From positions 62,001 through 126,000 of the forward strand of contig CALVAC010000006.1 in NCBI GenBank assembly GCA_944325435.1: 64,000 nt of DNA. The letters are read 5' to 3'. This stretch comes from an uncultured Bacteroidales bacterium (GTDB taxonomy: Bacteria; Bacteroidota; Bacteroidia; Bacteroidales; UBA932). The position numbers were made by a program, and so were the translations under genes. The notes beneath the pieces were generated by a model. That model had not been told where the DNA came from. It did no database searches and saw only the letters and a program-made list of their open reading frames with translations. Of the stretch, positions 1 to 64,000 are shown piece by piece; position 1 is the first letter of the stretch; every line of letters begins with the position of its first letter.

Positions 1-2492
1 AACAGGTTGGAATAGGACATCGATTCATCCGACACGACCGTGCCGTTTCTCGACACCCGCCTTGAGAGCCAGGATGACACCATGTTGCGGGAGACCATTC
101 CGGGATATACGGATGCGGAATCGGTGACATACCGGGTCACCGTGACAGTCGAGTCCCCGGTCGCATACCGGGTGACGCTTCTGACCGGAAAACCATATCT
201 GTTATATTCATAGTCTGTGACAGCACTGACTCCATCAAGTGTTTCCACCGATGACTCCAGGACAGACAATCCTGTGGAAGTATAGTAGTTATAATAGTCG
301 TACGGACTGGGATTGCGGTTGGATGGAGCATCGAACGCATCCTTGAAATCAGGATACTGAGTATATACAGCATCGTAGTCAGGCATAGCGGAAGCCATGG
401 ATGACGGAGTACGGACAAATGAAGCATACTGCTTCACTCTCAAATTTTTATACTCAGCCATATTTATCTCTTTATAGCTGTTGTCTAAAGAATAGACCTC
501 CACATAGCCATCTTCTTCCTTCCTGTACACTGTCTTGCCCAGCAGCTGCCCGGATTTCCATGCATTGTCTCTCAGAAGCCTGTCATCGCTATACCATCTG
601 TAAGTGTCCCCCACAGGCGGCAACAGTTCATCCGGAAAGTGCAGATACCGGTAGACCGTCTTCCCGTAATCCTCCATGCCATTGCTGACATATTCTGTCA
701 CATACGGATACACTACCGAACTCCCGGACTGGAAATAACTGCGTTTCGGCATGGATGCGACAGTGGAATACCCTATATAATGATTGGTCCAGCCGGATCC
801 CAGATAGGTATCATATTCAGAAATGAACTGCTTGCCGGTATATGTATAGTCCGATATCGTCGGATACATCAGAATGGAACCTTTGCCATCCTCGCTGCTC
901 CCGTATGTGTACCTTTTCCTTTCCGCGAGAACACCATCTTCCGTGTAGTTCCGGATCTCCTTTATCCTCAATCCCCCGAAAACCAGATCCGAGCCTCCCT
1001 CGTGCCATTTGTGGGCCTCGTATGTAAATTCCGTATAGCCTTTTGTCGGATAGACAATCCTGTCCAGAACTCCTTTCATCATCCAGGTCTCGTCAGCTTC
1101 CCTGTCAATACCGTCATTGCCCAGGGCATCACTGACCGGCATATATCTGGAATTTTCGGCCGTAGTTCCGTTGAAATACCCCCAATGGTCAATACCGTTA
1201 TCCGGTCCGTTCATGGAAAAATCTGCCGGTTCTCCATTGTATTCAAAAGAATAACAGTAAGAATCTCCCTCCCTGTCAGTAAATTCGACCTTGTCAAGCC
1301 TGTCTTCCCCATTGCTGAACCTGCCTTTATGCAATGTGACTGTCCGTATCGGCTCCACCGAAGCCTGGCTATAGACCTCTATACATTGCAGATTCCAGGA
1401 ATCATTCCCGGACTGGGAACTATAGACAAACTTCAGATACCCTCCTTTGAAATCTATTCTTGCAAGACGGGGCGGATAAGTGGAATCATACCCTGCCATA
1501 CCGGTATATGTATCTTCAGGATCTGTCCATCCGTATGAATTTTCCGTTATCCGTGTAAATGCGGCATTGATGAAAGGCCGTCTTATCTCATATCCGGCAG
1601 CCGGGGAAATCATGTCGTATGTAAATGTTATCTCATCGGACCTGTCCGCCGGAGTAATTTCTGTCATATACCATTCCTGATACTGTCTCGTGGAAAGAGT
1701 TCCGCCCTCTGTGGCTGTAAAACTGTAGACAATCCCATCTGTATCGGTAATCACCGGTGCTCCCGGAGAGGCTGCTTTCATACCGTTGTCCGGTATGAAT
1801 ACAACGGAAGAAGTCCCTTGGGAGCCCGGGAAAAAGTATGTCCCTGCATGACCGAGAAACGAGAACCGCCACAGGTCGTACTCCCCATCGAGTATCGCCA
1901 GAGCATGGTTTCTTGAACTCTGCGGTCTCGCTCCGTTTGCAGTCTGGCGTATCTCTTCATAATCTTCCCCTACCGGACCTGTCCCGTATTCCGGATCGTA
2001 TATCACCTTGATATCGGACACATCCCGGAAATAATCCTGGGCTGATTCCGTGTCCTCCGCTCCCCGCACGACATGGGTCACAACCCCTCCGGCAATCAGG
2101 TCCCAGCCAAGACCGGCCTCCATGTCCACATCATCGTATTTCAGCCCGGAAGCATGGTACTTCAGCTCTATCGGGACATCTATCCACCCGGTACTGATTG
2201 TATATAGCGGGATGGTGATATCCACCAGTCCGGTGTACAGGGATACCGGATATTCTCCGTACTTGAGGAAAGCAGTTGCCTTAGGCGAATCAGGCAGGAT
2301 CTCATCCATATATGGAAAACCCTGCGTCTCGGCCAGCTGCCTGACAAGCCGCCTCACCGCCGTATCAGGGGGACAGAGAGTATCGGTCTGGAACGCACAC
2401 CGCGGCAGAAGCTCTGCCGGGCGGGCCGGTGCCGTGGACAGCGACAGCGCTATCCATGTGCACAGGATAGATTTCAAGAAAAGCCGGTCCAT
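1..2492 (-). CDS. RHS-like exported surface protein, 3' part cut off by the window edge
   Basis: Reading the minus strand from the ATG at 2492, the frame stays open to base 1, giving about 830 residues with no stop. An N-terminal signal peptide is visible (MDRLFLKSILCTW, then a small-residue stretch to about residue 25). Residues 90-140 carry the N-terminal signature I associate with Bacteroidota RHS/YD-type proteins: IPLYTISTGW near 94 and AGLGWDLIAGGVV near 126. The rest is beta-rich and Tyr/Gly-rich, as expected for an RHS shell, but typical YD repeats and the RHS core would lie beyond the window. It starts 20 bases after the stop of the kelch-SARP regulator and is probably co-transcribed with it. 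The role is not known; polymorphic-toxin delivery or surface adhesion are possibilities seen in the wider family. The family call is fairly sure, the function is not. Confidence 0.72.
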   Translation of the reverse strand, partial: MDRLFLKSILCTWIALSLSTAPARPAELLPRCAFQTDTLCPPDTAVRRLVRQLAETQGFPYMDEILPDSPKATAFLKYGEYPVSLYTGLVDITIPLYTISTGWIDVPIELKYHASGLKYDDVDMEAGLGWDLIAGGVVTHVVRGAEDTESAQDYFRDVSDIKVIYDPEYGTGPVGEDYEEIRQTANGARPQSSRNHALAILDGEYDLWRFSFLGHAGTYFFPGSQGTSSVVFIPDNGMKAASPGAPVITDTDGIVYSFTATEGGTLSTRQYQEWYMTEITPADRSDEITFTYDMISPAAGYEIRRPFINAAFTRITENSYGWTDPEDTYTGMAGYDSTYPPRLARIDFKGGYLKFVYSSQSGNDSWNLQCIEVYSQASVEPIRTVTLHKGRFSNGEDRLDKVEFTDREGDSYCYSFEYNGEPADFSMNGPDNGIDHWGYFNGTTAENSRYMPVSDALGNDGIDREADETWMMKGVLDRIVYPTKGYTEFTYEAHKWHEGGSDLVFGGLRIKEIRNYTEDGVLAERKRYTYGSSEDGKGSILMYPTISDYTYTGKQFISEYDTYLGSGWTNHYIGYSTVASMPKRSYFQSGSSVVYPYVTEYVSNGMEDYGKTVYRYLHFPDELLPPVGDTYRWYSDDRLLRDNAWKSGQLLGKTVYRKEEDGYVEVYSLDNSYKEINMAEYKNLRVKQYASFVRTPSSMASAMPDYDAVYTQYPDFKDAFDAPSNRNPSPYDYYNYYTSTGLSVLESSVETLDGVSAVTDYEYNRYGFPVRSVTRYATGDSTVTVTRYVTDSASVYPGMVSRNMVSSWLSRRVSRNGTVVSDESMSYSNL

Positions 2493-2512
2493 ATCGTATA
2501 TGTTTCAGAATG

Positions 2513-5041
2513 TCACTTTCTGGAGGTCCGGGCATCAGCGCACAGGACATCGAACGGGACAGGGTAGTCCGCATCATAGACAGACTGCCACACCTCGCAG
2601 AAAGACCTGTAGCGCAGACGCGCATCCTCATGGCGTCTCTGCTTGACAAGGGCCTTCACAAGCATGGCTATCGCTATCTCGTTGGCAGGGTCTATCCTGA
2701 AAAGCATCTCCGCAATCTCGGCCACTTTCCCGTAGTCCTTTGCCAGAAACCTGTTCTCTATCTCCGAAGAAAGGAACGGTTCGATCCTGCGCTCGACATT
2801 CTCCTTGAAGCTGTCGAACAGCGGGTCATCCGCAAAAGCCAGAAACTTGCCCCTGGACAGTATGGCAAGCAGCTCATCCACATCACCGGAAGGGTTGTCG
2901 GATGACATTATCTGCTCGAACCGGATATAGTCGCACCAGAGCCCGTTCCCGCAGTCGAACCGGTAGCAGCCGTTCTCATGCACAATGCCCGCGGACTCCA
3001 GAGAGGACAGGGACTTGCGGAGATGGTTAATGGCGACATTCCTCGAATTCTTCACCTTCTCCTCGGACTTGTCAGGCCAGAGATATGAACTGAGACGGCG
3101 GCCGGATATCCCGCTGCCGGACATCGTGTGATAGAGTATCAGACACAGAAGCTGCATCTGCTGCACCGTGAACGATGAGGTCATGTCCCTCCCCTCTGCA
3201 TCGAATGCCTCGAAAGGGCCGAACAGATACAGAGCATTCCTGGTATGCGGCTCTGCAGCCGACCATCTTGCAGGAGAGGACAGCCGTCTTCTGCGTCTGC
3301 GCCTCACCAAATACACGGCCACACCTCCAGCCGCGGCAAGGGCGAAGGCTGTCCCGGCCAGGACATACGGCAGAGCCCGGTGACGGTCCTCACGTCCAAG
3401 GGCTGCATAGTAAGCCGCAGAAGCCTCATCCGACACCGGCAGGACAGGCAACGTATAGACCTTCAGGACAGAGCTTATATCATCCTCGAACTCCTGCACC
3501 GTCGCAATCATCTTCTCCTGCTCCCTGTCATAATAGATGTTCGCATTGGTCGTTATCTTGTCCGAATGGATAGGTATCATGTCCGCCACAGGCTCGGCAG
3601 TCCCATCCTTTATGGAAAACCTGTACATCTGCAGCCGGGAATCCGTATGGCTCTCGGGATAGCACAGGGTATAGAAATAGCCATCCCCCGACAGGATGAG
3701 GCTCCGGACCGGCACAGTGTTCCGGTCGGACGGCCTGCACTCCCACAGCCGTTCGGCCTCGCCTGTCGTCCCGTCTATCCGGAAGAACTCATACAGATAA
3801 CGGCGGCCCACCGCCTGCTCTCCGGATGTGTTGCCCATCCCTCCATAAAGATAGATGCTACCCGTCTCCCTCTCGTATCCGAGAGATGTGAAATACCTCG
3901 GGCATATCACGCTGTCTGCGACATCCGGATAGGCATACCAGTGACGGGAATCGAGGTCGTACGAATAGAAGCACCCGCTGTAGTGCATATTCCCGAACCC
4001 TCCGAAAATCGTATATCTTCTCTTGTCCGGGGCGAAGAACGCACCGTGATGATGCATCTGCATCCCGAGCTGCTCCCTGGAATGCCTCCGCCATCTCATC
4101 CTGTCGAGGTCGAGAAACGCGACAGAGGCAGAGTCCCGCATACGGCTGTCATCATACCACACCTCGTATGCATAGATACGGTCATGCAGAGGGTCAAGAA
4201 AACTCGTGCCGAGGGTCAGCTTCACAGGGCAATGGTTGACAAACCGCCCTGAAGTCACCGTACCTGTCCTGATGTCGCACAGCCGTATGGAAGAACGGTC
4301 GAAATAATATACGGATCTGAGTTTAGGGATATATCCGGCACAAGCCACCGAATCCATCTCCATTGTGGCTATATGCCGCCACTGGAAAAATTCGTTTATC
4401 AGCCATATCGGGCTGGAGACTTCCCCTCTCCTGCGGCCCCTGTCATCATGGACAGTCCCGCCTTCCCTCTCATCAAGCGGAAAGAAGAATTCCTTTGATA
4501 CCCCCCCTACCGAAAGATTCCTTATGGCGAACGATGGCACATCCACCATATATTCGCTGCGGCCGAAATACATGTCCGGACAGAACCTGTCAGGCAGGTT
4601 GCCCACCGCTGCGACAAAGACGCTGTCATCCACTGACAGCAGGACAGAACCGCTGTCCATGTCGAACCTGACCCTGACACCGAACCATTCGGTATGCGGG
4701 ACAGGCACCTCCGCATCTATCAGAGTGGAATACCCTTCCCTGTTGAGCTTGAAGACCAGCCTGTCCCCCTGGGCATCATAGAACAGGTTGTAGACCTTGT
4801 GCCCGGACTGCTCCTTTATGCGGAAGATATAGCCGATCCGGCTCTCCGGATATGCCTTCATGTCGAAAGAAATGTCAAGGCTGTCCCTGAACCCGGGCAC
4901 TCTGCCGGAAAAGACCCGGTAAGATGTTCTCTCATCTATCGGCCTCTCCAGTCCGGAAAACCTGAGGCCCTGTGCAGCGGCCGGCAAACAGGAGATAATC
5001 AATCCGATGGCAAGTGTCAGGCTACGGGAATCCATTGTCAT
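2513..5041 (-). CDS. Membrane-spanning transcription regulator: kelch-like sensor plus SARP-like DNA-binding domain
   Basis: The product has 842 residues. Residues 1-24 look like a signal peptide ending in PAAAQ. Residues 40-180 look like a concanavalin/LamG-type beta-sandwich, and 230-530 a kelch-type propeller with repeats such as YTIFGGFGN (343) and IYLYGGMGN (396). A single transmembrane helix at about 557-579 is followed by an arginine-rich stop-transfer run. Residues 603-700 resemble an OmpR/SARP winged helix (LYLFGPFEAF, LSSYLWPDKSEEKVKNSRN), and 700-842 are helical like a bacterial transcriptional activation (BTAD) domain. The topology puts the sensor in the periplasm and DNA binding in the cytoplasm, so one protein could pass an envelope signal straight to DNA. 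It is divergent from the mannan locus and upstream of the RHS-like gene; either could be its target. The start could also be the ATG at 5035. Confidence 0.75.
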   Translation of the reverse strand: MTMDSRSLTLAIGLIISCLPAAAQGLRFSGLERPIDERTSYRVFSGRVPGFRDSLDISFDMKAYPESRIGYIFRIKEQSGHKVYNLFYDAQGDRLVFKLNREGYSTLIDAEVPVPHTEWFGVRVRFDMDSGSVLLSVDDSVFVAAVGNLPDRFCPDMYFGRSEYMVDVPSFAIRNLSVGGVSKEFFFPLDEREGGTVHDDRGRRRGEVSSPIWLINEFFQWRHIATMEMDSVACAGYIPKLRSVYYFDRSSIRLCDIRTGTVTSGRFVNHCPVKLTLGTSFLDPLHDRIYAYEVWYDDSRMRDSASVAFLDLDRMRWRRHSREQLGMQMHHHGAFFAPDKRRYTIFGGFGNMHYSGCFYSYDLDSRHWYAYPDVADSVICPRYFTSLGYERETGSIYLYGGMGNTSGEQAVGRRYLYEFFRIDGTTGEAERLWECRPSDRNTVPVRSLILSGDGYFYTLCYPESHTDSRLQMYRFSIKDGTAEPVADMIPIHSDKITTNANIYYDREQEKMIATVQEFEDDISSVLKVYTLPVLPVSDEASAAYYAALGREDRHRALPYVLAGTAFALAAAGGVAVYLVRRRRRRRLSSPARWSAAEPHTRNALYLFGPFEAFDAEGRDMTSSFTVQQMQLLCLILYHTMSGSGISGRRLSSYLWPDKSEEKVKNSRNVAINHLRKSLSSLESAGIVHENGCYRFDCGNGLWCDYIRFEQIMSSDNPSGDVDELLAILSRGKFLAFADDPLFDSFKENVERRIEPFLSSEIENRFLAKDYGKVAEIAEMLFRIDPANEIAIAMLVKALVKQRRHEDARLRYRSFCEVWQSVYDADYPVPFDVLCADARTSRK

Positions 5042-5247
5042 TTCTGTTCAAATACTCCGTAAATATAAGAAACTGTTTTGACATTTCTTCCAAAATCTTC
5101 TCGGCAGGGAAACAAAAATTGTCAAGAAAATCTTCCGTTAACCTGAATTTAACCGATTTTTTAACCCTCCTCGTCTTTCTTTGTGTCCGTCTGGGGAGAA
5201 ACTGTCCCCGGACGGCAACAGAAACATAACACTAAACAAAAAGATCT
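5042..5247. promoter_or_regulatory. Divergent intergenic region between the regulator and the mannan locus
   Basis: This 206-base A/T-rich gap must hold the promoters for the minus-strand regulator and the plus-strand glycan operon. On the minus strand TATATTTA at 5060-5067 is one base off the TAnnTTTG box and would leave a leader of about a dozen bases before 5041. On the plus strand TTTCTTTG near 5175-5182 is the best -7 candidate, giving a leader of about 60 bases. No RNA structure or gene was seen in it. Confidence 0.35.
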
Positions 5248-7074
5248 ATGACAATCAAGACTTTTTTCAAGACATGCCTTGTGACGGCTGTCTTGGGTTC
5301 ATTCGTATTGGCCGGTACATCCTGCCAGAAGGATGAGACTCCGGCAGGAGAAGGCAACGGCACCATCACCGGTACAGTGACCGACACCAACGGCAATGCG
5401 GTCGACGGCGTTTCCGTATCGGCAAGCAACTCCGAAAGCACTGCCACCACCGGAGCAGACGGCACCTATACTCTTTCCAATGTCCCTGTGGCGACATTGA
5501 GCGTGACATTCGAGAAGGAAGGCTACCAGACGAGCAGCATCACAGTCCCTGCCAGCAGGTTCAGCAACGGCACTGCCACTGTCAATGCCACCCTCACTGT
5601 CGCCGGAGCGAAGATCACCGGTACAGTGCTTGACGGAGCCAACGAGAATGCGCCGCTCGAAGGGGCCACAGTCACCCTGAACAACGGGACATCAGCCACC
5701 ACAGGCTCTGACGGTACTTTCACCATCGAGAACCTTACGGTGCGTGACTATACCCTCTCTGTCAGCGCAGAAGGCTATATCGAGAGCACAGCTGCCGTCG
5801 CAGAGACTGACTTCGACAACGAGGAGACCACAGCAACCGTATCTGTGACCCTCTACAAGACTGTCCTTCTACCGGGACTTACCCTTGCAGACCTCCAGAA
5901 TGCGGACATCTGGTATTACAATGAATACAAGGGTGGCAGGAACGGAGACAACTATCCAATGTTCGACTGGTCTTCAGACTACATGGCGACCCTCGATTTC
6001 AGAGGCGCATGGGCAGAACAGAACGAAGGCACTGCCATCCAGATACAGAATAATGAGGAGCAGCAGAGCAATCCTGCAGACCATAACAACTTCGACTCTT
6101 TCGTGTTCGGACGCAAAATGATTACGGATGACAACAAGATAATGTCCCTGAAAATCCGGAATTTCAAGGAAAACGAGCAGTCCGTAGACACTGAATATGG
6201 TGTAACTGTCATCGATATGACAGCTGCCGAACCATCCGCAGTCAAGCTCGGAGAAAACAAGACCATAAATTCGGAATCATACATTGATGTCGAATTCGAC
6301 CTCAGCAAATATGTCGGCAAAGAGATTGTCATCGCCATCGGGACATACAGGGCAGAGACTGGCAATTATTTCAGGCAGCTCTGTATCAGGAGAATCGCAT
6401 TCGCTTCAACAGCAGTCAAAGAATGGGACTGGCTTCCGGGGACAGAAGTTTCCGGACTTGATGGCTGGCATATGACCGAAGAGATGGTAAGGTCAACCAT
6501 GGCTAACAGCAAATATACCACATTCACCGGTGTAAGCAAGGTATCAGGCAGCAGAGATGAATATGCCACCGCATACCAGTCATGGAGAGGCCAGGGACAT
6601 ATAGCCGCAGAATGGTCACTCGTGCCAGTAAACAAGGACGCCGAGCCGTTCCCTACAGAAGGTTTCGTAATCAAGACCAGAGGCAATGTCACCCCTAATC
6701 TTGACACTCCGGAATCATATTTCTACATCAAATATCCTGTCGAGGCAGGCAAGAACCAGATGACATTGAAAGCAAGAAGTTTCAGCGAAGCGAACAGCAC
6801 ATGGTTCAGACTGACAGCCATAGATGAAGACATGAATGTGAGCCATATACTTCCTGCATCGCACACTGCTGACTCATACTCTGAAGAAACAGGGAATTTC
6901 GTGAAATTCAACCACCGGAACGGCACTGCCGATGCTCCGGATGGGTACGCGACTTTCACATACGACCTTTCAGCATTCGACGGCAAGGAGGTCATACTTG
7001 CGCTCGGAGTATATGCCGGAGAGCAGAACGGAGACGAGAACAAGTTATGCATCAATGAAATAACTTTCAATTAA
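5248..7074 (+). CDS. Surface lipoprotein with two carboxypeptidase-regulatory-like domains and a duplicated beta-sandwich; probable glycan-binding protein
   Basis: The product has 608 residues with a lipoprotein signal (hydrophobic stretch then AGTSCQ, Cys about 27). Two CarboxypepD_reg-like domains follow at about 37-115 (ITGTVTDTNGNAVDGVSV) and 118-205 (ITGTVLDGANENAPLEGATV). Residues about 210-385 and 395-608 are two copies of one beta-sandwich; both end in the same pattern (LSKYVGKEIVIAIGTY and LSAFDGKEVILALGVY, then LCIRRIAF and LCINEITF). There is no recognisable catalytic site. As first gene of a SusC/SusD operon it fits a surface glycan-binding protein (SusE/F-like in role). The gap to the GH76 gene is 10 bases, so they are surely co-transcribed. 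The binding role is inferred from position and architecture. Confidence 0.7.
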   Translation: MTIKTFFKTCLVTAVLGSFVLAGTSCQKDETPAGEGNGTITGTVTDTNGNAVDGVSVSASNSESTATTGADGTYTLSNVPVATLSVTFEKEGYQTSSITVPASRFSNGTATVNATLTVAGAKITGTVLDGANENAPLEGATVTLNNGTSATTGSDGTFTIENLTVRDYTLSVSAEGYIESTAAVAETDFDNEETTATVSVTLYKTVLLPGLTLADLQNADIWYYNEYKGGRNGDNYPMFDWSSDYMATLDFRGAWAEQNEGTAIQIQNNEEQQSNPADHNNFDSFVFGRKMITDDNKIMSLKIRNFKENEQSVDTEYGVTVIDMTAAEPSAVKLGENKTINSESYIDVEFDLSKYVGKEIVIAIGTYRAETGNYFRQLCIRRIAFASTAVKEWDWLPGTEVSGLDGWHMTEEMVRSTMANSKYTTFTGVSKVSGSRDEYATAYQSWRGQGHIAAEWSLVPVNKDAEPFPTEGFVIKTRGNVTPNLDTPESYFYIKYPVEAGKNQMTLKARSFSEANSTWFRLTAIDEDMNVSHILPASHTADSYSEETGNFVKFNHRNGTADAPDGYATFTYDLSAFDGKEVILALGVYAGEQNGDENKLCINEITFN

Positions 7075-7084
7075 CCGATATCTG

Positions 7085-8539
7085 ATGAAAAAGGCACTTA
7101 TAATGGCAAGCCTTTTCATCTCTGCGCTGTCCCTTGCCGCATGCGTCACTGCATGCGACAAGGGTTCCGGCAGGGATGATGGACAGGCAGGGGACACTGA
7201 CCTTGCCACAAGGAACCTTGAGAGGGCAATGGAGATAGCCGATGCAGCGGCTTCCGCCTACCTTTCCGCCGATTTCGGGCTGTACAAGGAATACAACCCT
7301 TATACGGAACAGGTCACAGACAGCGGAGAGGAGAACGCATACGAAGGCTCGACTGCATTCGAGGCCGTGGCCGATATCCTCTATGCCCTGCATCTGCAGA
7401 AAGAGTCCGGCAACAGCGCCCTCTACGACCAGCATTTCGAAAGATACACCAAACTGCTGGACCAGCTGTACTATGGCCTGTCATTCCACAAAGGGAGCTT
7501 CAATCTCACCTCATATACAAAGACGCAGCAGCAATGGACAGTCTACGGTGTGCCGAGGGCGTCATCCCCTGGCACCAACAATGTCAGCGGGACTCGGAAT
7601 GTATATGATGACCAGATGTGGCTCATCCGTGACTTCCTCATAGCATACAAGGCGACAGGGGATGAGAAATATCTCGAGGAAGCCGAATATCTTGCGGAAT
7701 ACTGCATCGACGGGTATGACTGCCATATCGATGAGAACGGTGAGGAATACGGAGGCATCACCTGGGGACCGGGTTACATGAGCAAGCACTCGTGCAGCAA
7801 CGGGCCGTTCATCAGCCCTCTCGTATGGCTCTCCGACATCTACAGAGGCACAGGGGAGAAAGCCACACGCTACTACATAGACCCGGCCGACAGGAAGACA
7901 AGGAAGACCGAGGAGATGGACAAGAGCGAATATTTCCTGTACTATGCCAAGGGTGTGTACAAATATCAGCACGACCATCTGCTCAACAGCCAGGGCGTGT
8001 ACGAAGACAATATGAACACCCCCGTACCTGACCATATCGTGTACGAGACTGTGGATGGGAAGGAATATCGCGGGCACAACGATCTGACAACCTGCAACAC
8101 CCCACCGTATTCGTACAACAGCGGGGCCATCCTCTCCGGAGCGGTAGACCTGTATCTTGCCACAGGAGACAGACAGTATCTGGCAGACCTGACAGCCCTC
8201 ACGGATGCCAGCTTCAGATATTTCGCGAAACTCGGCGAGACTGTGGACGGGCTATACACATACGACTTCAGCGGCAACAACACCCTGTTCAATTCCGTCC
8301 TCCTCAGAGGCTACATAGATGCATATCCGGTCTACAACGGGGCTGCCCTGCCTGTGGACAGCTTCCAGCAGATATTCGACCATGCATACGACAACTATGC
8401 ATACAACGGGTTCCTGCCCAACAGCCTCTATCTCGGATGGGCCAACATCAGCGAGAACAGGAAAGTCAAGGGCAAGGACCAGTTCATATATGCGGCCCAG
8501 TTTGCCCTGCTCGCCCAATATTGTATAGAAAACAACTGA
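7085..8539 (+). CDS. GH76-like endo-alpha-1,6-mannanase lipoprotein
   Basis: The product has 484 residues with a lipoprotein signal (LSLAAC, Cys20, or Cys24). The body is an alpha/alpha-barrel-type sequence. The GH76 hallmark of adjacent aspartates sits in NVYDDQMW (Asp175-Asp176), the pair that serves as nucleophile and acid/base in characterised GH76 mannanases. Further family features are the Trp/Tyr-rich stretch GGITWGPGY (about 227) and CSNGPFISPLVWL about 15 residues later. GH76 enzymes cut the alpha-1,6-mannan backbone; a lipidated copy beside SusC/D would act at the cell surface and feed oligosaccharides to the transporter. The length suits a single-domain GH76. Family call good; exact linkage not provable here. 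Confidence 0.82.
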   Translation: MKKALIMASLFISALSLAACVTACDKGSGRDDGQAGDTDLATRNLERAMEIADAAASAYLSADFGLYKEYNPYTEQVTDSGEENAYEGSTAFEAVADILYALHLQKESGNSALYDQHFERYTKLLDQLYYGLSFHKGSFNLTSYTKTQQQWTVYGVPRASSPGTNNVSGTRNVYDDQMWLIRDFLIAYKATGDEKYLEEAEYLAEYCIDGYDCHIDENGEEYGGITWGPGYMSKHSCSNGPFISPLVWLSDIYRGTGEKATRYYIDPADRKTRKTEEMDKSEYFLYYAKGVYKYQHDHLLNSQGVYEDNMNTPVPDHIVYETVDGKEYRGHNDLTTCNTPPYSYNSGAILSGAVDLYLATGDRQYLADLTALTDASFRYFAKLGETVDGLYTYDFSGNNTLFNSVLLRGYIDAYPVYNGAALPVDSFQQIFDHAYDNYAYNGFLPNSLYLGWANISENRKVKGKDQFIYAAQFALLAQYCIENN

Positions 8540-8556
8540 CTACATAACACATTTTT

Positions 8557-11500
8557 ATGAAAAACACCAAGACGAGACAATGCCTTACAGGCATTCTTAC
8601 GGCGCTTGCCTTTCTGGTCATGCCTCTGGTGACATCTGCACAGGACATGATAACTGTCTCCGGCACGGTCACAGATGACACCGACCAGCCGGTCATTGGC
8701 GCAAGCGTCATGGTCAAAGGCTCCACCACTGGAGTGCCTACAGACCTCGACGGCAAATATTCCATCGATGTACCTGCAGATGCAGTGCTCGAATTCTCAT
8801 CTGTCGGGCTCAGGACCGTTGACATGCCGGTAAACGGCCAGGCAGTCATCAATGTGGTCCTCGATACCGACAACACATTCCTTGAAAGCGTCGTGGTGGT
8901 CGGATACGGCACCCAGAAGAAAGGCTCGATCTCGGGAGCAGTTTCCGCAGTGAACAACGATGATATCATCAAGACCAAGTCCGAGAATGTCCAGAACATG
9001 CTCACAGGACGAATCGCAGGTCTGCGCGTCTACCAGAAATCAGCCGAGCCGGGAAGCTACAAGAACGACATGGATATCCGTGGAATGGGAACTCCGCTTG
9101 TCATTATCGATGGCGTACCGAGGGATGTCGCCGATTTCCAGAGGCTGAATTCTGCAGACATCGAGAATGTGTCTGTACTGAAAGATGCAGCAGCAGCAAT
9201 CTACGGTCTCAGGGGAGGTAACGGAGTTATCCTTGTCACCACGAAGAAAGGAAACGAGGGGAAGGCCAAGGTCAGCTATAACGGTTCATTCACTTTCCAG
9301 ACTCCATCCCGGATGCCTGAACTCGCATCGGTAGTTGATGCAATGACTGCATATAACGAAAAAGGGATGAATGCCGTCCATAACGGTGCCCTTGCATTCA
9401 GGGAAGACCTGGTAGAGCAATACCGCTCCGGCGCACTTTCAGGAGAAGACTGGAACAGCATCATCCTCGCGGACTGGTCCCCCCAGACACAGCACGACCT
9501 CAGCATCAGCGGAGGTACGGAGAAGATACAGTACTATGTCAGCATGGGCTACACATTCCAGGACTCTTTCTTCAAGTCCGGAGACCTCAACTACAGCAAA
9601 TACAATCTCCGCTCGAACATCTCTGCCGAACTTGTCAAAGGACTGAAACTCGACCTTAACATAGCTGGAATGCTCGACCAGCAGAACAACCCGTACTTCA
9701 GTTCCGTGGACATCATCAGGGAATACTGGAGACAGGGGCCTCTGATTCCGGCATTCATAGATGATGCACAGACAATGTACAACGGCCAGGGTATCCTGGA
9801 CATGAAAAACCCTGCCGCGATGATGACATCCGATGTATCCGGATACCGCCAGTACGACAAGAAGACTTTCCAGACTTCCGCCACCCTGTCATACGATTTC
9901 GGGACAATCACGGATGCGCTGAAAGGTCTGAAGGCACAGGGAATGTTCAGCTATGACTACAGGATAGATGACAACGAGATTTTCCGCAAGGAATTCTCCC
10001 TGTATGTACTGGATGAAAACTCGACGGATTCATACGTGTCCCAGGCCTTCCCGAGCCATACAAACCAGCTCAGGAAAGAGAACTATACCAAGCAGCAGAC
10101 ATTGTGGAATGTGACCCTCAACTATGACCGGGAGTTCGGGAAGCACCATGTAGGGGCACTCATCGGCTACGAGGCCCAGGTACGCAAGGGGGACAACTAC
10201 TATGCACTCGCAGATCTTGCCCTCGGCTCCCCTACCCTCACGGCAGTCAACGGACAGAACCAGACAGTGGGACTTGACAACGGTCTTGCCAACCTGTACG
10301 ACATTGCCTACCAGTCCCTGATAGGCCGTGTCAACTACAACTATGACGACAGATACCTGATAGAGGGGCAGTTCCGCTATGACGGCTCATCCAAGTTCGC
10401 TCCCGGACACCAGTGGGGATTCTTCCCGTCAGTATCCGCAGCATGGAGAATCTCAGAAGAGCCTTTCTTCAAGGATTCCGCCCTGTCTTTCATCAACCAG
10501 CTGAAACTCCGTGTAAGTTACGGTGTGACCGGTGATGACAATGCGAAAGACTTCAACTACCAGTGGGTCAGCGGATACACATACCAGGGAGGACAGACTA
10601 GCGACAAAGGCTGGTACAATGTCTATGCTCCGGGATATATCTTCGGAGGAGAATGGGTCTACGGGGCGAATCCGCAGCCTCTGGCCAACCTCGACATATC
10701 ATGGCTTACCATGAACACTTTCAATGCCGGTATCGATTTCGAAGCCTGGAACGGGAAGCTCGGAGCATCCTTCGACTTCTTCCGCCGTGTAAGGAAAGGC
10801 ATGATGGCCGCCAGCAACACTGAACTTCCTACGGTCGTAGGTGCGACGGCACCTTGGAGGAATGCCAACACTGACTGCCATTTCGGACTCGAACTTGAAC
10901 TCTCGCACAGGAACAAGGTAGGTGACTTCTCATACGAAATCAAAGGTATCGCCACAATCACCCGCCAGAGGGTAATACACGATGTGAGCATCAGGGAATT
11001 CGGAAACCGCTACGATGCATGGCGCAACGACAACCTTACCAACCGTAACCAGGGAGTGCAGTTCGGATATGAGGGCGCAGGACGGTATGAAAGCTGGGAG
11101 GATATCTGGTCATATCCTATCTACAAGGAGAACAGCACCCTGCCTGGAGACTACAAATATGTGGACTGGAACGGGGATGGCGAGATCAGCAGTCTTGACG
11201 AGCACCCGTATGCATACGACCAGAACCCGTGGCTGAACTACAGCCTCGATTTCAGGTTCGGCTGGAAAAACCTCGATTTCAGTATGCTGCTCCAGGGATC
11301 GGCTCTCGGTTCATACTGCTATGAGGAGGCCCTGTATAACATCTGGGGAAATGCAAGCGGTGCCGGAGGAGTGCTGGAGCAGTATCTCGACAGATGGCGT
11401 CCTGCCAACGGGTCATACGACATCTACGACCCATCTCTCGAATGGGTGTCTGGATACTATGCATACACAGGACATTATCCGTCAGACAAATCCGATTTCA

Positions 11501-11733
11501 ACCGTGTCAGCACCGCATTCCTGAGGCTCAAGAGCATCGAGATAGGCTACACCCTGCCTAAGTTCAAGAGCCCGGCAATGAAGGATTTCGGGTTGAGGAT
11601 ATATTTCAACGCCTACAACCCGTTGACAATCACCAAACTGAAATTCGTTGACCCTGAACACGCAGGAGATGACCTCGGAAGGATGTATCCTCTGAACAAG
11701 ACCTACACCATCGGTCTCAACCTTTCATTCTAA
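8557..11733 (+). CDS. SusC/RagA-family TonB-dependent outer-membrane transporter
   Basis: The product has 1058 residues. A signal peptide (about 1-28, ending TSAQ) precedes a carboxypeptidase-regulatory-like domain (VSGTVTDDTDQPVIGASV). Next come the SusC-family TonB-box region (ESVVVVGYGTQKKGSISGAV), the plug (MDIRGMGTPLVIIDGVPRDV), the RGGNGVILVTTKKG motif and a long 22-strand-barrel-type C-terminus ending in an aromatic residue (LNLSF). It imports oligosaccharides across the outer membrane with the SusD partner 13 bases downstream. Its cargo is probably manno-oligosaccharide, judged from the neighbouring GH76 and GH92 genes. Confidence 0.96.
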   Translation: MKNTKTRQCLTGILTALAFLVMPLVTSAQDMITVSGTVTDDTDQPVIGASVMVKGSTTGVPTDLDGKYSIDVPADAVLEFSSVGLRTVDMPVNGQAVINVVLDTDNTFLESVVVVGYGTQKKGSISGAVSAVNNDDIIKTKSENVQNMLTGRIAGLRVYQKSAEPGSYKNDMDIRGMGTPLVIIDGVPRDVADFQRLNSADIENVSVLKDAAAAIYGLRGGNGVILVTTKKGNEGKAKVSYNGSFTFQTPSRMPELASVVDAMTAYNEKGMNAVHNGALAFREDLVEQYRSGALSGEDWNSIILADWSPQTQHDLSISGGTEKIQYYVSMGYTFQDSFFKSGDLNYSKYNLRSNISAELVKGLKLDLNIAGMLDQQNNPYFSSVDIIREYWRQGPLIPAFIDDAQTMYNGQGILDMKNPAAMMTSDVSGYRQYDKKTFQTSATLSYDFGTITDALKGLKAQGMFSYDYRIDDNEIFRKEFSLYVLDENSTDSYVSQAFPSHTNQLRKENYTKQQTLWNVTLNYDREFGKHHVGALIGYEAQVRKGDNYYALADLALGSPTLTAVNGQNQTVGLDNGLANLYDIAYQSLIGRVNYNYDDRYLIEGQFRYDGSSKFAPGHQWGFFPSVSAAWRISEEPFFKDSALSFINQLKLRVSYGVTGDDNAKDFNYQWVSGYTYQGGQTSDKGWYNVYAPGYIFGGEWVYGANPQPLANLDISWLTMNTFNAGIDFEAWNGKLGASFDFFRRVRKGMMAASNTELPTVVGATAPWRNANTDCHFGLELELSHRNKVGDFSYEIKGIATITRQRVIHDVSIREFGNRYDAWRNDNLTNRNQGVQFGYEGAGRYESWEDIWSYPIYKENSTLPGDYKYVDWNGDGEISSLDEHPYAYDQNPWLNYSLDFRFGWKNLDFSMLLQGSALGSYCYEEALYNIWGNASGAGGVLEQYLDRWRPANGSYDIYDPSLEWVSGYYAYTGHYPSDKSDFNRVSTAFLRLKSIEIGYTLPKFKSPAMKDFGLRIYFNAYNPLTITKLKFVDPEHAGDDLGRMYPLNKTYTIGLNLSF

Positions 11734-11746
11734 AAAGAACACTGAT

Positions 11747-13843
11747 ATGAGAAACAAGATATTATATTTCATTCTCGGAATAAGCATGATGTCTGTGACA
11801 TCCTGTCTCGACATGGACCGTACTCCGCAGAACATCTGGACCGATGACGACCTGCTCTCCAACGATGCCGGAATCAAGGTATATATGGCAAGGCTCTACA
11901 GCCAGATGCCATGGGAAGATTTCCGGTACATGGGAGAATGGGGATTCGGAGACAGCTATTCCTACCTCGGCTGCTTCGGTATCGAAGGCACGGGAGAGGC
12001 TATCAACAGGGATGGCATCTGCAAACAGTTCACAGGCGAGAACACGGCATGGTGGGGCAAGGCATTCACCCTGATAAGGGAAGCCAACCACCTGATAGAG
12101 ACCCTGCCTGACTATGCATCCAACTTCGATGCTGCAACCCTCGACGGCTACATAGGCCAGGGCTATTTTGTCAGGGCCTATTCATTCTACCAGATGGCCC
12201 GCCGTTTCGGAGGAGTCCCTCTCACTCTGAAAGAAGCCGAATACACAGGCGACAATGCAGAAGCCCTCGAAGTACCGAGGTCCACAGAGGAAGCGACATG
12301 GGACCAGATCCTTGCGGATTTTGACAAGGCTATAGAGCTTCTTCCGGAAGTGACCCCGGATTCAGACAGAGGATATGCAAACAGATATGTCGCCCTGGCA
12401 TTCAAGGCTGAAGCAATGCTATACGCCGGAAGTGTTGCGAAGTACAATCAGACAGTCTCCGGCGGCCTTACAGGTGTCGGAAGCAAGACAGGGGTGCGCG
12501 TCATGGGATTCGACCCCGCCACGGCAAACGAAGCATCGGCAAGGTATTTTGCCGAAGCCTACAAGGCGGCAAGGGAAGTGATGACAGATGGAGGATACTC
12601 CCTCCGCCAGGCTTCCGCCGACACACCGGAAGCGAAATACCAGAACATGGTGGACATGTGGAGAGACCTTTCCAGCCCGGAAAACATTCTCGTGAGGGAA
12701 TACCACTATCCTGACCTCTCGCACGGTCTTGATGCCTACAGCTCTCCTTACCAGTGGCACAACCCTCTTGCAGGAGGTACATGTCCTACATTCGATTTCA
12801 TGGAGCTCTTCGACTGGCCGGAATATTTCAGCGGGGACAACAGCAGTTACACAACCCGTTATGAAGATGGTTCTCTCCGTGTCACCACCGGAAACAGCAA
12901 CGGTGACGGACATTATCTCCAGTTCGATGACCCGATGGACTATTTCGAAGGTGCAGAACCGCGCCTGAGGGCATACATGATACTGCCAGGAGACCAGTTC
13001 AGGGAGCAGAATGCTCTGGAAGTCCGCACAGGAGTGTACACAGGGACAGAGACGGATATCGCACCTCTGTTCTCAAGCTACTCGTATGCAGGATACAATG
13101 ACAAATACGATGCGGTGGCCAATCTCGAGACAATGACCAACCCGAGCCAGGTCGTCCAGGTGGAGCTGAACGATGGGACATCCATCAATGCTGCCGGAGC
13201 CAACGGTCCGTTCATGAACTATGCGGAATCCACTGTCACCGGACTGCATCTCCGCAAATATCTCGACCCTGATGTCACTGCGGACGAGATAGGAGAGGGG
13301 ATGTCCGACCAGCCGTTCATCCTGATGCGCTATGCCGATGTCCTGCTTGCAGCAGCCGAGGCTGCCGTAGAACTCAGCATCGCAGGAGAACAATGTCCTG
13401 TAGAAGGAGATGACATGCTCGATGTGGCTACCAAAGCGATACAGGCCATCCAGGAAAGGGCAGGAGCGAATGTGATTCAAAACAAGCTCGCAGGGGACAA
13501 CGAATCCCGCGACATAGTCCGCAAGGAACGCCGCAAGGAACTTGCTTTCGAGCACAAGACCAAATGGGACCTCAGAAGATGGAGGGTGCTTGACAGGGAC
13601 AACAGGGATGGATTCTGGTGCGATGGAAGGTCAGAGTCGACATTCAGCAACAACGAGAACTACCGTTTCCATGGCTTCTACCCGTTCTATGCAAAATCGA
13701 CTGACAAATGGTTCTTCGATGTCCACTATGTCAACATCGTCGACAAGGAATTCACATACAGCACTGTGGACTACTACTTCGCCATTCCTGATGACGAGGT
13801 GCGAAAGAGCGCATACATAGACCAGCAGCCGAACAGGTATTAA
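11747..13843 (+). CDS. SusD/RagB-family nutrient-binding outer-membrane lipoprotein
   Basis: The product has 698 residues with lipoprotein signal VTSCLD (Cys20). SusD-family features are DMDRTPQNIWTDDDLL near the N-terminus, the TPR-type segment FVRAYSFYQMARRFGGVPL (about 142), and the C-terminal stretch IVRKERRKELAFEHKTKWDLRRW (given here in short as RKERRKELAFE) near 590. At 698 residues it is longer than the usual 500-600, with extra loops that may enlarge the binding face. It caps the SusC barrel and captures glycan at the surface. It lies 13 bases after SusC and 20 before the DUF3823 gene. Confidence 0.95.
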   Translation: MRNKILYFILGISMMSVTSCLDMDRTPQNIWTDDDLLSNDAGIKVYMARLYSQMPWEDFRYMGEWGFGDSYSYLGCFGIEGTGEAINRDGICKQFTGENTAWWGKAFTLIREANHLIETLPDYASNFDAATLDGYIGQGYFVRAYSFYQMARRFGGVPLTLKEAEYTGDNAEALEVPRSTEEATWDQILADFDKAIELLPEVTPDSDRGYANRYVALAFKAEAMLYAGSVAKYNQTVSGGLTGVGSKTGVRVMGFDPATANEASARYFAEAYKAAREVMTDGGYSLRQASADTPEAKYQNMVDMWRDLSSPENILVREYHYPDLSHGLDAYSSPYQWHNPLAGGTCPTFDFMELFDWPEYFSGDNSSYTTRYEDGSLRVTTGNSNGDGHYLQFDDPMDYFEGAEPRLRAYMILPGDQFREQNALEVRTGVYTGTETDIAPLFSSYSYAGYNDKYDAVANLETMTNPSQVVQVELNDGTSINAAGANGPFMNYAESTVTGLHLRKYLDPDVTADEIGEGMSDQPFILMRYADVLLAAAEAAVELSIAGEQCPVEGDDMLDVATKAIQAIQERAGANVIQNKLAGDNESRDIVRKERRKELAFEHKTKWDLRRWRVLDRDNRDGFWCDGRSESTFSNNENYRFHGFYPFYAKSTDKWFFDVHYVNIVDKEFTYSTVDYYFAIPDDEVRKSAYIDQQPNRY

Positions 13844-13863
13844 CATCATATCACAGACCATTT

Positions 13864-14685
13864 ATGAAAAGAACAGCTTTATATACAGCAATGATAGCGG
13901 CAGGGATGCTCACGATGAATTCCTGCGCATTCTTCGAGCTGGACAACTATGATGCCCCGGAAGAGACCCTCAAAGGACGTGTAGTGGACATGGATGGCAA
14001 TCCTGTCCTCACCGACCAGGGCAGCGAAGGCATCCGTGTCCGGCTGATGGACCTCGAATGGGAGGAGATGGGAGGACAGGTGACCCCGCAGGACTTCTAC
14101 TGCAAGATGGACGGCACCTTCCAGAACACCAAGCTTTTCCCGGGAACCTACAATGTCACCGTGGATGGGCCGTTCGTCCCTCTTGTCATGGATGACGCAA
14201 ACGGTGTCCCTGTCAAGAACAGGTCCAAGACAATCGAGATCAACGGCGTGACCGAGATAGAGTTTCAAGTACAGCCGTTCCTGAAGGTGGAGTTCGTGGA
14301 CTATCCATCGGTCGCCGATGGCATCATCACCGCCAAGGTCAAAGTCACACGCGCCATCAGCAGACAGGATCTGGCTGCCGAGATGGATCAGACCGGCTCA
14401 TGGCAGGACTCCTACGCCAATGTCACCGACCTCCAGCTGTTTGTCAGCTACTCCTCGACTGTCGGCTACAGGGCCAGGGATGAATACTGGTCCGGACAGA
14501 TCAATTTCGAGGGAAGTGAATTTGACCTGCAGGAAGGGGAAACCATTGAGATAACTTCCAATGCAGAACACCCTATCCCATCCGGAAGGCATCTCTTCGT
14601 CCGCGCGGCTGCCCGTATCAACTACCAGACAGCCAACGTGGCAAGGTACAACTACAGCGATGTGATGGAAGTCATCGTTCCATAA
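13864..14685 (+). CDS. DUF3823-type lipoprotein, third member of the SusC/D operon
   Basis: The product has 273 residues with lipoprotein signal MNSCAFFE (Cys20). Residues about 35-125 form a carboxypeptidase-regulatory-like fold (LKGRVVDMDGNPVL ... FPGTYNVTVDGPFVPL) and about 130-273 a second beta-sandwich, the two-domain layout I know as DUF3823. Such proteins often follow SusD directly and are thought to be surface accessory glycan-binding proteins, although biochemical evidence is thin. It is the last gene before a strong hairpin terminator. Confidence 0.8.
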   Translation: MKRTALYTAMIAAGMLTMNSCAFFELDNYDAPEETLKGRVVDMDGNPVLTDQGSEGIRVRLMDLEWEEMGGQVTPQDFYCKMDGTFQNTKLFPGTYNVTVDGPFVPLVMDDANGVPVKNRSKTIEINGVTEIEFQVQPFLKVEFVDYPSVADGIITAKVKVTRAISRQDLAAEMDQTGSWQDSYANVTDLQLFVSYSSTVGYRARDEYWSGQINFEGSEFDLQEGETIEITSNAEHPIPSGRHLFVRAAARINYQTANVARYNYSDVMEVIVP

Positions 14686-14733
14686 CGCATCAGCTACATA
14701 ATCCCGTATTGAAAACCTGAACTTACTGTAGAG

Positions 14734-14779
14734 GGCGGATAAAAAGAGGTTGTCTGACCGGTTTTTTATCCGCCTTTCT
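14734..14779 (+). terminator. Hairpin terminator after the SusC/D operon
   Basis: A perfect stem of 12 base pairs (GGCGGATAAAAA at 14734-14745 with its complement at about 14763-14774) encloses a 17-base loop and is followed by TTTCT. It lies about 50 bases past the DUF3823 stop and 30 bases before the next start, so it probably splits the locus into a highly expressed SusC/D part and a less expressed enzyme part through partial read-through. The A/T-rich foot of the stem could also stop transcription from the other strand. Confidence 0.75.
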
Positions 14780-14803
14780 ATAAATCATCGTATCTTTATC
14801 ATC

Positions 14804-16990
14804 ATGAAACAGATTATTGCATTATGTTCCGCAGCCATACTTGCAGCCTGCGCCTGCGGGACGCCTCAGCAGAAAAGCTCTGCGGACAATGTGAAGACCA
14901 CCTTCCAGTCGGCAAGGGAATGGAGACCTACCATAGACAACCGGGCAGATGCCGTGATGGTCTATGGCATCGGAGGCAACCCATCCGACAGGTCGAAACG
15001 CATATCATTCGAGGACAGGGTCCGCTCGTGGCAGAAGAGGGGCTACACCACCCATTTCATGACAGGCATCGCATGGGGTGAATACCAGGACTACTTCATC
15101 GGAGAGTGGGATGGGAAGCCTCATCTGGACGAAGGGCAGGTGACAGCCGCCGGAGACACTATATGGCACGGACATCTGGTGCCGTACATTGTCCCGTCCA
15201 TGAACTACCTCGAATACATCAAGGAGAAGCATATCAAGAGGGTGATCGATGCCGGCATCGATGCCATATTTATGGAAGAGCCGGAATTCTGGGCACGTGC
15301 AGGCTACAGCGAATCGTTCAAGAAGGAATGGCAGGAATATTACGGTTTCGCCTGGAGGCCACAGCACGAATCCCCTGAAAACACATACCTTTCCAACAAG
15401 CTCAAATACCATCTCTATTACAGGGCGCTGGACGAGGTGTTCACTTTCGCCAAGGAATACGGACGCAGCAAAGGTATGGATGTGAAATGCTATGTACCGA
15501 CCCATTCCCTCGTCAACTATTCCCAGTGGCAGATAGTGAGCCCTGAAGCCAGCCTCGCCTCCCTCCCTTGCGTGGATGGATATATCGCCCAGGTCTGGAC
15601 AGGCACATCACGCGAACCCAACTTCTACAACGGCAAGGCTGCAGAAAGGGTCTTCGAGACGGCATACCTGGAATACGGGTCAATGGAATCCATGACCGCC
15701 CCTACAGGACGCAAGATGTTCTTCCTTACCGACCCGATAGAAGACAGGGCGAAGGACTGGGAAGACTACAGACGCAACTATCAGGCTACCTTCACTGCCC
15801 AGCTCCTGTATCCAGGCATTGCAGACTATGAAATAATGCCGTGGCCGGAAAGGATATACGAAGGACTCTACCGCATCAGTCCGGACAGCGATGAAAGGGC
15901 AAGGATACCGAGGGACTATTCGGCACAGATGCAGATAATGGTCAACAGCCTCAACTCGATGCCCGTATCCGAAAACAGGCTCGACGGGGCGCAGGGGATT
16001 GCCGTCCTTATGGCCAACTCGCTGATGTTCCAGAGATTCCCCACACACGAGGGTTACGAAGATCCGCAGCTGTCCAACTTCTACGGCCAGGCACTTCCGC
16101 TCCTGAAACGGGGCATACCGGTCAAGACCGCACATATCGAGAATGTCGGCTACCCTGCTACCCTCTCCGATGTGAAAGTACTGCTGATGTCATACTCCAA
16201 TATGAAACCTCTCGACCCGCAGGCCCACAGCCACATTGCCGACTGGGTCAAGGAGGGAGGCGTGCTGCTCTACAGCGGCAGGGACGATGACCCGTTCCAG
16301 ACCGTCCGGGAATGGTGGAACACCGGTGGCAACAGCTATGCAGCCCCGTCCGACCATCTGTTCAGCCTTATGGGAATCCGGGCCGGAGCATCTGAAGGAC
16401 AGTACAGCTATGGCAAAGGTACAGTGTACATAATGCGTCACGACCCTAAGGAATATGTCCTCTCGGAAGGAGGCGACAGCCGGTTCGTGGAAACAGTAGG
16501 GAAACTGTACAGAGACAGCGCAAAGGCCGGGGAAATGAAGATGAAAAACAGCTTCTGTCTCGAACGCGGGCCTTACACCATCGCAGCCGTAATGGATGAA
16601 AGCGTCTCTGACGAGCCTCTCACAATCACAGGGACACTCGTAGACCTGTTCGACCCGAAACTCCCCGTGTACACTTCAGTGCAGATCTTGCCGGGACATC
16701 AGGGCTATTTCATCGACATAGACAGGGTGGACCACGGCAAGGCTCAAGTCCTGGCCGGGTCGAGCCGTGCGGAAGACGAACAGAGGACAGGCTCAAGCTA
16801 CTCTTTCACTGCCAAAAGCCCGATAGACACGGATGGCATTTCGAGAGTCCTTCTCCCTGAGAAGCCTACATCCATCACCATCAACGGGGAAGAGGTGTCC
16901 GGCAGCGCAAGCTGGGATGCCGGGAGCAGCACCTGCCTCATCACCTATGCCAACAGCCCGGATGGAGTGAAGATAGCATTCAGCTGGTAG
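14804..16990 (+). CDS. TIM-barrel lipoprotein with GATase-like domain; putative unclassified glycoside hydrolase
   Basis: The ATG at 14804 is preferred over the in-frame ATG at 14750, because it begins directly with a lipoprotein signal (MKQIIALCSAAILAAC, Cys16) and 14750 lies inside the terminator. The product has 728 residues. Residues about 45-390 look like a (beta/alpha)8 barrel: VYGIGGNP at the end of one strand, acidic AIFMEEPEFW (Glu158/Glu159) at the end of another. Residues about 405-560 look like a class-I-glutaminase (beta-galactosidase trimerisation) fold (VLLMSYSNMKPLDPQAHSHI, GVLLYSGRDDDPF). The last 150 residues are beta-rich. This order recalls GH42-type enzymes, but I do not recognise the family. 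A role in mannan breakdown is inferred only from its neighbours. Confidence 0.6.
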   Translation: MKQIIALCSAAILAACACGTPQQKSSADNVKTTFQSAREWRPTIDNRADAVMVYGIGGNPSDRSKRISFEDRVRSWQKRGYTTHFMTGIAWGEYQDYFIGEWDGKPHLDEGQVTAAGDTIWHGHLVPYIVPSMNYLEYIKEKHIKRVIDAGIDAIFMEEPEFWARAGYSESFKKEWQEYYGFAWRPQHESPENTYLSNKLKYHLYYRALDEVFTFAKEYGRSKGMDVKCYVPTHSLVNYSQWQIVSPEASLASLPCVDGYIAQVWTGTSREPNFYNGKAAERVFETAYLEYGSMESMTAPTGRKMFFLTDPIEDRAKDWEDYRRNYQATFTAQLLYPGIADYEIMPWPERIYEGLYRISPDSDERARIPRDYSAQMQIMVNSLNSMPVSENRLDGAQGIAVLMANSLMFQRFPTHEGYEDPQLSNFYGQALPLLKRGIPVKTAHIENVGYPATLSDVKVLLMSYSNMKPLDPQAHSHIADWVKEGGVLLYSGRDDDPFQTVREWWNTGGNSYAAPSDHLFSLMGIRAGASEGQYSYGKGTVYIMRHDPKEYVLSEGGDSRFVETVGKLYRDSAKAGEMKMKNSFCLERGPYTIAAVMDESVSDEPLTITGTLVDLFDPKLPVYTSVQILPGHQGYFIDIDRVDHGKAQVLAGSSRAEDEQRTGSSYSFTAKSPIDTDGISRVLLPEKPTSITINGEEVSGSASWDAGSSTCLITYANSPDGVKIAFSW

Positions 16991-16993
16991 GCA

Positions 16994-17023
16994 CTGTCAT
17001 CCTGAGCACAGCGAAGGATCTGC
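16994..17023 (+). repeat. Copy 1 of a dispersed intergenic repeat (CTGTCATCCTGAGCACAGCG...)
   Basis: The 58-base gap between two enzyme genes holds a 30-base sequence that recurs, on the opposite strand, at 46308-46336 with about 26 of 29 matching bases. Its core CTGTCATCCTGA...AGCGAAGGATCTG is of a type I recall seeing scattered between genes in many Bacteroidota and other phyla. Confidence 0.65.
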
Positions 17024-17048
17024 TACAGAAACATAAAACACAAACATA

Positions 17049-19547
17049 ATGACACCGAAATCTATACTCAAAGCCGCCCTTCCCCTGTCCATGGCTCTCA
17101 TGGCAGGATGCGGACAAGGCAGCACAGGACAGCCGGAGCTGAACGCCCTCAGGGCGCCGGCATACCCGTTAGTGACAATCGACCCGTACACCAGTGCATG
17201 GTCGATGTGCGACAATCTCTATGATGGGAGCATAAAGCACTGGACAGGGAAAGACTTTCCTCTGATCGGAGCCATCGAAGTGGATGGCAGGACTTACAGG
17301 TTCATGGGGACCGAGAATGCGGAAATGCTTCCGATAGTACCGACCTCACAGCAAGGAGGCTGGGAAGGGAAATATGTCACGGAGAAACCGTCCGGAGACT
17401 GGACATCCCTTGAATATGACGATGCCGGATGGACATCCGGGACAGGAGCATTCGGCACCACAGTGAACGAGCCTACTGCACGGACAGACTGGTCCACCCT
17501 GGACATCTTCGTCAGGAGGGAGTTCGACCTGAAAGAGGACATCGGAGGAAGACCCCTCTACCTCGAGTTCTGCAACGATGATGATGCCATCTTCTACATC
17601 AACGGCACCGAGGTGCACAACACAGGTTCCGTATGCCACAAGAACGAGATTGTCAGGATTCCGGATGAGATTGCCGCAACACTGAAACCCGGAAGGAACA
17701 TTATCGCCGCAAAATGCACGAACCCTGTGGCAAACGGACTACTGGATTTCGGCATACTGATGCAGAAAGACCTGCACACCGCCCTGGAGCAGACAGCCGT
17801 CCAGACCTCTGTGAATGTCCAGGCCACACAGACATACTACACGTTCGACTGCGGCCCTGTAAGCCTCGGGCTGACATTCACCGCACCACTGCTCATGGAT
17901 GACCTGCACCTTCTGAGCCGTCCGGTCAACTACATATCATATAAGGTGGCATCCACGGATGGGAAGAAGCACAATGTACGCCTGTATTTCGAGGCATCCC
18001 CGAGATGGGCTCTCGACCAGCCGTACCAGGCATCCTCCAGCGAGACATTCACCGATGGAGACCTCGTATTCCTCAAATCAGGGAGCAAGGAGCAGGACAT
18101 CCTCGCCAAGAAAGGAGATGACCTGAGAATCGACTGGGGATATTTCTACCTTGCGGCTGACAAGGACGGCACCCTGGCAGCCGTCGGAGAGGCGGAGACC
18201 CTGCGCACGGCATTCGTGTCTGGAGAGAGTCTTCCGGAATGCACATCCGGGGAAAACGGCAAAGGACAGATGGCATTCATCCGTGACCTCGGGACAGTCG
18301 ATACAGAGGAAGGCCGGCTGCTGATAGGCTACGATGACATCTATTCCGTGGAATATTTCGGACAGCACCTCAGGCCATACTGGAACTCTGACGGCAACAG
18401 CGACATAATCGGAATGTTCCACGAGGCCGACGGGCAGTATGCGGAACTGATGGAAAGATGCTCCGCATTCGACAGCCAGCTCATGGCAGAGGCCACAGCG
18501 GCCGGCGGCAGGAAATACGCAGAACTGTGTGCCCTGGCATACAGGCAGACAATAGCAGCCCACAAGCTTGTCAAGTCACCTGAAGGCGAACTGATGATGC
18601 TCTCGAAAGAGAACAACAGCAACGGGTCGATAGGGACAGTGGACATCACATATCCGTCAGCCCCGTTCTTCCTGCATTACAACACCGGACTGGCCGAAGC
18701 CCTGATGAACCATATATTCTATTATTCCGAAAGCGGAAAATGGACCAAGCCGTTCCCGGCACACGATGTGGGCACATACCCTATCGCCAACGGGCAGACA
18801 TACGGCGGGGACATGCCTGTCGAGGAGGGAGGCAACATGCTGATTGTCACTGCTGCTGCGGCAAGACTCTCAGGAGACACCTCATACGCCTCCCGGCACT
18901 GGGCGACTCTGACCACCTGGACAGACTATCTCGTGGAATACGGGCTGGATCCCGATGAGCAGCTCTGCACGGATGACTTCGCCGGACATTTCGCCCACAA
19001 TGTCAACCTTTCCGCCAAGGCCATAATGGCCATAGCATCATACGCCATGATGGCGGACATGCTCGGGAAGCCGGATGTGGCGGAAAAATACAACGCCATC
19101 GCCAGGGACTATGCCGGGAAATGGCTGGAAATGGCCGATGACGGCGACCACTACAGGCTCACTTTCGACAGGCCGGGGACATGGAGCCAGAAGTACAACC
19201 TGGTATGGGACAGGCTTCTGGGATTCAACCTCTTCCCTGAAGAATTCTACAGCAAGGAGACAGGGTACTACCTCGGCAGGCAGAATGAATACGGGCTTCC
19301 GCTCGACAGCCGCGAGGCATACACCAAGAGCGACTGGATAATGTGGACTGCCACAATGGCAAATGACCCTGACAAGTTCAACGCGCTCATAGACCCTCTG
19401 TACCGGTTCTACGACGAGACTGCGGACCGCGTCCCTATGTCCGACTGGATATGGACAGACAAGCCTCACCACAGGGGTTTCAAGGCCCGCTCGGTAGTCG
19501 GAGGCTACTGGATCAAAATGCTTGAAGACAAATTATTATCAAAATGA
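17049..19547 (+). CDS. DUF4965/glutaminase-A-like lipoprotein with an inserted jelly-roll domain
   Basis: The product has 832 residues with lipoprotein signal ALMAGCGQ (Cys21). The N-terminus has the family opening (LRAPAYPLVTIDPYTSAWS, DGSIKHWTGKDFPLIG). Residues about 105-235 resemble a galactose-binding jelly roll (WTSLEYDDAGW, DIFVRREFDL, DDDAIFYINGTEV). The C-terminal half is an alpha/alpha-toroid (about 470-832; DITYPSAPFFLHYNTGL, DDFAGHFAHNVNLSAKAI, WDRLLGFNLFP). Proteins of this type are named after fungal glutaminase A, but in Bacteroidota they often sit in glycan loci next to GH92 genes, so a glycosidase or glycan-processing role is plausible. Its stop overlaps the GH92 start (ATGA, four bases), indicating translational coupling. 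Confidence 0.72.
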   Translation: MTPKSILKAALPLSMALMAGCGQGSTGQPELNALRAPAYPLVTIDPYTSAWSMCDNLYDGSIKHWTGKDFPLIGAIEVDGRTYRFMGTENAEMLPIVPTSQQGGWEGKYVTEKPSGDWTSLEYDDAGWTSGTGAFGTTVNEPTARTDWSTLDIFVRREFDLKEDIGGRPLYLEFCNDDDAIFYINGTEVHNTGSVCHKNEIVRIPDEIAATLKPGRNIIAAKCTNPVANGLLDFGILMQKDLHTALEQTAVQTSVNVQATQTYYTFDCGPVSLGLTFTAPLLMDDLHLLSRPVNYISYKVASTDGKKHNVRLYFEASPRWALDQPYQASSSETFTDGDLVFLKSGSKEQDILAKKGDDLRIDWGYFYLAADKDGTLAAVGEAETLRTAFVSGESLPECTSGENGKGQMAFIRDLGTVDTEEGRLLIGYDDIYSVEYFGQHLRPYWNSDGNSDIIGMFHEADGQYAELMERCSAFDSQLMAEATAAGGRKYAELCALAYRQTIAAHKLVKSPEGELMMLSKENNSNGSIGTVDITYPSAPFFLHYNTGLAEALMNHIFYYSESGKWTKPFPAHDVGTYPIANGQTYGGDMPVEEGGNMLIVTAAAARLSGDTSYASRHWATLTTWTDYLVEYGLDPDEQLCTDDFAGHFAHNVNLSAKAIMAIASYAMMADMLGKPDVAEKYNAIARDYAGKWLEMADDGDHYRLTFDRPGTWSQKYNLVWDRLLGFNLFPEEFYSKETGYYLGRQNEYGLPLDSREAYTKSDWIMWTATMANDPDKFNALIDPLYRFYDETADRVPMSDWIWTDKPHHRGFKARSVVGGYWIKMLEDKLLSK

Positions 19548-21820
19548 AAAGAATCTTTACAATGATCACGGTCCTTGGACTCTGTTCCATCCCATCGATG
19601 GGGCAGCAGGGACCTGTCGACCATGTGAACGTGCTTATGGGCACAATGTCGAAATTCGAACTGTCTACAGGCAACACTTATCCTGCCATTGCCCGTCCGT
19701 GGGGGATGAATTTCTGGACTCCGCAGACAGGGAAAATGGGCGATGGATGGACATATACCTACACCGCAGACAAGATACGGGGCTTCAAGCAGACACACCA
19801 GCCAAGCCCGTGGATGAATGACTACGGACAGTTCGCCATTATGCCTGTCGGTTCACCAGTGTTCGACCAGGACAGCCGGGCGAGCTGGTTCTCGCACAAG
19901 GCCGAGACTGCAACCCCATACAGTTACAGCGTATATCTTGCGGACCACGACATATCGGTAGAGCTGACCCCGACTGAAAGGGCTGCGAAATTCCGGATAA
20001 CCTATTCCGAGCCTGGCCACGCATACCTCGTCATAGATGCCTTCGACAACGGCTCTTACGTGAAGGTCATCCCGGAAGAGAATCTGGTCATCGGCTATAC
20101 GACAAAGAACACAGGAGGAGTCCCTGACAATTTCAGGAACTGGTTCGTCATCCGCCCGGATGCAAAAATCAGCTACATCGCCACCGTATCGGACGGAAAG
20201 GTGACAGGACATCCGGCAGATGAGACTGTCGAGGTCGAAGCCGGACATGCAGGAGCCGTCATAGGCTTCGACACATCTTCTGGCCTGACTGTGGGACTCG
20301 AGACCGCATCCTCGTTCATAAGCGCGGACCAGGCTCTCCTCAACATGGAGGAACTCGGGGACGGGGACTTCGACAGGCTGTGCCGTGAAGGCCGCGACAG
20401 ATGGAACGAGGTGCTCGGACGGATAGAGGTCGAAGGGGACATCGATGACATCAGGACATTCTATTCCTGCCTCTACAGATCCGTGCTGTTCCCTCGCGAC
20501 TTCTCAGAGATCAACGCTGCCGGAGAACGGGTTCACTACAGCCCCTACAACGGCAAGGTCCTTCCCGGATATATGTTCACGGACACGGGGTTCTGGGACA
20601 CGTTCCGCTGCCTGTTCCCTCTGCTGAACCTCGTCTATCCCGATATGGGAGCGAAGATGCAGGAAGGCCTTGTCAATGCCTACCTCGAAAGCGGTTTTCT
20701 GCCAGAATGGGCAAGTCCGGGACACAGGAGCTGTATGATAGGCAACAATTCCGCATCCGTAGTGGCAGATGCCTTTGTCAAAGGTCTCAAGGGATATGAC
20801 ATTGAGACACTGTGGAAAGCCGTCACCCACGGAGCGAATGCAGAACTGGAAGGGACGGATGCCGGAAGGAAAGGATTCGAGGAATACAACAGGCTCGGAT
20901 ACATCCCCTGCAACACAGGCATAGAGAAAAATGTCGCCCGCACCCTTGAATATGCATACAATGACTGGTGCATATACACCCTCGGGAAACGGCTCGGCAA
21001 ACCCGGAAAGCAACTGGAACAGTACAGGAAAAACGCCATGAACTACCGGAATGTGTACAATCCGGAATTCAGGCTTATGTGCGGCAGGGATGACAAGGGA
21101 GATTTCAGGTCAGACTTCAAGGGTACGGACTGGAGCTGGGACTTCTGCGAAGGGAACAGCTGGCACTGGAGCTTCTGCGTATTCCACGATCCGGCCGGGC
21201 TCATCAGTCTTATGGGAGGAGAGGATTCCTTCAACAGAATGATAGACTCCACCTTTGTAATCCCGAGCTTTATGGGAATGGAGAGCCGTGGCATGATACA
21301 CGAGATGAGGGAAATGCAGGTCATGGATATGGGGCAGTACGCGCACGGCAACCAGCCTATCCAGCATCTGGTCTACCTGTACGACTGGAGCGGGCAGCCG
21401 TGGAAGACACAGATGCATGTCCGCGAAATCATGGACAGGCTGTACAGCGCGACACCTGACGGATATTGCGGAGATGAGGACAACGGCCAGACATCCGCAT
21501 GGTATGTATTCTCGGCCCTTGGATTCTATCCCGTATGTCCTGGCACCGATGAATACGCCATAGGTTCTCCCCTGTTCAGGAGTGCCACAATCAATCTGCC
21601 TGATGGGAAGAAGATAAGGATAGAGGCCCAGGGCAATTCGGACAGCGACATCTATATAGGAGACATGGAGGTCAACGGCAGGAAATACGGGAAGACCTAT
21701 CTGACTCACAAGGATCTGACAGCCGGAGCTGAAATCAGTTTCTCGATGTCCGGCACGCCTGACACCGGCAGAGGCAAGAAAAAGTCTGACAGACCGTATT
21801 CCTTCTCCACCGCCGAATGA
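19544..21820 (+). CDS. GH92-family exo-alpha-mannosidase
   Basis: The product has 758 residues with a type I signal peptide (cut near SMGQQ). The GH92 N-terminus is plain (VDHVNVLMGT, GNTYPAIARPWGMNFW, FKQTHQPSPWMNDYGQFA). The predicted general acid is Glu536 in CEGNSWHW. The predicted base aspartates are Asp644/Asp646 in GDEDNGQTSAWY, and the sugar-contacting His586-Glu587 pair is present. One motif is unusual: HGNQP at 601-605 where the family normally has HGNEP. GH92 enzymes are calcium-dependent and remove terminal alpha-mannose with inversion. The lack of a lipobox suggests a periplasmic enzyme that trims oligosaccharides after SusC import. It is the last gene of the locus. Confidence 0.92.
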   Translation: MKRIFTMITVLGLCSIPSMGQQGPVDHVNVLMGTMSKFELSTGNTYPAIARPWGMNFWTPQTGKMGDGWTYTYTADKIRGFKQTHQPSPWMNDYGQFAIMPVGSPVFDQDSRASWFSHKAETATPYSYSVYLADHDISVELTPTERAAKFRITYSEPGHAYLVIDAFDNGSYVKVIPEENLVIGYTTKNTGGVPDNFRNWFVIRPDAKISYIATVSDGKVTGHPADETVEVEAGHAGAVIGFDTSSGLTVGLETASSFISADQALLNMEELGDGDFDRLCREGRDRWNEVLGRIEVEGDIDDIRTFYSCLYRSVLFPRDFSEINAAGERVHYSPYNGKVLPGYMFTDTGFWDTFRCLFPLLNLVYPDMGAKMQEGLVNAYLESGFLPEWASPGHRSCMIGNNSASVVADAFVKGLKGYDIETLWKAVTHGANAELEGTDAGRKGFEEYNRLGYIPCNTGIEKNVARTLEYAYNDWCIYTLGKRLGKPGKQLEQYRKNAMNYRNVYNPEFRLMCGRDDKGDFRSDFKGTDWSWDFCEGNSWHWSFCVFHDPAGLISLMGGEDSFNRMIDSTFVIPSFMGMESRGMIHEMREMQVMDMGQYAHGNQPIQHLVYLYDWSGQPWKTQMHVREIMDRLYSATPDGYCGDEDNGQTSAWYVFSALGFYPVCPGTDEYAIGSPLFRSATINLPDGKKIRIEAQGNSDSDIYIGDMEVNGRKYGKTYLTHKDLTAGAEISFSMSGTPDTGRGKKKSDRPYSFSTAE

Positions 21821-21895
21821 CCCGTCAACCATAACTGCTTTCCGTTTATGGTCTGTACGGGACATACATAAACAATGCGGATTCGTCAAACTGAC

Positions 21896-21926
21896 ATTAA
21901 AAAGAGCGGCTCAGCAGGGCCGCTCT
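21896..21926 (-). terminator. Rho-independent terminator for the OmpX-like/DUF4136/DUF4251 operon
   Basis: On the minus strand AGAGCGGC and GCCGCTCT form a perfect 8-base-pair stem with an 8-base loop (21903-21926), followed by TTTTT. It is 40 bases past the stop at 21967. It faces the end of the GH92 gene, whose own transcript may also end on this hairpin although no T-run follows on the plus strand. Confidence 0.85.
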
Positions 21927-21966
21927 CCATGTATATATAAGCCTGCTTTCAACAGGCGCCGATGCG

Positions 21967-22581
21967 TCAGAACGAGACTCCGAGCTTGAATCCGACATTG
22001 TTGATGCCATGCAGCCCGAAACCATCGCTGCGGTTGGTGGCATAGCTGTAGTAGGCCGCAAGCTGGAAGCCGAAATTGCTTCTGCGGAAAGGATGCCAAG
22101 TGAAACCTATTTCAGGGGAGGCATAGAACCCCCACTGGTCATCCATGTATGCCATCGTGGACATATAGGAATACTCCTGCGCATAATTGGCACCCAGCTT
22201 TGCCTGGACATACGGCTGGAAAAGCCTGTAGCTGAACCTGTATCTCAATGTCGCACCGAACGGCACCTGGTATATTGAATTTACCATGTCAGTAGTCAGG
22301 GCAGAGCCGTCCTCATTCCTGTAGGTATGGCGCGGGATATATTCATTGTTTGTGTTGAAACTCCCGAAGAGGCCCACCGCTATGCGCGGGAGCACATAAT
22401 ATCCGCCCTCAAGATAGGCACCCCAGCCGTTCCCGTTTGCAGCAAAATCGTTTCCGACTGTACCGTTGAACTGCCAGCCCGCATCCACATAGAAACGTCT
22501 GCCCGGCTGGGCATCCGCAGCCACGGCCGCAAAAACCGACAGGGCCGCAGACAATATGATGACTTTTACAAATGTTCTCAT
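21967..22581 (-). CDS. OmpX-like small outer-membrane beta-barrel protein
   Basis: The ATG at 22581 (MRTFVKVIILSAALSVFA) gives a clean signal peptide cut near ADAQ and a 204-residue product; the in-frame ATG at 22626 would lie inside the upstream coding region. The mature part shows alternating aromatic/polar beta-strands (FYVDAGWQFNG, GWGAYLEGGYYVLPRIAVGLF, short turns) and ends FKLGVSF, as in eight-stranded barrels. It follows the DUF4136 gene by 13 bases and ends in a clear terminator. The precise role is unknown. Confidence 0.75.
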   Translation of the reverse strand: MRTFVKVIILSAALSVFAAVAADAQPGRRFYVDAGWQFNGTVGNDFAANGNGWGAYLEGGYYVLPRIAVGLFGSFNTNNEYIPRHTYRNEDGSALTTDMVNSIYQVPFGATLRYRFSYRLFQPYVQAKLGANYAQEYSYMSTMAYMDDQWGFYASPEIGFTWHPFRRSNFGFQLAAYYSYATNRSDGFGLHGINNVGFKLGVSF

Positions 22582-22594
22582 AACCTGCCCTCCT

Positions 22595-23269
22595 CTATTT
22601 CTTGTCAAGGTATTCAGACTGGGCAAATGACTGGGCTATGGCCCTGCTGAAACGCGCCATGTCATTGCGCGAATTGCCGATGTTTCCATCTATATAGCTG
22701 TTCCAGACCACCGGAAGGTTCTTGTCATCCCCCTCCTCGGCTGTCAGGTCGACCATCTCTGTAAGCAGCGACTGGGTCGAATAGCTGTAAGTGACGGGGA
22801 AGGAATAATACCAGCCTCCCCAGTCCCCCCAATAGCCGGGATACCAGTAGCCAGGATAGCCGTACCACCAGTACGGGTCATACGGCACATGGGCCGTGAA
22901 ATAGTCCGTGGACACTATATATGATATCTGGAGCCCGAGATCCGCCTTGTTCTCCTCCGGCGCAGCGGTTTCCTGGTCGTCATCAAGATTTCCGGTATCC
23001 ACATACACATACCCCAGGTCCTCCATGGAGGATATGTACTGTTCCCGGACATTGCGGCACCATGAATCCAGCGCCATCTGTCCCCTGTTGCCCTCTATAT
23101 ACAGCAGGCTGTCAGCCACGGTGAACGTGCTGTACACAGAAAAGTCCTGCACCTGGTCGCTGTGGGACGTATAGACCAGGAATTCCCCGTCATACATCGA
23201 TGATGACGGTTCCTTGCGGCAGGCGACAGCCGCAGCCGCAAGCATTGCCAATATCATGATCTTTTTCAT
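22595..23269 (-). CDS. DUF4136-type lipoprotein
   Basis: The product has 224 residues with lipoprotein signal AAAAVACRKE (Cys17). DUF4136-like features are DFSVYSTFTVADSLLY near 45-60, and an aromatic Gly/Pro/Trp/Tyr-rich stretch (WWYGYPGYWYPGYWGDW, about 136-152) followed by YSYSTQSLLTEMVDL. Family members are envelope proteins of unknown function. It lies 20 bases after the DUF4251 gene and 13 before the barrel gene, so the three probably form one envelope operon. Confidence 0.78.
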   Translation of the reverse strand: MKKIMILAMLAAAAVACRKEPSSSMYDGEFLVYTSHSDQVQDFSVYSTFTVADSLLYIEGNRGQMALDSWCRNVREQYISSMEDLGYVYVDTGNLDDDQETAAPEENKADLGLQISYIVSTDYFTAHVPYDPYWWYGYPGYWYPGYWGDWGGWYYSFPVTYSYSTQSLLTEMVDLTAEEGDDKNLPVVWNSYIDGNIGNSRNDMARFSRAIAQSFAQSEYLDKK

Positions 23270-23289
23270 AACAATCCTCCTTTATGATG

Positions 23290-23889
23290 TCAGATGGACA
23301 CTCCTTCCACTATTCTGGATGAACTGTAAGGCACAAGTGTCCCGTCTATCCTGATTGTACGCGAGTTGAAATTAGGAGAGACCGTGACGTGCGCCTGGTC
23401 GGTCCCCGGATACAGGTCGATGTCAACAGTCGCGTTGATTATCGCTCCTGTCACATTCATCGAAACATGGGTGACCCCTTTCTTGTCCGTGGTCACCTGA
23501 TAGTTGGAGATGGTGCCATCAACAGTGATGCCTCCTACCCCGTTAGGCCCTGCCGCAAAATTGCTCGGGGATATCTGGACCACTCCCCTGTCTCCATCCA
23601 CGGCGATGAAATTCGTCATGGAGTTGACAATGACCCTCGCCCCGTTCCTGAACGTCACGGCATCCGCCTCGATTACAAAAGACTTCTTTGCAACGGAAAT
23701 CCCGGCCTGGTTCCACTGCAGGGTATCCAGTATCCTGGCTGCCTCCCTGTCCGGCTCCTGTTTCTGCCGAAATTCCTCCATATAGTTTTTCCACTGGTCT
23801 ATCCGGTCCTGCAAAGTCGTCTTGTCCTGTGCCCCCGCTGTCAGCCCCGCCGACAGCAGAATGGCAAAAAGTGCAATAAAACGTCTCAT
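23290..23889 (-). CDS. DUF4251-type exported protein
   Basis: The start at 23889 (MRRFIALFAILLSAGL) is chosen because it opens with a signal peptide cut near AGAQ; the longer frame from 23994 adds a Cys/His-rich stretch that is not signal-like. The product has 199 residues. The body (ADAVTFRNGARVIVNSMTNF, VVQISPSNFAAGPNGVGGIT, YSSSRIVEGV) matches what I know as DUF4251, a periplasmic beta-sandwich of unknown function common in Bacteroidales. It is the first gene of a three-gene operon. Confidence 0.75.
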   Translation of the reverse strand: MRRFIALFAILLSAGLTAGAQDKTTLQDRIDQWKNYMEEFRQKQEPDREAARILDTLQWNQAGISVAKKSFVIEADAVTFRNGARVIVNSMTNFIAVDGDRGVVQISPSNFAAGPNGVGGITVDGTISNYQVTTDKKGVTHVSMNVTGAIINATVDIDLYPGTDQAHVTVSPNFNSRTIRIDGTLVPYSSSRIVEGVSI

Positions 23890-23904
23890 AAAACAAACTT
23901 TTTC

Positions 23905-23925
23905 CCGGCCGGGTCTTCCGGCCGG
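23905..23925. other. GC-rich perfect hairpin in the DUF4251 leader
   Basis: CCGGCCGG-GTCTT-CCGGCCGG folds into an eight-pair all-GC stem, 16 bases upstream of the DUF4251 start. It has no T-run on either strand. The remaining 100 bases to the divergent peptidase gene must hold both promoters; on the plus strand GTCTTTTG near 24003 is the best -7 candidate. Confidence 0.5.
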
Positions 23926-24030
23926 ACTGCATATAAAACAATGTACATGCCATAATCTTGCACCTGCATCCTCTGTTTTTATCCAAATTTTCATTATCTT
24001 CGTCTTTTGTCATAACAAAAACGACCGGAT

Positions 24031-25500
24031 ATGTTCGACAAGGAAGTATATGTCAGGAGGAGGAGGACTCTGCTGGAGAAAATGTCCTTCATCCCCGAGG
24101 GTAAACGCGGCATCGCCATCTTCACGGGCAACGCCGAAGCGCCGCAGAACTACAGGGGCAATGACTACAGGTTCAGGCAGGACAGCACTTTCCTGTATTT
24201 CTGGGGTATAGATGAGCCATGCTTTGCTGCCATCCTCGACCTGGACAGCGGGGATGAGTGCATCTACGGTGATGATGTGGACATCGATGACATCATCTGG
24301 ATGGGTCCGCAGCCGAGTGTGGCAAGCAAGGCGGAACGCATCGGTGTGTCTTGTTCAGCGCAGTATGCGGATTTCGACAAGGCGGTGCTGGCAGCCCGGG
24401 CACAGGGAAGGACGATACATTTCCTGCCTGCATCGCGATATTACAACACCCTGAAGCTGGCTTCGCTGCTGGGAATCCCGGCAGAATCCGTCCGCAAGGT
24501 CCTGCCGGTGGCAGGAGGACACGGATGCTGCGGCAAGGCAGCCACCGCATCCGAAGAACTGGTGAAAGCCGTAGTATCCATGCGCCTGGTCAAGGAAGAC
24601 TGCGAGATAGAAGAGATAGACAAGGCATGTGAAATCGGGTACCTTATGCACACCGAAGCCCGCAAAGGCTGCAGGCCTGGAACAAAGGAGCAGGACATAG
24701 TCGGGAGGATGGAGGGAGTCACCATATCGAAAGGCTGGGGAGTGTCATTCACCACAATCCTGTCCCAGAACGGGGAGACACTGCACAACCACTCACATCA
24801 CCAGATCATCACCCCCGGCAGACTGCTGCTGATAGATGCCGGAGCGGAAAGCAACACTCACTATGCATCCGACTTCACACGCACATATCCGTGCAGCGGA
24901 AAGTTCACGCAGAAACAGAAAGACATCTACGACATAGTCGAATCTGCCAACGGCCTGGCTTTCAAACTTGCCAGACCGGGAGTGACATACCGTCAGATCC
25001 ACCTTGCGGTGGCAAGGCATATACTCGAAGGGCTTTCCGGCCTCAGGCTTGTCAGGGGGGATACGGACGAGATGGTGGCGGCAGGAGTCGCCGGTCTGTT
25101 CATGCCTCACGGACTCGGGCACAATATGGGGCTGGATGTACACGACATGGAGGACCTCGGGGAAGATTATGTAGGATATGACGAAGACCAGAAACGCTCC
25201 GGACAGCTCGGACTGGGCAGCCTGAGGATGGCCCGCAGACTGCAGCCCGGCCATGTGGTGACAGACGAACCCGGAATATACTTCATTCCGGCACTCATAC
25301 AGAAATGGAAGATGGAGGGGACAGGAGGCGATTTCGTGAACTACTCCGCCCTCGAACAGTACCATGACTTCGGAGGCATCCGTCTGGAGGATGACCTGCT
25401 CATAACGGCGGACGGGGCAAGGAGGCTCGGCACGAGAAGACTTCCCGTCACATCTTCCGAAATAGAAGAAATCATGGCCAGGGAACAGGAGACTTTATAA
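24031..25500 (+). CDS. pepP: Xaa-Pro aminopeptidase (M24B, aminopeptidase P family)
   Basis: The product has 489 residues with no signal peptide, so it is cytoplasmic. Residues 1-175 form the creatinase/prolidase-like N-terminal domain. The pita-bread catalytic domain carries the five metal ligands: Asp269 (LIDAGAE), Asp281 (ASDFTRT), a His of MPHGLGH (360/364), Glu413 (TDEPGIYF) and Glu453 (GIRLEDDLL). It removes N-terminal residues that precede proline, using two Mn2+-type metals, and helps recycle proline-rich peptides. The symbol is given by family only. DUF456 follows after 18 bases. Confidence 0.9.
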   Translation: MFDKEVYVRRRRTLLEKMSFIPEGKRGIAIFTGNAEAPQNYRGNDYRFRQDSTFLYFWGIDEPCFAAILDLDSGDECIYGDDVDIDDIIWMGPQPSVASKAERIGVSCSAQYADFDKAVLAARAQGRTIHFLPASRYYNTLKLASLLGIPAESVRKVLPVAGGHGCCGKAATASEELVKAVVSMRLVKEDCEIEEIDKACEIGYLMHTEARKGCRPGTKEQDIVGRMEGVTISKGWGVSFTTILSQNGETLHNHSHHQIITPGRLLLIDAGAESNTHYASDFTRTYPCSGKFTQKQKDIYDIVESANGLAFKLARPGVTYRQIHLAVARHILEGLSGLRLVRGDTDEMVAAGVAGLFMPHGLGHNMGLDVHDMEDLGEDYVGYDEDQKRSGQLGLGSLRMARRLQPGHVVTDEPGIYFIPALIQKWKMEGTGGDFVNYSALEQYHDFGGIRLEDDLLITADGARRLGTRRLPVTSSEIEEIMAREQETL

Positions 25501-25518
25501 CCATCCAGAAATCGTCCT

Positions 25519-26007
25519 ATGGAAGTATTCATCGCCATTCTGGCAGTCCTGTGCGGAGTCATAGGCATTATAGGCAGTATCGCTCCCGCGTTGCCTGGCC
25601 CGCCTCTGAGCTGGGTCGGGATGCTGCTCCTTTTCTTCTGGGGCGGCACGGACGGGGCAGGTGAAGAGATGTCCCTTACCCTACTCCTGGTATGGCTGGG
25701 AATCGTGATAGCCGTCACCGTGCTCGACTATGTGGTCCCGGCATATTTCACAAAGATTACAGGAGGCAGCAAATACGCCTCCATCGGAGCTACAGTCGGG
25801 CTGATAGCAGGCCTTTTCATACCACCCGTAGGGATGATTCTCGGCTCTCTGCTCGGGGCATTCATCGCTGAACTGGCTTTTGCCGGGAAAAGCACCGGGA
25901 CCGCGCTCAAATCCGCCCTCGGGGCATTCATCGGATTCCTCGCGGGGACAGGGATGAAACTGATTGCCTGCGGTGTAATGATGTATTATATAATAGTGTA
26001 TATCTGA
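25519..26007 (+). CDS. DUF456-type small integral membrane protein
   Basis: The product has 162 residues, almost wholly hydrophobic, with about four to five membrane segments. The signature is APALPGPPLSWVGMLLLFFW near the N-terminus, DYVVPAYFTKITGGSKYASIG in the middle, and repeated Gly-rich GLIAGLFIPPVGMILGSLLGAF segments, typical of DUF456. The function is unknown. It sits between the peptidase gene (18 bases) and the methyltransferase gene (1 base), so all three are likely one transcript. Confidence 0.85.
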   Translation: MEVFIAILAVLCGVIGIIGSIAPALPGPPLSWVGMLLLFFWGGTDGAGEEMSLTLLLVWLGIVIAVTVLDYVVPAYFTKITGGSKYASIGATVGLIAGLFIPPVGMILGSLLGAFIAELAFAGKSTGTALKSALGAFIGFLAGTGMKLIACGVMMYYIIVYI

Positions 26008-26008
26008 C

Positions 26009-26959
26009 ATGACTATAGAATCACCGGGAGAACTCTGGAAAGATTATGAGCTGATAGATTCCGGCAATTTCGAGAAATTAGAGAGATTCGGAAGGTATTA
26101 CCTCTCCAGACCGGAACCGAAAGCCTTGTGGGACAAGACATTGTCTGAAAAGGAATGGAACGGTATGACTCATGTCCGCTTCAAGGCCGGAGCAGGATTC
26201 GGGAAGGCAGGGAAAGAAGACAGCGGCACCTGGGAACGGCTCAGGAAGATGGACGACCAGTGGGCAATACGGTACAGAGGGGAGCAGAAAGGGCTTGAGT
26301 TTTCTCTGAGGCTGGGGCTGACGGCATTCAAACATGTCGGGGTGTTCCCGGAACAGGCCCCCAACTGGGAATATATCTACAGGCAGACATCGGCTCTTGC
26401 CGACAAAGCAAAAGAAACGGCCCAAGGACAGGCAGGAGCATCCGCCAGACCAAAGGTATTGAACCTGTTCGCATACACAGGAGCGGCATCCCTTGCAGCA
26501 AAGGCAGCCGGAGCCGATGTCACACACCTCGATTCTGTCAGGCAGGTCGTCACGTGGGCACGCAACAATATGGAGATAAGCGGATATGACAATATCCGAT
26601 GGATCATAGAGGATGCGATGAAATTCGCAAGACGCGAAGCACGCCGCGGCAATGTCTACCAAGGCATCATCCTCGACCCTCCGGCATACGGGCACGGACC
26701 TGACGGGGAGAAATGGAAACTGGATGAATGCCTCAACGACCTGCTCAAGTGCGTCAATGAAATCCTCGCCCCTGCAGACAGCTTCATGGTCCTCAACCTG
26801 TATTCCAACGGCTATTCGGCTGTCCTCGGGGAGACTCTGGTGAAACAGGCATTCTGTCTCAAGACAGGATACAGGACTCTCGACTGCGGAGAGCTCGTGT
26901 TGAGAGACGGATTCGGCAAGAATCTTCCTCTCAGCATTTTCGTCCGACTCTGCCGGTAA
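26009..26959 (+). CDS. Class I SAM-dependent methyltransferase, RlmI-like
   Basis: The product has 316 residues. The SAM-binding motif I is VLNLFAYTGAASLAAKAAGA (about 149-168), followed by an acidic residue in THLDSV and then VTWARNNMEISG. The catalytic motif is ILDPPAYGHGP (about 221). The N-terminal 100 residues form a beta-rich substrate domain. This order is that of 23S rRNA m5C methyltransferases (RlmI/RlmK type), though it lacks an obvious PUA domain, so the RNA target is uncertain. Its stop is five bases from the convergent DUF2723 stop. Confidence 0.8.
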   Translation: MTIESPGELWKDYELIDSGNFEKLERFGRYYLSRPEPKALWDKTLSEKEWNGMTHVRFKAGAGFGKAGKEDSGTWERLRKMDDQWAIRYRGEQKGLEFSLRLGLTAFKHVGVFPEQAPNWEYIYRQTSALADKAKETAQGQAGASARPKVLNLFAYTGAASLAAKAAGADVTHLDSVRQVVTWARNNMEISGYDNIRWIIEDAMKFARREARRGNVYQGIILDPPAYGHGPDGEKWKLDECLNDLLKCVNEILAPADSFMVLNLYSNGYSAVLGETLVKQAFCLKTGYRTLDCGELVLRDGFGKNLPLSIFVRLCR

Positions 26960-26964
26960 ATTTG

Positions 26965-29900
26965 TCATTCCGTCACGGAAGAGACAAGGTCATCCAGAGA
27001 CTTCTCCATGGCCTCGCCATCTTCAGTGTCACCGTTCTGCTTCAGTATGTCCGCCACATAGAAGATATAATGGCACGTCTCCTCGAAATTGCTCCGGGCA
27101 TAGTCGTAGAACTCCATATAGAACTTCGCGGAAACCAGAAGTTCATCCACAAACCTCTGCGCAAGGGCAAGCCCCTTGTCCGGAGCGCCTGCATCATAAT
27201 ACAGCGCTATCATCTCCAGGACATTCCTCTCGTTGATGAAGCCCATATATGAGATATCAAGAGGATATACCGACTCCGGCACACAGTCCTGGCATTTGTC
27301 CAGCACCTCTACAGCCCTGTCGGGATACCCGGCCTTCAGCTGTTCCTTCGCCACATTGAGGAAGACTCCCCTCTGCGACATCACTCCGCAGAAAGTATAG
27401 AAATTCTGGTAGTCCGCAAAATAGTCGGTCCTCTTCAGGGCATCCCAGCAGAACACGGAATTTACCTTGTAATACAGGTCATCCGCATCTGCAAACCCTA
27501 TGTCGGTCTGCTTCATCCGGTTCTTCACCGGCACGAACTTGTAGGAGAAGCCCTCGTACATCAGATAATCCTTGATGCCGATATTGATGTCACCGCCCAT
27601 GTTCAGGAGGTTGATCGGACGGTCCCACTGATAGTTGGACAGGAGGTCCAGCATGAACAGCTCCGGCTTGGTGATATAGTCCTTGTCCGCAGGCATTGTG
27701 AGCACAATCTCATCCGGAATCAGGTCGGCATATTTCTCCTCGAGTATCCCGTATCGGATGACATTCTCCTTGTTGACCGGCACGGATATGCGTCTCGACA
27801 TGATATAGTCCACCATTCTGCCGCTTGTAAGCTCTATCTTCGCCTTCGGATGCTTGAACACATCCATCACGGTAGATATCGGGATTATGGTATCCCTGGT
27901 GTCGTATATGTAGATGAACTCGTTCGTACCGTAGAGATACTGCTCCGGTTCCACCGTCAGCGGCAGAGGCTTCGACTCGTTGCAGGCATATTTCATCTGG
28001 TCGATATGCCAGTCCGTCCCGAGCAGGGAGGTGTTGCAGATGCGCACATCCGTCCTGACCTCCTCGACCTCCTGGGCATACCACAGAGGGAAGGTGTCGT
28101 TGTCCCCGTGGGTTATCAGTATTCCTTGCGGGCCGACCGAATTGAGATAGTTCCTCGCCATCTCCACTGCGGTCGCACGGTTGCTCCTGTCATGGTCATC
28201 CCAGTTCTGCTGCGCCATCAGCACCGGCACCCCGAGACATACGGCCGACACTGCGGCGGCCACTGCTGTCCGGCCCGCCTGACTGCCGGACAGGCCCCTG
28301 GAAATCCATGTATAGAGAGCCAGGACCGCAAGCCCGATCCAGATGGAGAAGGCATAGAAAGACCCGGCGTATGCGTAGTCCCTCTCCCTCACCTGGTACG
28401 GCGGCTGGTTCAGATAGATAACGATGGCTATTCCGGTCATGAAGAACATTAGGAAAGTCACCCACGACCCTCTCTTGTCCCTGGCAAACTGGAAGAAGAT
28501 GCCTATGATACCCAGAAGCAGGGGAAGCATATAATAATGGTTCTTGGCCCTGTTGTCCTTGAGGTATGCAGGTGCATCGCTCTGGTCCCCGAGCCTCGCC
28601 TTGTCGATGAATCCTATGCCGCTCTCCCAGTTGCCGGTAAACAGCTCACCGGGAGCAGGGCTGTGTATGTCATTCTGCCTTCCGGCGAAGTTCCACATAA
28701 AATATCTCCAGTACATCCAGTTGAGCTGGTAGTCGAAGAAGAACTTGAGGTTGGCCCCGAAAGTAGGCTTCTTGTAGGTCTGTCCCGGGATGGTCTTCCC
28801 CTTGCCATCCATATAGACACTGTAGAACTCCTCATAACGGCCATCCGGACTGGTCGCCCACATACGGGGGAAGAACATCTTGCCCTCGGATGAATATACC
28901 GGGGTTATCTGTCCGTCAGTCTTGACATACCTGTCCCCGAGAGGCGCCCAGTATTTCGGGATCTCGATGTCATACGGAGCATCGAAATACTGCCCGTATA
29001 TGAGAGGGTTGCTGCCGTACTGCTCGCGGCCGAGGTACCTCACCAAAGTGAAAGGGTTGTCAGGCTGGTATTCGTTCGTAGGGGTCTTGACGGAAGACCT
29101 GATGATTATTATCGAGAATATGGAGAAACCGATGATTATCGTCGTGAAGCAGAGGAGCACCGTATTGGCGAACACCATCTCCTTCTTCATCGTCGCGAAA
29201 AGTCCCCAGAAGCACAGAGCCAGAAGGACTACCATAAAGAATGCCGCACCGGTGTTGAACGGCAGCCCGAGCACGTTCACGAAGAACAGGTCCACGTATG
29301 CGGCCGTCTTCGGGAGGAACGGGATTATGACGAAAAGTATCAGCGCCAGTATCACGCAGCCGATGGCGAATATCTTGACATATTCCCAGAAAGTGTAGCG
29401 TCCATCCTCACGTTTCCTGTAATAATAGAGGAACACAAGGGCAGGTATGGCAAGCAGGTTCAGCAGATGGATACCGATGGAAAGCCCCATCAGGAAAGAG
29501 ATGAGCACAATCCAGCGGTTTGCATACGGGGTGTCAGCCTGCTCATACCACTTCGTCATGGCCCAGAATACAAGGGCCGTCACAAGGGATGACATGGCAT
29601 AGACCTCGCCCTCCACTGCGGAGAACCAGAAAGTGTCCGAGAAGCAGTATGCAAGCGCGCCCACGACACCCGAACCATAGATTGCCAGGACCTGGCCGAC
29701 AGACCATCTCCCGTCGGCATCTGGACGGACAAGCCTTTTGGCAAGGAAGACAATCGTCAGGTAGAGAAAGAATATCGTCAGGGCGGAACATATTGCACTC
29801 ATGGCGTTCACCGCCACCGCTGCGTGCATATTGTCGGTGAACATTGTGAAAAACCGCGCGACCAGCTGGAAGACAGGATTTCCTGGAGGATGTCCCACTT

Positions 29901-30045
29901 CCAGTTTGTATGAAGATGCTATGAACTCCCCGCAATCCCAGAATGAGGCGGTCGGCTCTATTGTCATCAGATAGGTGATGGCCGCCACGACAAACACAGC
30001 CGTAGCCGCAATCCTGTTCCAGAGATTGAATTTTCCGTTATCCAT
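26965..30045 (-). CDS. DUF2723 multi-membrane-span protein, putative protein O-glycosyltransferase (GT117 type)
   Basis: The product has 1026 residues. The DUF2723 opening (PTASFWDCGEFIASSYKL, GHPPGNPVFQLVARF) carries an acidic membrane-proximal Asp-Cys-Gly-Glu of the GT-C fold type. About 12 hydrophobic helices fill residues 10-570. A soluble C-terminal half (AQQNWDDHDRSNRATAVEMA; ITHGDNDTFPLWYAQEVEGV-like near 640) faces the periplasm and ends with TPR-like helices. The family includes human TMEM260, a protein O-mannosyltransferase; in Bacteroidota it is a candidate for envelope-protein O-glycosylation. It is read from a promoter embedded in the repeat at 30082. Confidence 0.8.
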   Translation of the reverse strand: MDNGKFNLWNRIAATAVFVVAAITYLMTIEPTASFWDCGEFIASSYKLEVGHPPGNPVFQLVARFFTMFTDNMHAAVAVNAMSAICSALTIFFLYLTIVFLAKRLVRPDADGRWSVGQVLAIYGSGVVGALAYCFSDTFWFSAVEGEVYAMSSLVTALVFWAMTKWYEQADTPYANRWIVLISFLMGLSIGIHLLNLLAIPALVFLYYYRKREDGRYTFWEYVKIFAIGCVILALILFVIIPFLPKTAAYVDLFFVNVLGLPFNTGAAFFMVVLLALCFWGLFATMKKEMVFANTVLLCFTTIIIGFSIFSIIIIRSSVKTPTNEYQPDNPFTLVRYLGREQYGSNPLIYGQYFDAPYDIEIPKYWAPLGDRYVKTDGQITPVYSSEGKMFFPRMWATSPDGRYEEFYSVYMDGKGKTIPGQTYKKPTFGANLKFFFDYQLNWMYWRYFMWNFAGRQNDIHSPAPGELFTGNWESGIGFIDKARLGDQSDAPAYLKDNRAKNHYYMLPLLLGIIGIFFQFARDKRGSWVTFLMFFMTGIAIVIYLNQPPYQVRERDYAYAGSFYAFSIWIGLAVLALYTWISRGLSGSQAGRTAVAAAVSAVCLGVPVLMAQQNWDDHDRSNRATAVEMARNYLNSVGPQGILITHGDNDTFPLWYAQEVEEVRTDVRICNTSLLGTDWHIDQMKYACNESKPLPLTVEPEQYLYGTNEFIYIYDTRDTIIPISTVMDVFKHPKAKIELTSGRMVDYIMSRRISVPVNKENVIRYGILEEKYADLIPDEIVLTMPADKDYITKPELFMLDLLSNYQWDRPINLLNMGGDINIGIKDYLMYEGFSYKFVPVKNRMKQTDIGFADADDLYYKVNSVFCWDALKRTDYFADYQNFYTFCGVMSQRGVFLNVAKEQLKAGYPDRAVEVLDKCQDCVPESVYPLDISYMGFINERNVLEMIALYYDAGAPDKGLALAQRFVDELLVSAKFYMEFYDYARSNFEETCHYIFYVADILKQNGDTEDGEAMEKSLDDLVSSVTE

Positions 30046-30073
30046 TATTCTGCCAATTCATCCAATAAACCTG

Positions 30074-30105
30074 CAAATATACGCAGAAGCCGAGAGCAAT
30101 GCAAG
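30074..30105 (-). promoter_or_regulatory. Promoter of the DUF2723 gene, carried by the palindromic repeat
   Basis: On the minus strand a CTTG (-33 like) at 30102-30105 and TATATTTG (exact TAnnTTTG -7 box) at 30074-30081 are 20 bases apart, the spacing expected for the Bacteroidota housekeeping sigma factor. Transcription would start near 30067 and leave a leader of about 20 bases before 30045. The -33 element is part of the hairpin stem of repeat copy 1. Confidence 0.65.
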
Positions 30106-30213
30106 TTTACTTGCAATTGCCGAGGCGATACAGTATATGTGGCGCCAGCCAAATATCGCAGAAGCCGAGAGCAATGCAAGTTTACTTGCAATTGCCGAGG
30201 CGATACAGTATAT
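30082..30213. repeat. Two 57-base direct repeats, 75 bases apart, each with a hairpin
   Basis: An identical 57-base unit (begins CGCAGAAGCCGAGAGCAATG, ends GCGATACAGTATAT) occupies 30082-30138 and 30157-30213. Each holds the inverted repeat GCAAG-TTTA-CTTGC (30101-30114 and 30176-30189), extendable by GCAA/TTGC. The linker GGCGCCAGCCAAATAT and the following GGCGAAGC resemble GGCGAAGCCAAATATACGCA at 31844-31863, so related elements recur nearby. Short ORFs through both copies read AEAESNASLLAIAEAIQY twice, an artefact of the repeat rather than a gene. Confidence 0.85.
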
Positions 30214-30284
30214 TATATGTGGCGAAGCAACCGGACATGTTCCGTAGCCGGAATCCGGACAAATTGAACAGGATTGGCAGGAGT

Positions 30285-30455
30285 TTAGAGATCCAGGTTT
30301 TCCGAACTGTCATAGAGAGGTAAGTATCCGAATACCTGCAATGCTTTACGGTGCTTCTCGTTGATTATGGCAAGGCGTGCCGCCTTTTCCAGGTCATTCA
30401 GCTCCTTTGCTCTCCCGTATGATTTTCGGCCACGCCGTCCGAACTTTTCGTCCTG
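30285..30455 (-). pseudogene. 57-codon open fragment without start codon, probable gene remnant
   Basis: On the minus strand the frame ending at the TAA 30285-30287 reads a well-formed basic, helical C-terminus: GRRGRKSYGRAKELNDLEKA, then an NEKHRKALQVFGYLPLY stretch. It is closed upstream by TAA at 30456-30458 and has no ATG. A second frame, starting at an ATG near 30485 in the frame of the WYL gene, reads MSIRIVTPKRITGRKVRT before a stop, so a frameshift may join the two. The family is not recognised. It lies between the repeats and the WYL gene. Confidence 0.35.
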
Positions 30456-30501
30456 TTATTCTTTTAGGGGTGACAATGCGGATAGACATTTTCCCAAAAA
30501 A

Positions 30502-31428
30502 TCACTCCATACGCTTCATTGCCTTCCTGTAGATGTCGCGGAGTTCCTTGCGGAGATGCTTCGGAGAAATCACGACAAGGTCCTCGCTCTGCGAAAGCAA
30601 CTCCTGGATGAAGTCCCTGGTAAGTTTTACACGGAGGCGGATGCGGAACTCCTTGCCATCGTCCACAAGGGTTTCCTGGGATTCATGCAAGGGGAATGCG
30701 TCATTGTAGCGACCGGACTTCGGGGAAAAAGACAGCACCACTTCCTCGACAGAAAGGCTGTTGCTGGAATAGGCTCCGAACACATCCTTGAATTCCTTTT
30801 CCGGATCAACGGAAGGGTCTTTGGAAAATCTTGTCTTCGAGACATTCAAATCCCGAATGCGGTCAAGGCCCCAGCTCTTTATCTCTCCTGCATGCCGGAC
30901 ATTGTCACCGGATTCGATAGCAAGGAGATACCAGCGTCCGCGGCTCTCCTTCAGGGCGTATGGCATCACATAACGGCGACGAGAGATGGAATTGTCGAAT
31001 TTGACATACTCAAAGTCAACCGTCAGACTATGCTTTATCGCATGTATCAGGGGATTCAGATGCTCGGTTCCTCTAGCCTTCCGTCTTTCGGGGAAAACAA
31101 TGGAAGAAAGCTCCTCCCGTGCATGCATGGATATCATCAGGTCATACTGCTCCAGTATCCTCTCGATGTCGGCTGTCCGGTCTTCATCCTCTGGAATATA
31201 GTAGCCTCCTTCCAACCTGGAGTATTCGATACTAATATTCATTCCGGATCTTATCTCTTTCAGGTCACGCAGGATAGTCCTCCGGGAAATACCGATGTCA
31301 TCAGTATCGTCATAATACGCCAGCCCTTCCTCGACCTTGCGGACAAGTTCGGGGAGCGGGATGTACTTGTTGTTCCGTATCAACCGGATAATCAACAGAT
31401 AGCGCTGGATGTAACCTTGCTTCGACAT
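30502..31428 (-). CDS. WYL-domain transcription regulator (YafY type)
   Basis: The product has 308 residues. Residues 1-75 form a winged helix (YIQRYLLIIRLIRNNKYIPL ... GISRRTILRDLKEIRSGM). Residues about 140-225 form the WYL domain (VDFEYVKFDNSISRRRYVMP, GRWYLLAIE), and a WCX-type C-terminal extension follows (RLRVKLTRDFIQELLSQSEDL). WYL proteins sense ligands, in some cases nucleotides or single-stranded DNA, and often regulate defence or DNA-damage genes; nothing next to it shows what it controls. It stands alone between gene remnants. Confidence 0.85.
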   Translation of the reverse strand: MSKQGYIQRYLLIIRLIRNNKYIPLPELVRKVEEGLAYYDDTDDIGISRRTILRDLKEIRSGMNISIEYSRLEGGYYIPEDEDRTADIERILEQYDLMISMHAREELSSIVFPERRKARGTEHLNPLIHAIKHSLTVDFEYVKFDNSISRRRYVMPYALKESRGRWYLLAIESGDNVRHAGEIKSWGLDRIRDLNVSKTRFSKDPSVDPEKEFKDVFGAYSSNSLSVEEVVLSFSPKSGRYNDAFPLHESQETLVDDGKEFRIRLRVKLTRDFIQELLSQSEDLVVISPKHLRKELRDIYRKAMKRME

Positions 31429-31505
31429 AGCGTGTGATGTTTGCTTGTGTCTCCGAAAGTTAACAATTTTTCACGACAACGCATCATACTCGGTGACGGA
31501 TTGGC

Positions 31506-31830
31506 CTATGCTGGCAGGAAATGGGGCATTGTTCTGTTGAGATGCTCCATATACCGGCACGGTACGCAGAGATTATATGCAAGAAGGTTCTCGCTCCTCT
31601 GGAGCCTGTCATTCAGCAGGCATATCGATTTGGGGATAAGCTGCACGCAGCCGTCCCGGATCTGGACGCAGTTGCCCTCCTGCGTCCGCGCGACACTCAC
31701 GGACAGTCTTTTCCCTGCGCTGAAAGTGTGGACGCCGTCTCTCAGTCTGTACGGAAGTGTCACTTCCCGTGCCGAATCTGGCGATGTCCTTCAGGGCGTC
31801 GAAGATTATCTGACAGTAGGTTGTCGAGAG
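31506..31830 (-). pseudogene. Possible degenerate gene in the 470-base gap between the WYL and SUI1 genes
   Basis: The gap 31429-31902 has no intact gene. On the minus strand the frame ending at TAG 31506-31508 gives a protein-like 85-codon stretch (LPYRLRDGVHTFSAGKRLSV ... RYMEHLNRTMPHFLPA). A second minus frame upstream (CQIIFDALKDIARFGTGSD, near 31815-31760) would join it after one frameshift. The family is not recognised, and plus-strand ORFs across the same bases look random. It may be a decayed relic. Confidence 0.25.
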
Positions 31831-31850
31831 GAACTATATATATGGCGAAG

Positions 31851-31881
31851 CCAAATATACGCATAGAAATATGTATATTTG
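31851..31881. promoter_or_regulatory. Palindrome with divergent -7 boxes upstream of the SUI1 gene
   Basis: CAAATATAC-G-CATA and TATGTATATTTG form an inverted repeat of 12 pairs with one bulged base. Its ends are TATATTTG on the plus strand (31874-31881), a perfect TAnnTTTG -7 box 22 bases before the SUI1 start, and TATATTTG on the minus strand (31852-31859). It is preceded by GGCGAAGC, shared with the repeat at 30.1-30.2 kb. No good -33 match was seen. Confidence 0.55.
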
Positions 31882-31902
31882 CAAAAAATTATTCTGGAAT
31901 AT

Positions 31903-32247
31903 ATGGCAGACAACGACTGGAAAAGAAGACTCGGAGTGGTATATTCCACGAATCCGGATTTTAGTTTCAGGGAGGAGGAAGAGGAGACCATCGAGACCCT
32001 CGCACCTTCAGCCCAGAAACTCATCGTGTCCATCGACAGGAGGAACAGAGGAGGCAAGCAGGTTACACTCGTGACCGGCTTCATCGGCTCGGATGAAGAC
32101 CTTGCGGCACTGGGACGGACGCTGAAAGTCAAATGCGGGGTCGGAGGCTCTGCCAAGAACGGAGAGATCACCATCCAGGGCGATTTCAGGGACAAGGTGA
32201 CAGAGATACTCCGCTCGATGGGCTACAATGCAAAAAGAGGCAACTGA
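31903..32247 (+). CDS. SUI1/YciH-family translation initiation factor
   Basis: The start at 31903 (MADNDWKRRLGVVYST) is chosen because the in-frame ATG at 31879 overlaps the -7 box. The product has 114 residues. The SUI1 fold covers about 40-110: LIVSIDRRNRGGKQVTLVTG, then LKVKCGVGGSAKNGEITIQG and a C-terminal helix DKVTEILRSMGY. Bacterial homologues bind the small ribosomal subunit and may influence start-codon fidelity, as eIF1 does, but they are not essential in known cases. The DUF4271 gene begins two bases after its stop. Confidence 0.88.
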   Translation: MADNDWKRRLGVVYSTNPDFSFREEEEETIETLAPSAQKLIVSIDRRNRGGKQVTLVTGFIGSDEDLAALGRTLKVKCGVGGSAKNGEITIQGDFRDKVTEILRSMGYNAKRGN

Positions 32248-32249
32248 CC

Positions 32250-33020
32250 ATGGAAGATACCGACAGCATCTGCGTCCTGCGTGAGGACGGCATGGCAGGG
32301 ATACTCCCAGTAGACAGCGCATTCACCGGGGGCACCATGCATCTCTCCAATGAATCAGCACAGCCTGCAGTCCAGGACATCACCGCAGACAGCCAGGACA
32401 AAGTCACAGGTATCCTGACATCCATCTGTATCCTGGTTATGATTCTCTCCATCCGCAAACTGGTCAATGTCATCCCGTCCCTGCTCGGCTGCCTGTTCCG
32501 GTGGAAAGAGGCATTCAACTTGGAATACAATCTGAAGCTGAGCCGAGACCGCAATCTTGTATTCCTGATTCTCATCCTGCCTTTCTGCCTTATGGTATCG
32601 AGGTTCGGCATCTACTCCCCTGAATTTCTGTCCGGGGCAGGCCAGCTGCTCCGGCTTGCCGCTTTCACAGGCATTTTCATCGCCTATCTGTTGTTGAGAA
32701 GGCTGTTGGGAACCATCTTCAAATCAGCTGAAATGGACGGCAAGGCATGGTCGGCAGCTCAGATGCTGTTTCTCACATTCTTCTGCCTCGCCACTGTGTG
32801 CTGTCTTGCCGGAGCGGGGATACTGTCATATACAGAACTGTCAGACAACACCATACGCATAATCCTGATACATACCGTCGCATTTTTCTACCTCGTGTTC
32901 ATTTTCCGTAAAATTCAAATTTTTAGTCACTATTGTTCGGTTTTCTCAACAATTTTGTACCTTTGCACCCTTGAAATTTTACCGACCGGGCTTCTGGTGG
33001 CCTCGGCAATTTTTTTATAG
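32250..33020 (+). CDS. DUF4271-type integral membrane protein
   Basis: The start at 32250 (MEDTDSICVLREDG) is chosen because the longer frame from 32133 would run over the SUI1 coding region. The product has 256 residues. A polar N-terminal 65 residues precede six or so membrane helices (SICILVMILSI, LVFLILILPFCLMV, AFTGIFIAYLLLRRLLG, AAQMLFLTFFCLATVCCLAG, TVAFFYLVFIFRKIQIF). DUF4271 proteins are Bacteroidota-specific, usually next to hemD, and of unknown role. It ends three bases before hemD. Confidence 0.8.
   Translation: MEDTDSICVLREDGMAGILPVDSAFTGGTMHLSNESAQPAVQDITADSQDKVTGILTSICILVMILSIRKLVNVIPSLLGCLFRWKEAFNLEYNLKLSRDRNLVFLILILPFCLMVSRFGIYSPEFLSGAGQLLRLAAFTGIFIAYLLLRRLLGTIFKSAEMDGKAWSAAQMLFLTFFCLATVCCLAGAGILSYTELSDNTIRIILIHTVAFFYLVFIFRKIQIFSHYCSVFSTILYLCTLEILPTGLLVASAIFL
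32958..32965 (+). promoter_or_regulatory. Internal -7 box for the hemD-rnpA-yidD-menG string
   Basis: TACCTTTG matches TAnnTTTG exactly. TTG at 32933-32935, 22 bases upstream, could be the -33 element, slightly wide. It lies inside the last 60 bases of the DUF4271 gene and would start a leader of about 50 bases before hemD, in an unusually A/T-rich stretch. Confidence 0.5.
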
Positions 33021-33023
33021 AAG

Positions 33024-33761
33024 ATGATTAGACGAATATTGGTATCCCAGCAGCCTCCGAAGGCCGCCGCGCCATACGAGACGATATCGGCAAAGTTTGG
33101 AGTCACATTCGATTTCATTCCTTTCTTTCTGATAGAGCCTGTCTCTTCAAGAGAATTCAGGGCGCAGAGGATCAATATCCTCGACTACACAGCCATAGTC
33201 TTCTCCGCCAGATCTACCATCGATGCTTTCTTCCATCTGTGCGAGGAGCTCAGGGTCAAGATCCCGGAGACAATGAAATATTTCTGCACGACCGAAGCGG
33301 TTGCGATGTATCTCCAGAAGCATATCGTGTACCGCAAGCGCAAGATATTCTTCGGAGACGGGACGGCAAGCTCAGTCATTTCCCTCATCGGAGCCAAGCA
33401 CAAGGGTGAGAAATTCCTCATCACCACATCCGACTCCCCTGACAATGACATCACCAGGATGTTCGAATCCTCAGGTCTGGAGTTCAAAAGCGCGATATTC
33501 GTGAAATCCGTATCTCAGGATCTGAGTGGTGTGGACATCAGGTCATACGATATGATTGTGCTGTACAACAAGGCCGATGTCAAGTCCCTGTTCGAGAACT
33601 GTCCGGACTTCAGCCAGGGTGACATCAAGTTCGTGTCATACGGGAAGTCCGTGGTCAAGGCAATGGAGGAGGCCGGACTGGAGATAGCCATCTCGGCCCC
33701 ATCCGCAGAGGCGCCATCAGTGGCAAGGGCGGTCGAGCTGTACCTCGAGAAGAACAGCTGA
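33024..33761 (+). CDS. hemD: Uroporphyrinogen-III synthase
   Basis: The product has 245 residues. The two-domain HemD fold can be followed: IRRILVSQQPP at the N-terminus, TAIVFSARSTIDAFFHLCEE (first domain loop), MKYFCTTEAVAMYLQ, then KFLITTSDSPDNDITRMFES in the second domain and YDMIVLYNKADVKSLFENC. The enzyme closes and rearranges hydroxymethylbilane to uroporphyrinogen III in haem and corrin synthesis. HemD is poorly conserved, so the call leans partly on gene order: DUF4271-hemD-rnpA-yidD is a common Bacteroidota string. rnpA begins six bases later. Confidence 0.82.
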   Translation: MIRRILVSQQPPKAAAPYETISAKFGVTFDFIPFFLIEPVSSREFRAQRINILDYTAIVFSARSTIDAFFHLCEELRVKIPETMKYFCTTEAVAMYLQKHIVYRKRKIFFGDGTASSVISLIGAKHKGEKFLITTSDSPDNDITRMFESSGLEFKSAIFVKSVSQDLSGVDIRSYDMIVLYNKADVKSLFENCPDFSQGDIKFVSYGKSVVKAMEEAGLEIAISAPSAEAPSVARAVELYLEKNS

Positions 33762-33767
33762 CTCCGG

Positions 33768-34139
33768 ATGACGGCACCCGGACATAACCTGCCCAAGGAA
33801 GAGAGGCTCTGCAGCAGGAAAGACATTTCTGACCTTCTTGCAAAGGGAACATTCTGTGATGCTCCGGGACATCTGAGATTCTGCTACAGGAAAGACACGG
33901 GATGCGGGCTGAACAGGATAATGGTGTCAGTGCCGAAAAAGCATTTCAAGAGAGCCGTGAAACGGAATCTTCTCAAGCGCAGGATCAGGGAAAGCTACAG
34001 GCAGCAGAAACATGACCTTGATGGCACCGGGACCGACATCCTGTTCATATACAGCGGCAAGGAGATTATGGAATACGGTGACATCTTCTCGGCTGTCGGG
34101 ACAATAATCAGAAAGATCAACGGCAATGGACGCAGATAG
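33768..34139 (+). CDS. rnpA: Ribonuclease P protein component
   Basis: The product has 123 residues, normal for the family. The RNR signature is present as [20 protein letters not shown] (about 63-82), preceded by the expected basic, aromatic N-terminal strand region ([18 protein letters not shown]) and ILFIYSG near 88. It binds the 5' leader of pre-tRNA and the catalytic RNA of RNase P. Its last 14 bases overlap the start of yidD, a classical neighbour. rpmH, its usual partner in other phyla, is not here. Confidence 0.93.
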
Positions 34140-34407
34140 GATAACAGGAATCATCAGGAAGATAGCCATATCCCCGTTCATCTTCCTCATCAGGTTCTAT
34201 CAGGTCTGCATCAGTCCGCTGAAACCGCCATCCTGCAGATTTACCCCCACTTGCTCCCAATATGCCCTCGAAGCGTTTCGCAGACACGGCCCGATCATAG
34301 GAATGTACCTGACGGTCAGAAGGCTGCTCAGATGCCATCCGTGGGGAGGGAGCGGATACGACCCGGTACCAAAGACATTCAGCCTATGCCAAAGAAAGAA
34401 AGAATAA
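34126..34407 (+). CDS. yidD: Membrane protein insertion efficiency factor YidD
   Basis: The product has 93 residues. The family core is intact: [20 protein letters not shown] (about 20-39), [16 protein letters not shown] and [16 protein letters not shown] (about 67-82), with three conserved cysteines. YidD is a small membrane-associated protein that assists YidC-mediated insertion. It overlaps rnpA by 14 bases and menG by 22 bases, suggesting translational coupling through the string. Confidence 0.94.
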
Positions 34408-35087
34408 GACAGCTTTTCGACAACATTGCCCCGGAATACGACCGGCTGAACCATCTGCTATCTCTCGACATCGACAAGACCTGGAGACGGAGGGCGGTCA
34501 GACAGATAGTGGACACATCCGCACCCCTGAACATCCTCGATGTAGCCTGCGGCACAGGTGACTTTGCCGTTGCCATTGCCAGAAAGGCCGCAGAAGGAAG
34601 CCATATAACCGGGCTAGACCTGTCCGAGGGAATGCTGTCCATTGGCAGGGAGAAGATACTCAAGGCCGGACTTGCTTCCGTAATAGGGCTGGAGCAGGGC
34701 GATTCAGAGGACATACCTTACGGAGAAGGCTGTTTCGACAGGGTGTCGGCAGCATTCGGCGTGAGAAATTTCGAGCACCTCGACAAAGGTCTGCGGGAGA
34801 TGTTCCGGGTGCTCAAGAAAGGAGGGAAACTTGTCATCCTGGAGCTTTCGGTACCCCGGAACAGTGTCATGCGCTGGCTGTACAATCTCTATTTCCTGAA
34901 GATCCTGCCTGTCATAGGCGGCAGGGTGTCCGGAGACAGGGGGGCATACGAATACCTCCCTGCATCCGTACTGAACTTCCCGGGTCCTGACAGGTTCAGG
35001 GAGATGATGACCGGCGCCGGATTCTCCCAGGTGCGGCACAAGGCTTTCACATTCGGCATCTGCCGTATGTATATCGGCATTAAATGA
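34386..35087 (+). CDS. menG: Demethylmenaquinone methyltransferase (UbiE/MenG)
   Basis: The start at 34386 ([20 protein letters not shown]) matches the family N-terminus; the longer frame from 34251 only reads through yidD in another phase. The product has 233 residues. Motifs are [20 protein letters not shown] (9-28), the SAM-binding [16 protein letters not shown] (about 48), GLDLSEGML, and [20 protein letters not shown] (about 120). It performs the last step of menaquinone synthesis, C-methylation of demethylmenaquinone, fitting menA just downstream on the other strand. Confidence 0.93.
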
Positions 35088-35120
35088 TGCGAATTCATTG
35101 AAAGAATTTCAGAGGAATCG

Positions 35121-36026
35121 CTATAGCAGATAGACCAGATAACCCAGCCCTCCCAGAACGGCAAAAATGAATGTGGACATCACCAGCAGAGGCAGCATCG
35201 GGTCGAGAGCCTTACCCGTCCTCTTCCACACTCCGGCGAGATGCACGACAAAAAGCGGCAATGTCAGCACGAACAGATAATGCCATACATCCTGCACCCT
35301 CAGCAATGAATACGCCGCCATGCAGCACCATCCCGCAAGAACAAGCACTGTCTGATAGACCTTCGCCCATTTCTCCCCTATCTTCAGAGGCACAGTGACA
35401 CGGGTATTGGCATCCGTGGCCATATCCCTGATATTGTTGACATTCAGCACGGCTACGCTGAACGCCCCTATGGCAGATGCAGGAAGCAGCATCCTCCAGA
35501 ACATCTCGTGCGAAGCGATAAAATATGACCCGAGCACCGAGACAAGCCCGAAGAACATGAAGACATACAGGTCGCCCATTCCTCTGTAGCCGTACGGATT
35601 CCTCCCGAGGGTATATCTCATGGCGGCTATTATCGCCGAGACCCCGAGCACCATAAGGAGCAGGGACTCGACAGAGAAGAAAGTCCCGAACGAGCACCAT
35701 ATCATGGCAAGCCCGAAGACCGCACACAATATGATATAGATGATGATCATCACCTTGAAATCCTCCTTCCTGAGATAGCCTCCGGAAAGAGAGTATGCCG
35801 GCCCCTGCCTGTCCGTCCTGTCTGTCCCTTTCAGGAAATCCCCGAGTTCATTGGACACATTGCTCAATATCTGGAGGCACGCGGTGGTCAGAAGCGTGAA
35901 AATGATGACAGCCCAATTGACCCTGTAGTCCGCCGCCGCAAGCATCAGCCCGAGGCTGACACCGGCAAGAGAAAGAGGCAGGGTCCGGAGCCTCATTGCA
36001 GCCACAAAATACCTGATTTTACCCAT
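35121..36026 (-). CDS. menA: 1,4-dihydroxy-2-naphthoate polyprenyltransferase
   Basis: The product has 301 residues with eight to nine membrane helices. The UbiA-family N-terminus (AAMRLRTLPLSLAGVSLGL) is clear. The first prenyl-diphosphate/Mg2+ motif appears as QILSNVSNELGDFLKGTD-RTDRQGP (about 52-76), with Asn-Ser-Asn-Glu-Leu-Gly-Asp in place of the more usual NDYxD. A second motif region holds NVNNIRDMATDANT (about 194-207). It attaches the isoprenoid tail to DHNA, giving demethylmenaquinone, the substrate of the convergent menG. The genes end 33 bases apart with no clear terminator. Confidence 0.88.
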   Translation of the reverse strand: MGKIRYFVAAMRLRTLPLSLAGVSLGLMLAAADYRVNWAVIIFTLLTTACLQILSNVSNELGDFLKGTDRTDRQGPAYSLSGGYLRKEDFKVMIIIYIILCAVFGLAMIWCSFGTFFSVESLLLMVLGVSAIIAAMRYTLGRNPYGYRGMGDLYVFMFFGLVSVLGSYFIASHEMFWRMLLPASAIGAFSVAVLNVNNIRDMATDANTRVTVPLKIGEKWAKVYQTVLVLAGWCCMAAYSLLRVQDVWHYLFVLTLPLFVVHLAGVWKRTGKALDPMLPLLVMSTFIFAVLGGLGYLVYLL

Positions 36027-36106
36027 TTTTCAATCTACAACATATAAAACAACACCTAAAACAACAAAAAAAACAACAAAATGCAATGCAATTTTGCCGA
36101 ACTTTG

Positions 36107-36250
36107 CCTCCGGTTAAGAATCTTATTCGTCTCTTGATGCTGACAGGAAACATGTGTGCAATTTCTGTCTTGTCAGCAAAAAGATTTTCCCTCCGGAAAG
36201 AGGGTTGTGAAGAGGTCGCCGTGAAGGTGACCTCTTTATTTTTCCCTTTT
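36107..36250 (+). ncRNA. Candidate structured small RNA ending in a Rho-independent terminator
   Basis: Between menA (divergent) and the convergent glycosyltransferase gene, the plus strand holds nested, co-oriented helices. AAGAATCTT (36116-36124) pairs with AAGATTTT (36181-36188). TGCTGACA (36138-36145) pairs perfectly with TGTCAGCA (36171-36178). CCCTC/GAGGG (36189-36204) forms a short hairpin with loop CGGAAA. Then AGAGGTCGCC/GGTGACCTCT (36211-36235) is followed by TTTATTTTT, a textbook terminator. GAACTTTG at 36099-36106 is one base off TAnnTTTG, so the RNA could start near 36110 and be about 135 bases. No start codon or protein-like ORF explains it. 6S-like or a novel RNA are options. 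Confidence 0.5.
36211..36245 (+). terminator. Intrinsic terminator overlapping the glycosyltransferase 3' end
   Basis: A ten-pair stem (one G-T pair, loop GTGAA) is directly followed on the plus strand by TTTATTTTTCCCTTTT. On the minus strand no T-run follows the stem, so it serves a plus-strand transcript. Its T-tract lies over the stop codon of the minus-strand gene at 36236. Confidence 0.7.
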
Positions 36251-37066
36251 CGGAAACAGGACTTTCAGCAGGAGGGAGACGAGATGCGCTGTCGCCATAA
36301 ATACATTGACCAGTCGCATGTCATATACGAACTGTTCTTTCAGAGGTCTGCCCTTAGGATCAGACAGGGCGCGGAACCTCTCCCTCAACGGGAACGCGGC
36401 ATTGCGCCACCGGGGCAGACCGGGATTGCGGTCGCACTCGGCAAGTACACCTGGAGCCACCACAGATGTCACCCCGGCCTTGGATGCCCTCACCCCGTAG
36501 TCGAGATCGCCGAAACTGTGGCTGTAGAAAGGGTCCATTGTCCCCAGCACCTCGTAGACAGCCCTCGGAACAAGCACGAGATTTCCGTTGAACACATCGC
36601 AGACCACAGGGATGACAGGGTCCGGAGGTATGATCTTCCCGTATGTGGTACGGCCTCCATAACTGTACCGGCCGTTGCTGTCCACCGCAGTACCGGCCAC
36701 GATAGCCTTATGCTTCAGATATGCCGAATTCTCCAGCAGGACAGAGAAAGCCCCGGGTCTCAGCACGGTGTCATCATTGAGCCATATATAGAAATCCGGA
36801 TCTTCTTTGGCCGCCTCGTTCCATGCAGCGCACATCCCCCTGTTCCAGTACAGGGAACCGTTTCCCCTAATGATATGGACATCTGGATACTGTCCGGAGA
36901 CCGCCTCCGATGTGCCATCGGTACTGGCATCATCCGTCATATATATGGAAAAGACATATCTTCCATCCGGCTTCATCGACTCAATCTGCTCATAGCAGGA
37001 CTTCAGACAGGCAAGTGTCTTGGCCTTCCTGTTGAACACGGCCATCAATATGGACACCTTCATCAT
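36236..37066 (-). CDS. Family 2 glycosyltransferase
   Basis: The product has 276 residues. The GT-A fold is clear: MKVSILMAVFNRKAKTLACL at the N-terminus, YMTDDASTDGTSE (about 42) for nucleotide binding, WLNDDTVLRPGAF (about 95) as the DxD-like metal site, and FNGNLVLVPRAVYEVLGTMD with DLDYGVRASKAG in the acceptor half. It is rhamnosyl- or galactosyl-transferase-like, transferring a sugar to an envelope glycan; the donor is unknown. It starts one base after the lepA stop, so it is read from the lepA transcript, an odd pairing. Confidence 0.85.
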   Translation of the reverse strand: MMKVSILMAVFNRKAKTLACLKSCYEQIESMKPDGRYVFSIYMTDDASTDGTSEAVSGQYPDVHIIRGNGSLYWNRGMCAAWNEAAKEDPDFYIWLNDDTVLRPGAFSVLLENSAYLKHKAIVAGTAVDSNGRYSYGGRTTYGKIIPPDPVIPVVCDVFNGNLVLVPRAVYEVLGTMDPFYSHSFGDLDYGVRASKAGVTSVVAPGVLAECDRNPGLPRWRNAAFPLRERFRALSDPKGRPLKEQFVYDMRLVNVFMATAHLVSLLLKVLFPKREK

Positions 37067-37067
37067 G

Positions 37068-38855
37068 TCAGTCGAGTTTAAGTACTGCCATAAACGCGCT
37101 CTGAGGCACCTCTACAGTACCTATCTGGCGCATCCTCTTCTTTCCCTGCTTCTGTTTCTCGAGCAGTTTCCTCTTCCTGGTGATGTCGCCTCCGTAACAC
37201 TTGGCAGTCACATCCTTCCTGACAGCCTTGACAGTCTCACGAGCTATTATCTTCGCCCCTATAGCGGCCTGTATGGCTATGTCAAACTGCTGGCGGGGGA
37301 TAAGTTCCTTGAGTTTCTCGCATATCTTGCGCCCGAAATCGTATGCATGGTCGGCATGTATCAGGGTGGACAGGGCATCGGCCGGCTCTCCGTTCAGCAG
37401 GATATCCAGCTTGACCAGCCTTGCCGGACGGAATCCGATGATATGGTAGTCGAACGAGGCGTACCCTTTGGAAATGGACTTGAGCTTGTCATAGAAATCG
37501 AAAACTATCTCCGAAAGCGGCATCTCGTATGTCAGTTCCAGACGGTCCGAAGTGATATAGTGCTGGTTGACGAGGACTCCCCTCTTGTCGAGGCAGAGTT
37601 TCATGATAGGGCCGTAGAACTCGGACTTGGAGATGACCTGCGCCCTGATGTACGGCTCCTCTATCCTGTCGATGAGGGTAGGTGCAGGGAGGCCTGACGG
37701 ATTGTGGACATCCACCACCTCCCCCTGGGTAGTGTAGACCTTGTAGGATACATTCGGTACAGTCGTGATGACATCCATCCCGAACTCCCTGAACAACCTT
37801 TCCTGCACAATCTCCAGATGCAGGAGACCGAGGAATCCGCACCTGAACCCGAAACCGAGGGCGAGGGAAGACTCCGGCTCGAACACCAGCGAGGCATCGT
37901 TCAGCTGGAACTTTTCCAGCGAAGAACGCAGTTCCTCGTACTGGTCTGTCTCCACGGGATACATCCCGGCAAAGAGCATCGGCTTCACTTCCTCGAAACC
38001 CGCTATCGCCTCGCTGCACGGCCTGTCCACATGGGTGATGGTATCTCCCACCTTCACCTCGGCCGCAGTCTTTATGCCGGATATGATGTACCCCACGCTT
38101 CCGCAAGGGATCTCATCCCTCGGGCAGAGCTTCATCTTCAGGACCCCGACCTCATCGGCCTCGTACTCCTTGCCGGTGTTGAAGAACTTCACCTTGTCAC
38201 CGGTCCTTATGGAGCCGTTCTTGACCTTGAAATATGCGATTATCCCGCGGAACGAATTGAACACGGAGTCGAATATGAGGGCCTGGAGCGGAGCCTGCGG
38301 GTCGCCTGTCGGGGCAGGTACGCGCTCAACTATCGCATCCAGAATGTCGCGCACCCCCTCCCCGGTCTTTCCCGAAGCGAGGAGCACCTCCTCAGGTCTG
38401 CAGCCGAGCAGGTTCACGACCTGGTCCGTCACCACATCCACCATCGCCGCATCCATGTCTATCTTGTTGAGCACAGGTATTATCTCCAGGTCATGCTCGA
38501 TGGCAAGATACAGGTTGGATATCGTCTGGGCCTGTATACCCTGGGTCGCATCCACCACCAGAAGCGCGCCTTCACAGGATGCGATTGCCCTGGACACCTC
38601 ATACGAGAAGTCGACATGGCCCGGAGTGTCGATAAGGTTCAGCACATACTTCTCGCCCTTGTATGAATACTCCATCTGGATGGCATGGCTCTTTATCGTT
38701 ATTCCCTTCTCCCTCTCGAGATCCATGGAATCCAGGACCTGGGCCTCCATCTCGCGGCTGCTCAAGGTATTGGTTATCTCCAGCATCCTGTCAGCCAGCG
38801 TGCTCTTGCCGTGGTCTATATGGGCGATTATGCAAAAATTCCTTGTATTGTTCAT
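37068..38855 (-). CDS. lepA: Elongation factor 4 (LepA), back-translocating GTPase
   Basis: The start at 38855 ([20 protein letters not shown]) is the family start; the ATG at 38954 lies upstream of the promoter box. The product has 595 residues, the usual length. G1 is [10 protein letters not shown]3 DTPGHVD, and G4 NKID. EF4-specific C-terminal features are [39 protein letters not shown] and the ending [14 protein letters not shown]. It acts on stalled or late-assembling ribosomes. Its transcript continues into the glycosyltransferase gene. Confidence 0.97.
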
Positions 38856-38900
38856 GTTCAAGAATATCAGCCTTTCCGGCCTGCGCCGGAAATATAGTTG

Positions 38901-38938
38901 CAAAGATACACCAAATAATGAAATTTTTTGTACTTTTG
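38901..38938. promoter_or_regulatory. Back-to-back -7 boxes for lepA and transketolase
   Basis: TATCTTTG on the minus strand (38901-38908) and TACTTTTG on the plus strand (38931-38938) both match TAnnTTTG exactly. They would give leaders of about 38 bases to lepA (38855) and about 40 bases to the transketolase start (38985). The -33 elements are not evident and the two core promoters overlap in their upstream regions, so they may interfere. Confidence 0.6.
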
Positions 38939-38984
38939 TCATGATGCAGGACAATCGGCATCATGTATAACCCAATCTATCGCA

Positions 38985-39830
38985 ATGGCAAGTATCGAAG
39001 AACTCACAAGAATCGCCTCCCAGGTGAGGCGTGACATCATACGGATGGTCACGGCGGCGAAATCGGGACATCCCGGAGGATCGATGAGCAGCGCAGATTT
39101 ACTCACTGCTCTTTATTTTGGCGTCATGGAGCATGACCCTGCCACCTGGACCCGCGATGGGAAAGGGCAGGATGTGTTCATCCTCTCTGCCGGACACCTT
39201 GCGCCCGTGTACTATTCACTGCTTGCCAGAAGCGGCTATTTCCCCGTACACGAGCTGGCCACTTTGAGGAAGTTCGGCTCACGCCTGCAGGGGCATCCAT
39301 CTGTGGAGACCGGAGTCCCCGGGATATTCCAGGCTTCGGGCTCCCTCGGGCAGGGGCTGTCTGCAGCGGCCGGATTCGCCCTCGGCAAGAAGATGGACGG
39401 GGACGGACACATTGTATATGTGCTCCTCGGTGACGGGGAATGCGAAGAAGGCCAGGTCTGGGAAGGGGCCATGTTCTGCGCACACCACAGGACAGACAAC
39501 TTGATAGCCATAGTGGACTGGAACGGGCAGCAGATCGACGGGAGGATAGATGACATCGCCGGAGTGGGGGACCTCGCCGCCAAATGGAAGGCTTTCGGCT
39601 GGGATGTGCTCGAATGCGACGGACACGATTTCAGCAGCATTCTTCCGGCATACGACACGGCCAGGTCAATGCTCGGGCAGGGCAGGCCGGTCGTGATACT
39701 CATGCGGACAGACATGGGCAGAGGGGTGGACTTCATGGCCGGGACCAATGAATGGCACGGCAAAGCCACGAATACGGAACAGTGCGAAAAAGCCCTGTCC
39801 CAGCTTGAAGAGACCCTTGGCGACTATTGA
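38985..39830 (+). CDS. Transketolase, N-terminal (thiamine diphosphate-binding) subunit
   Basis: The start at 38985 (MASIEELTRIASQVRRDIIR) opens with the family N-terminus. The product has 281 residues, half a normal transketolase. Motifs are AAKSGHPGGSMSSADLL (TPP phosphate region), LSAGHLAPVYYSLL, GSLGQGLSAAAGFALGKK, and the TPP/metal motif GDGECEEGQVWEGA ... VDWNGQQIDG. The C-terminal half is a separate gene 56 bases downstream; together they form the active two-carbon ketol transferase of the pentose phosphate pathway. Confidence 0.94.
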   Translation: MASIEELTRIASQVRRDIIRMVTAAKSGHPGGSMSSADLLTALYFGVMEHDPATWTRDGKGQDVFILSAGHLAPVYYSLLARSGYFPVHELATLRKFGSRLQGHPSVETGVPGIFQASGSLGQGLSAAAGFALGKKMDGDGHIVYVLLGDGECEEGQVWEGAMFCAHHRTDNLIAIVDWNGQQIDGRIDDIAGVGDLAAKWKAFGWDVLECDGHDFSSILPAYDTARSMLGQGRPVVILMRTDMGRGVDFMAGTNEWHGKATNTEQCEKALSQLEETLGDY

Positions 39831-39886
39831 GCCATGACGGCGAGACCGGAAAGGACCGGATTCCATTACCCTTAAAACAGAAGACG

Positions 39887-40840
39887 ATGAAAGAATATAC
39901 CAATACCGGGAACAAAGATACAAGGAGCGGGTTCGGAGCAGGACTCCTCGAGGCCGGAAGACAGGACAGCAGTATCGTGGCAATGGCAGCGGACCTTGCA
40001 GGTTCAGTCAAGATGTCGGCCTTTGCGAAAGAATTTCCAGACAGGTTCTTCCAGTGCGGGATAGCCGAGGCCAATATGATCGGAGTGGCGGCCGGCCTGG
40101 CCATAACAGGCAAGACTGTGTTTGCCGGATCATTTGCGGAATTCGTGACAGGACGGGTCTATGACCAGATCCGCCAGGAGGTGGCATACGGCAATACCAA
40201 TGTGAAGATATGTGCATCGCACGCCGGCATAACCCTTGGCGAAGATGGTGCCACCCATCAGACGATGGAGGACATAGCCCTGATGAGGGCACTTCCGGGT
40301 ATGGTGGTGATCAACCCTTGCGACTACAACCAGACAAAGGCAGCCACCATCGCAGCGGCAAAATATGTCGGTCCGGTATATCTGCGTTTCGGGAGGCCAT
40401 CCGTGCCGAACTTCACTCCGGAAGACCGGCAGTTCGAGATTGGCAAGGCCATCATAATGAACGAAGGCTCAGATGTCTCCATCTTTGCCACCGGTCATCT
40501 CGTATGGGAGGCACTCCAGGCCTGTTCCATACTCGAGGACAAGGGAGTCTCCGCTGAAGTCATAGACATCGCCACCATCAAACCTCTCGACACCGAAGCC
40601 GTACTTGCATCAGTAGCCAGGACTGGCGCAGCAGTGACAGCAGAAGAGCACAACACAGCAGGAGGCCTCGGAGAGCTTATATGCGCCACGCTTGCCGCAG
40701 GACATCCGGCTCCGGTAGAGATTGTCTCCGGAGGGGACAGGTTCGGTCAGAGCGGCACCCCATCCGAACTTATGTCGGCATACGGGCTGGATGCCGCACA
40801 TATCGCCGAAGCAGCCCTCAAGGCCATTTCCAGGAAATAG
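39887..40840 (+). CDS. Transketolase, C-terminal (pyrimidine-binding) subunit
   Basis: The start at 39887 (MKEYTNTGNKDTRSGFGAGL) is preferred to 39827, which overlaps the previous gene. The product has 317 residues. The pyrimidine-binding domain (AMAADLAGSVKMSAFAKEF, FFQCGIAEANMIGVAAGLA with the catalytic Glu) and the transketolase C-terminal domain (VSIFATGHLVWEALQA, VTAEEHNTAGGLGELI) are complete. It works only as partner of the N-terminal subunit encoded just upstream. Confidence 0.94.
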   Translation: MKEYTNTGNKDTRSGFGAGLLEAGRQDSSIVAMAADLAGSVKMSAFAKEFPDRFFQCGIAEANMIGVAAGLAITGKTVFAGSFAEFVTGRVYDQIRQEVAYGNTNVKICASHAGITLGEDGATHQTMEDIALMRALPGMVVINPCDYNQTKAATIAAAKYVGPVYLRFGRPSVPNFTPEDRQFEIGKAIIMNEGSDVSIFATGHLVWEALQACSILEDKGVSAEVIDIATIKPLDTEAVLASVARTGAAVTAEEHNTAGGLGELICATLAAGHPAPVEIVSGGDRFGQSGTPSELMSAYGLDAAHIAEAALKAISRK

Positions 40841-40855
40841 GGGCAGTCCGGCGAC

Positions 40856-41398
40856 ATGGCAGATGACAGGGAGATAATGTCCATCTACCGCTCCGGAGAC
40901 CGGGAAGGGGCATTCAGGGAAATCATCAGGAACTACAGGGAGAGGCTCTACTGGCACATCCGGAGGTTCACCTGTTCGCATGAGGACACGGATGACCTGC
41001 TGCAGGAGACCTTTGTCAAAATCTGGACAGGACTGCCTGATTTCCGCGAAGACTCGCGGCTGTTCACGTGGATATACAGGATAGCCACCAACGAGACCCT
41101 CAATTTCCTGCGCCGGCAAAGGACACACGGGCTGTCTGGCTCCGAACCGCTCGAGAACATTCTCTACCGCAAGGTAGACGATGACCCGTACTTCAACGGA
41201 GACATGCTCCAGAGGGAACTGCACAAGGCGATACAGAAGCTGCCGCCGAGACAGAAGGCTGTGTTCAATATGAGATATTTCGAAGATATGGGATACAATG
41301 ACATGGCAGAGATTCTGGGGGTCTCAGCAGGCGCGCTGAAAGCATCCTACCATCACGCATACATAAAAATAAAGGAAGAGCTCGAAAAAATTTTCTGA
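40856..41398 (+). CDS. ECF-type RNA polymerase sigma factor
   Basis: The product has 180 residues. Sigma region 2 spans about 15-85 (FREIIRNYRERLYWHIRRFT, DDLLQETFVKIWTGL, FTWIYRIATNETLNFLRR). Region 4 spans about 122-175 (AIQKLPPRQKAVFNMRYFED, DMAEILGVSAGALKASYHHA). It directs polymerase to envelope-stress-type promoters. It is followed after about 50 bases by a membrane protein and a Spy-like periplasmic protein, a likely regulatory trio. It is 15 bases after the transketolase gene and may partly share its transcript. Confidence 0.93.
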   Translation: MADDREIMSIYRSGDREGAFREIIRNYRERLYWHIRRFTCSHEDTDDLLQETFVKIWTGLPDFREDSRLFTWIYRIATNETLNFLRRQRTHGLSGSEPLENILYRKVDDDPYFNGDMLQRELHKAIQKLPPRQKAVFNMRYFEDMGYNDMAEILGVSAGALKASYHHAYIKIKEELEKIF

Positions 41399-41451
41399 AA
41401 AAAAACAGGAAATGTCTTTTACTTTTCACTGTTTTCGTGTCTAAATACCCG

Positions 41452-41883
41452 ATGAGTAAAGATGAAAAGGACATATTGACAGGCAACGAAGGACTGAAAA
41501 AGATGCCGTTCCGGGTTCCGGAAGGCTATTTTGACGGTCTCGAGGCAAGAATCCACGCCCGGATAGCGGAAGAGACGGCACCAGTAAAGAGACGGCCGCT
41601 CAGGGGCAGGATTTTCCGCAGCCCGGCATACCTTTCTGCCGCAGCCGTACTCGCCATCATTGTGGCAGGAGGCCTGCTGATGTCACGCGGCGACATGCAG
41701 GAGGATGACTGGAGCGAAGAACAGTATGCGCTGTACCGGGATGTGGACATCATCCCTGTCACGGAACCTGAATCCATCTGGCTCTCATCATACGAAGAGA
41801 CTTCCGACACCCTGTCCACCGAAGACATCATAGACTATCTTGTCTATATCGGGATAGAGCCGGAAGAATTTGATAACGAATAA
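41452..41883 (+). CDS. Small single-span membrane protein, possible anti-sigma factor
   Basis: The start could be 41452 (MSKDEKDILTGNEGLKKMPF) or 41437. The product has about 143 residues. An N-terminal cytoplasmic segment of about 60 residues includes MPFRVPEGYFDGLEARIHAR, a motif I associate with small membrane proteins next to ECF sigma genes in Bacteroidota. One transmembrane helix spans about 63-83 (YLSAAAVLAIIVAGGLLM), followed by an acidic periplasmic tail of about 60 residues. There is no zinc-binding anti-sigma motif. An anti-sigma role is inferred from its position. Confidence 0.55.
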   Translation: MSKDEKDILTGNEGLKKMPFRVPEGYFDGLEARIHARIAEETAPVKRRPLRGRIFRSPAYLSAAAVLAIIVAGGLLMSRGDMQEDDWSEEQYALYRDVDIIPVTEPESIWLSSYEETSDTLSTEDIIDYLVYIGIEPEEFDNE

Positions 41884-41895
41884 AAACACGGAAAC

Positions 41896-42384
41896 ATGAA
41901 AAGAATCTTAGCGTTTGCGCTGGCTGCAATAGTCGCAATGCCGGCGTTGTTTTCACAGGACAGGGACAGCTGGAGAGAGAGGATACGCAGCGAAAGAGTC
42001 GCATTCATCACAGAGGAACTGTCACTCACACCTGCCGAAGCGGAAAAATTCTGGCCGGTGTACAACATCTACCGGGACAGGAAGTCCGATGCCCAGAAAG
42101 ACATCCGTAACGCCTACCGCGCCCTCAACGAAGCCGACAGGAACGGCTCCGTCTCCGAATCCCTCATCAGAGACTATGTGAAGGCACTCGACTCCAAGTC
42201 CGGAATCGAGACCGAAGCACTGAAAGAATACCAGAAAATCCTGCCTGCAGAAAAGATAGCCAAGCTCTATCTTGCAGAGGAGAAATTCAGGATGCAGCAG
42301 ATACACAGGCTGCATCACGGGAACGACAAGGACGGACACAGAGGACCTGCAGCAGAACCGGGGAAAGGGCCACGCCAGGAATGA
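41896..42384 (+). CDS. Spy/LTXXQ-like periplasmic protein
   Basis: The product has 162 residues with a signal peptide cut near ALFSQD. The mature part is a charged alpha-helical hairpin type: EELSLTPAEAEKFWPVYNIY (LTxxEAEKF pattern), then KALDSKSGIETEALKEYQKI, ILPAEKIAKLYLAEEKFR, and a His-rich tail. This resembles Spy/CpxP proteins, which act as periplasmic chaperones or stress sensors. It lies 12 bases after the membrane protein gene and belongs to the ECF sigma trio. It ends 11 bases from the convergent trmN6 gene. Confidence 0.68.
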   Translation: MKRILAFALAAIVAMPALFSQDRDSWRERIRSERVAFITEELSLTPAEAEKFWPVYNIYRDRKSDAQKDIRNAYRALNEADRNGSVSESLIRDYVKALDSKSGIETEALKEYQKILPAEKIAKLYLAEEKFRMQQIHRLHHGNDKDGHRGPAAEPGKGPRQE

Positions 42385-42395
42385 CAGATTGACAA

Positions 42396-43274
42396 TCAGA
42401 CCAGAAGGAAATCGGAGACAAGGGAGCGGTATTCACTGGAATACCCTCCCTTGTCCATTATTGTCAGGACAGACTCCGCCGGAGGGCATCCAGGCCCTGC
42501 AGCGAACCTGTCCACTGCCGTTCCACGGACTCCTCCGAAAATGGAGAGCGAAGCCCCGCTCCGGGCGAATTCCATAACTATCCTCGACACAGGCCGTCTT
42601 GCCGTGCTCCTGACCCTTGTCATGCGGAAAGGATACAAATCCCACGAAACGGCGTACCTTTTCGCCTCCATCTCTATATCGGCCGGGAGAATCATGGCCA
42701 GCCGTCCGCAGGGAGCAAGCCACCGCGAAGAAAAGGCGACTATATCCCTGTAAGAAAGAGTGTCGGCATGTCTTGCCGCCCGTCTCCTGGCATCCGGAGC
42801 CTTCAGGGAACTCTCGAAATACGGAGGATTGGAAAAGATCAGGTCATACTTTTCCTCCGCCCGGGACAACTGGAGTGTATTGGCGAACTCTGCCAGAGAA
42901 CTGTGGCAAGCCTTCATGACACTGCCCCAAGGAGATGATGCGAAGTTCTCGGCAGCCTCCTCAGCCGATGCGGCATCGATATCCATACCCTCCACAGACA
43001 CTTCCCGCACAGTCCCGTCCCGATCATCGGACAAACCGGTCCTGGCGCTGCACAGGAATATGCCTGATGACATCCCGGCATCACCATACAGGGACTTGTA
43101 AAGCCGCTGCACAGCCATCAGGGCCACGGTCCCGGTCCCGGTCCCGACATCAAGCAGATGCCTGTCATCCGGAGACACAGCCATGACAGCACCCAGAAGG
43201 ACACCATCCGTATTGACCTTCATTGCTGACCGGTCATTGGATACCGTAAAATGTCTGAACCTGAATTCCGGCAT
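42396..43274 (-). CDS. trmN6: tRNA1(Val) A37 N6-methyltransferase (TrmN6/YfiC)
   Basis: The start at 43274 (MPEFRFRHFTVSNDRSAMKV) matches the family start; the longer frame from 43358 runs over the ABC ATPase gene. The product has 292 residues. Features are FRFRHFTVSNDRSAMKVNTD with GVLLGAV, the SAM motif LLDVGTGTGTVALMAVQRL (about 42), and the N6-adenine motif NPPYFESS (about 148). It methylates A37 of tRNA-Val. A roughly 35-residue insertion between motif I and the acidic loop (about 62-100) makes it longer than the usual 240. It is last in a three-gene operon. Confidence 0.88.
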   Translation of the reverse strand: MPEFRFRHFTVSNDRSAMKVNTDGVLLGAVMAVSPDDRHLLDVGTGTGTVALMAVQRLYKSLYGDAGMSSGIFLCSARTGLSDDRDGTVREVSVEGMDIDAASAEEAAENFASSPWGSVMKACHSSLAEFANTLQLSRAEEKYDLIFSNPPYFESSLKAPDARRRAARHADTLSYRDIVAFSSRWLAPCGRLAMILPADIEMEAKRYAVSWDLYPFRMTRVRSTARRPVSRIVMEFARSGASLSIFGGVRGTAVDRFAAGPGCPPAESVLTIMDKGGYSSEYRSLVSDFLLV

Positions 43275-43281
43275 ATCTTCT

Positions 43282-43992
43282 TCAATCCTCCAGAGCAGGT
43301 TCCGTCCGCTCCCCTGCATTCCCTGACAGCATACCATCATCACCGACAAAAAGCCCATCTCTCATGGAAAGAGACCTGTCGCACATTGCCGCCAGCCCCG
43401 GGTCATGGGTGACAATCACTATGGTCTGGCCGTACTTGTCCCGCAACGAGAAAAAGAGACGGTGAAGTTCGGCCTTTGTCCTGCTGTCCAGATTGCCTGA
43501 CGGCTCATCCGCATACAGCACGGCAGGATTGTTAACCAGAGCCCTGGCTATGGCCACCCTCTGCTGCTCCCCTCCTGAAAGTTCGGATGGCTTGTGGGAG
43601 ACCCTTTCCGACAGGCCGAGGTCAGACAGAAGCCTAATAGACGCGGTTCTCGCATCCCTCGAAGACCTGCCCGCGATAAGGGCGGGAATCATGACATTCT
43701 CAAGAGAAGTGAACTCGGGAAGCAGATGATGGAACTGGAACACGAAACCGATTTTCCTGTTTCTGAATGCAGACAGTTCCCTGCCCCCGAGATGCAGCAC
43801 ATCCGTCCCATCGATGGACAGGGAGCCGCAATCCGGAGAGGAAAGAGTGCCCAGGATATGCAGAAGGGTAGATTTGCCTGCCCCGGATGCACCCATAATA
43901 GACACCACCTCGGACTTCTCCACAGAAAAGTCAATGCCTTTCAACACCTTGAGACTGCCGAAAGACTTCTCTATGCCTCTTGCCTCTATCAT
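43282..43992 (-). CDS. LolD-like ABC transporter ATP-binding protein
   Basis: The start is placed at 43992 ([20 protein letters not shown]), with 43995 equally possible. The product has 236 residues. Walker A is GASGAGKST, the Q-loop is [17 protein letters not shown] (LolD/MacB type), the signature is LSGGEQQR, Walker B is [12 protein letters not shown], and the H-loop is VTHD. The HHLLPEF stretch favours LolD, which powers release of lipoproteins from the inner membrane. No permease gene is adjacent. The last 20 residues are polar. Confidence 0.85.
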
Positions 43993-44072
43993 CATGACAA
44001 ATGCCGGTCTGGGATCAACTGTCGCAATGACATCCAAACCGGCATCAAATATAGCAATAATAAAGGAAAATA

Positions 44073-44561
44073 TCAGTCTCCCGCTAACTCCAGCAACTTG
44101 TCAAGAAGCTCCTGCTCGCTCCCCGGAGTGTATCCCGAATGCGAATAGACTATCCTGCCCTCCGCATCTACAATGAATGTCTGCGGTGTCAGAGAGACAT
44201 TCATCGCCCTCTTCAGATCCTGGTTCCTGTCAAACACACAGTTGAACTGCCAGCCATATCCCTGGACCATGGACTTTGCCCTGGCAAGGAAACGGGTATC
44301 ATCCACAGACACGGCGATTATGTCGAAATCGACCTGCTCCAGCCATTCATCCATCAGTGCATTGAGAGTGTTCAGCTCCGTAATGCATGGCTTGCAGGTC
44401 ACACCCCAGAAAGAGATTATTGCAGGTTTTCCTGCCACGACATCCCGTATCCGCACCTGTTCTCCGGACATGTTCTCTACCTGGACATCAGGCAGGTTCT
44501 GGGCGGGAAGCATCACTGCACCGAAAAGAAGCACAGCCGCTGCCATTATCAATTTTCTCAT
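44073..44561 (-). CDS. TlpA/ResA-like exported thioredoxin-fold protein
   Basis: The product has 162 residues with a signal peptide cut near MLPAQN. The thioredoxin motif is [16 protein letters not shown] with Cys56 and Cys59. The cis-proline region is [20 protein letters not shown], as in TlpA/ResA/peroxiredoxin-like reductases. It probably reduces disulfides in the periplasm. It heads the operon with the ABC ATPase (80 bases downstream). Confidence 0.88.
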
Positions 44562-44702
44562 GATTTTCTATCTTTCAAATGGGGCCGGACAGAAACACTC
44601 CCGACCGGCCCGCACAACAACTTATAATTTAAATATACTGTCGCATCCCATAACCGGTGCCCGGATTGTCATCCGGGGCAGCAGCTACGGTGACTGCGGC
44701 AT
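44562..44702 (-). promoter_or_regulatory. Leader of the TlpA-like gene with two GC-rich hairpins
   Basis: Two stems occur in this 141-base gap. One is GGGCCGG/CCGGCCC, enclosing 16 bases, about 20-50 bases before the tlpA-like start. The other is TGCCCGGAT/ATCCGGGGCA (44658-44680, one bulge), which could end the upstream minus-strand transcript but has no T-run. TATATTTA near 44630-44637 on the minus strand is one base off TAnnTTTG and would start the short operon between the two stems. Confidence 0.4.
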
Positions 44703-46265
44703 TTACTGATTCGCGAATCTCGGCATAGACCAGGTCTTCGCTGCCCTTACGAGATTTGTTGCAACCGGAGCTGCACCATTCACAGAAGCGGCTGTCACTT
44801 CTGTCCCTGCTTCAGAAGCACCAGAGTCGTCTACCTTTGTCATTACATAAGGGAAGCGAGGCACCCTATAGTCGAAGCTGAGGGAATACCCTCCTCTTCC
44901 AGCCGAATCCTTATAGTCGATGAGGTCGGCGGCATACCACATTCCAAGCAGATTGACAGTATATGTGCTGCCATTGCTGTCGGTTATCTCGATCGGTTCA
45001 GTTGTCACAGTCACTTTGCCATCAGCATCCATCTCTGCTGTCGCTATCGGATATGAATCAGAAATCGTATTGAAAATCTTATCATTCGGATCATCATCGT
45101 AGAAAGCGAAGAAGCCGATGTCAGCCCTTCCATACTGCTTATAGTCAAACGGGACATCAATATCCGCCAGATCCACTCTCCAGAGACCAGGTTCAGCCAT
45201 GAATGCGAAAGCCTGCGTAGTCTTGTCATACCGTGCATGGAACGGAGGAAAATCGATATCATTATTGGCCTCTTTGCCGTTCGGACCTTCCCAGCCATCT
45301 ACAAGATACTGGTAGTTGTTCTCATCTGCGGTGATCTCGACGATATAATAATATCCCGGAGTGCTTCCGTCGGCAATCCGCCATGTACCGATCCATTTCT
45401 CGTATTCAGAGACAGCCGTCTCTTCCTGAGGAGTGAAAGGTTCTGACATGAAATAAAGCCCTGTACCTTTCCCGTCAAGGTTCACACCGAGCATCACTGC
45501 ATACCACTGGTCATCGGAATCGAGGACACCGAGACTGCCCTCCATATTGTAATCAAGCGCGTAATCAATCCACATTGCATTGTCGCCCATGGAATTTCTG
45601 AAATCAATCTCATCCTGTACGACGGCTATCTCCGCCTTTGCGAATGCTGCTATATCGTTGTTATAGTCATCCTTGAATTCACTGACGGACACCACTGCCG
45701 GGAGATAATAGTCATCACCTCCCTTTATCGTGAATGAAAGGATATCAGCATACATTTTGGATCCATCTTCAAGGGTCATATCATCACGGCGCAGATATGT
45801 GCATGACCAGTTCTCGTTTTCTATCCATTTGCCATCCGGGAGCGGAGTCGTGAACTTCTCCTCATCGGCGGTGCCGACGACCTGTCCATCAGGAAGAAGC
45901 CCAGTGACAATCACCCTGTAGTCCGTGCGTTCTGTCAGATTGTTGAAAGTCACGGACTGGTTGCCGGCCTTGAGCAGGGACTGGTAGTCCGTGACACCTG
46001 CCAGCTCATCGGCAATCGCCTTTTCGATATCCGATTCCGTATCCTTGGTGACGAAACAGTACCATGTGTCGGAGCCGCCTGTGCAGGTGACACTTACAGT
46101 GACGGATTCTGCAGTCAATGTCTCATCATTGACCGAAACACTGAACCTTGTATTGCCTGTCTGCTCACCGTCATTCCCATCAGACTCGGCCTTGTTGCAG
46201 GCAGACAACCCCGCCGCTACCATTGACAGGGCAGCCACATACCAAAAAATCTTTTTTGTTTTCAT
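44703..46265 (-). CDS. Fn3/lipocalin-like exported lipoprotein
   Basis: The product has 520 residues with a lipoprotein signal (GLSACNKAE, Cys23). An Fn3-type domain covers about 40-140. A middle domain leads to KGTGLYFMSEPFTPQEE (about 280) and a lipocalin-like barrel opening with YEKWIGTWRIADG. It shares these marks, and an ending of VPRFPYVMTKV, with the protein at 58375-59745 (ATGLYAASEPFTPEE, RWLGDWRISG, VPQFPFTMTR); they are paralogues. The function is unknown. It is the last gene of the long minus-strand peptidase locus. Confidence 0.65.
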   Translation of the reverse strand: MKTKKIFWYVAALSMVAAGLSACNKAESDGNDGEQTGNTRFSVSVNDETLTAESVTVSVTCTGGSDTWYCFVTKDTESDIEKAIADELAGVTDYQSLLKAGNQSVTFNNLTERTDYRVIVTGLLPDGQVVGTADEEKFTTPLPDGKWIENENWSCTYLRRDDMTLEDGSKMYADILSFTIKGGDDYYLPAVVSVSEFKDDYNNDIAAFAKAEIAVVQDEIDFRNSMGDNAMWIDYALDYNMEGSLGVLDSDDQWYAVMLGVNLDGKGTGLYFMSEPFTPQEETAVSEYEKWIGTWRIADGSTPGYYYIVEITADENNYQYLVDGWEGPNGKEANNDIDFPPFHARYDKTTQAFAFMAEPGLWRVDLADIDVPFDYKQYGRADIGFFAFYDDDPNDKIFNTISDSYPIATAEMDADGKVTVTTEPIEITDSNGSTYTVNLLGMWYAADLIDYKDSAGRGGYSLSFDYRVPRFPYVMTKVDDSGASEAGTEVTAASVNGAAPVATNLVRAAKTWSMPRFANQ

Positions 46266-46307
46266 TGTCGTTTATTCTAAAATTATCAGTTATTCATTTT
46301 CTCTTGT

Positions 46308-46352
46308 CAGATCCTTCGCTCCGTTCAGGATGACAGTCCAGCGAAGAATCTG
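46308..46352. repeat. Copy 2 of the dispersed repeat, folded into a 13-base inverted repeat
   Basis: On the minus strand CTGTCATCCTGAACGGAGCG runs on to AAGGATCTG, matching the copy at 16994. Here the outer ends form an inverted repeat: CAGATCCTTCGCT (46308-46320) and AGCGAAGAATCTG (46340-46352), 12 of 13 pairs, with a 19-base loop. It fills the gap between two lipoprotein genes and may act as a transcript-end or processing hairpin. Confidence 0.65.
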
Positions 46353-46361
46353 CTGGCTCCA

Positions 46362-46835
46362 TTACAGTACCGGCAGGGCAGGGACATCCCCGCTCCTGAC
46401 AGGAGGCACTGCCTCATCAATCACATCCGCAGGAATCTCCGCCCTCTCGTACACGCTCACCTCCCCTGAAGACAGGGCGGTGAGGGTAAGGGAGCTGCCG
46501 GAGACAGAGACGGAATATCCGAGACCTCTGGTGCCTCCGAGCCTTGTGCCATCCGAATAGCGTCCCGTCATGACATTGTCTCCGGAGACAGTGTATGTCC
46601 CTTCATAATACCAGTACCTGCCCAGACCTGTCCCGACCTTCTGGTACAGGACGAAAGTCCCGGATGTGAACGAAGCATAGACATCGATATCCAGTCCCTG
46701 CTCTCCGATCAGGTCCCCTGTCTCCACAAGATGCCACTGGCCTGATATGTCCACTCCGGTATCATTCTTCCCGGAACATGCAGACAACCCCGCTATGAGG
46801 ACCGCTGCCGCCAGCATATATAAAATCCTTTTCAT
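46362..46835 (-). CDS. Small lipocalin-like lipoprotein
   Basis: The product has 157 residues with lipoprotein signal AGLSACSGKN (Cys20). The mature part opens DISGQWHLVETGDLIGEQ and continues as an eight-stranded beta pattern (YASFTSGTFVLYQKVG, YWYYEGTYTVSGDNVMTGRY), as in lipocalin-like Bacteroidota proteins. No ligand can be named. It follows the S8 protease gene by 61 bases. Confidence 0.65.
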   Translation of the reverse strand: MKRILYMLAAAVLIAGLSACSGKNDTGVDISGQWHLVETGDLIGEQGLDIDVYASFTSGTFVLYQKVGTGLGRYWYYEGTYTVSGDNVMTGRYSDGTRLGGTRGLGYSVSVSGSSLTLTALSSGEVSVYERAEIPADVIDEAVPPVRSGDVPALPVL

Positions 46836-46896
46836 TTCCTTCAGTTTAATCCAGTCGTCTGACTGTCAGTACATAATCCCTGTTTCAAGTTCCCGG

Positions 46897-48948
46897 CTAC
46901 AGCCATCCGCCGTTCCCGTTTCCGATACCTCTGGCGATGACTGAAATCTGTTTGGATATCGGCATTCCTCCCATAGACGATCCTCCACCTGCAGTGTCAC
47001 CGCCTGCTATCGCCCTGATGGTCAACTTTGCAGACCCGGCCTTCTCCGGCTGGATAAGGAGCGAACCGCCCTTGATTACAGGCTTCACAAGAAGTCCGAG
47101 AGCCTCATAGTCGTCATCGGATATGGTCACATCCTCATAGTAGGTCAGGTTCTCCGAACCTCCGCCGAACACAGAATCAAGGTTGATGCGTTGTGACCTG
47201 CCGACTTCCGCCACAAGACAAGGAGTCCCCTCTATCTGCATCAGGAGCCTCCAGGCATCTATCGTCCCTGTGCCCATATTGCCCATATACGGGGAGAGCA
47301 GGAGGTCTCCCATGGATGCTGTTCCGCTGGCTGAAGTTACCAGAGTCTCCTTAGACCCTACCAGACGGCTGTCGATATCGTTTACAGAGGTAAGCAACAT
47401 GGAGACGAACTGGTCACGCGTGAATGTGACCCCGAGATCGAGGGCATAGGAAAGCCCGAGGGCGGCAACCCCCGAGACATGAGGACAGGCCATCGATGTT
47501 CCTTGCATATATCCGTAGTCAGTCACTGTCTGAATGGTCTCCCCGCCATCGGTATAGCTTATCGACTCTGTAGGCATAGTCGAGAGGACACATCCTGCCT
47601 CGCTGTCGAACATTCCTCCTGTATAGAGTTCCCCTCCCGGAGCGGCTATGTTGCAGCCAGGGCCGTAGTTGGTATAATATGCAGGCAGGTTGTCCGAAGC
47701 CGTCGCTGTCACCGAGATGCAGTCTCTGGCCGCTCCCGGATAGGAAGCCCTGTCCCAGCTGTCGTTGCCTGAAGCGAAAATCGCTATGTTGCCACCCGTC
47801 ATTGCCGCACAGTTTCCTTTGCCATCATTATTGTCGCCGTTGATGAAATAATTGATGGCGGCAGCCTCGACATTGACACTGGCGAACTCATCATCGCTTG
47901 TTATGGAATCGTCCTGGTTGCCCCATGAGCACTGGATGATGCAGGCGCCGTTGTCTGCCGCATACCTTATGGCATCTGCGCTGGATGACTGGGATGCAGA
48001 GTTGCCCTGATTGAATATCTGGAGAGACATTATCCGCACCCCGCTGTCAGGGGAGCCATTTCCTCCGGCCACTCCGCATACCCCGATGCCGTTGTTGTTC
48101 ACGGCTGCGACCGTTCCTGCCACATGCGTACCATGTCCGTTGTTGCCTTCAGAACCCCAGTCTATCTCGCCGGTTTTGTTGACAAAATTGTATCCGTAGA
48201 TGTCATCCACATATCCGTTCCCATCATCATCCACCCCGGGAGCGCCGTTAAGCTCGTCCTTATTGACCCACATGTTCTGCGCAAGGTCAGGATGGTCATA
48301 CTGCACACCGAGGTCGAGCACCGCCACAACCACCTCCGGACGGCCTGTCTCGAGCCGCCACGCATCGGCGACATTGATGTCGGCCCCGCGGACAGCGGTC
48401 GGGGCAATCTCCGCGCTCCCATCATTGTAATAGTGCCACTGGGCCCCCAGCTGAGGGTCATCGAAAGAGCTGAAATCCGCAGAAGCGGACACAGCCCTTG
48501 TCACTGGATAGGACCGTCCGTCGGACGCCAGCTTCAGCCTGTTGTTGAACTGCACCCTGCCGACTTCCTCATATCCGGCCACCACGTTTGCAAGGCTGTC
48601 GAGGTCGGCGGACTCGCTGAAACGCAGCTCATACCAGCACGCGAGATCAGCTTCAGGAGTACCGGCCTTGGTCACCGCGGCAGTCAGACCTGTAAAGACA
48701 GGCTCTATTTGGATTCCTGACTCCCGGAGTCTCTGTTCAAGGCTGAAATACTGCGACAGGTCACTGAGACGCACTATAAGCGACCCTTCCACAGGGTCGG
48801 TCTGCCTGTTTATAATCTTTGCCGACGGCCCTGCGGCTTCAACGCCGGCAGACTCCCCGAGCGGCTCAACGCTGCACGACACCGCCAGGACACACAGCCC
48901 GGCTGCGGCAGTTGATATCATTTTTCTAACCATCATATCCATCATCAA
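46897..48948 (-). CDS. Subtilisin-like (S8) serine protease, lipoprotein
   Basis: The product has 683 residues; the start overlaps the upstream stop by four bases (a start at 48936 is possible). The lipoprotein signal is LAVSCSVEPLG (Cys25). A fervidolysin-like propeptide covers about 55-145 (SLIVRLSDLSQYFSLEQRL). The catalytic triad is Asp212 (VAVLDLGVQYDHPDL), His272 (NGHGTHVAGTV) and Ser485 (GTSMACPHVSG), with oxyanion Asn394 (ASGND). The last 130 residues form a beta-sandwich (about 570-683) without the T9SS sorting motif. It should be a surface or periplasmic endoprotease that feeds peptides to the SusC/D pair in the same run. Confidence 0.9.
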   Translation of the reverse strand: MMMDMMVRKMISTAAAGLCVLAVSCSVEPLGESAGVEAAGPSAKIINRQTDPVEGSLIVRLSDLSQYFSLEQRLRESGIQIEPVFTGLTAAVTKAGTPEADLACWYELRFSESADLDSLANVVAGYEEVGRVQFNNRLKLASDGRSYPVTRAVSASADFSSFDDPQLGAQWHYYNDGSAEIAPTAVRGADINVADAWRLETGRPEVVVAVLDLGVQYDHPDLAQNMWVNKDELNGAPGVDDDGNGYVDDIYGYNFVNKTGEIDWGSEGNNGHGTHVAGTVAAVNNNGIGVCGVAGGNGSPDSGVRIMSLQIFNQGNSASQSSSADAIRYAADNGACIIQCSWGNQDDSITSDDEFASVNVEAAAINYFINGDNNDGKGNCAAMTGGNIAIFASGNDSWDRASYPGAARDCISVTATASDNLPAYYTNYGPGCNIAAPGGELYTGGMFDSEAGCVLSTMPTESISYTDGGETIQTVTDYGYMQGTSMACPHVSGVAALGLSYALDLGVTFTRDQFVSMLLTSVNDIDSRLVGSKETLVTSASGTASMGDLLLSPYMGNMGTGTIDAWRLLMQIEGTPCLVAEVGRSQRINLDSVFGGGSENLTYYEDVTISDDDYEALGLLVKPVIKGGSLLIQPEKAGSAKLTIRAIAGGDTAGGGSSMGGMPISKQISVIARGIGNGNGGWL

Positions 48949-49787
48949 TAAGAGAATGTGTCATTGTAGTCACCTGCATCCTTGCCGAGATAGCCGTAAG
49001 TGAACGGGAAAGTATATGTCCTTCTGCGGTTTTCGAATGTAGGCGTGCCGGATACGGTCGCAATAACCTCCACATCGGCTCCATCTTCAGAGGAATAATA
49101 CATGTCTCCGGTCGTATAGATTCTGGCATCCAGATTGAGCGGAGCTATGCCGTTCTCCTCATTGTCCTCATCTACGGTGAACCTGATATATTTCCCGTTC
49201 CCCCAAGGGTCGATCCTGTAGGCATCCAGGGTGCGGGAATATTCCAGGTCTACCGTTCTGGATATCACGTCTTCCCCCCAGTCGACAAGATCCAGCGCTG
49301 CAGCTCCGCAGATGTACCTTCCTGTACGGAGCACCTCGTAGTCCTCCCTGACTATCGTCACATCTATCCTCGGATATGTCGTCTGCTGTATATACTGCTG
49401 AGTATATGCCTCATCCACATAAAGGGACAGCCGGTACTCCTTGAAATCCTCAATCTTGTCCGTAAAATAGACTGTCACTTCCGATGTCATCTCTCCACGC
49501 GGGAAAAAGGCATACTCCGGGACATCGAAAGCCTCCGGGAATGCGCAGGAAAAGTGCAGAGGCACATTTTCATCCTCGCGCGGAGCATCATCCCTCTCAA
49601 GACGGAACGTGATCTCATATACATCGAGAGGAAGGGACCGGTAAGGTTCTGTCTCCTCGAAATAGACATTCACACCAAGATAGTTGGACTCATCACCCGG
49701 AGTATATTTCCCGTCCCCGCAGGATACTGCAAGGAGGGATACCGTTCCCAGGTAAAGAACATATCTGCTAAAATTCATTTTCTTCAT
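48945..49787 (-). CDS. Exported lipoprotein with DUF4843-like beta domains
   Basis: The product has 280 residues with lipoprotein signal LLAVSCGDGK (Cys23). It contains an Ig-like domain (about 45-135: LPLDVYEITFRLERDD ... VTVYFTDKIEDFKEYRLSLY), recalling the DUF4843-type protein that often follows SusD, and a second beta domain ending GDYNDTFSY. It lies 19 bases after SusD and overlaps the protease gene by four bases. It is probably a surface accessory of this SusC/D pair. Confidence 0.6.
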   Translation of the reverse strand: MKKMNFSRYVLYLGTVSLLAVSCGDGKYTPGDESNYLGVNVYFEETEPYRSLPLDVYEITFRLERDDAPREDENVPLHFSCAFPEAFDVPEYAFFPRGEMTSEVTVYFTDKIEDFKEYRLSLYVDEAYTQQYIQQTTYPRIDVTIVREDYEVLRTGRYICGAAALDLVDWGEDVISRTVDLEYSRTLDAYRIDPWGNGKYIRFTVDEDNEENGIAPLNLDARIYTTGDMYYSSEDGADVEVIATVSGTPTFENRRRTYTFPFTYGYLGKDAGDYNDTFSY

Positions 49788-49806
49788 TGTCTGTCTTCAG
49801 TTTATG

Positions 49807-51456
49807 TCAGTCTGTGACTCCATCCCTGAGGTCAGAGCCGTCTCCAGATACCGGAGGTGTGCCTGCCTTGTTGGACGATGCAGGAATGGCCTTGTTTGAA
49901 TTGGTCTCCCTCTGAGGGAAACGCAGCAGGAGATACGGGTCATCAGGAGCGATGTTGAAAGCGAAGGCTGCAGGCCAGTTGGTCATAGTCGAGCTTCCGT
50001 GCGTCCTGACCACAGGCTTGGCAAGCCTCATTATATCGGACATTGAGAAACCCTCTCCCCACAGTTCGATGCGACGCTGCTTCCATATCTCGTCCTGCAG
50101 GTCCTCTGCAGAAGCGGCCTCACATGTATATGAAGGGTCACGGTATGTCCTGATGAAATCTTCAAGCACCTGTTTCGCAGTGCTCTCCTGTCCGCTCATT
50201 GCCAAGCCCTCGGCACGGATGAGTATCATCTCCTCGGCCCTCATTATGCACCAGTCGCTCGCGTTGTCGGTACTGCCTATACCCTGTTTCTGCCCGAACT
50301 TCACGGTAGTGTACTCCTTGAACGCCACCTTGACATTAGGGATGGTCATAGTGGATATCGCCCTGCCTGTCCTTCCGTTCCACTCTATCGTGGACAGCAG
50401 AGGGGAGTCGAGCGACTCGTTCACCCACCAGCCCTTGCGGACATCCGTAGATGGGATCAGGTCATAGAGCATAGAGCTGATACGCTTGTACATACCGGAT
50501 ATTGCCGTATAGCCTGAGCCTGTGAAAGAGCAAAGATGCGATGGCCAGCTTGCAAAGCCGGCGGCATCATCCGACTCTATCAGGGAGCCCCAGATCCAGC
50601 TGTGGTCGTTGATGTCGCAGAAAGCAGGTGTGCTCACCTCATCTATGGTATATGGAGTATAGCCCTCGAGTGCCCTCTGTGCGTCTTCTGCCGCCTCCTT
50701 GAACATTCCCATATTGAGATAGGCTCTCGCCCTGAGTCCGTATGCCACATTCCGGTCCATCCTTGTCTTGTCCGGACGGCTGTAATCCGCGAGATAGTCT
50801 ATCGCTTTGGTGAGATCCCCTATTATAATGTCATATATAGCCTCCACAGTAGCCCTCGGATTCTCCATATAATTGGTGTTGATATCCAGTATAGGGACAC
50901 ATTCCGCATCTCTGCTGTCCTGATACCTGAAGGCATAGTACGGCGCCAGGCCGAGATAGTCAAATGCCCTGACCGCCAGAGCCTGTCCAACGGAATGACG
51001 CTGCTCGGTAGAGGCGGTGTCCATATCCACTCCCTCGAATCCTTCCAGAACGGCGTTGCACAGGGCTATCTGGTTGTAGAAAAACGAATAGCGGATATAG
51101 CATACGATATAGTTGTCGTTCCTGTCGGTATAGTCGTAGCTGCTCGTGAACCAGTTGTAGTTGCTGTTGTCACACACCATATCAGGACCGTTGCAGTCCT
51201 GGAACATACATACGGCCGGATATCCGAAATCATTGTGGATTGTACCGTTGTTGTATGTGCTCATCGCCCTTGCCGTGAAAGAATATACTCCCGCGAGGTC
51301 GGCATCGGACCTGTCTGGGATGGAAGACACCGCCTCGGTCACCTGCTCTGAAGTGATGGCGAAGCCCTCCGGATCCATTTCATCCATTTTGGAACACGAC
51401 ACTGTCGCCAGAACGGCCGCCAACAGAGATATCTTGTATATTTTCATTTTCTCCAT
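49807..51456 (-). CDS. SusD/RagB-family lipoprotein of the peptidase locus
   Basis: The product has 549 residues (start 51456, or 51447). The lipoprotein signal is TVSCSKMDE. Family marks are LAVRAFDYLGLAPYYAFRYQ (about 165), AYLNMGMFKEAAEDAQRAL (TPR), MRAEEMILIRAEGLAMSG (about 403) and the C-terminal WKQRRIELWGEGFSMSDIMR. RagB-like relatives bind peptides, which would suit the two proteases in the run. It lies three bases after SusC. Confidence 0.93.
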   Translation of the reverse strand: MEKMKIYKISLLAAVLATVSCSKMDEMDPEGFAITSEQVTEAVSSIPDRSDADLAGVYSFTARAMSTYNNGTIHNDFGYPAVCMFQDCNGPDMVCDNSNYNWFTSSYDYTDRNDNYIVCYIRYSFFYNQIALCNAVLEGFEGVDMDTASTEQRHSVGQALAVRAFDYLGLAPYYAFRYQDSRDAECVPILDINTNYMENPRATVEAIYDIIIGDLTKAIDYLADYSRPDKTRMDRNVAYGLRARAYLNMGMFKEAAEDAQRALEGYTPYTIDEVSTPAFCDINDHSWIWGSLIESDDAAGFASWPSHLCSFTGSGYTAISGMYKRISSMLYDLIPSTDVRKGWWVNESLDSPLLSTIEWNGRTGRAISTMTIPNVKVAFKEYTTVKFGQKQGIGSTDNASDWCIMRAEEMILIRAEGLAMSGQESTAKQVLEDFIRTYRDPSYTCEAASAEDLQDEIWKQRRIELWGEGFSMSDIMRLAKPVVRTHGSSTMTNWPAAFAFNIAPDDPYLLLRFPQRETNSNKAIPASSNKAGTPPVSGDGSDLRDGVTD

Positions 51457-51459
51457 TCT

Positions 51460-54400
51460 TTAAAAAGTGATTGTCAGACCTCCGGATATGCTACGCATTG
51501 CAGAATAGGTAAAGTTGCCGTTGTTGTTCGAACCTCCCGTAGCACCGAAACTCATCCTCGGATCAAGGCCCTTGCGGGCAGAGAATACCCACAGATTGTC
51601 TCCTGTAGCATATACCCTGAGGCTTGCTATGTGCAGTTTCTGCACCCATTTCTCAGGGAAGGTGTAGCCAAGGGTGATATTGTTGATGCTCAGATAGTCC
51701 GAACTCGTCAGGAATCTGTCGCTGTCGCTCTCGTACGTGTTGTCGGAGGCATCGAGACGCGGAATATCCGTGTCCGGATTTGCCGGGGACCATGAATTCA
51801 GAATATCCTTGTGCCAGTTGGTACCGGCCATCTGTGAACAGCCCGAATGCATCAGCTGCTGGTATGTGCCATCATACAGACGGCCACCGAGCTGGTAAGA
51901 GAACTGGGCGGAAAAATCGAAACCGTAGAAATTGAGGGTCGTCCCGAATCCTCCATAGACCTTTGCCATAGTGTCTCCGCAGTCAGCAAGAGCGGCAAGG
52001 TTATAGTCGGTGGTAGTGCTCCAGTCATCATTGTCAGGATCCATATAATAGAGTGCCTGCCCGGTGTCCGGATCGATGCCTGCATACTTCCTGTAATATG
52101 CCTGGTACATGGAACCTCCTATCTTGAGGATAGAGGATGAGCTTCTTATGCCTGTATCCTTCACATCATCGTCAAGGTCGAGTATCCTGTTCGTGACATG
52201 GGTGAGGTTGAAGTTGACTGTCCAGTCGAGATGGCTCGTAGAAATGAGTGTTCCGTACAGTTCAAGCTCTACTCCGTGGTTCAGTATGCTTCCCACATTG
52301 GTAGGGATGGAGCCTGCGGTGATGCCGGAAGAACTCGGGACCTGCTTGTTGTAAAGCAGGTCAACTGTCTTGCGGTTGAAATATTCTACGGTACCGCCGA
52401 GCCTGTCCCCGAAGAACGAGAAGTCGAACCCGGTATTGAAAGCATACGAAGTCTCCCACGTGATGTCCTCGTTACCCTTGTAATACATAGTCTTGGCATA
52501 TTCCCCGGTCGTCTCGGAATAAGTCACAGTGTACTGGTCGGTGTACGGCTGGTAGTTGGAAGCCCCGCTTGAATACAGCAGGTTGTCGTTACCCTGCACA
52601 CCCCAGCTCGCCTTGAACTTGAGCATGTCCAGCCAGTCCCTCGTACCTGCCATAAAGTTCTCATCGGAAAGGAGCCACGCCCCACCAATGCTGCCGAAGT
52701 CTCCCCAGCGGTGTCCGGGAGCGAACCGTGATGAACCGTCCCGCCTGTAAGATGCGCTCAGGAAATACCTGTCGCCATAGCTGTACTGCACACGGGAGAG
52801 GATACCCTCCGTCATATAGTTGTTGGTATATGAGGAGACATTCCTGTTTGTCACTCCGCCGGCATTGCCCAGTTCCCCGATGAACGGATTATAGAGATGG
52901 TCGTTCGATCCGTTCATCATCTGTATCTTGAGCCTGTACTGCTCATATCCCACCAGAGCCTCGATACTGTGGTTCTTGATGGTAGTCTTGTATGTGGCCA
53001 GATACTGGCAGTTGATGCCGGACACCCTCTGGTGCGTGACAGATGCCGACCCGTCGAACTCCTCGTTGCTGCTTCCCCAGCGGCTCGACAGATAGTTCAC
53101 CCTGTCATTGGACTCCGTGAGGGAGTAGTTGACGCTGAAGGTAAGCCCCTCTATCGGAGTGATATGCGCATACCACTGGCCGTTGAATGTGGTGTTGATA
53201 TCAGTGGAACGGTCATTCTCGATCACCGCACCGGCGCGGGAGTTGCCCATGAACGGCCTCTGCGCATTGGTGGAGTTGGCACCGTTGTCATACAGCCGTG
53301 TACCTGTTGCCGACTCGTACATAATGTTGCCGTACATATCCCTGACATACATAGGATAGATAGGAGCCACCATATTGGCCGCATAGAACAGGTTCAGCGA
53401 AGAATTGGACGACTCATCTGCATCTCCGTAATATGTAGCCTGGCTATAGCTCATGTTAGTCCCGACACGGAGCCATTTCTTGGCCTGGTAGTCCACCTTT
53501 CCGCGCCCGCTGTAACGGGTGAATCCGGAATTGCTGATGATTCCGTCATCATCCAGATACCCGAAACTGGCATAGTAGTTCAGCTTCTCGGTACTGCCGG
53601 ACACGGTCGCGTTGTACTCCTGACGGAGGTTGCCTTTGCCGAAAATCTCGTCATACCAGTTGTCCGGGATATAGTAATATTCCCCATCGCTGTATCCGAG
53701 GGTCGCGTTAGGGTTGAGCCTGAAGTTGGTACCTATGAGCTTCTCCCCTGCAGGGACAGTGAACACCTGATAGCCCAGACCTCCGTTGGAGGTGTTGAGC
53801 AGGGTGTTGTCGGCATACCTGTATGCCTCTGAAGAAGTTGCGCCAGCATAGATCTGGGAGTTGTACAGAGACCTGTACATCAACTCATAATATTGTCCCG
53901 GACTGTCAATCACATCATAATTCGGGACCATCCTGCGGTTGGAGCCCCACTTGGCATCAAGGGTCACCCTTGCTTCTCCGGTCTTGCCTTTCTTTGTGGT
54001 AATAAGGACAACTCCGTTGGCTCCCCTCGCACCGTAGATGGCATTGGCCGCCGCATCCTTCAGGACAGTCATAGACTCGATGTCCGCAGGGTTGATGTTC
54101 TCGATGGCACCATCATACGGCACACCATCAAGTATATAGAGAGGGTCATTGGATGCCGACATGGACCCCATTCCACGGATACGGATAGTGGCTCCGGAAC
54201 CAGGACGGCCGCTCGACTGCACGACCTGCACTCCGGACATCTGACCCGAAAGGGCTCCGGTAACATTGGCCACCGCCCTTTCCGCAAGTTTTTCAGAATC
54301 CACTGAAGCCGCAGAACCCGTAAAAGACGACCTTGTGGCGGTACCGTATGCCACAACAATTGTCTCTTCCAGCATCTCCGTATCCGGATGCAGCACTACA

Positions 54401-54678
54401 TCGAGGACTGCCGCACCCGTCAAGGGAACTTCAACTGTCTTGTATCCTATGGACGAAAATATCAGGACTCCATCCGAGGGGATATCCATCGAATATTTTC
54501 CATCCCCATCTGTATTTGCACCGGTCATCGTGCCTTTCAGCTGAATGGAAGCGAACGGCACGGGAAGACCGTTGGATGAGTCCGTAACTGTCCCCGTCAC
54601 TGTCATGATATCCTGGCCGTATGCCAGCACAGAAGCCAGGACGGCTGACAATGTCAAAAAAATCTTATGTATCTTCAT
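51460..54678 (-). CDS. SusC/RagA-family TonB-dependent transporter of the peptidase locus
   Basis: The start at 54678 (MKIHKIFLTLSAVLASVLAY) gives a clean signal peptide and 1072 residues. It has a regulatory-like domain (VTGTVTDSSNGLPVPFASIQ), a TonB/plug region (EETIVVAYGTATRSSFTGSA, IRIRGMGSMSASNDPLYILD), the GARGANGVVLITTKKG motif and a barrel ending GGLTITF. It forms an import complex with the SusD downstream. The cargo is likely peptide, by analogy with RagAB and because proteases but no glycosidases accompany it. Confidence 0.94.
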   Translation of the reverse strand: MKIHKIFLTLSAVLASVLAYGQDIMTVTGTVTDSSNGLPVPFASIQLKGTMTGANTDGDGKYSMDIPSDGVLIFSSIGYKTVEVPLTGAAVLDVVLHPDTEMLEETIVVAYGTATRSSFTGSAASVDSEKLAERAVANVTGALSGQMSGVQVVQSSGRPGSGATIRIRGMGSMSASNDPLYILDGVPYDGAIENINPADIESMTVLKDAAANAIYGARGANGVVLITTKKGKTGEARVTLDAKWGSNRRMVPNYDVIDSPGQYYELMYRSLYNSQIYAGATSSEAYRYADNTLLNTSNGGLGYQVFTVPAGEKLIGTNFRLNPNATLGYSDGEYYYIPDNWYDEIFGKGNLRQEYNATVSGSTEKLNYYASFGYLDDDGIISNSGFTRYSGRGKVDYQAKKWLRVGTNMSYSQATYYGDADESSNSSLNLFYAANMVAPIYPMYVRDMYGNIMYESATGTRLYDNGANSTNAQRPFMGNSRAGAVIENDRSTDINTTFNGQWYAHITPIEGLTFSVNYSLTESNDRVNYLSSRWGSSNEEFDGSASVTHQRVSGINCQYLATYKTTIKNHSIEALVGYEQYRLKIQMMNGSNDHLYNPFIGELGNAGGVTNRNVSSYTNNYMTEGILSRVQYSYGDRYFLSASYRRDGSSRFAPGHRWGDFGSIGGAWLLSDENFMAGTRDWLDMLKFKASWGVQGNDNLLYSSGASNYQPYTDQYTVTYSETTGEYAKTMYYKGNEDITWETSYAFNTGFDFSFFGDRLGGTVEYFNRKTVDLLYNKQVPSSSGITAGSIPTNVGSILNHGVELELYGTLISTSHLDWTVNFNLTHVTNRILDLDDDVKDTGIRSSSSILKIGGSMYQAYYRKYAGIDPDTGQALYYMDPDNDDWSTTTDYNLAALADCGDTMAKVYGGFGTTLNFYGFDFSAQFSYQLGGRLYDGTYQQLMHSGCSQMAGTNWHKDILNSWSPANPDTDIPRLDASDNTYESDSDRFLTSSDYLSINNITLGYTFPEKWVQKLHIASLRVYATGDNLWVFSARKGLDPRMSFGATGGSNNNGNFTYSAMRSISGGLTITF

Positions 54679-54736
54679 TCTGTCAAGAAGCAATACGCTT
54701 TCAAAAATTAAACATGACGACCTTCACAGGCCCGCA

Positions 54737-55678
54737 TCAGAAAGAATAGCCCACTCCGACCGAGAACGTATTCCTCAATGGAGAATTCCCGCATGCTATC
54801 AGGTAGGCGACATCCACATTCACGCCGAAGAAATGTGCCCCGAGTCCCACGGATGCGAAAGACGGGAGACCGTTCCTGGTCGAACCGTAATGGTATCCAG
54901 CCCGTACGGCCAGCAAGGAATCATACTCATACTCAGCACCTACTGCACAGCCCAGCGCGGACGGACCGCCGAAATACGCCTTGCCATCCACTGCAGCCTC
55001 AAGCCCGTGCTTTCCCCATTCATTGCTGTATGACACGGCCAGCTCGGCGTTCATCGGGATATTGAACGACTTCCCGGACTGTGTAGTCACGGGAACCCCG
55101 AGATTGTTCCCCGAGAGGGAGAAGCTGAAGTCCTTCAGCCTGTACATCAGCTGCACGCTTGCATAGAAGGTGTTCAGATTCTCATAATACTGGGATACGA
55201 TGCTCGTCGCATAGTTCAACCCGACACCTGCAGAGAACGAATCGGTGATGAGGTAGGAGACTCCTGCCCCGAGATTCCAGTCCAACGGAGTGAACTTCCC
55301 GAGTGCATTGCCGTTCTCATCCACGCCCTCGTATGGCTGGTTGAAAGCCATAGAAGCTCCGAGAGTCACACCGAAACGGCCTATCCTGTAGGTTGCCCCG
55401 AGCACCCCGGTATTGATGCCTGCTGCAGATGGCTGCAGACCATCGTAGGTGACTCCCGCAGCAAGCGTCTTCTCAGAGAACGGGACAGCCGCTATGTTCC
55501 CGAACTGGGCGTATGCATCGGACCTGAGTCCTGCCGCGATACCGCCCATAGCTGCCATCCTCGGAGTCAGAGAATTGTCAATAAACGACATGGCTGCACT
55601 CTCCTGTGCCGCTGCGGACACAGCGGATCCGGCAATCAGCACCATCGTCAAAAATATGTTCTTTCCTGTAGTTTTCAT
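54737..55678 (-). CDS. PorV/PorQ-like outer-membrane beta-barrel protein
   Basis: The product has 313 residues with a signal peptide cut near AAAQES. The PorV/FadL-like N-terminus is present (ALTPRMAAMGG-like: DNSLTPRMAAMGGIAAGLRS, then SDAYAQFGNIAAVPFSE), followed by 12-14 amphipathic strands and an aromatic end (GVGYSF). PorV shuttles T9SS cargo to the attachment complex. This one sits 12 bases after a protease that carries a T9SS sorting domain, so it may be a dedicated partner. It is 43-58 bases upstream of SusC. Confidence 0.75.
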   Translation of the reverse strand: MKTTGKNIFLTMVLIAGSAVSAAAQESAAMSFIDNSLTPRMAAMGGIAAGLRSDAYAQFGNIAAVPFSEKTLAAGVTYDGLQPSAAGINTGVLGATYRIGRFGVTLGASMAFNQPYEGVDENGNALGKFTPLDWNLGAGVSYLITDSFSAGVGLNYATSIVSQYYENLNTFYASVQLMYRLKDFSFSLSGNNLGVPVTTQSGKSFNIPMNAELAVSYSNEWGKHGLEAAVDGKAYFGGPSALGCAVGAEYEYDSLLAVRAGYHYGSTRNGLPSFASVGLGAHFFGVNVDVAYLIACGNSPLRNTFSVGVGYSF

Positions 55679-55690
55679 TTTTCAACTGTT

Positions 55691-58363
55691 CTATATTCTT
55701 ACAAAAGTGCCGGAAGCCACATCCTTGCCATCCTTGCGGAGAACCAGGCTGTATGTGCCCGGAGCGATGCCAGAAAGATCGACTTCATGAGGCTGGTCCA
55801 GAGAGATGGCGGCAGAAGCCGAATAGACCGTACTCCCGGAAGCCGTGTTCACAATCACATCATAGACTCCGGATGCAGCTGTCCTCACCTTCACGAAATC
55901 TCTTGCAGGGTTAGGATATATGTCCAGAGCCACATCCCCGTCTGCAGCCGGAGCCGACCCGATTACAGAGACAGTGATGCCGCCTGCGGCCGCTGCCCCC
56001 TTTGGATCGGTCGCGGTAATTGCTATCCTCACGCTTCCCTGTTTGAGGGCAGTGAACTCGACAAGCCCGTTCTCCTGCTCGGTATATGACACAATACCGT
56101 CATCAGTCATTGTGTAGGTAAAGGTAAAACTGTCATTGTCCTTGTCATAGAAGCAGTCGTACGGATTGAACATATATGTCGACCCTACGCTTTCGAGAGC
56201 TATCTCCTTGCCCTGTACGAACTCAGGTTCGTTGTTCGGAAGAATGGTATAAGGTATCTTGAGTGTCGTCACTCCTGTCTCCTCTCCCGAGTTGTCACGG
56301 GCAGTGATGGAACATTCATACTCTCCCGGATCGGAGTACACCGCATTGATAGTCAGCTGCACCGATCTCTCGGAAAGGGACACGAGCTCGACAATGTCCT
56401 CGCGCACTCCGCCGAACTCCCTTGTCAGAGGCTGGCCATCCGGCTCGGTGATGGTGAATGTCCTGACGACAGTGCCGCTTGCCTTGAGCACAATATCGCC
56501 TGTCTGGTCAGGGGTGATTACCGGAGCTCTGTTTGCCTTCGTGGTGATTTTCACCGGAGCAGGGATAGCAGATGTCTCGCCGATGATGTTGGCGGAAACG
56601 ACCGTACACCAATAGTCAGTGTTGAACTTGAGTCCATCTATGGTCATCGTACGGCGGTCATCTGAGGCATAGTCGAGATTCTCTATCCTGAACTCGAGCC
56701 TGTCGGCATTCCCGAGATTGTCTGCTGTGAACTCCCTGTCGTCATAATAGACATAGAAATAGCTTGCATTTTCAGGCTCCTCCACAGTGAGGGTGATGGT
56801 ATTTCCCTCGCTCTTCGCATCGAATCCAGTCACAGGGGAAGCAGCCGGAGTCTCCTGGGCAGCAGCAAGCGCAGCCACGGCATCCAGCATCCCGCTTCCG
56901 AGCATACCGGAACGGTTCATATTGTATTCATATATGGATGGATCCGCCGTATTGACAAGCAGTTTGAAAAGGTTGTCCGCCGTGAAGCCGTCCTCCGGAG
57001 TCTTGGTGGACAGGACAAGGGCGGCGACACCTGTAACGTGAGGACACGCCATAGAAGTACCTCTGTTATATCCATATTGATCGGACAGGGCAAGGCTGAG
57101 CACTTGTCCGTAATCTCCATTAATGAACTCATCCCCACCCGGAGCACAGATGTCAACCCAGTCGCCATAGTTGGTATAGTAGGTATATTTGCCTGTCGGA
57201 CCGACAGCCGCAACGGCAAGTGTCTTATCATACTGGGCCGGATAACCGGTCTCGGAGGCGAAGTTGCCGGCAGCAAAGACAACAAGACCGCCTTTCATAG
57301 GACCGACCTGATTGCCGTTTTCATCCATTCCGGCATTCTCGACAAAATAATCGATTGCCGTCTTGTCCACTTCTGTCAGAGTCGCATCGGATGACTGGTA
57401 TCCCCAGCTGTTGTTGATTATGCATGCTCCGTTTTCGGCAGCATACTGAAATGCAAGATATGTATCGCCTCCGTACTGTTCTCCTTCCTCCAGAAGCTGA
57501 AGGGCCATCAACCTCACCCCTTTCTCGGGATATTTTCCGCCTGCCACTCCACAGACACCTATACTGTTATTGTTGACTGCGGCTATCGTACCGGCCACAT
57601 GGGTACCATGTGCTTCGGGATGTATAGTACTGTTGCCCCTGACGAAATTGTATCCGTACACATCATCTACATAGCCGTTTCCATCATCATCGACACCGGG
57701 CTCTCCATTCAATTCCGCTTCATTCACCCACATGTTGCCGTTGAGATCCTCATGGCTGTATTCTACACCCTGGTCAGCGACCGCGACAATTACATCGCTG
57801 CTGCCGAAAACTCCGTAAGTATCCCATGCTTCCTGCAGTTTGATGTCAATGCCAGGAGTGAACCCATACTGTCCGGTATTATGATAATGCCACTGCCGTT
57901 CATATCCCACATCGTTCATCTCTACTGACATCTTCTTGATTTTCATCACCGGTTCCGCAAACTCTATCCCCGGAGCTGCGGCAGCATTGCCGGCAGCCTT
58001 GGATACAGGGACACTTTCATCATAACTTATCCTGAACCATCTGTGCAGTCCCGCAGCACGCTGACGGCTCTCGAACTTGCCTCCTATCATAAAGGCTGTC
58101 TTCACTCCTGTAACATTGAGTCCCTCAATCCGGAGCAGCGCGACCCCGTCCTCATTGAGTTCACCTTTGGCATCTGCATATTCGAGAAGCCTGTCCGCAA
58201 GTTCCTCAGATACCTTTACGGACATGACTCCGGGCACTGTGCCCTTGTCAGAGGCCGTCGCTGCCGGGATCTCAGTCTGAGGTTCCAGCTGCTCATCGAC
58301 ACTGCACGCCCAGAGCACCGATGCAAGGGCGACAGGCAATATGATCCTATATGTTTTCATCAT
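55691..58363 (-). CDS. S8 serine protease with Fn3/cadherin-like domains and a T9SS type A sorting domain
   Basis: The product has 890 residues. The N-terminus looks like a lipoprotein signal (ASVLWACSVDE, Cys20). The triad is Asp197 (VAVADQGVEYSHEDL), His252 (AHGTHVAGTI) and Ser437 (GTSMACPHVTG), with oxyanion Asn367 (AAGN). An Fn3 domain covers about 515-610, two cadherin/Ig-like domains about 620-800, and the C-terminal 80 residues form a type A sorting domain (LDIYPNPARDFVKVRT ... GTYSLVLRKDGK). T9SS would place it at the cell surface. Having both a lipobox and a T9SS domain is unusual. It is paralogous to the protease at 46897. Confidence 0.9.
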   Translation of the reverse strand: MMKTYRIILPVALASVLWACSVDEQLEPQTEIPAATASDKGTVPGVMSVKVSEELADRLLEYADAKGELNEDGVALLRIEGLNVTGVKTAFMIGGKFESRQRAAGLHRWFRISYDESVPVSKAAGNAAAAPGIEFAEPVMKIKKMSVEMNDVGYERQWHYHNTGQYGFTPGIDIKLQEAWDTYGVFGSSDVIVAVADQGVEYSHEDLNGNMWVNEAELNGEPGVDDDGNGYVDDVYGYNFVRGNSTIHPEAHGTHVAGTIAAVNNNSIGVCGVAGGKYPEKGVRLMALQLLEEGEQYGGDTYLAFQYAAENGACIINNSWGYQSSDATLTEVDKTAIDYFVENAGMDENGNQVGPMKGGLVVFAAGNFASETGYPAQYDKTLAVAAVGPTGKYTYYTNYGDWVDICAPGGDEFINGDYGQVLSLALSDQYGYNRGTSMACPHVTGVAALVLSTKTPEDGFTADNLFKLLVNTADPSIYEYNMNRSGMLGSGMLDAVAALAAAQETPAASPVTGFDAKSEGNTITLTVEEPENASYFYVYYDDREFTADNLGNADRLEFRIENLDYASDDRRTMTIDGLKFNTDYWCTVVSANIIGETSAIPAPVKITTKANRAPVITPDQTGDIVLKASGTVVRTFTITEPDGQPLTREFGGVREDIVELVSLSERSVQLTINAVYSDPGEYECSITARDNSGEETGVTTLKIPYTILPNNEPEFVQGKEIALESVGSTYMFNPYDCFYDKDNDSFTFTYTMTDDGIVSYTEQENGLVEFTALKQGSVRIAITATDPKGAAAAGGITVSVIGSAPAADGDVALDIYPNPARDFVKVRTAASGVYDVIVNTASGSTVYSASAAISLDQPHEVDLSGIAPGTYSLVLRKDGKDVASGTFVRI

Positions 58364-58374
58364 ATCTGTTCAAA

Positions 58375-59745
58375 TTATTCTGTTACTGATGTTGATGATG
58401 CCCTCCTTGTCATCGTGAACGGGAACTGAGGCACCTGGGTGAATGCTGTCACATTGGAAGTCAGGTTGTTGATGAATCCGATATACTGCATCTCCGTAGT
58501 CCCGAACAGTTCTCCGCCCTCCTGGGCAAGACCTTCGTTGGCAGTGACCGTAGCCGAATTGGTACCATTCAGCACAGCCGTGGCTATCGTATAGTCTCCA
58601 GCCATATAAGTGAGGCTGTTACCAGATGTCTTCGTAGCATAGAAATACAGGGAGTATGAGACACCGTCTACATACCGGTCACCCGCGTATGACGAAGTGA
58701 ACACCATATTTCCGCTCGCCGGATCGAATGAAGCCTGTACACCAGGGAGTTCCACTCCATTCAGCCCGTTCTGATATCCATAGATGATATAGGCCTGGTC
58801 AGGTACGAGATAGCTGATCGTGATGTCATACGAAATCGGCTGGTCCACGCCTTCGCCATCCTCGTATGTGCCGGAAATTCTCCAGTCACCGAGCCATCTT
58901 CCATACCCATCGCTGTATTCCACCTCTTCCGGAGTGAACGGTTCCGATGCCGCATACAGGCCGGTAGCCTTGAATTTCTCATCGACGCCTATGGCAAGGC
59001 CCACATACTCACCCTCATCCCCTGTCTCGAGGATATAGGCTGCAGTCGTATAATATACATATTCCGAACGGTCCACAATCCAGCCGGCTTCCTCCTGCTC
59101 AGCGAAATAGGCCTCACGCTCGGCAATGACCTCTTCGGCGCAGGCAGCTATGCCCTTGGCCTGGTAGTCGGCTGCAGATACGACAGCGGCGAAATAGCCT
59201 TCCTCGTTCCCGTAGGAAGTCACCTGGATGACATCGCCGTATCCTGAATTGTCGGTAGCGGCCTGCTTGCCCTGATATGTGACAATCCAGTCAGGATTCG
59301 GTTCGTAGATCACCGAACCCTCCACCGTATTGAAATATACCGATGCCGGAGTACCGTACACATTATAATCCTCATCCAGTCCGCACACCACAAGCCTGTA
59401 CATGGCGGAAGACTGCAGTCCCGTGCATTTCACGGAAGCGGAAGAGCCGGATGTCAGCACTTCGGAAGGAGCCGCACCCGATTCCTTCAACGCAGCCACG
59501 GCATTCTCGATAGCCATCGGCTCGCCCTGGGTGAAATCCCTGTAGCAGAAAGCATAATAGGTGACATCCTCAGTCCCGTTGTGGCTGACAAGAGCCGTGA
59601 CATCATTCGCGCCCACCGTCTCTATCCTGACATCGAAAGTCAGGCTGTCGCGGTCAGCGACAGCGGCCTCCTCCTGACAGCCGGCAAGCAGCACTGCACC
59701 TGCGGCCAGTGCGGCCAGCGCAGTCTCGCGATACTTGATCTTCAT
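58375..59745 (-). CDS. Fn3/lipocalin-like exported lipoprotein, paralogue of the 44703 gene
   Basis: The start at 59745 (MKIKYRETALAALAAGAVLL) gives a lipoprotein signal (LLAGCQEE, Cys23) and 456 residues; the ATG at 59769 overlaps the upstream stop. An Fn3-like domain (about 35-140) is followed by a Tyr/Glu-rich domain, ATGLYAASEPFTPEE (about 265), RWLGDWRISG and a lipocalin-like barrel ending VPQFPFTMTR. The function is unknown. Its place beside the proteases suggests a surface substrate-binding or inhibitor role, which is speculative. Confidence 0.65.
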   Translation of the reverse strand: MKIKYRETALAALAAGAVLLAGCQEEAAVADRDSLTFDVRIETVGANDVTALVSHNGTEDVTYYAFCYRDFTQGEPMAIENAVAALKESGAAPSEVLTSGSSASVKCTGLQSSAMYRLVVCGLDEDYNVYGTPASVYFNTVEGSVIYEPNPDWIVTYQGKQAATDNSGYGDVIQVTSYGNEEGYFAAVVSAADYQAKGIAACAEEVIAEREAYFAEQEEAGWIVDRSEYVYYTTAAYILETGDEGEYVGLAIGVDEKFKATGLYAASEPFTPEEVEYSDGYGRWLGDWRISGTYEDGEGVDQPISYDITISYLVPDQAYIIYGYQNGLNGVELPGVQASFDPASGNMVFTSSYAGDRYVDGVSYSLYFYATKTSGNSLTYMAGDYTIATAVLNGTNSATVTANEGLAQEGGELFGTTEMQYIGFINNLTSNVTAFTQVPQFPFTMTRRASSTSVTE

Positions 59746-59765
59746 AATATTACAATAATACATTA

Positions 59766-60890
59766 TCATTTATATTCGTATGCGACAGTCCCGCCAATCT
59801 CGCACTTTGCCGCATTGTTTACATAGAAACTTCCTCCATCCTCTGCGGTGACGATAAGCACCAGATGACAGTTGTCCACATCCCATCCATCCTCTACCGG
59901 AATGGAGAATGTATAGCCTGCCTCCTCGCCTGCATTGACTGTCCCGAGAGAGACCCCGGTATAGTCCGCATTCCTGCCGCTCCCAGTGTACTGGGCATAA
60001 CGCAGACAGTCGTTGTGTATATTGAAATCTATATTCCCGGTAGCGCCGCTGTTAAGTTGCGATCCGTAGATATCATCCTCGAGCAACCATGCGGCCACCT
60101 TGTATTCTCCTGTCTGGGCAGCCTTGACAGACATTGAGACCAGCACATTGCTGCCGTTGAGGACAGAACTTGCTGCAATCCCTGCCTGTGCAGGACGGCG
60201 GGATGCGGCTTCATTGACAAGACTCCAGTAATTTCTCATGCCGGTATCAATCGATGGATTCCCTCCCACAATTACAAGATTCTCATTATCCAGATCGGCA
60301 CTTACATACGGTGTCACATCGCTGCCATATACGCTCATAAGAGGACCTCCATAATAGGCAGGGTCGTTCCGGGCCACAGAATGGCACTCCACAAGGACAT
60401 AGCTGTTCCTTGCCGGGGACAACGACAGCTGATGCAGGGCAGAAATCGCGAACGGGCACATTGAACAGTCAGTGCTCGTGAACAATATCATCAGCGCCCT
60501 GCGGACGAACGCGGTATTGTCCGGCTCCGGATCCTCAGGAATGGCTGGCATTGAACCGGTCGCAACAATTGTCACCGTCTCCGAACGCTCTCCGTTATAT
60601 TCTGCATAGAAACCGTAGGACCCTTCCGCATCAGTTGCGAATGTCAGACCTGCCGCAGACCCGTCCCCGTTATATACGGCTGCCATATCAGTGACATCTA
60701 TGCCGTCATATTCAACGGTGAATGAAACCGCGTCAAAACCGTTCGGCTCTATCACCGTCTTGTCCGGGACAAGCTTCAGATACTGCGAGACCGTCACTCC
60801 ATCATCCTTGCTGCAAGACAATGAAACAAGGCAACACACAGCCAACATAGAGATGGTCATCACCTTCATAAATCTCGAAAAACTTTTCAT
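59766..60890 (-). CDS. Omp28-like lipoprotein with thioredoxin-like fold
   Basis: The product has 374 residues with lipoprotein signal LVSLSCSKDD (Cys26). An Ig-like domain (about 35-110) precedes an Omp28-type domain with FTSTDCSMCPFAISALHQL (CxxC, about 154-157), as in thioredoxin folds, and then a beta-sandwich (about 245-370). Omp28 of Porphyromonas is a surface protein once proposed as an adhesin. The CSMC motif suggests a redox role, perhaps on substrates or proteases of this locus. It follows the DUF6029 gene by 23 bases. Confidence 0.78.
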   Translation of the reverse strand: MKSFSRFMKVMTISMLAVCCLVSLSCSKDDGVTVSQYLKLVPDKTVIEPNGFDAVSFTVEYDGIDVTDMAAVYNGDGSAAGLTFATDAEGSYGFYAEYNGERSETVTIVATGSMPAIPEDPEPDNTAFVRRALMILFTSTDCSMCPFAISALHQLSLSPARNSYVLVECHSVARNDPAYYGGPLMSVYGSDVTPYVSADLDNENLVIVGGNPSIDTGMRNYWSLVNEAASRRPAQAGIAASSVLNGSNVLVSMSVKAAQTGEYKVAAWLLEDDIYGSQLNSGATGNIDFNIHNDCLRYAQYTGSGRNADYTGVSLGTVNAGEEAGYTFSIPVEDGWDVDNCHLVLIVTAEDGGSFYVNNAAKCEIGGTVAYEYK

Positions 60891-60913
60891 ATACGCTAAA
60901 TATTACATTCCCA

Positions 60914-62539
60914 TCAAAACGCCGTCGTCAGCAGCAGATTCACACCTGTATATGCCGGAGAATATCTGCACACTCCGCCCGAGCAGACATACCCGGCCCT
61001 GTGCCTGCCATAGCTCAGCTGCACTCTCGTGCGGCCTTTGGAATAGCTGACTCCCCCGTCATAGTAATGTACCTTTGTCATCCCGATATTGTACATATCG
61101 CTGACATAGACGCTCCACCTCGGAGCCACGCTGAACTCCACAAGTGCAGCCACCCAGTCACCTTCGCAATGCCCGTCCATCCATTCATCCTCGCTGTTCT
61201 CGCAGAGCAGGTACTGCAGCTCTGCCCTCAGGGACATGTTCCTGTGGAATTTCCACGTTACATCCGCAACGAATATGTCGGATGTGTACAGAAGTTGCTG
61301 GAATCCCTTGCTAGGACTCATCTCCTGTCTCGAGAACAGGAAGATGGTCTTCAGGGACTTGCTCCACTGCCTCTCCACATCAAAATTGACATCGCTCCAC
61401 ATAAGTCCTGTCCTGCCTGTCTGGCTCTGCTCAGGTCTGAGCGTATATGCCCCCGACCAGTTGACGTGGAAGTTCCAGTACCTGTGACGGGCGGACGGAC
61501 TCCTAAGGGAATAGAAGACATCCACCTGGCCCGCCTGCTCTCCTACGGTATTGACCTGATAAGGATTCAAATTGGCAAGCATATAGGTGTACTGCCTTGT
61601 CAATGAAGGCAGATAGTTCATCATATTGCCCGTCCCGCTGCCATACAGGGTAAGGTTCGTACCCATATTGTCCAGCATACGGTATGTCGCCGAAACGCTC
61701 AGAGTCTTCCAGCTGTACAGAGCCTCTGCATAGACGGCAGAACCTTCAGTGGCGACAGAGGTCGTACCGATCATTATGTCCTTGCTTTTCCAGGCATATT
61801 CCCCGGACAGGGACAATGTGTTCCAGTTGAAATTGATTCTCCCGGAAGCCATATTGAGGGATGGGGTGTCGAGCCTGTAGTATGAGTTGAAATCGATGGA
61901 CTCATCCTTGTCCAGAGCCTCATAGCGGTTGACATAGCTGCCCTCGACATTGAGGAAGACAGCATTCCAGCCGAAAATGTCAGCCACGGACACGCTCAGA
62001 TCCGCACCCCTGATCCAGGAACCTGCATAATTGGTGTACAGCCTCGGGCGGCCATACAGTCCCTTGACCGTAAGATAGTTAGAAAGCCTGTAGATACCCC
62101 TGATACCTTCAAGGGAATTGTTCAGCCCAAGCTGCCTGTCCTCATAGCTTCTGAAGACAAGACCGTTGCCGAACTGGTCATAGATATCCCCTGCCCTGAC
62201 CTCGAAACTGTCATCCGTCCACTGCACATATTTCCCTGCGAGGAAGAACTTGCGGACATCCGGCTGCTCCCCCAGCTCATAGCCGTACAGGGCAGGCATA
62301 TAGCCCTCCAGCTGGATCCCGGCGGAGAAACGGCCCAGCGAATAATCCACCTTGAGATAATTGTTGGTGCCGAACCTGTCTTCCGGGCCATCACCGATGG
62401 TCTTGTCATCCACATAATACACCGAGTTCGACTCGAGACTGGCAGAGACCTGTCCCTCCCCCAGCCTCAACTGCGCTCCGGCATAGAATCCGAACGACAG
62501 AAGCCCTGCGACAACCAATGGTATCCGTATAATATCCAT
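60914..62539 (-). CDS. DUF6029-type outer-membrane-associated protein
   Basis: The product has 541 residues with a signal peptide cut near FYAGAQ. The sequence is rich in aromatic alternating strands throughout (VSASLESNSVYYVDDKTIGD, NNYLKVDYSLGRFSAGIQLE, VRAGDIYDQFGNGLVFRSYE, ending NLLLTTAF), which fits a large outer-membrane barrel of the DUF6029 type. In T9SS organisms this family is often next to Omp28-like genes, as here. The role is unknown. Confidence 0.7.
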   Translation of the reverse strand: MDIIRIPLVVAGLLSFGFYAGAQLRLGEGQVSASLESNSVYYVDDKTIGDGPEDRFGTNNYLKVDYSLGRFSAGIQLEGYMPALYGYELGEQPDVRKFFLAGKYVQWTDDSFEVRAGDIYDQFGNGLVFRSYEDRQLGLNNSLEGIRGIYRLSNYLTVKGLYGRPRLYTNYAGSWIRGADLSVSVADIFGWNAVFLNVEGSYVNRYEALDKDESIDFNSYYRLDTPSLNMASGRINFNWNTLSLSGEYAWKSKDIMIGTTSVATEGSAVYAEALYSWKTLSVSATYRMLDNMGTNLTLYGSGTGNMMNYLPSLTRQYTYMLANLNPYQVNTVGEQAGQVDVFYSLRSPSARHRYWNFHVNWSGAYTLRPEQSQTGRTGLMWSDVNFDVERQWSKSLKTIFLFSRQEMSPSKGFQQLLYTSDIFVADVTWKFHRNMSLRAELQYLLCENSEDEWMDGHCEGDWVAALVEFSVAPRWSVYVSDMYNIGMTKVHYYDGGVSYSKGRTRVQLSYGRHRAGYVCSGGVCRYSPAYTGVNLLLTTAF

Positions 62540-62562
62540 AACCTTCCGACAGACAGAGAATC

Positions 62563-62596
62563 GGCAGAGAAGATGCCCTGCAGCATCCGCTCTGCC
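62563..62596. other. Two-tier hairpin in the gap upstream of the DUF6029 gene
   Basis: GGCAGAG/CTCTGCC (62563-62569, 62590-62596) encloses GATGC/GCATC (62572-62576, 62583-62587) with loop CCTGCA. It lies 24 bases upstream of the DUF6029 start on the minus strand, has no T-run, and could be a processing or attenuation element between the first and second visible genes of the run. The rest of the 111-base gap is A/T-rich. Confidence 0.5.
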
Positions 62597-62650
62597 CTCT
62601 CCTTTAAAACATTAAAATCTTACAGTATGCCATCTATATTACCGTATCTT

Positions 62651-64000
62651 CTATTTCTGAGGTGACTCAACCAGAGACCTGAGCTCCTCAACATCTCCGA
62701 GAACCTGGCCTTTCTCCGGCAGATTAGGTCCATACTCCTCGTTAGGGGAACTTATATAGAAGAATTTCCTTCCTGATGCCCCCCATACATCTGCATCATC
62801 CTGAGCCATTACTATAAGAGTATTCTTGGCTCCCCACACCTGCATATTAGTAAACATATCAGCATCGTAATATGCCTTCAGGACGCAAATGTATGCAGTA
62901 GTCCCATCAAGATAATTCCCTTCCGGTATGTCGATCCACTGAGAGTCTCCTATTTGAGTAATGAACTGATCATCAGTCATTTCCATATAGGTATCCCATT
63001 CACCAATCATGGCATCTTCACTCTCGTAATTGCCTCCTTCCATCACATAATAACGGCAGCGTACAGCAGTTTCTGCAAGCGTCACTTTGAATGCAGCTAT
63101 ATAATACGCACCCTCATAAGCCGGCTTGGACATATCAGCGAATATGTTGGCTTCGTAGACTGCATCGGCATCATAATACCCGATAAGCTCTACAGAAGCT
63201 GTAGGACCATCCGCAGAATCAGACATTGTCTTGAAAGTGCTTGTCACTACATAATTATTATCGGCCGGTGTTCCATCCGCGTGAACAGGCACGAGCACAA
63301 AGGTATAATCCGTACCCGGCGTCAGGTTTTCTACCAGCAGGAACTGCTGTATGCCGTTGTAGAGAATCGATTGTACAGCATCCTGGATGGTATAGTTCGC
63401 ATTTCCATTCTCCTGCTGCAATTTGACATGTTCTGCAAGCATATCCGAAACGGCATCCTGCGCTTTTTGAGCTGAATACTCAGCTGTAGGGAAGGCAAAT
63501 GCCCCCCAATATGTACCATACATTTCCTCGTTTTCAGGTGTCACATCAACCACAACTGTTGTAGATGTGATTGTCTGGAAATCTATTGTTGCGTTGAATT
63601 CTTCAGGAGTATAGCCATGCTTTGTTGTAAACACCCACATCTGGCAGTCGCTCTGACGGCCGAGACCCGGTTCGTATGCAAACGCGAAATAGTAGTATTT
63701 GGTATCGGATGTCAGATCATCCATAGTCAGTTCATAACCGCCATTATACAGTCCCATACCCTGATCCAGCATATGTTTTACGCCGTCAATATATGCGTTC
63801 GCAGCCTTGTTGGCCTCATCCGTGTTATCGACCTTAACCGCAACACCCGGCTCTTCCGGATCATCGACATTGACATCAGGATAGTTTGTTGCAGGCTGAC
63901 AAAGGAATATATAATTGTCGTTCGTATTCGGTTTTACAGTGAAATGAGCCGAATATGAAGATATATCGGTCACTGACATCTCGAATGTCATCTCATCCTT
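62651..64000 (-). CDS. Exported Fn3-like repeat protein, 5' end beyond the window
   Basis: The frame is open to the window edge (GAG, GAT, AAG codons precede the ATG at 63991), so the N-terminus is missing. The visible 450 residues hold two Fn3-type units (FEMSVTDISSYSAHFTVKPN ... YFAFAYEPGLG; then FNATIDFQTITSTTVVVDVT ... FVLVPVHADG). A last beta domain (about 255-446) ends FFYISSPNEEYGPNLPEKGQ. It resembles the Fn3 parts of the two lipoproteins at 44703 and 58375. It is the most upstream visible gene of the peptidase locus. Confidence 0.6.
   Translation of the reverse strand, partial: KDEMTFEMSVTDISSYSAHFTVKPNTNDNYIFLCQPATNYPDVNVDDPEEPGVAVKVDNTDEANKAANAYIDGVKHMLDQGMGLYNGGYELTMDDLTSDTKYYYFAFAYEPGLGRQSDCQMWVFTTKHGYTPEEFNATIDFQTITSTTVVVDVTPENEEMYGTYWGAFAFPTAEYSAQKAQDAVSDMLAEHVKLQQENGNANYTIQDAVQSILYNGIQQFLLVENLTPGTDYTFVLVPVHADGTPADNNYVVTSTFKTMSDSADGPTASVELIGYYDADAVYEANIFADMSKPAYEGAYYIAAFKVTLAETAVRCRYYVMEGGNYESEDAMIGEWDTYMEMTDDQFITQIGDSQWIDIPEGNYLDGTTAYICVLKAYYDADMFTNMQVWGAKNTLIVMAQDDADVWGASGRKFFYISSPNEEYGPNLPEKGQVLGDVEELRSLVESPQK

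Follow-up and report, generated by a model that had tools for sequence, protein, structure and literature searches.

The window analysed here is a stretch of 64,000 nucleotides, and positions 44703–64000 carry a run of genes that all lie on the minus strand. Pfam and profile scans located every gene named in the preliminary description, including two S8 proteases, SusC/D, a PorV-like protein, an Omp28-type protein, a DUF6029 barrel and several lipoproteins. From high to low coordinates, the run begins with a large Fn3-like lipoprotein (62651–64000) whose start falls outside the window. The full protein of 695 residues is complete at L003:4651–6738 (contig C6), where a BACON lipoprotein precedes it, so that the run extends beyond the window; its SSC lipobox is followed by KKDEIN, and it matches no Pfam family above cut-off. 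Next come a DUF6029 outer-membrane barrel (60914–62539; PF19494, E 9.5e-162), an Omp28-type thioredoxin-fold lipoprotein with a CxxC motif (59766–60890; PF11551, E 1.8e-23) and a lipoprotein of no Pfam family whose lipobox is followed by the acidic stretch QEEAAV (58375–59769). These are followed by an S8 peptidase lipoprotein with a CTD (55691–58363) and, beginning 12 bp past its stop codon, a PorV/PorQ-family barrel (54737–55678). A SusC/RagA-type TonB-dependent importer (51460–54693; TIGR04056, E 2.2e-237) and a SusD/RagB-type surface lipoprotein (49807–51456; PF14322 and PF07980) are adjacent, as in SusC/SusD importers. The remaining genes encode a 280-residue lipoprotein with a lipobox and no Pfam family (48945–49787), a second S8 peptidase lipoprotein, without a CTD (46897–48948; PF00082, E 2.2e-40), a small, weakly lipocalin-like lipoprotein (46362–46835; PF13648, Lipocalin_4, E 0.008, below cut-off) and, as the final gene of the run, a large lipoprotein with a lipobox and no Pfam family (44703–46265).

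The spacing is close to that described previously: between 62651 and 44703, eight of the 11 intergenic gaps are shorter than 60 bp, and the other three measure 61, 96 and 111 bp. The gene order is also kept in the related metagenome-assembled genome L005, and the arrangement is therefore not due to chance. A search for related loci yielded only two close relatives, and the genus was surveyed by genome profile searches instead. As the preliminary description had stated, the Pfam scans matched no glycosidase in the run, which thus lacks the carbohydrate-active enzymes of a polysaccharide utilisation locus. Its "Fn3/lipocalin lipoproteins" are lipoproteins, but the family assignments did not hold, the best matches being the Lipocalin_4 hit above and an fn3 hit with an E of 0.46, also below cut-off. 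The Bacteroidetes promoter pattern TTTG/TAnnTTTG occurs at two sites in the window, none of them inside the locus, and an Rfam scan of the window gave no matches.

The large S8 protease consists of a lipobox at residue 20, an S8_N domain (residues 45–164), a catalytic domain (189–475) and a C-terminal type A CTD of the Por_Secre_tail kind (815–890; 55694–55921). The lipobox cysteine is followed by SVDEQL with two acidic residues, a sequence that predicts a surface-exposed lipoprotein. A lipobox is present in both S8-CTD proteins of the source genome and in 50 of the 51 paired S8 proteins across the genus, with at least two acidic residues at positions +2 to +7 in only 28 of these 50 lipoproteins. 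The Asp-His-Ser triad and the oxyanion Asn of subtilases are invariant (49/49 in all four alignment columns, D/H/N/S). The two S8 genes in the window share stretches of 97 nt and 78 nt that are 78% identical in DNA sequence. Profile searches found three S8 genes in the genome, all encoding lipoproteins and all placed in two SusC/D loci.

The CTD scores 29.2 bits against TIGR04183 and, as a domain alone, 30.6 bits against PF18962, both above cut-off, and its C-terminal position is that of T9SS type A cargo. The ordinary, non-lipoprotein Sec signal of such cargo is not found in the S8-CTD proteins. The predicted CTD model (pLDDT 83.5) matches the solved T9SS CTDs of mirolase, PorZ, RemZ and NucA, with a Z score of 9.7 against the mirolase CTD (8QB1). 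The PNP and GxY fold motifs are conserved in the alignment of CTDs, and the penultimate residue is basic in all 53 (49 Lys, 4 Arg), being Arg in the window protein and Lys in its relatives.

The barrel that follows belongs to the PorV/PorQ family (NF033709, 133 bits against a curated cut-off of 90) and falls below the equivalog cut-offs of PorV (82 versus 250) and PorQ (56 versus 220), so that it is neither PorV nor PorQ proper. The strongest relative of its family profile is Flavobacterium johnsoniae PorV (6H3I, E 6.5e-38), and all 38 barrel relatives tested match the PorV family with E values up to 0.001. The family additionally shows weak matches to the FadL-type transporters TodX and TbuX, and one member weakly matches BamG. 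With about 313 residues, the barrel lacks roughly residues 252–320 of F. johnsoniae PorV. Its AlphaFold model, built from a three-sequence alignment, has a pLDDT of 33.

The T9SS has been lost in this gut genus, and in the rest of the order nearly every family retains its core genes. SprA/Sov was not detected by profile search in any of 121 genus genomes, 53 of which are at least 90% complete; the same search recovered SprA, a protein of more than 2300 residues, in 16 of 16 other families. Among 25 genus genomes, neither a PorU sortase above cut-off nor GldM/PorM was found, with 14 and 15, respectively, of the 16 other families positive. Delivery to the surface by the T9SS, as the preliminary description proposed, is not supported by these results. 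Of its "T9SS and lipoprotein proteases", the lipoprotein part is borne out by the lipoboxes; the CTD is real, but the pathway that it names is absent. The annotation "T9SS sorting domain" thus does not imply secretion by the T9SS.

Profile searches of the source genome identified exactly two CTD proteins, each directly followed by a PorV-family barrel gene; the second shows the same arrangement in a second SusC/D locus. The preliminary description had not noted that each CTD is paired with its own barrel despite the absent T9SS. Across the 121 genus genomes, a PorV-family gene lies at most 400 bp downstream on the same strand for 60 of 83 CTDs. Counted per genome, 60 contain both, 17 only the PorV-like gene, two only the CTD and 42 neither (Fisher p 4e-16). 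In the loci with fetched flanks, an S8 gene is directly upstream of 53 of 64 PorV-like genes, with a median gap of 5 bp and frequent -4 overlaps. SusC/D is found near 33 of 53 S8/PorV-like pairs, as compared to an expected value of about 20% (p 2e-11), and about a third of pairs have no SusC/D nearby. The proteases and SusC/D are therefore linked beyond the window, contrary to the unlinked neighbourhoods that the preliminary description had named as evidence against its proposal. In two other families the PorV-like gene stands alone.

Searches of the open-access literature returned no account of CTD/PorV pairing in genomes that lack the T9SS, which is no proof of novelty. According to a 2024 paper (PMC11285876, citing Kulkarni et al. 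2017), predicted CTD proteins are missing as well from species without T9SS genes. In contrast, about half of the genomes sampled from this T9SS-less genus encode CTDs, most of them with a PorV-like barrel next to them.

The divergence of the barrel follows that of the CTD. In Mantel tests, for which the input sequences are related to one another, PorV-like divergence correlated at 0.585 with the CTD as against 0.38 for the catalytic domain, a difference whose bootstrap interval does not include zero. In a sliding scan along the protease the correlation was highest at the CTD, and it was higher with the CTD than with SusC. Gene proximity as a cause of the PorV-CTD correlation was tested and not supported, as there is no gradient inside PorV (N-terminal half 0.53, C-terminal half 0.535).

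We consider it probable that the CTD and its dedicated barrel are a T9SS-derived docking module that was retained after loss of the T9SS and built into protease-SusC/D loci. This arrangement suggests that the CTD tag has come to keep the protease at the cell surface, where it would feed a protein-uptake system. The S8 protease, a lipoprotein, would cross the inner membrane by Sec and then be flipped to the cell surface, as with other Bacteroidota surface lipoproteins. There the main protease would be held by the docking module, which the T9SS no longer serves. Such docking could retain the mature enzyme even if removal of the N-terminal prodomain takes the lipid anchor away, and the adjoining SusC/D would capture the peptides that the enzyme sets free there and bring them into the cell. 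In solved T9SS complexes, PorV loops bind CTDs and a conserved Lys contacts PorV; about half of the buried CTD surface faces SprA, and the affinity of the CTD for PorV is expected to drop away from SprA (PMC10994853). For a CTD and a barrel to pair stably, the interface would therefore have to be altered. In the Bacteroidota BAM, a surface lipoprotein is held by BamG, which is a FadL-like barrel (PMC12578637). It is quite improbable that barrel and CTD go further and form a SprA-independent route by which the lipoprotein protease crosses the outer membrane or becomes locked in it, in which case the two components would be a minimal surface-display system of T9SS descent.

Both parts could instead be left over from the lost T9SS, with a CTD that is no more than an inert Ig-like tail and a barrel gene in decay. 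The modest scores of the window CTD and its relatives, in a genus that lost core genes kept by most of the order, are consistent with this; it is very unlikely, given that about half of the 121 genomes keep pairs with intact reading frames and conserved fold motifs, that the penultimate residue is always basic and the triad invariant, that CTD divergence is tracked by the barrel, and that in two SprA-less families the pair has stayed side by side, as it would not under decay. Even less probable is a complete T9SS-like translocon that escaped recognition and uses the barrel as its normal shuttle. The genomes are incomplete assemblies and no flippase is known for surface lipoproteins in the phylum (PMC12578637); against this, SprA is missing even from the more complete genomes although the same search found it in all 16 other families, PorU and GldM show the same pattern, and the cargo bears a lipobox, unlike T9SS cargo with its Sec signal.

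The TodX, TbuX and BamG matches would fit a FadL-type channel that carries a hydrophobic product or peptide and is co-transcribed for metabolism, with no protease contact. We regard this as unlikely, since PorV and not FadL is the strongest relative, every member tested matches the PorV family, the barrel pairs specifically with CTD-bearing S8 genes, and co-divergence peaks with the CTD rather than with the catalytic domain or SusC. Somewhat more plausible, though still doubtful, is that the proteases process or defend against surface or host proteins and that SusC/D imports something else: the sequence does not reveal the substrate and about a third of pairs have no SusC/D nearby, but the genome has none of its three S8 genes outside SusC/D loci and SusC/D proximity is enriched. 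The locus is a specific candidate for the coupling of proteases to SusC/D protein uptake in a gut lineage that is common. If docking is true, it would become possible to study the CTD-PorV interaction without the translocon, and the CTD would exemplify a secretion signal turned surface-anchoring domain.

The closest known counterpart, T9SS type A cargo with its PorV shuttle in Porphyromonas and Flavobacterium, shares the type A CTD, its fold motifs, the terminal Lys/Arg and a PorV-family barrel partner. Here, however, SprA, PorU and GldM/PorM are absent, the cargo is a lipoprotein, and every protease has its own adjacent barrel of about 313 residues. A retained CTD on a dedicated PorV-like barrel, as proposed here, occurs in the PorZ/PorQ pair of the attachment complex of P. 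gingivalis and in type B cargo with PorP/SprF, whose cargo genes cluster with the barrel gene (PMC10202324). Both need the T9SS for export, whereas the present locus occurs in T9SS-less genomes, with a type A CTD on an S8 protease beside SusC/D. Mirolase, a KLIKK protease of Tannerella forsythia, likewise combines S8 and type A CTD domains but is a T9SS cargo, and the account of it in PMC11285876 reports neither a lipobox nor a paired barrel. In BamG-BamH, a FadL-family barrel binds a surface lipoprotein via extracellular loops (PMC12578637), much as we infer for docking here, with a different barrel family and a function in BAM. Finally, the RagAB peptide importer and other SusC/D loci share the SusC TonB-dependent barrel and SusD lipoprotein, to which the present locus adds two S8 proteases and the barrel module in a single run free of glycosidases.

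All the genes listed in the preliminary description were confirmed; they lie on the minus strand between about 64000 and 44703. In order of transcription, they encode a large lipoprotein whose gene extends past the window edge, a DUF6029 barrel, an Omp28 protein, a lipoprotein, an S8 peptidase with a type A C-terminal domain (CTD) of the type IX secretion system (T9SS) (55691–58363), a PorV/PorQ-family barrel (54737–55678), SusC, SusD, a 280-residue lipoprotein, a second S8 peptidase without a CTD (46897–48948), and finally one small and one large lipoprotein. The spacing is tight, as described, with intergenic gaps of less than 60 bp in 8 of 11 cases, and no glycosidase was found in the run; the Fn3 and lipocalin labels are weaker than described, as these matches fall under the Pfam cut-offs. 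A related MAG (locus L005) has the same gene order, from a BACON lipoprotein through the second S8 gene. Since 97- and 78-nt stretches near the catalytic Asp/His region are 78% identical in DNA sequence, the two S8 genes look like paralogues, of which only one has the CTD and barrel partner. The Omp28 and DUF6029 genes adjoin in the window (59766–62539) and also elsewhere in the genus (L065, L074, L005), which suggests a conserved pair of a barrel and a thioredoxin-fold lipoprotein.

The closest relatives of the window S8 protein, at 93–94% protein identity, belong to an uncultured Bacteroidales MAG and to Candidatus Cryptobacteroides intestinavium, from which we infer that the genus is Cryptobacteroides. 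SprA was found in none of 121 genomes of this genus (completeness 90% or more in 53); the identical search was positive in 16/16 other families of the order. PorU was found in 0/25 genus genomes compared to 14/16 elsewhere, and GldM/PorM in 0/25 compared to 15/16; the sole weak PorU match in the genus falls on the CTD protein of that genome (G002). Therefore, surface cleavage by a T9SS, as first proposed, cannot hold for the source genome.

The source genome contains two CTDs and two PorV-family genes, arranged as two pairs in which the PorV-family gene starts 12 bp after the CTD gene. The window holds one pair; the second, on contig C2, belongs to a locus with the order SusC–SusD–Mx1 metallopeptidase–DUF4302–S8–PorV-like. 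The genome has three S8 genes, all within these two loci. Just downstream of the second pair are three tandem large lipoproteins of similar architecture (941, 772 and 772 residues; L004:11015–18570). Across the 121 genomes, 60 of 83 CTD matches have a PorV-family gene on the same strand no more than 400 bp downstream, and for a further eight the two are within 5 kb of each other. CTD and PorV occur together in 60 genomes, PorV only in 17, CTD only in two and neither in 42 (Fisher p 4e-16). One CTD-bearing S8 lipoprotein (L008:10001–12622) has no adjoining PorV-like gene and is followed by a polyphosphate kinase-like gene; elsewhere (G136:C272:4722–5187), two nearby CTD matches are apparently in successive frames.

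The flanks of 60 regions were labelled with profiles from the window and C2 locus proteins. An S8 gene is directly upstream of 53 of 64 PorV-like genes (median gap 5 bp), and SusC or SusD is near 33 of the 53 pairs (up to seven genes upstream or three downstream), compared to 20% estimated by chance from a genomic count of about 40 SusC genes (binomial p 2e-11). The most frequent layout is SusC–SusD–lipoprotein–(one or two genes)–S8–PorV-like. In two tandem S8–PorV-like–S8–PorV-like arrangements (L052, L070), each protease keeps its own barrel.

The paired S8 proteins keep the catalytic D, H, N and S without exception (49/49). A lipobox is present in 50/51, with at least two acidic residues among the six that follow in 28/50. 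The CTD motifs PNP and GxY are kept, and the penultimate residue is Lys in 49/53 and Arg in 4/53, including the window CTD. The profile of the CTD family matches solved T9SS CTDs. The window CTD (55694–55921), modelled with AlphaFold (pLDDT 83.5), matches the mirolase CTD (Z 9.7, rmsd 1.5), the CTDs of PorZ, RemZ, NucA and RemA, and Bacteroides DUF3244 proteins, above an Ig-fold background near Z 7.5–7.9. The DUF3244 proteins BT_1867, BT_3571 and BVU_0276 are top structural matches, and Pfam DUF3244 is also matched by 20 of 38 CTDs. Since CTDs match DUF3244 and Bacteroides, to our knowledge, also lacks a T9SS, DUF3244 proteins that stand alone may likewise be docking domains of the CTD kind. 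For the PorV-like profile, the match to F. johnsoniae PorV has E 6.5e-38, and about 70 residues of the latter are missing; the barrel is a PorV/PorQ-family member that is neither PorV nor PorQ under curated cut-offs.

PorV-like distances correlate more strongly with those of the CTD (0.585–0.61) than of the catalytic domain (0.38–0.39) or SusC (0.34), and a 95-residue scan along S8 gives 0.22–0.39 up to CTD entry. Bootstrap 95% intervals are 0.02–0.33 for CTD minus catalytic and 0.04–0.29 for CTD minus middle. The correlation with the CTD is the same for both halves of PorV, an argument against an effect of gene proximity alone. The sequences are kin, and the co-divergence is thus supporting evidence only.

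Outside the genus, the pair occurs in a second genus of the family and in a different family (L134, L136), at SusC/D loci and in taxa without SprA, as well as in an SprA-bearing genome (G241, L135), where the S8 protein is again a lipoprotein. Therefore, the pair probably arose while a T9SS was present and then outlived its loss. In two genomes without SprA (G233, L137; G179, L138), the PorV-like gene has no S8 neighbour.

In solved complexes, PorV holds the CTD through its extracellular loops and is contacted by the near-invariant Lys; the remaining conserved CTD motifs specify the fold (PMC10994853). In P. gingivalis, PorQ is bound by the CTD of PorZ, which stays uncleaved, and the genes for type B cargo are clustered with that of their PorP/SprF barrel (PMC10202324); in the Bacteroidota BAM, a surface lipoprotein is held by a FadL-like barrel (PMC12578637). 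Based on these precedents, we propose that the CTD docks the protease, a lipoprotein, on a PorV-like barrel of its own. As the S8_N region separates the lipid anchor from the catalytic domain, removal of the prodomain would release the enzyme from this anchor; we hypothesize from the domain order that C-terminal docking would then keep it at the surface, beside SusC/D. CTD/PorV-like pairs of this kind were not found described in the open-access literature searched. Where PMC11285876 cites Kulkarni et al. 2017, species without T9SS genes are stated also to lack predicted CTD proteins, a rule to which this genus is an exception. The parts are already known; what is new is their combination without the T9SS machine.
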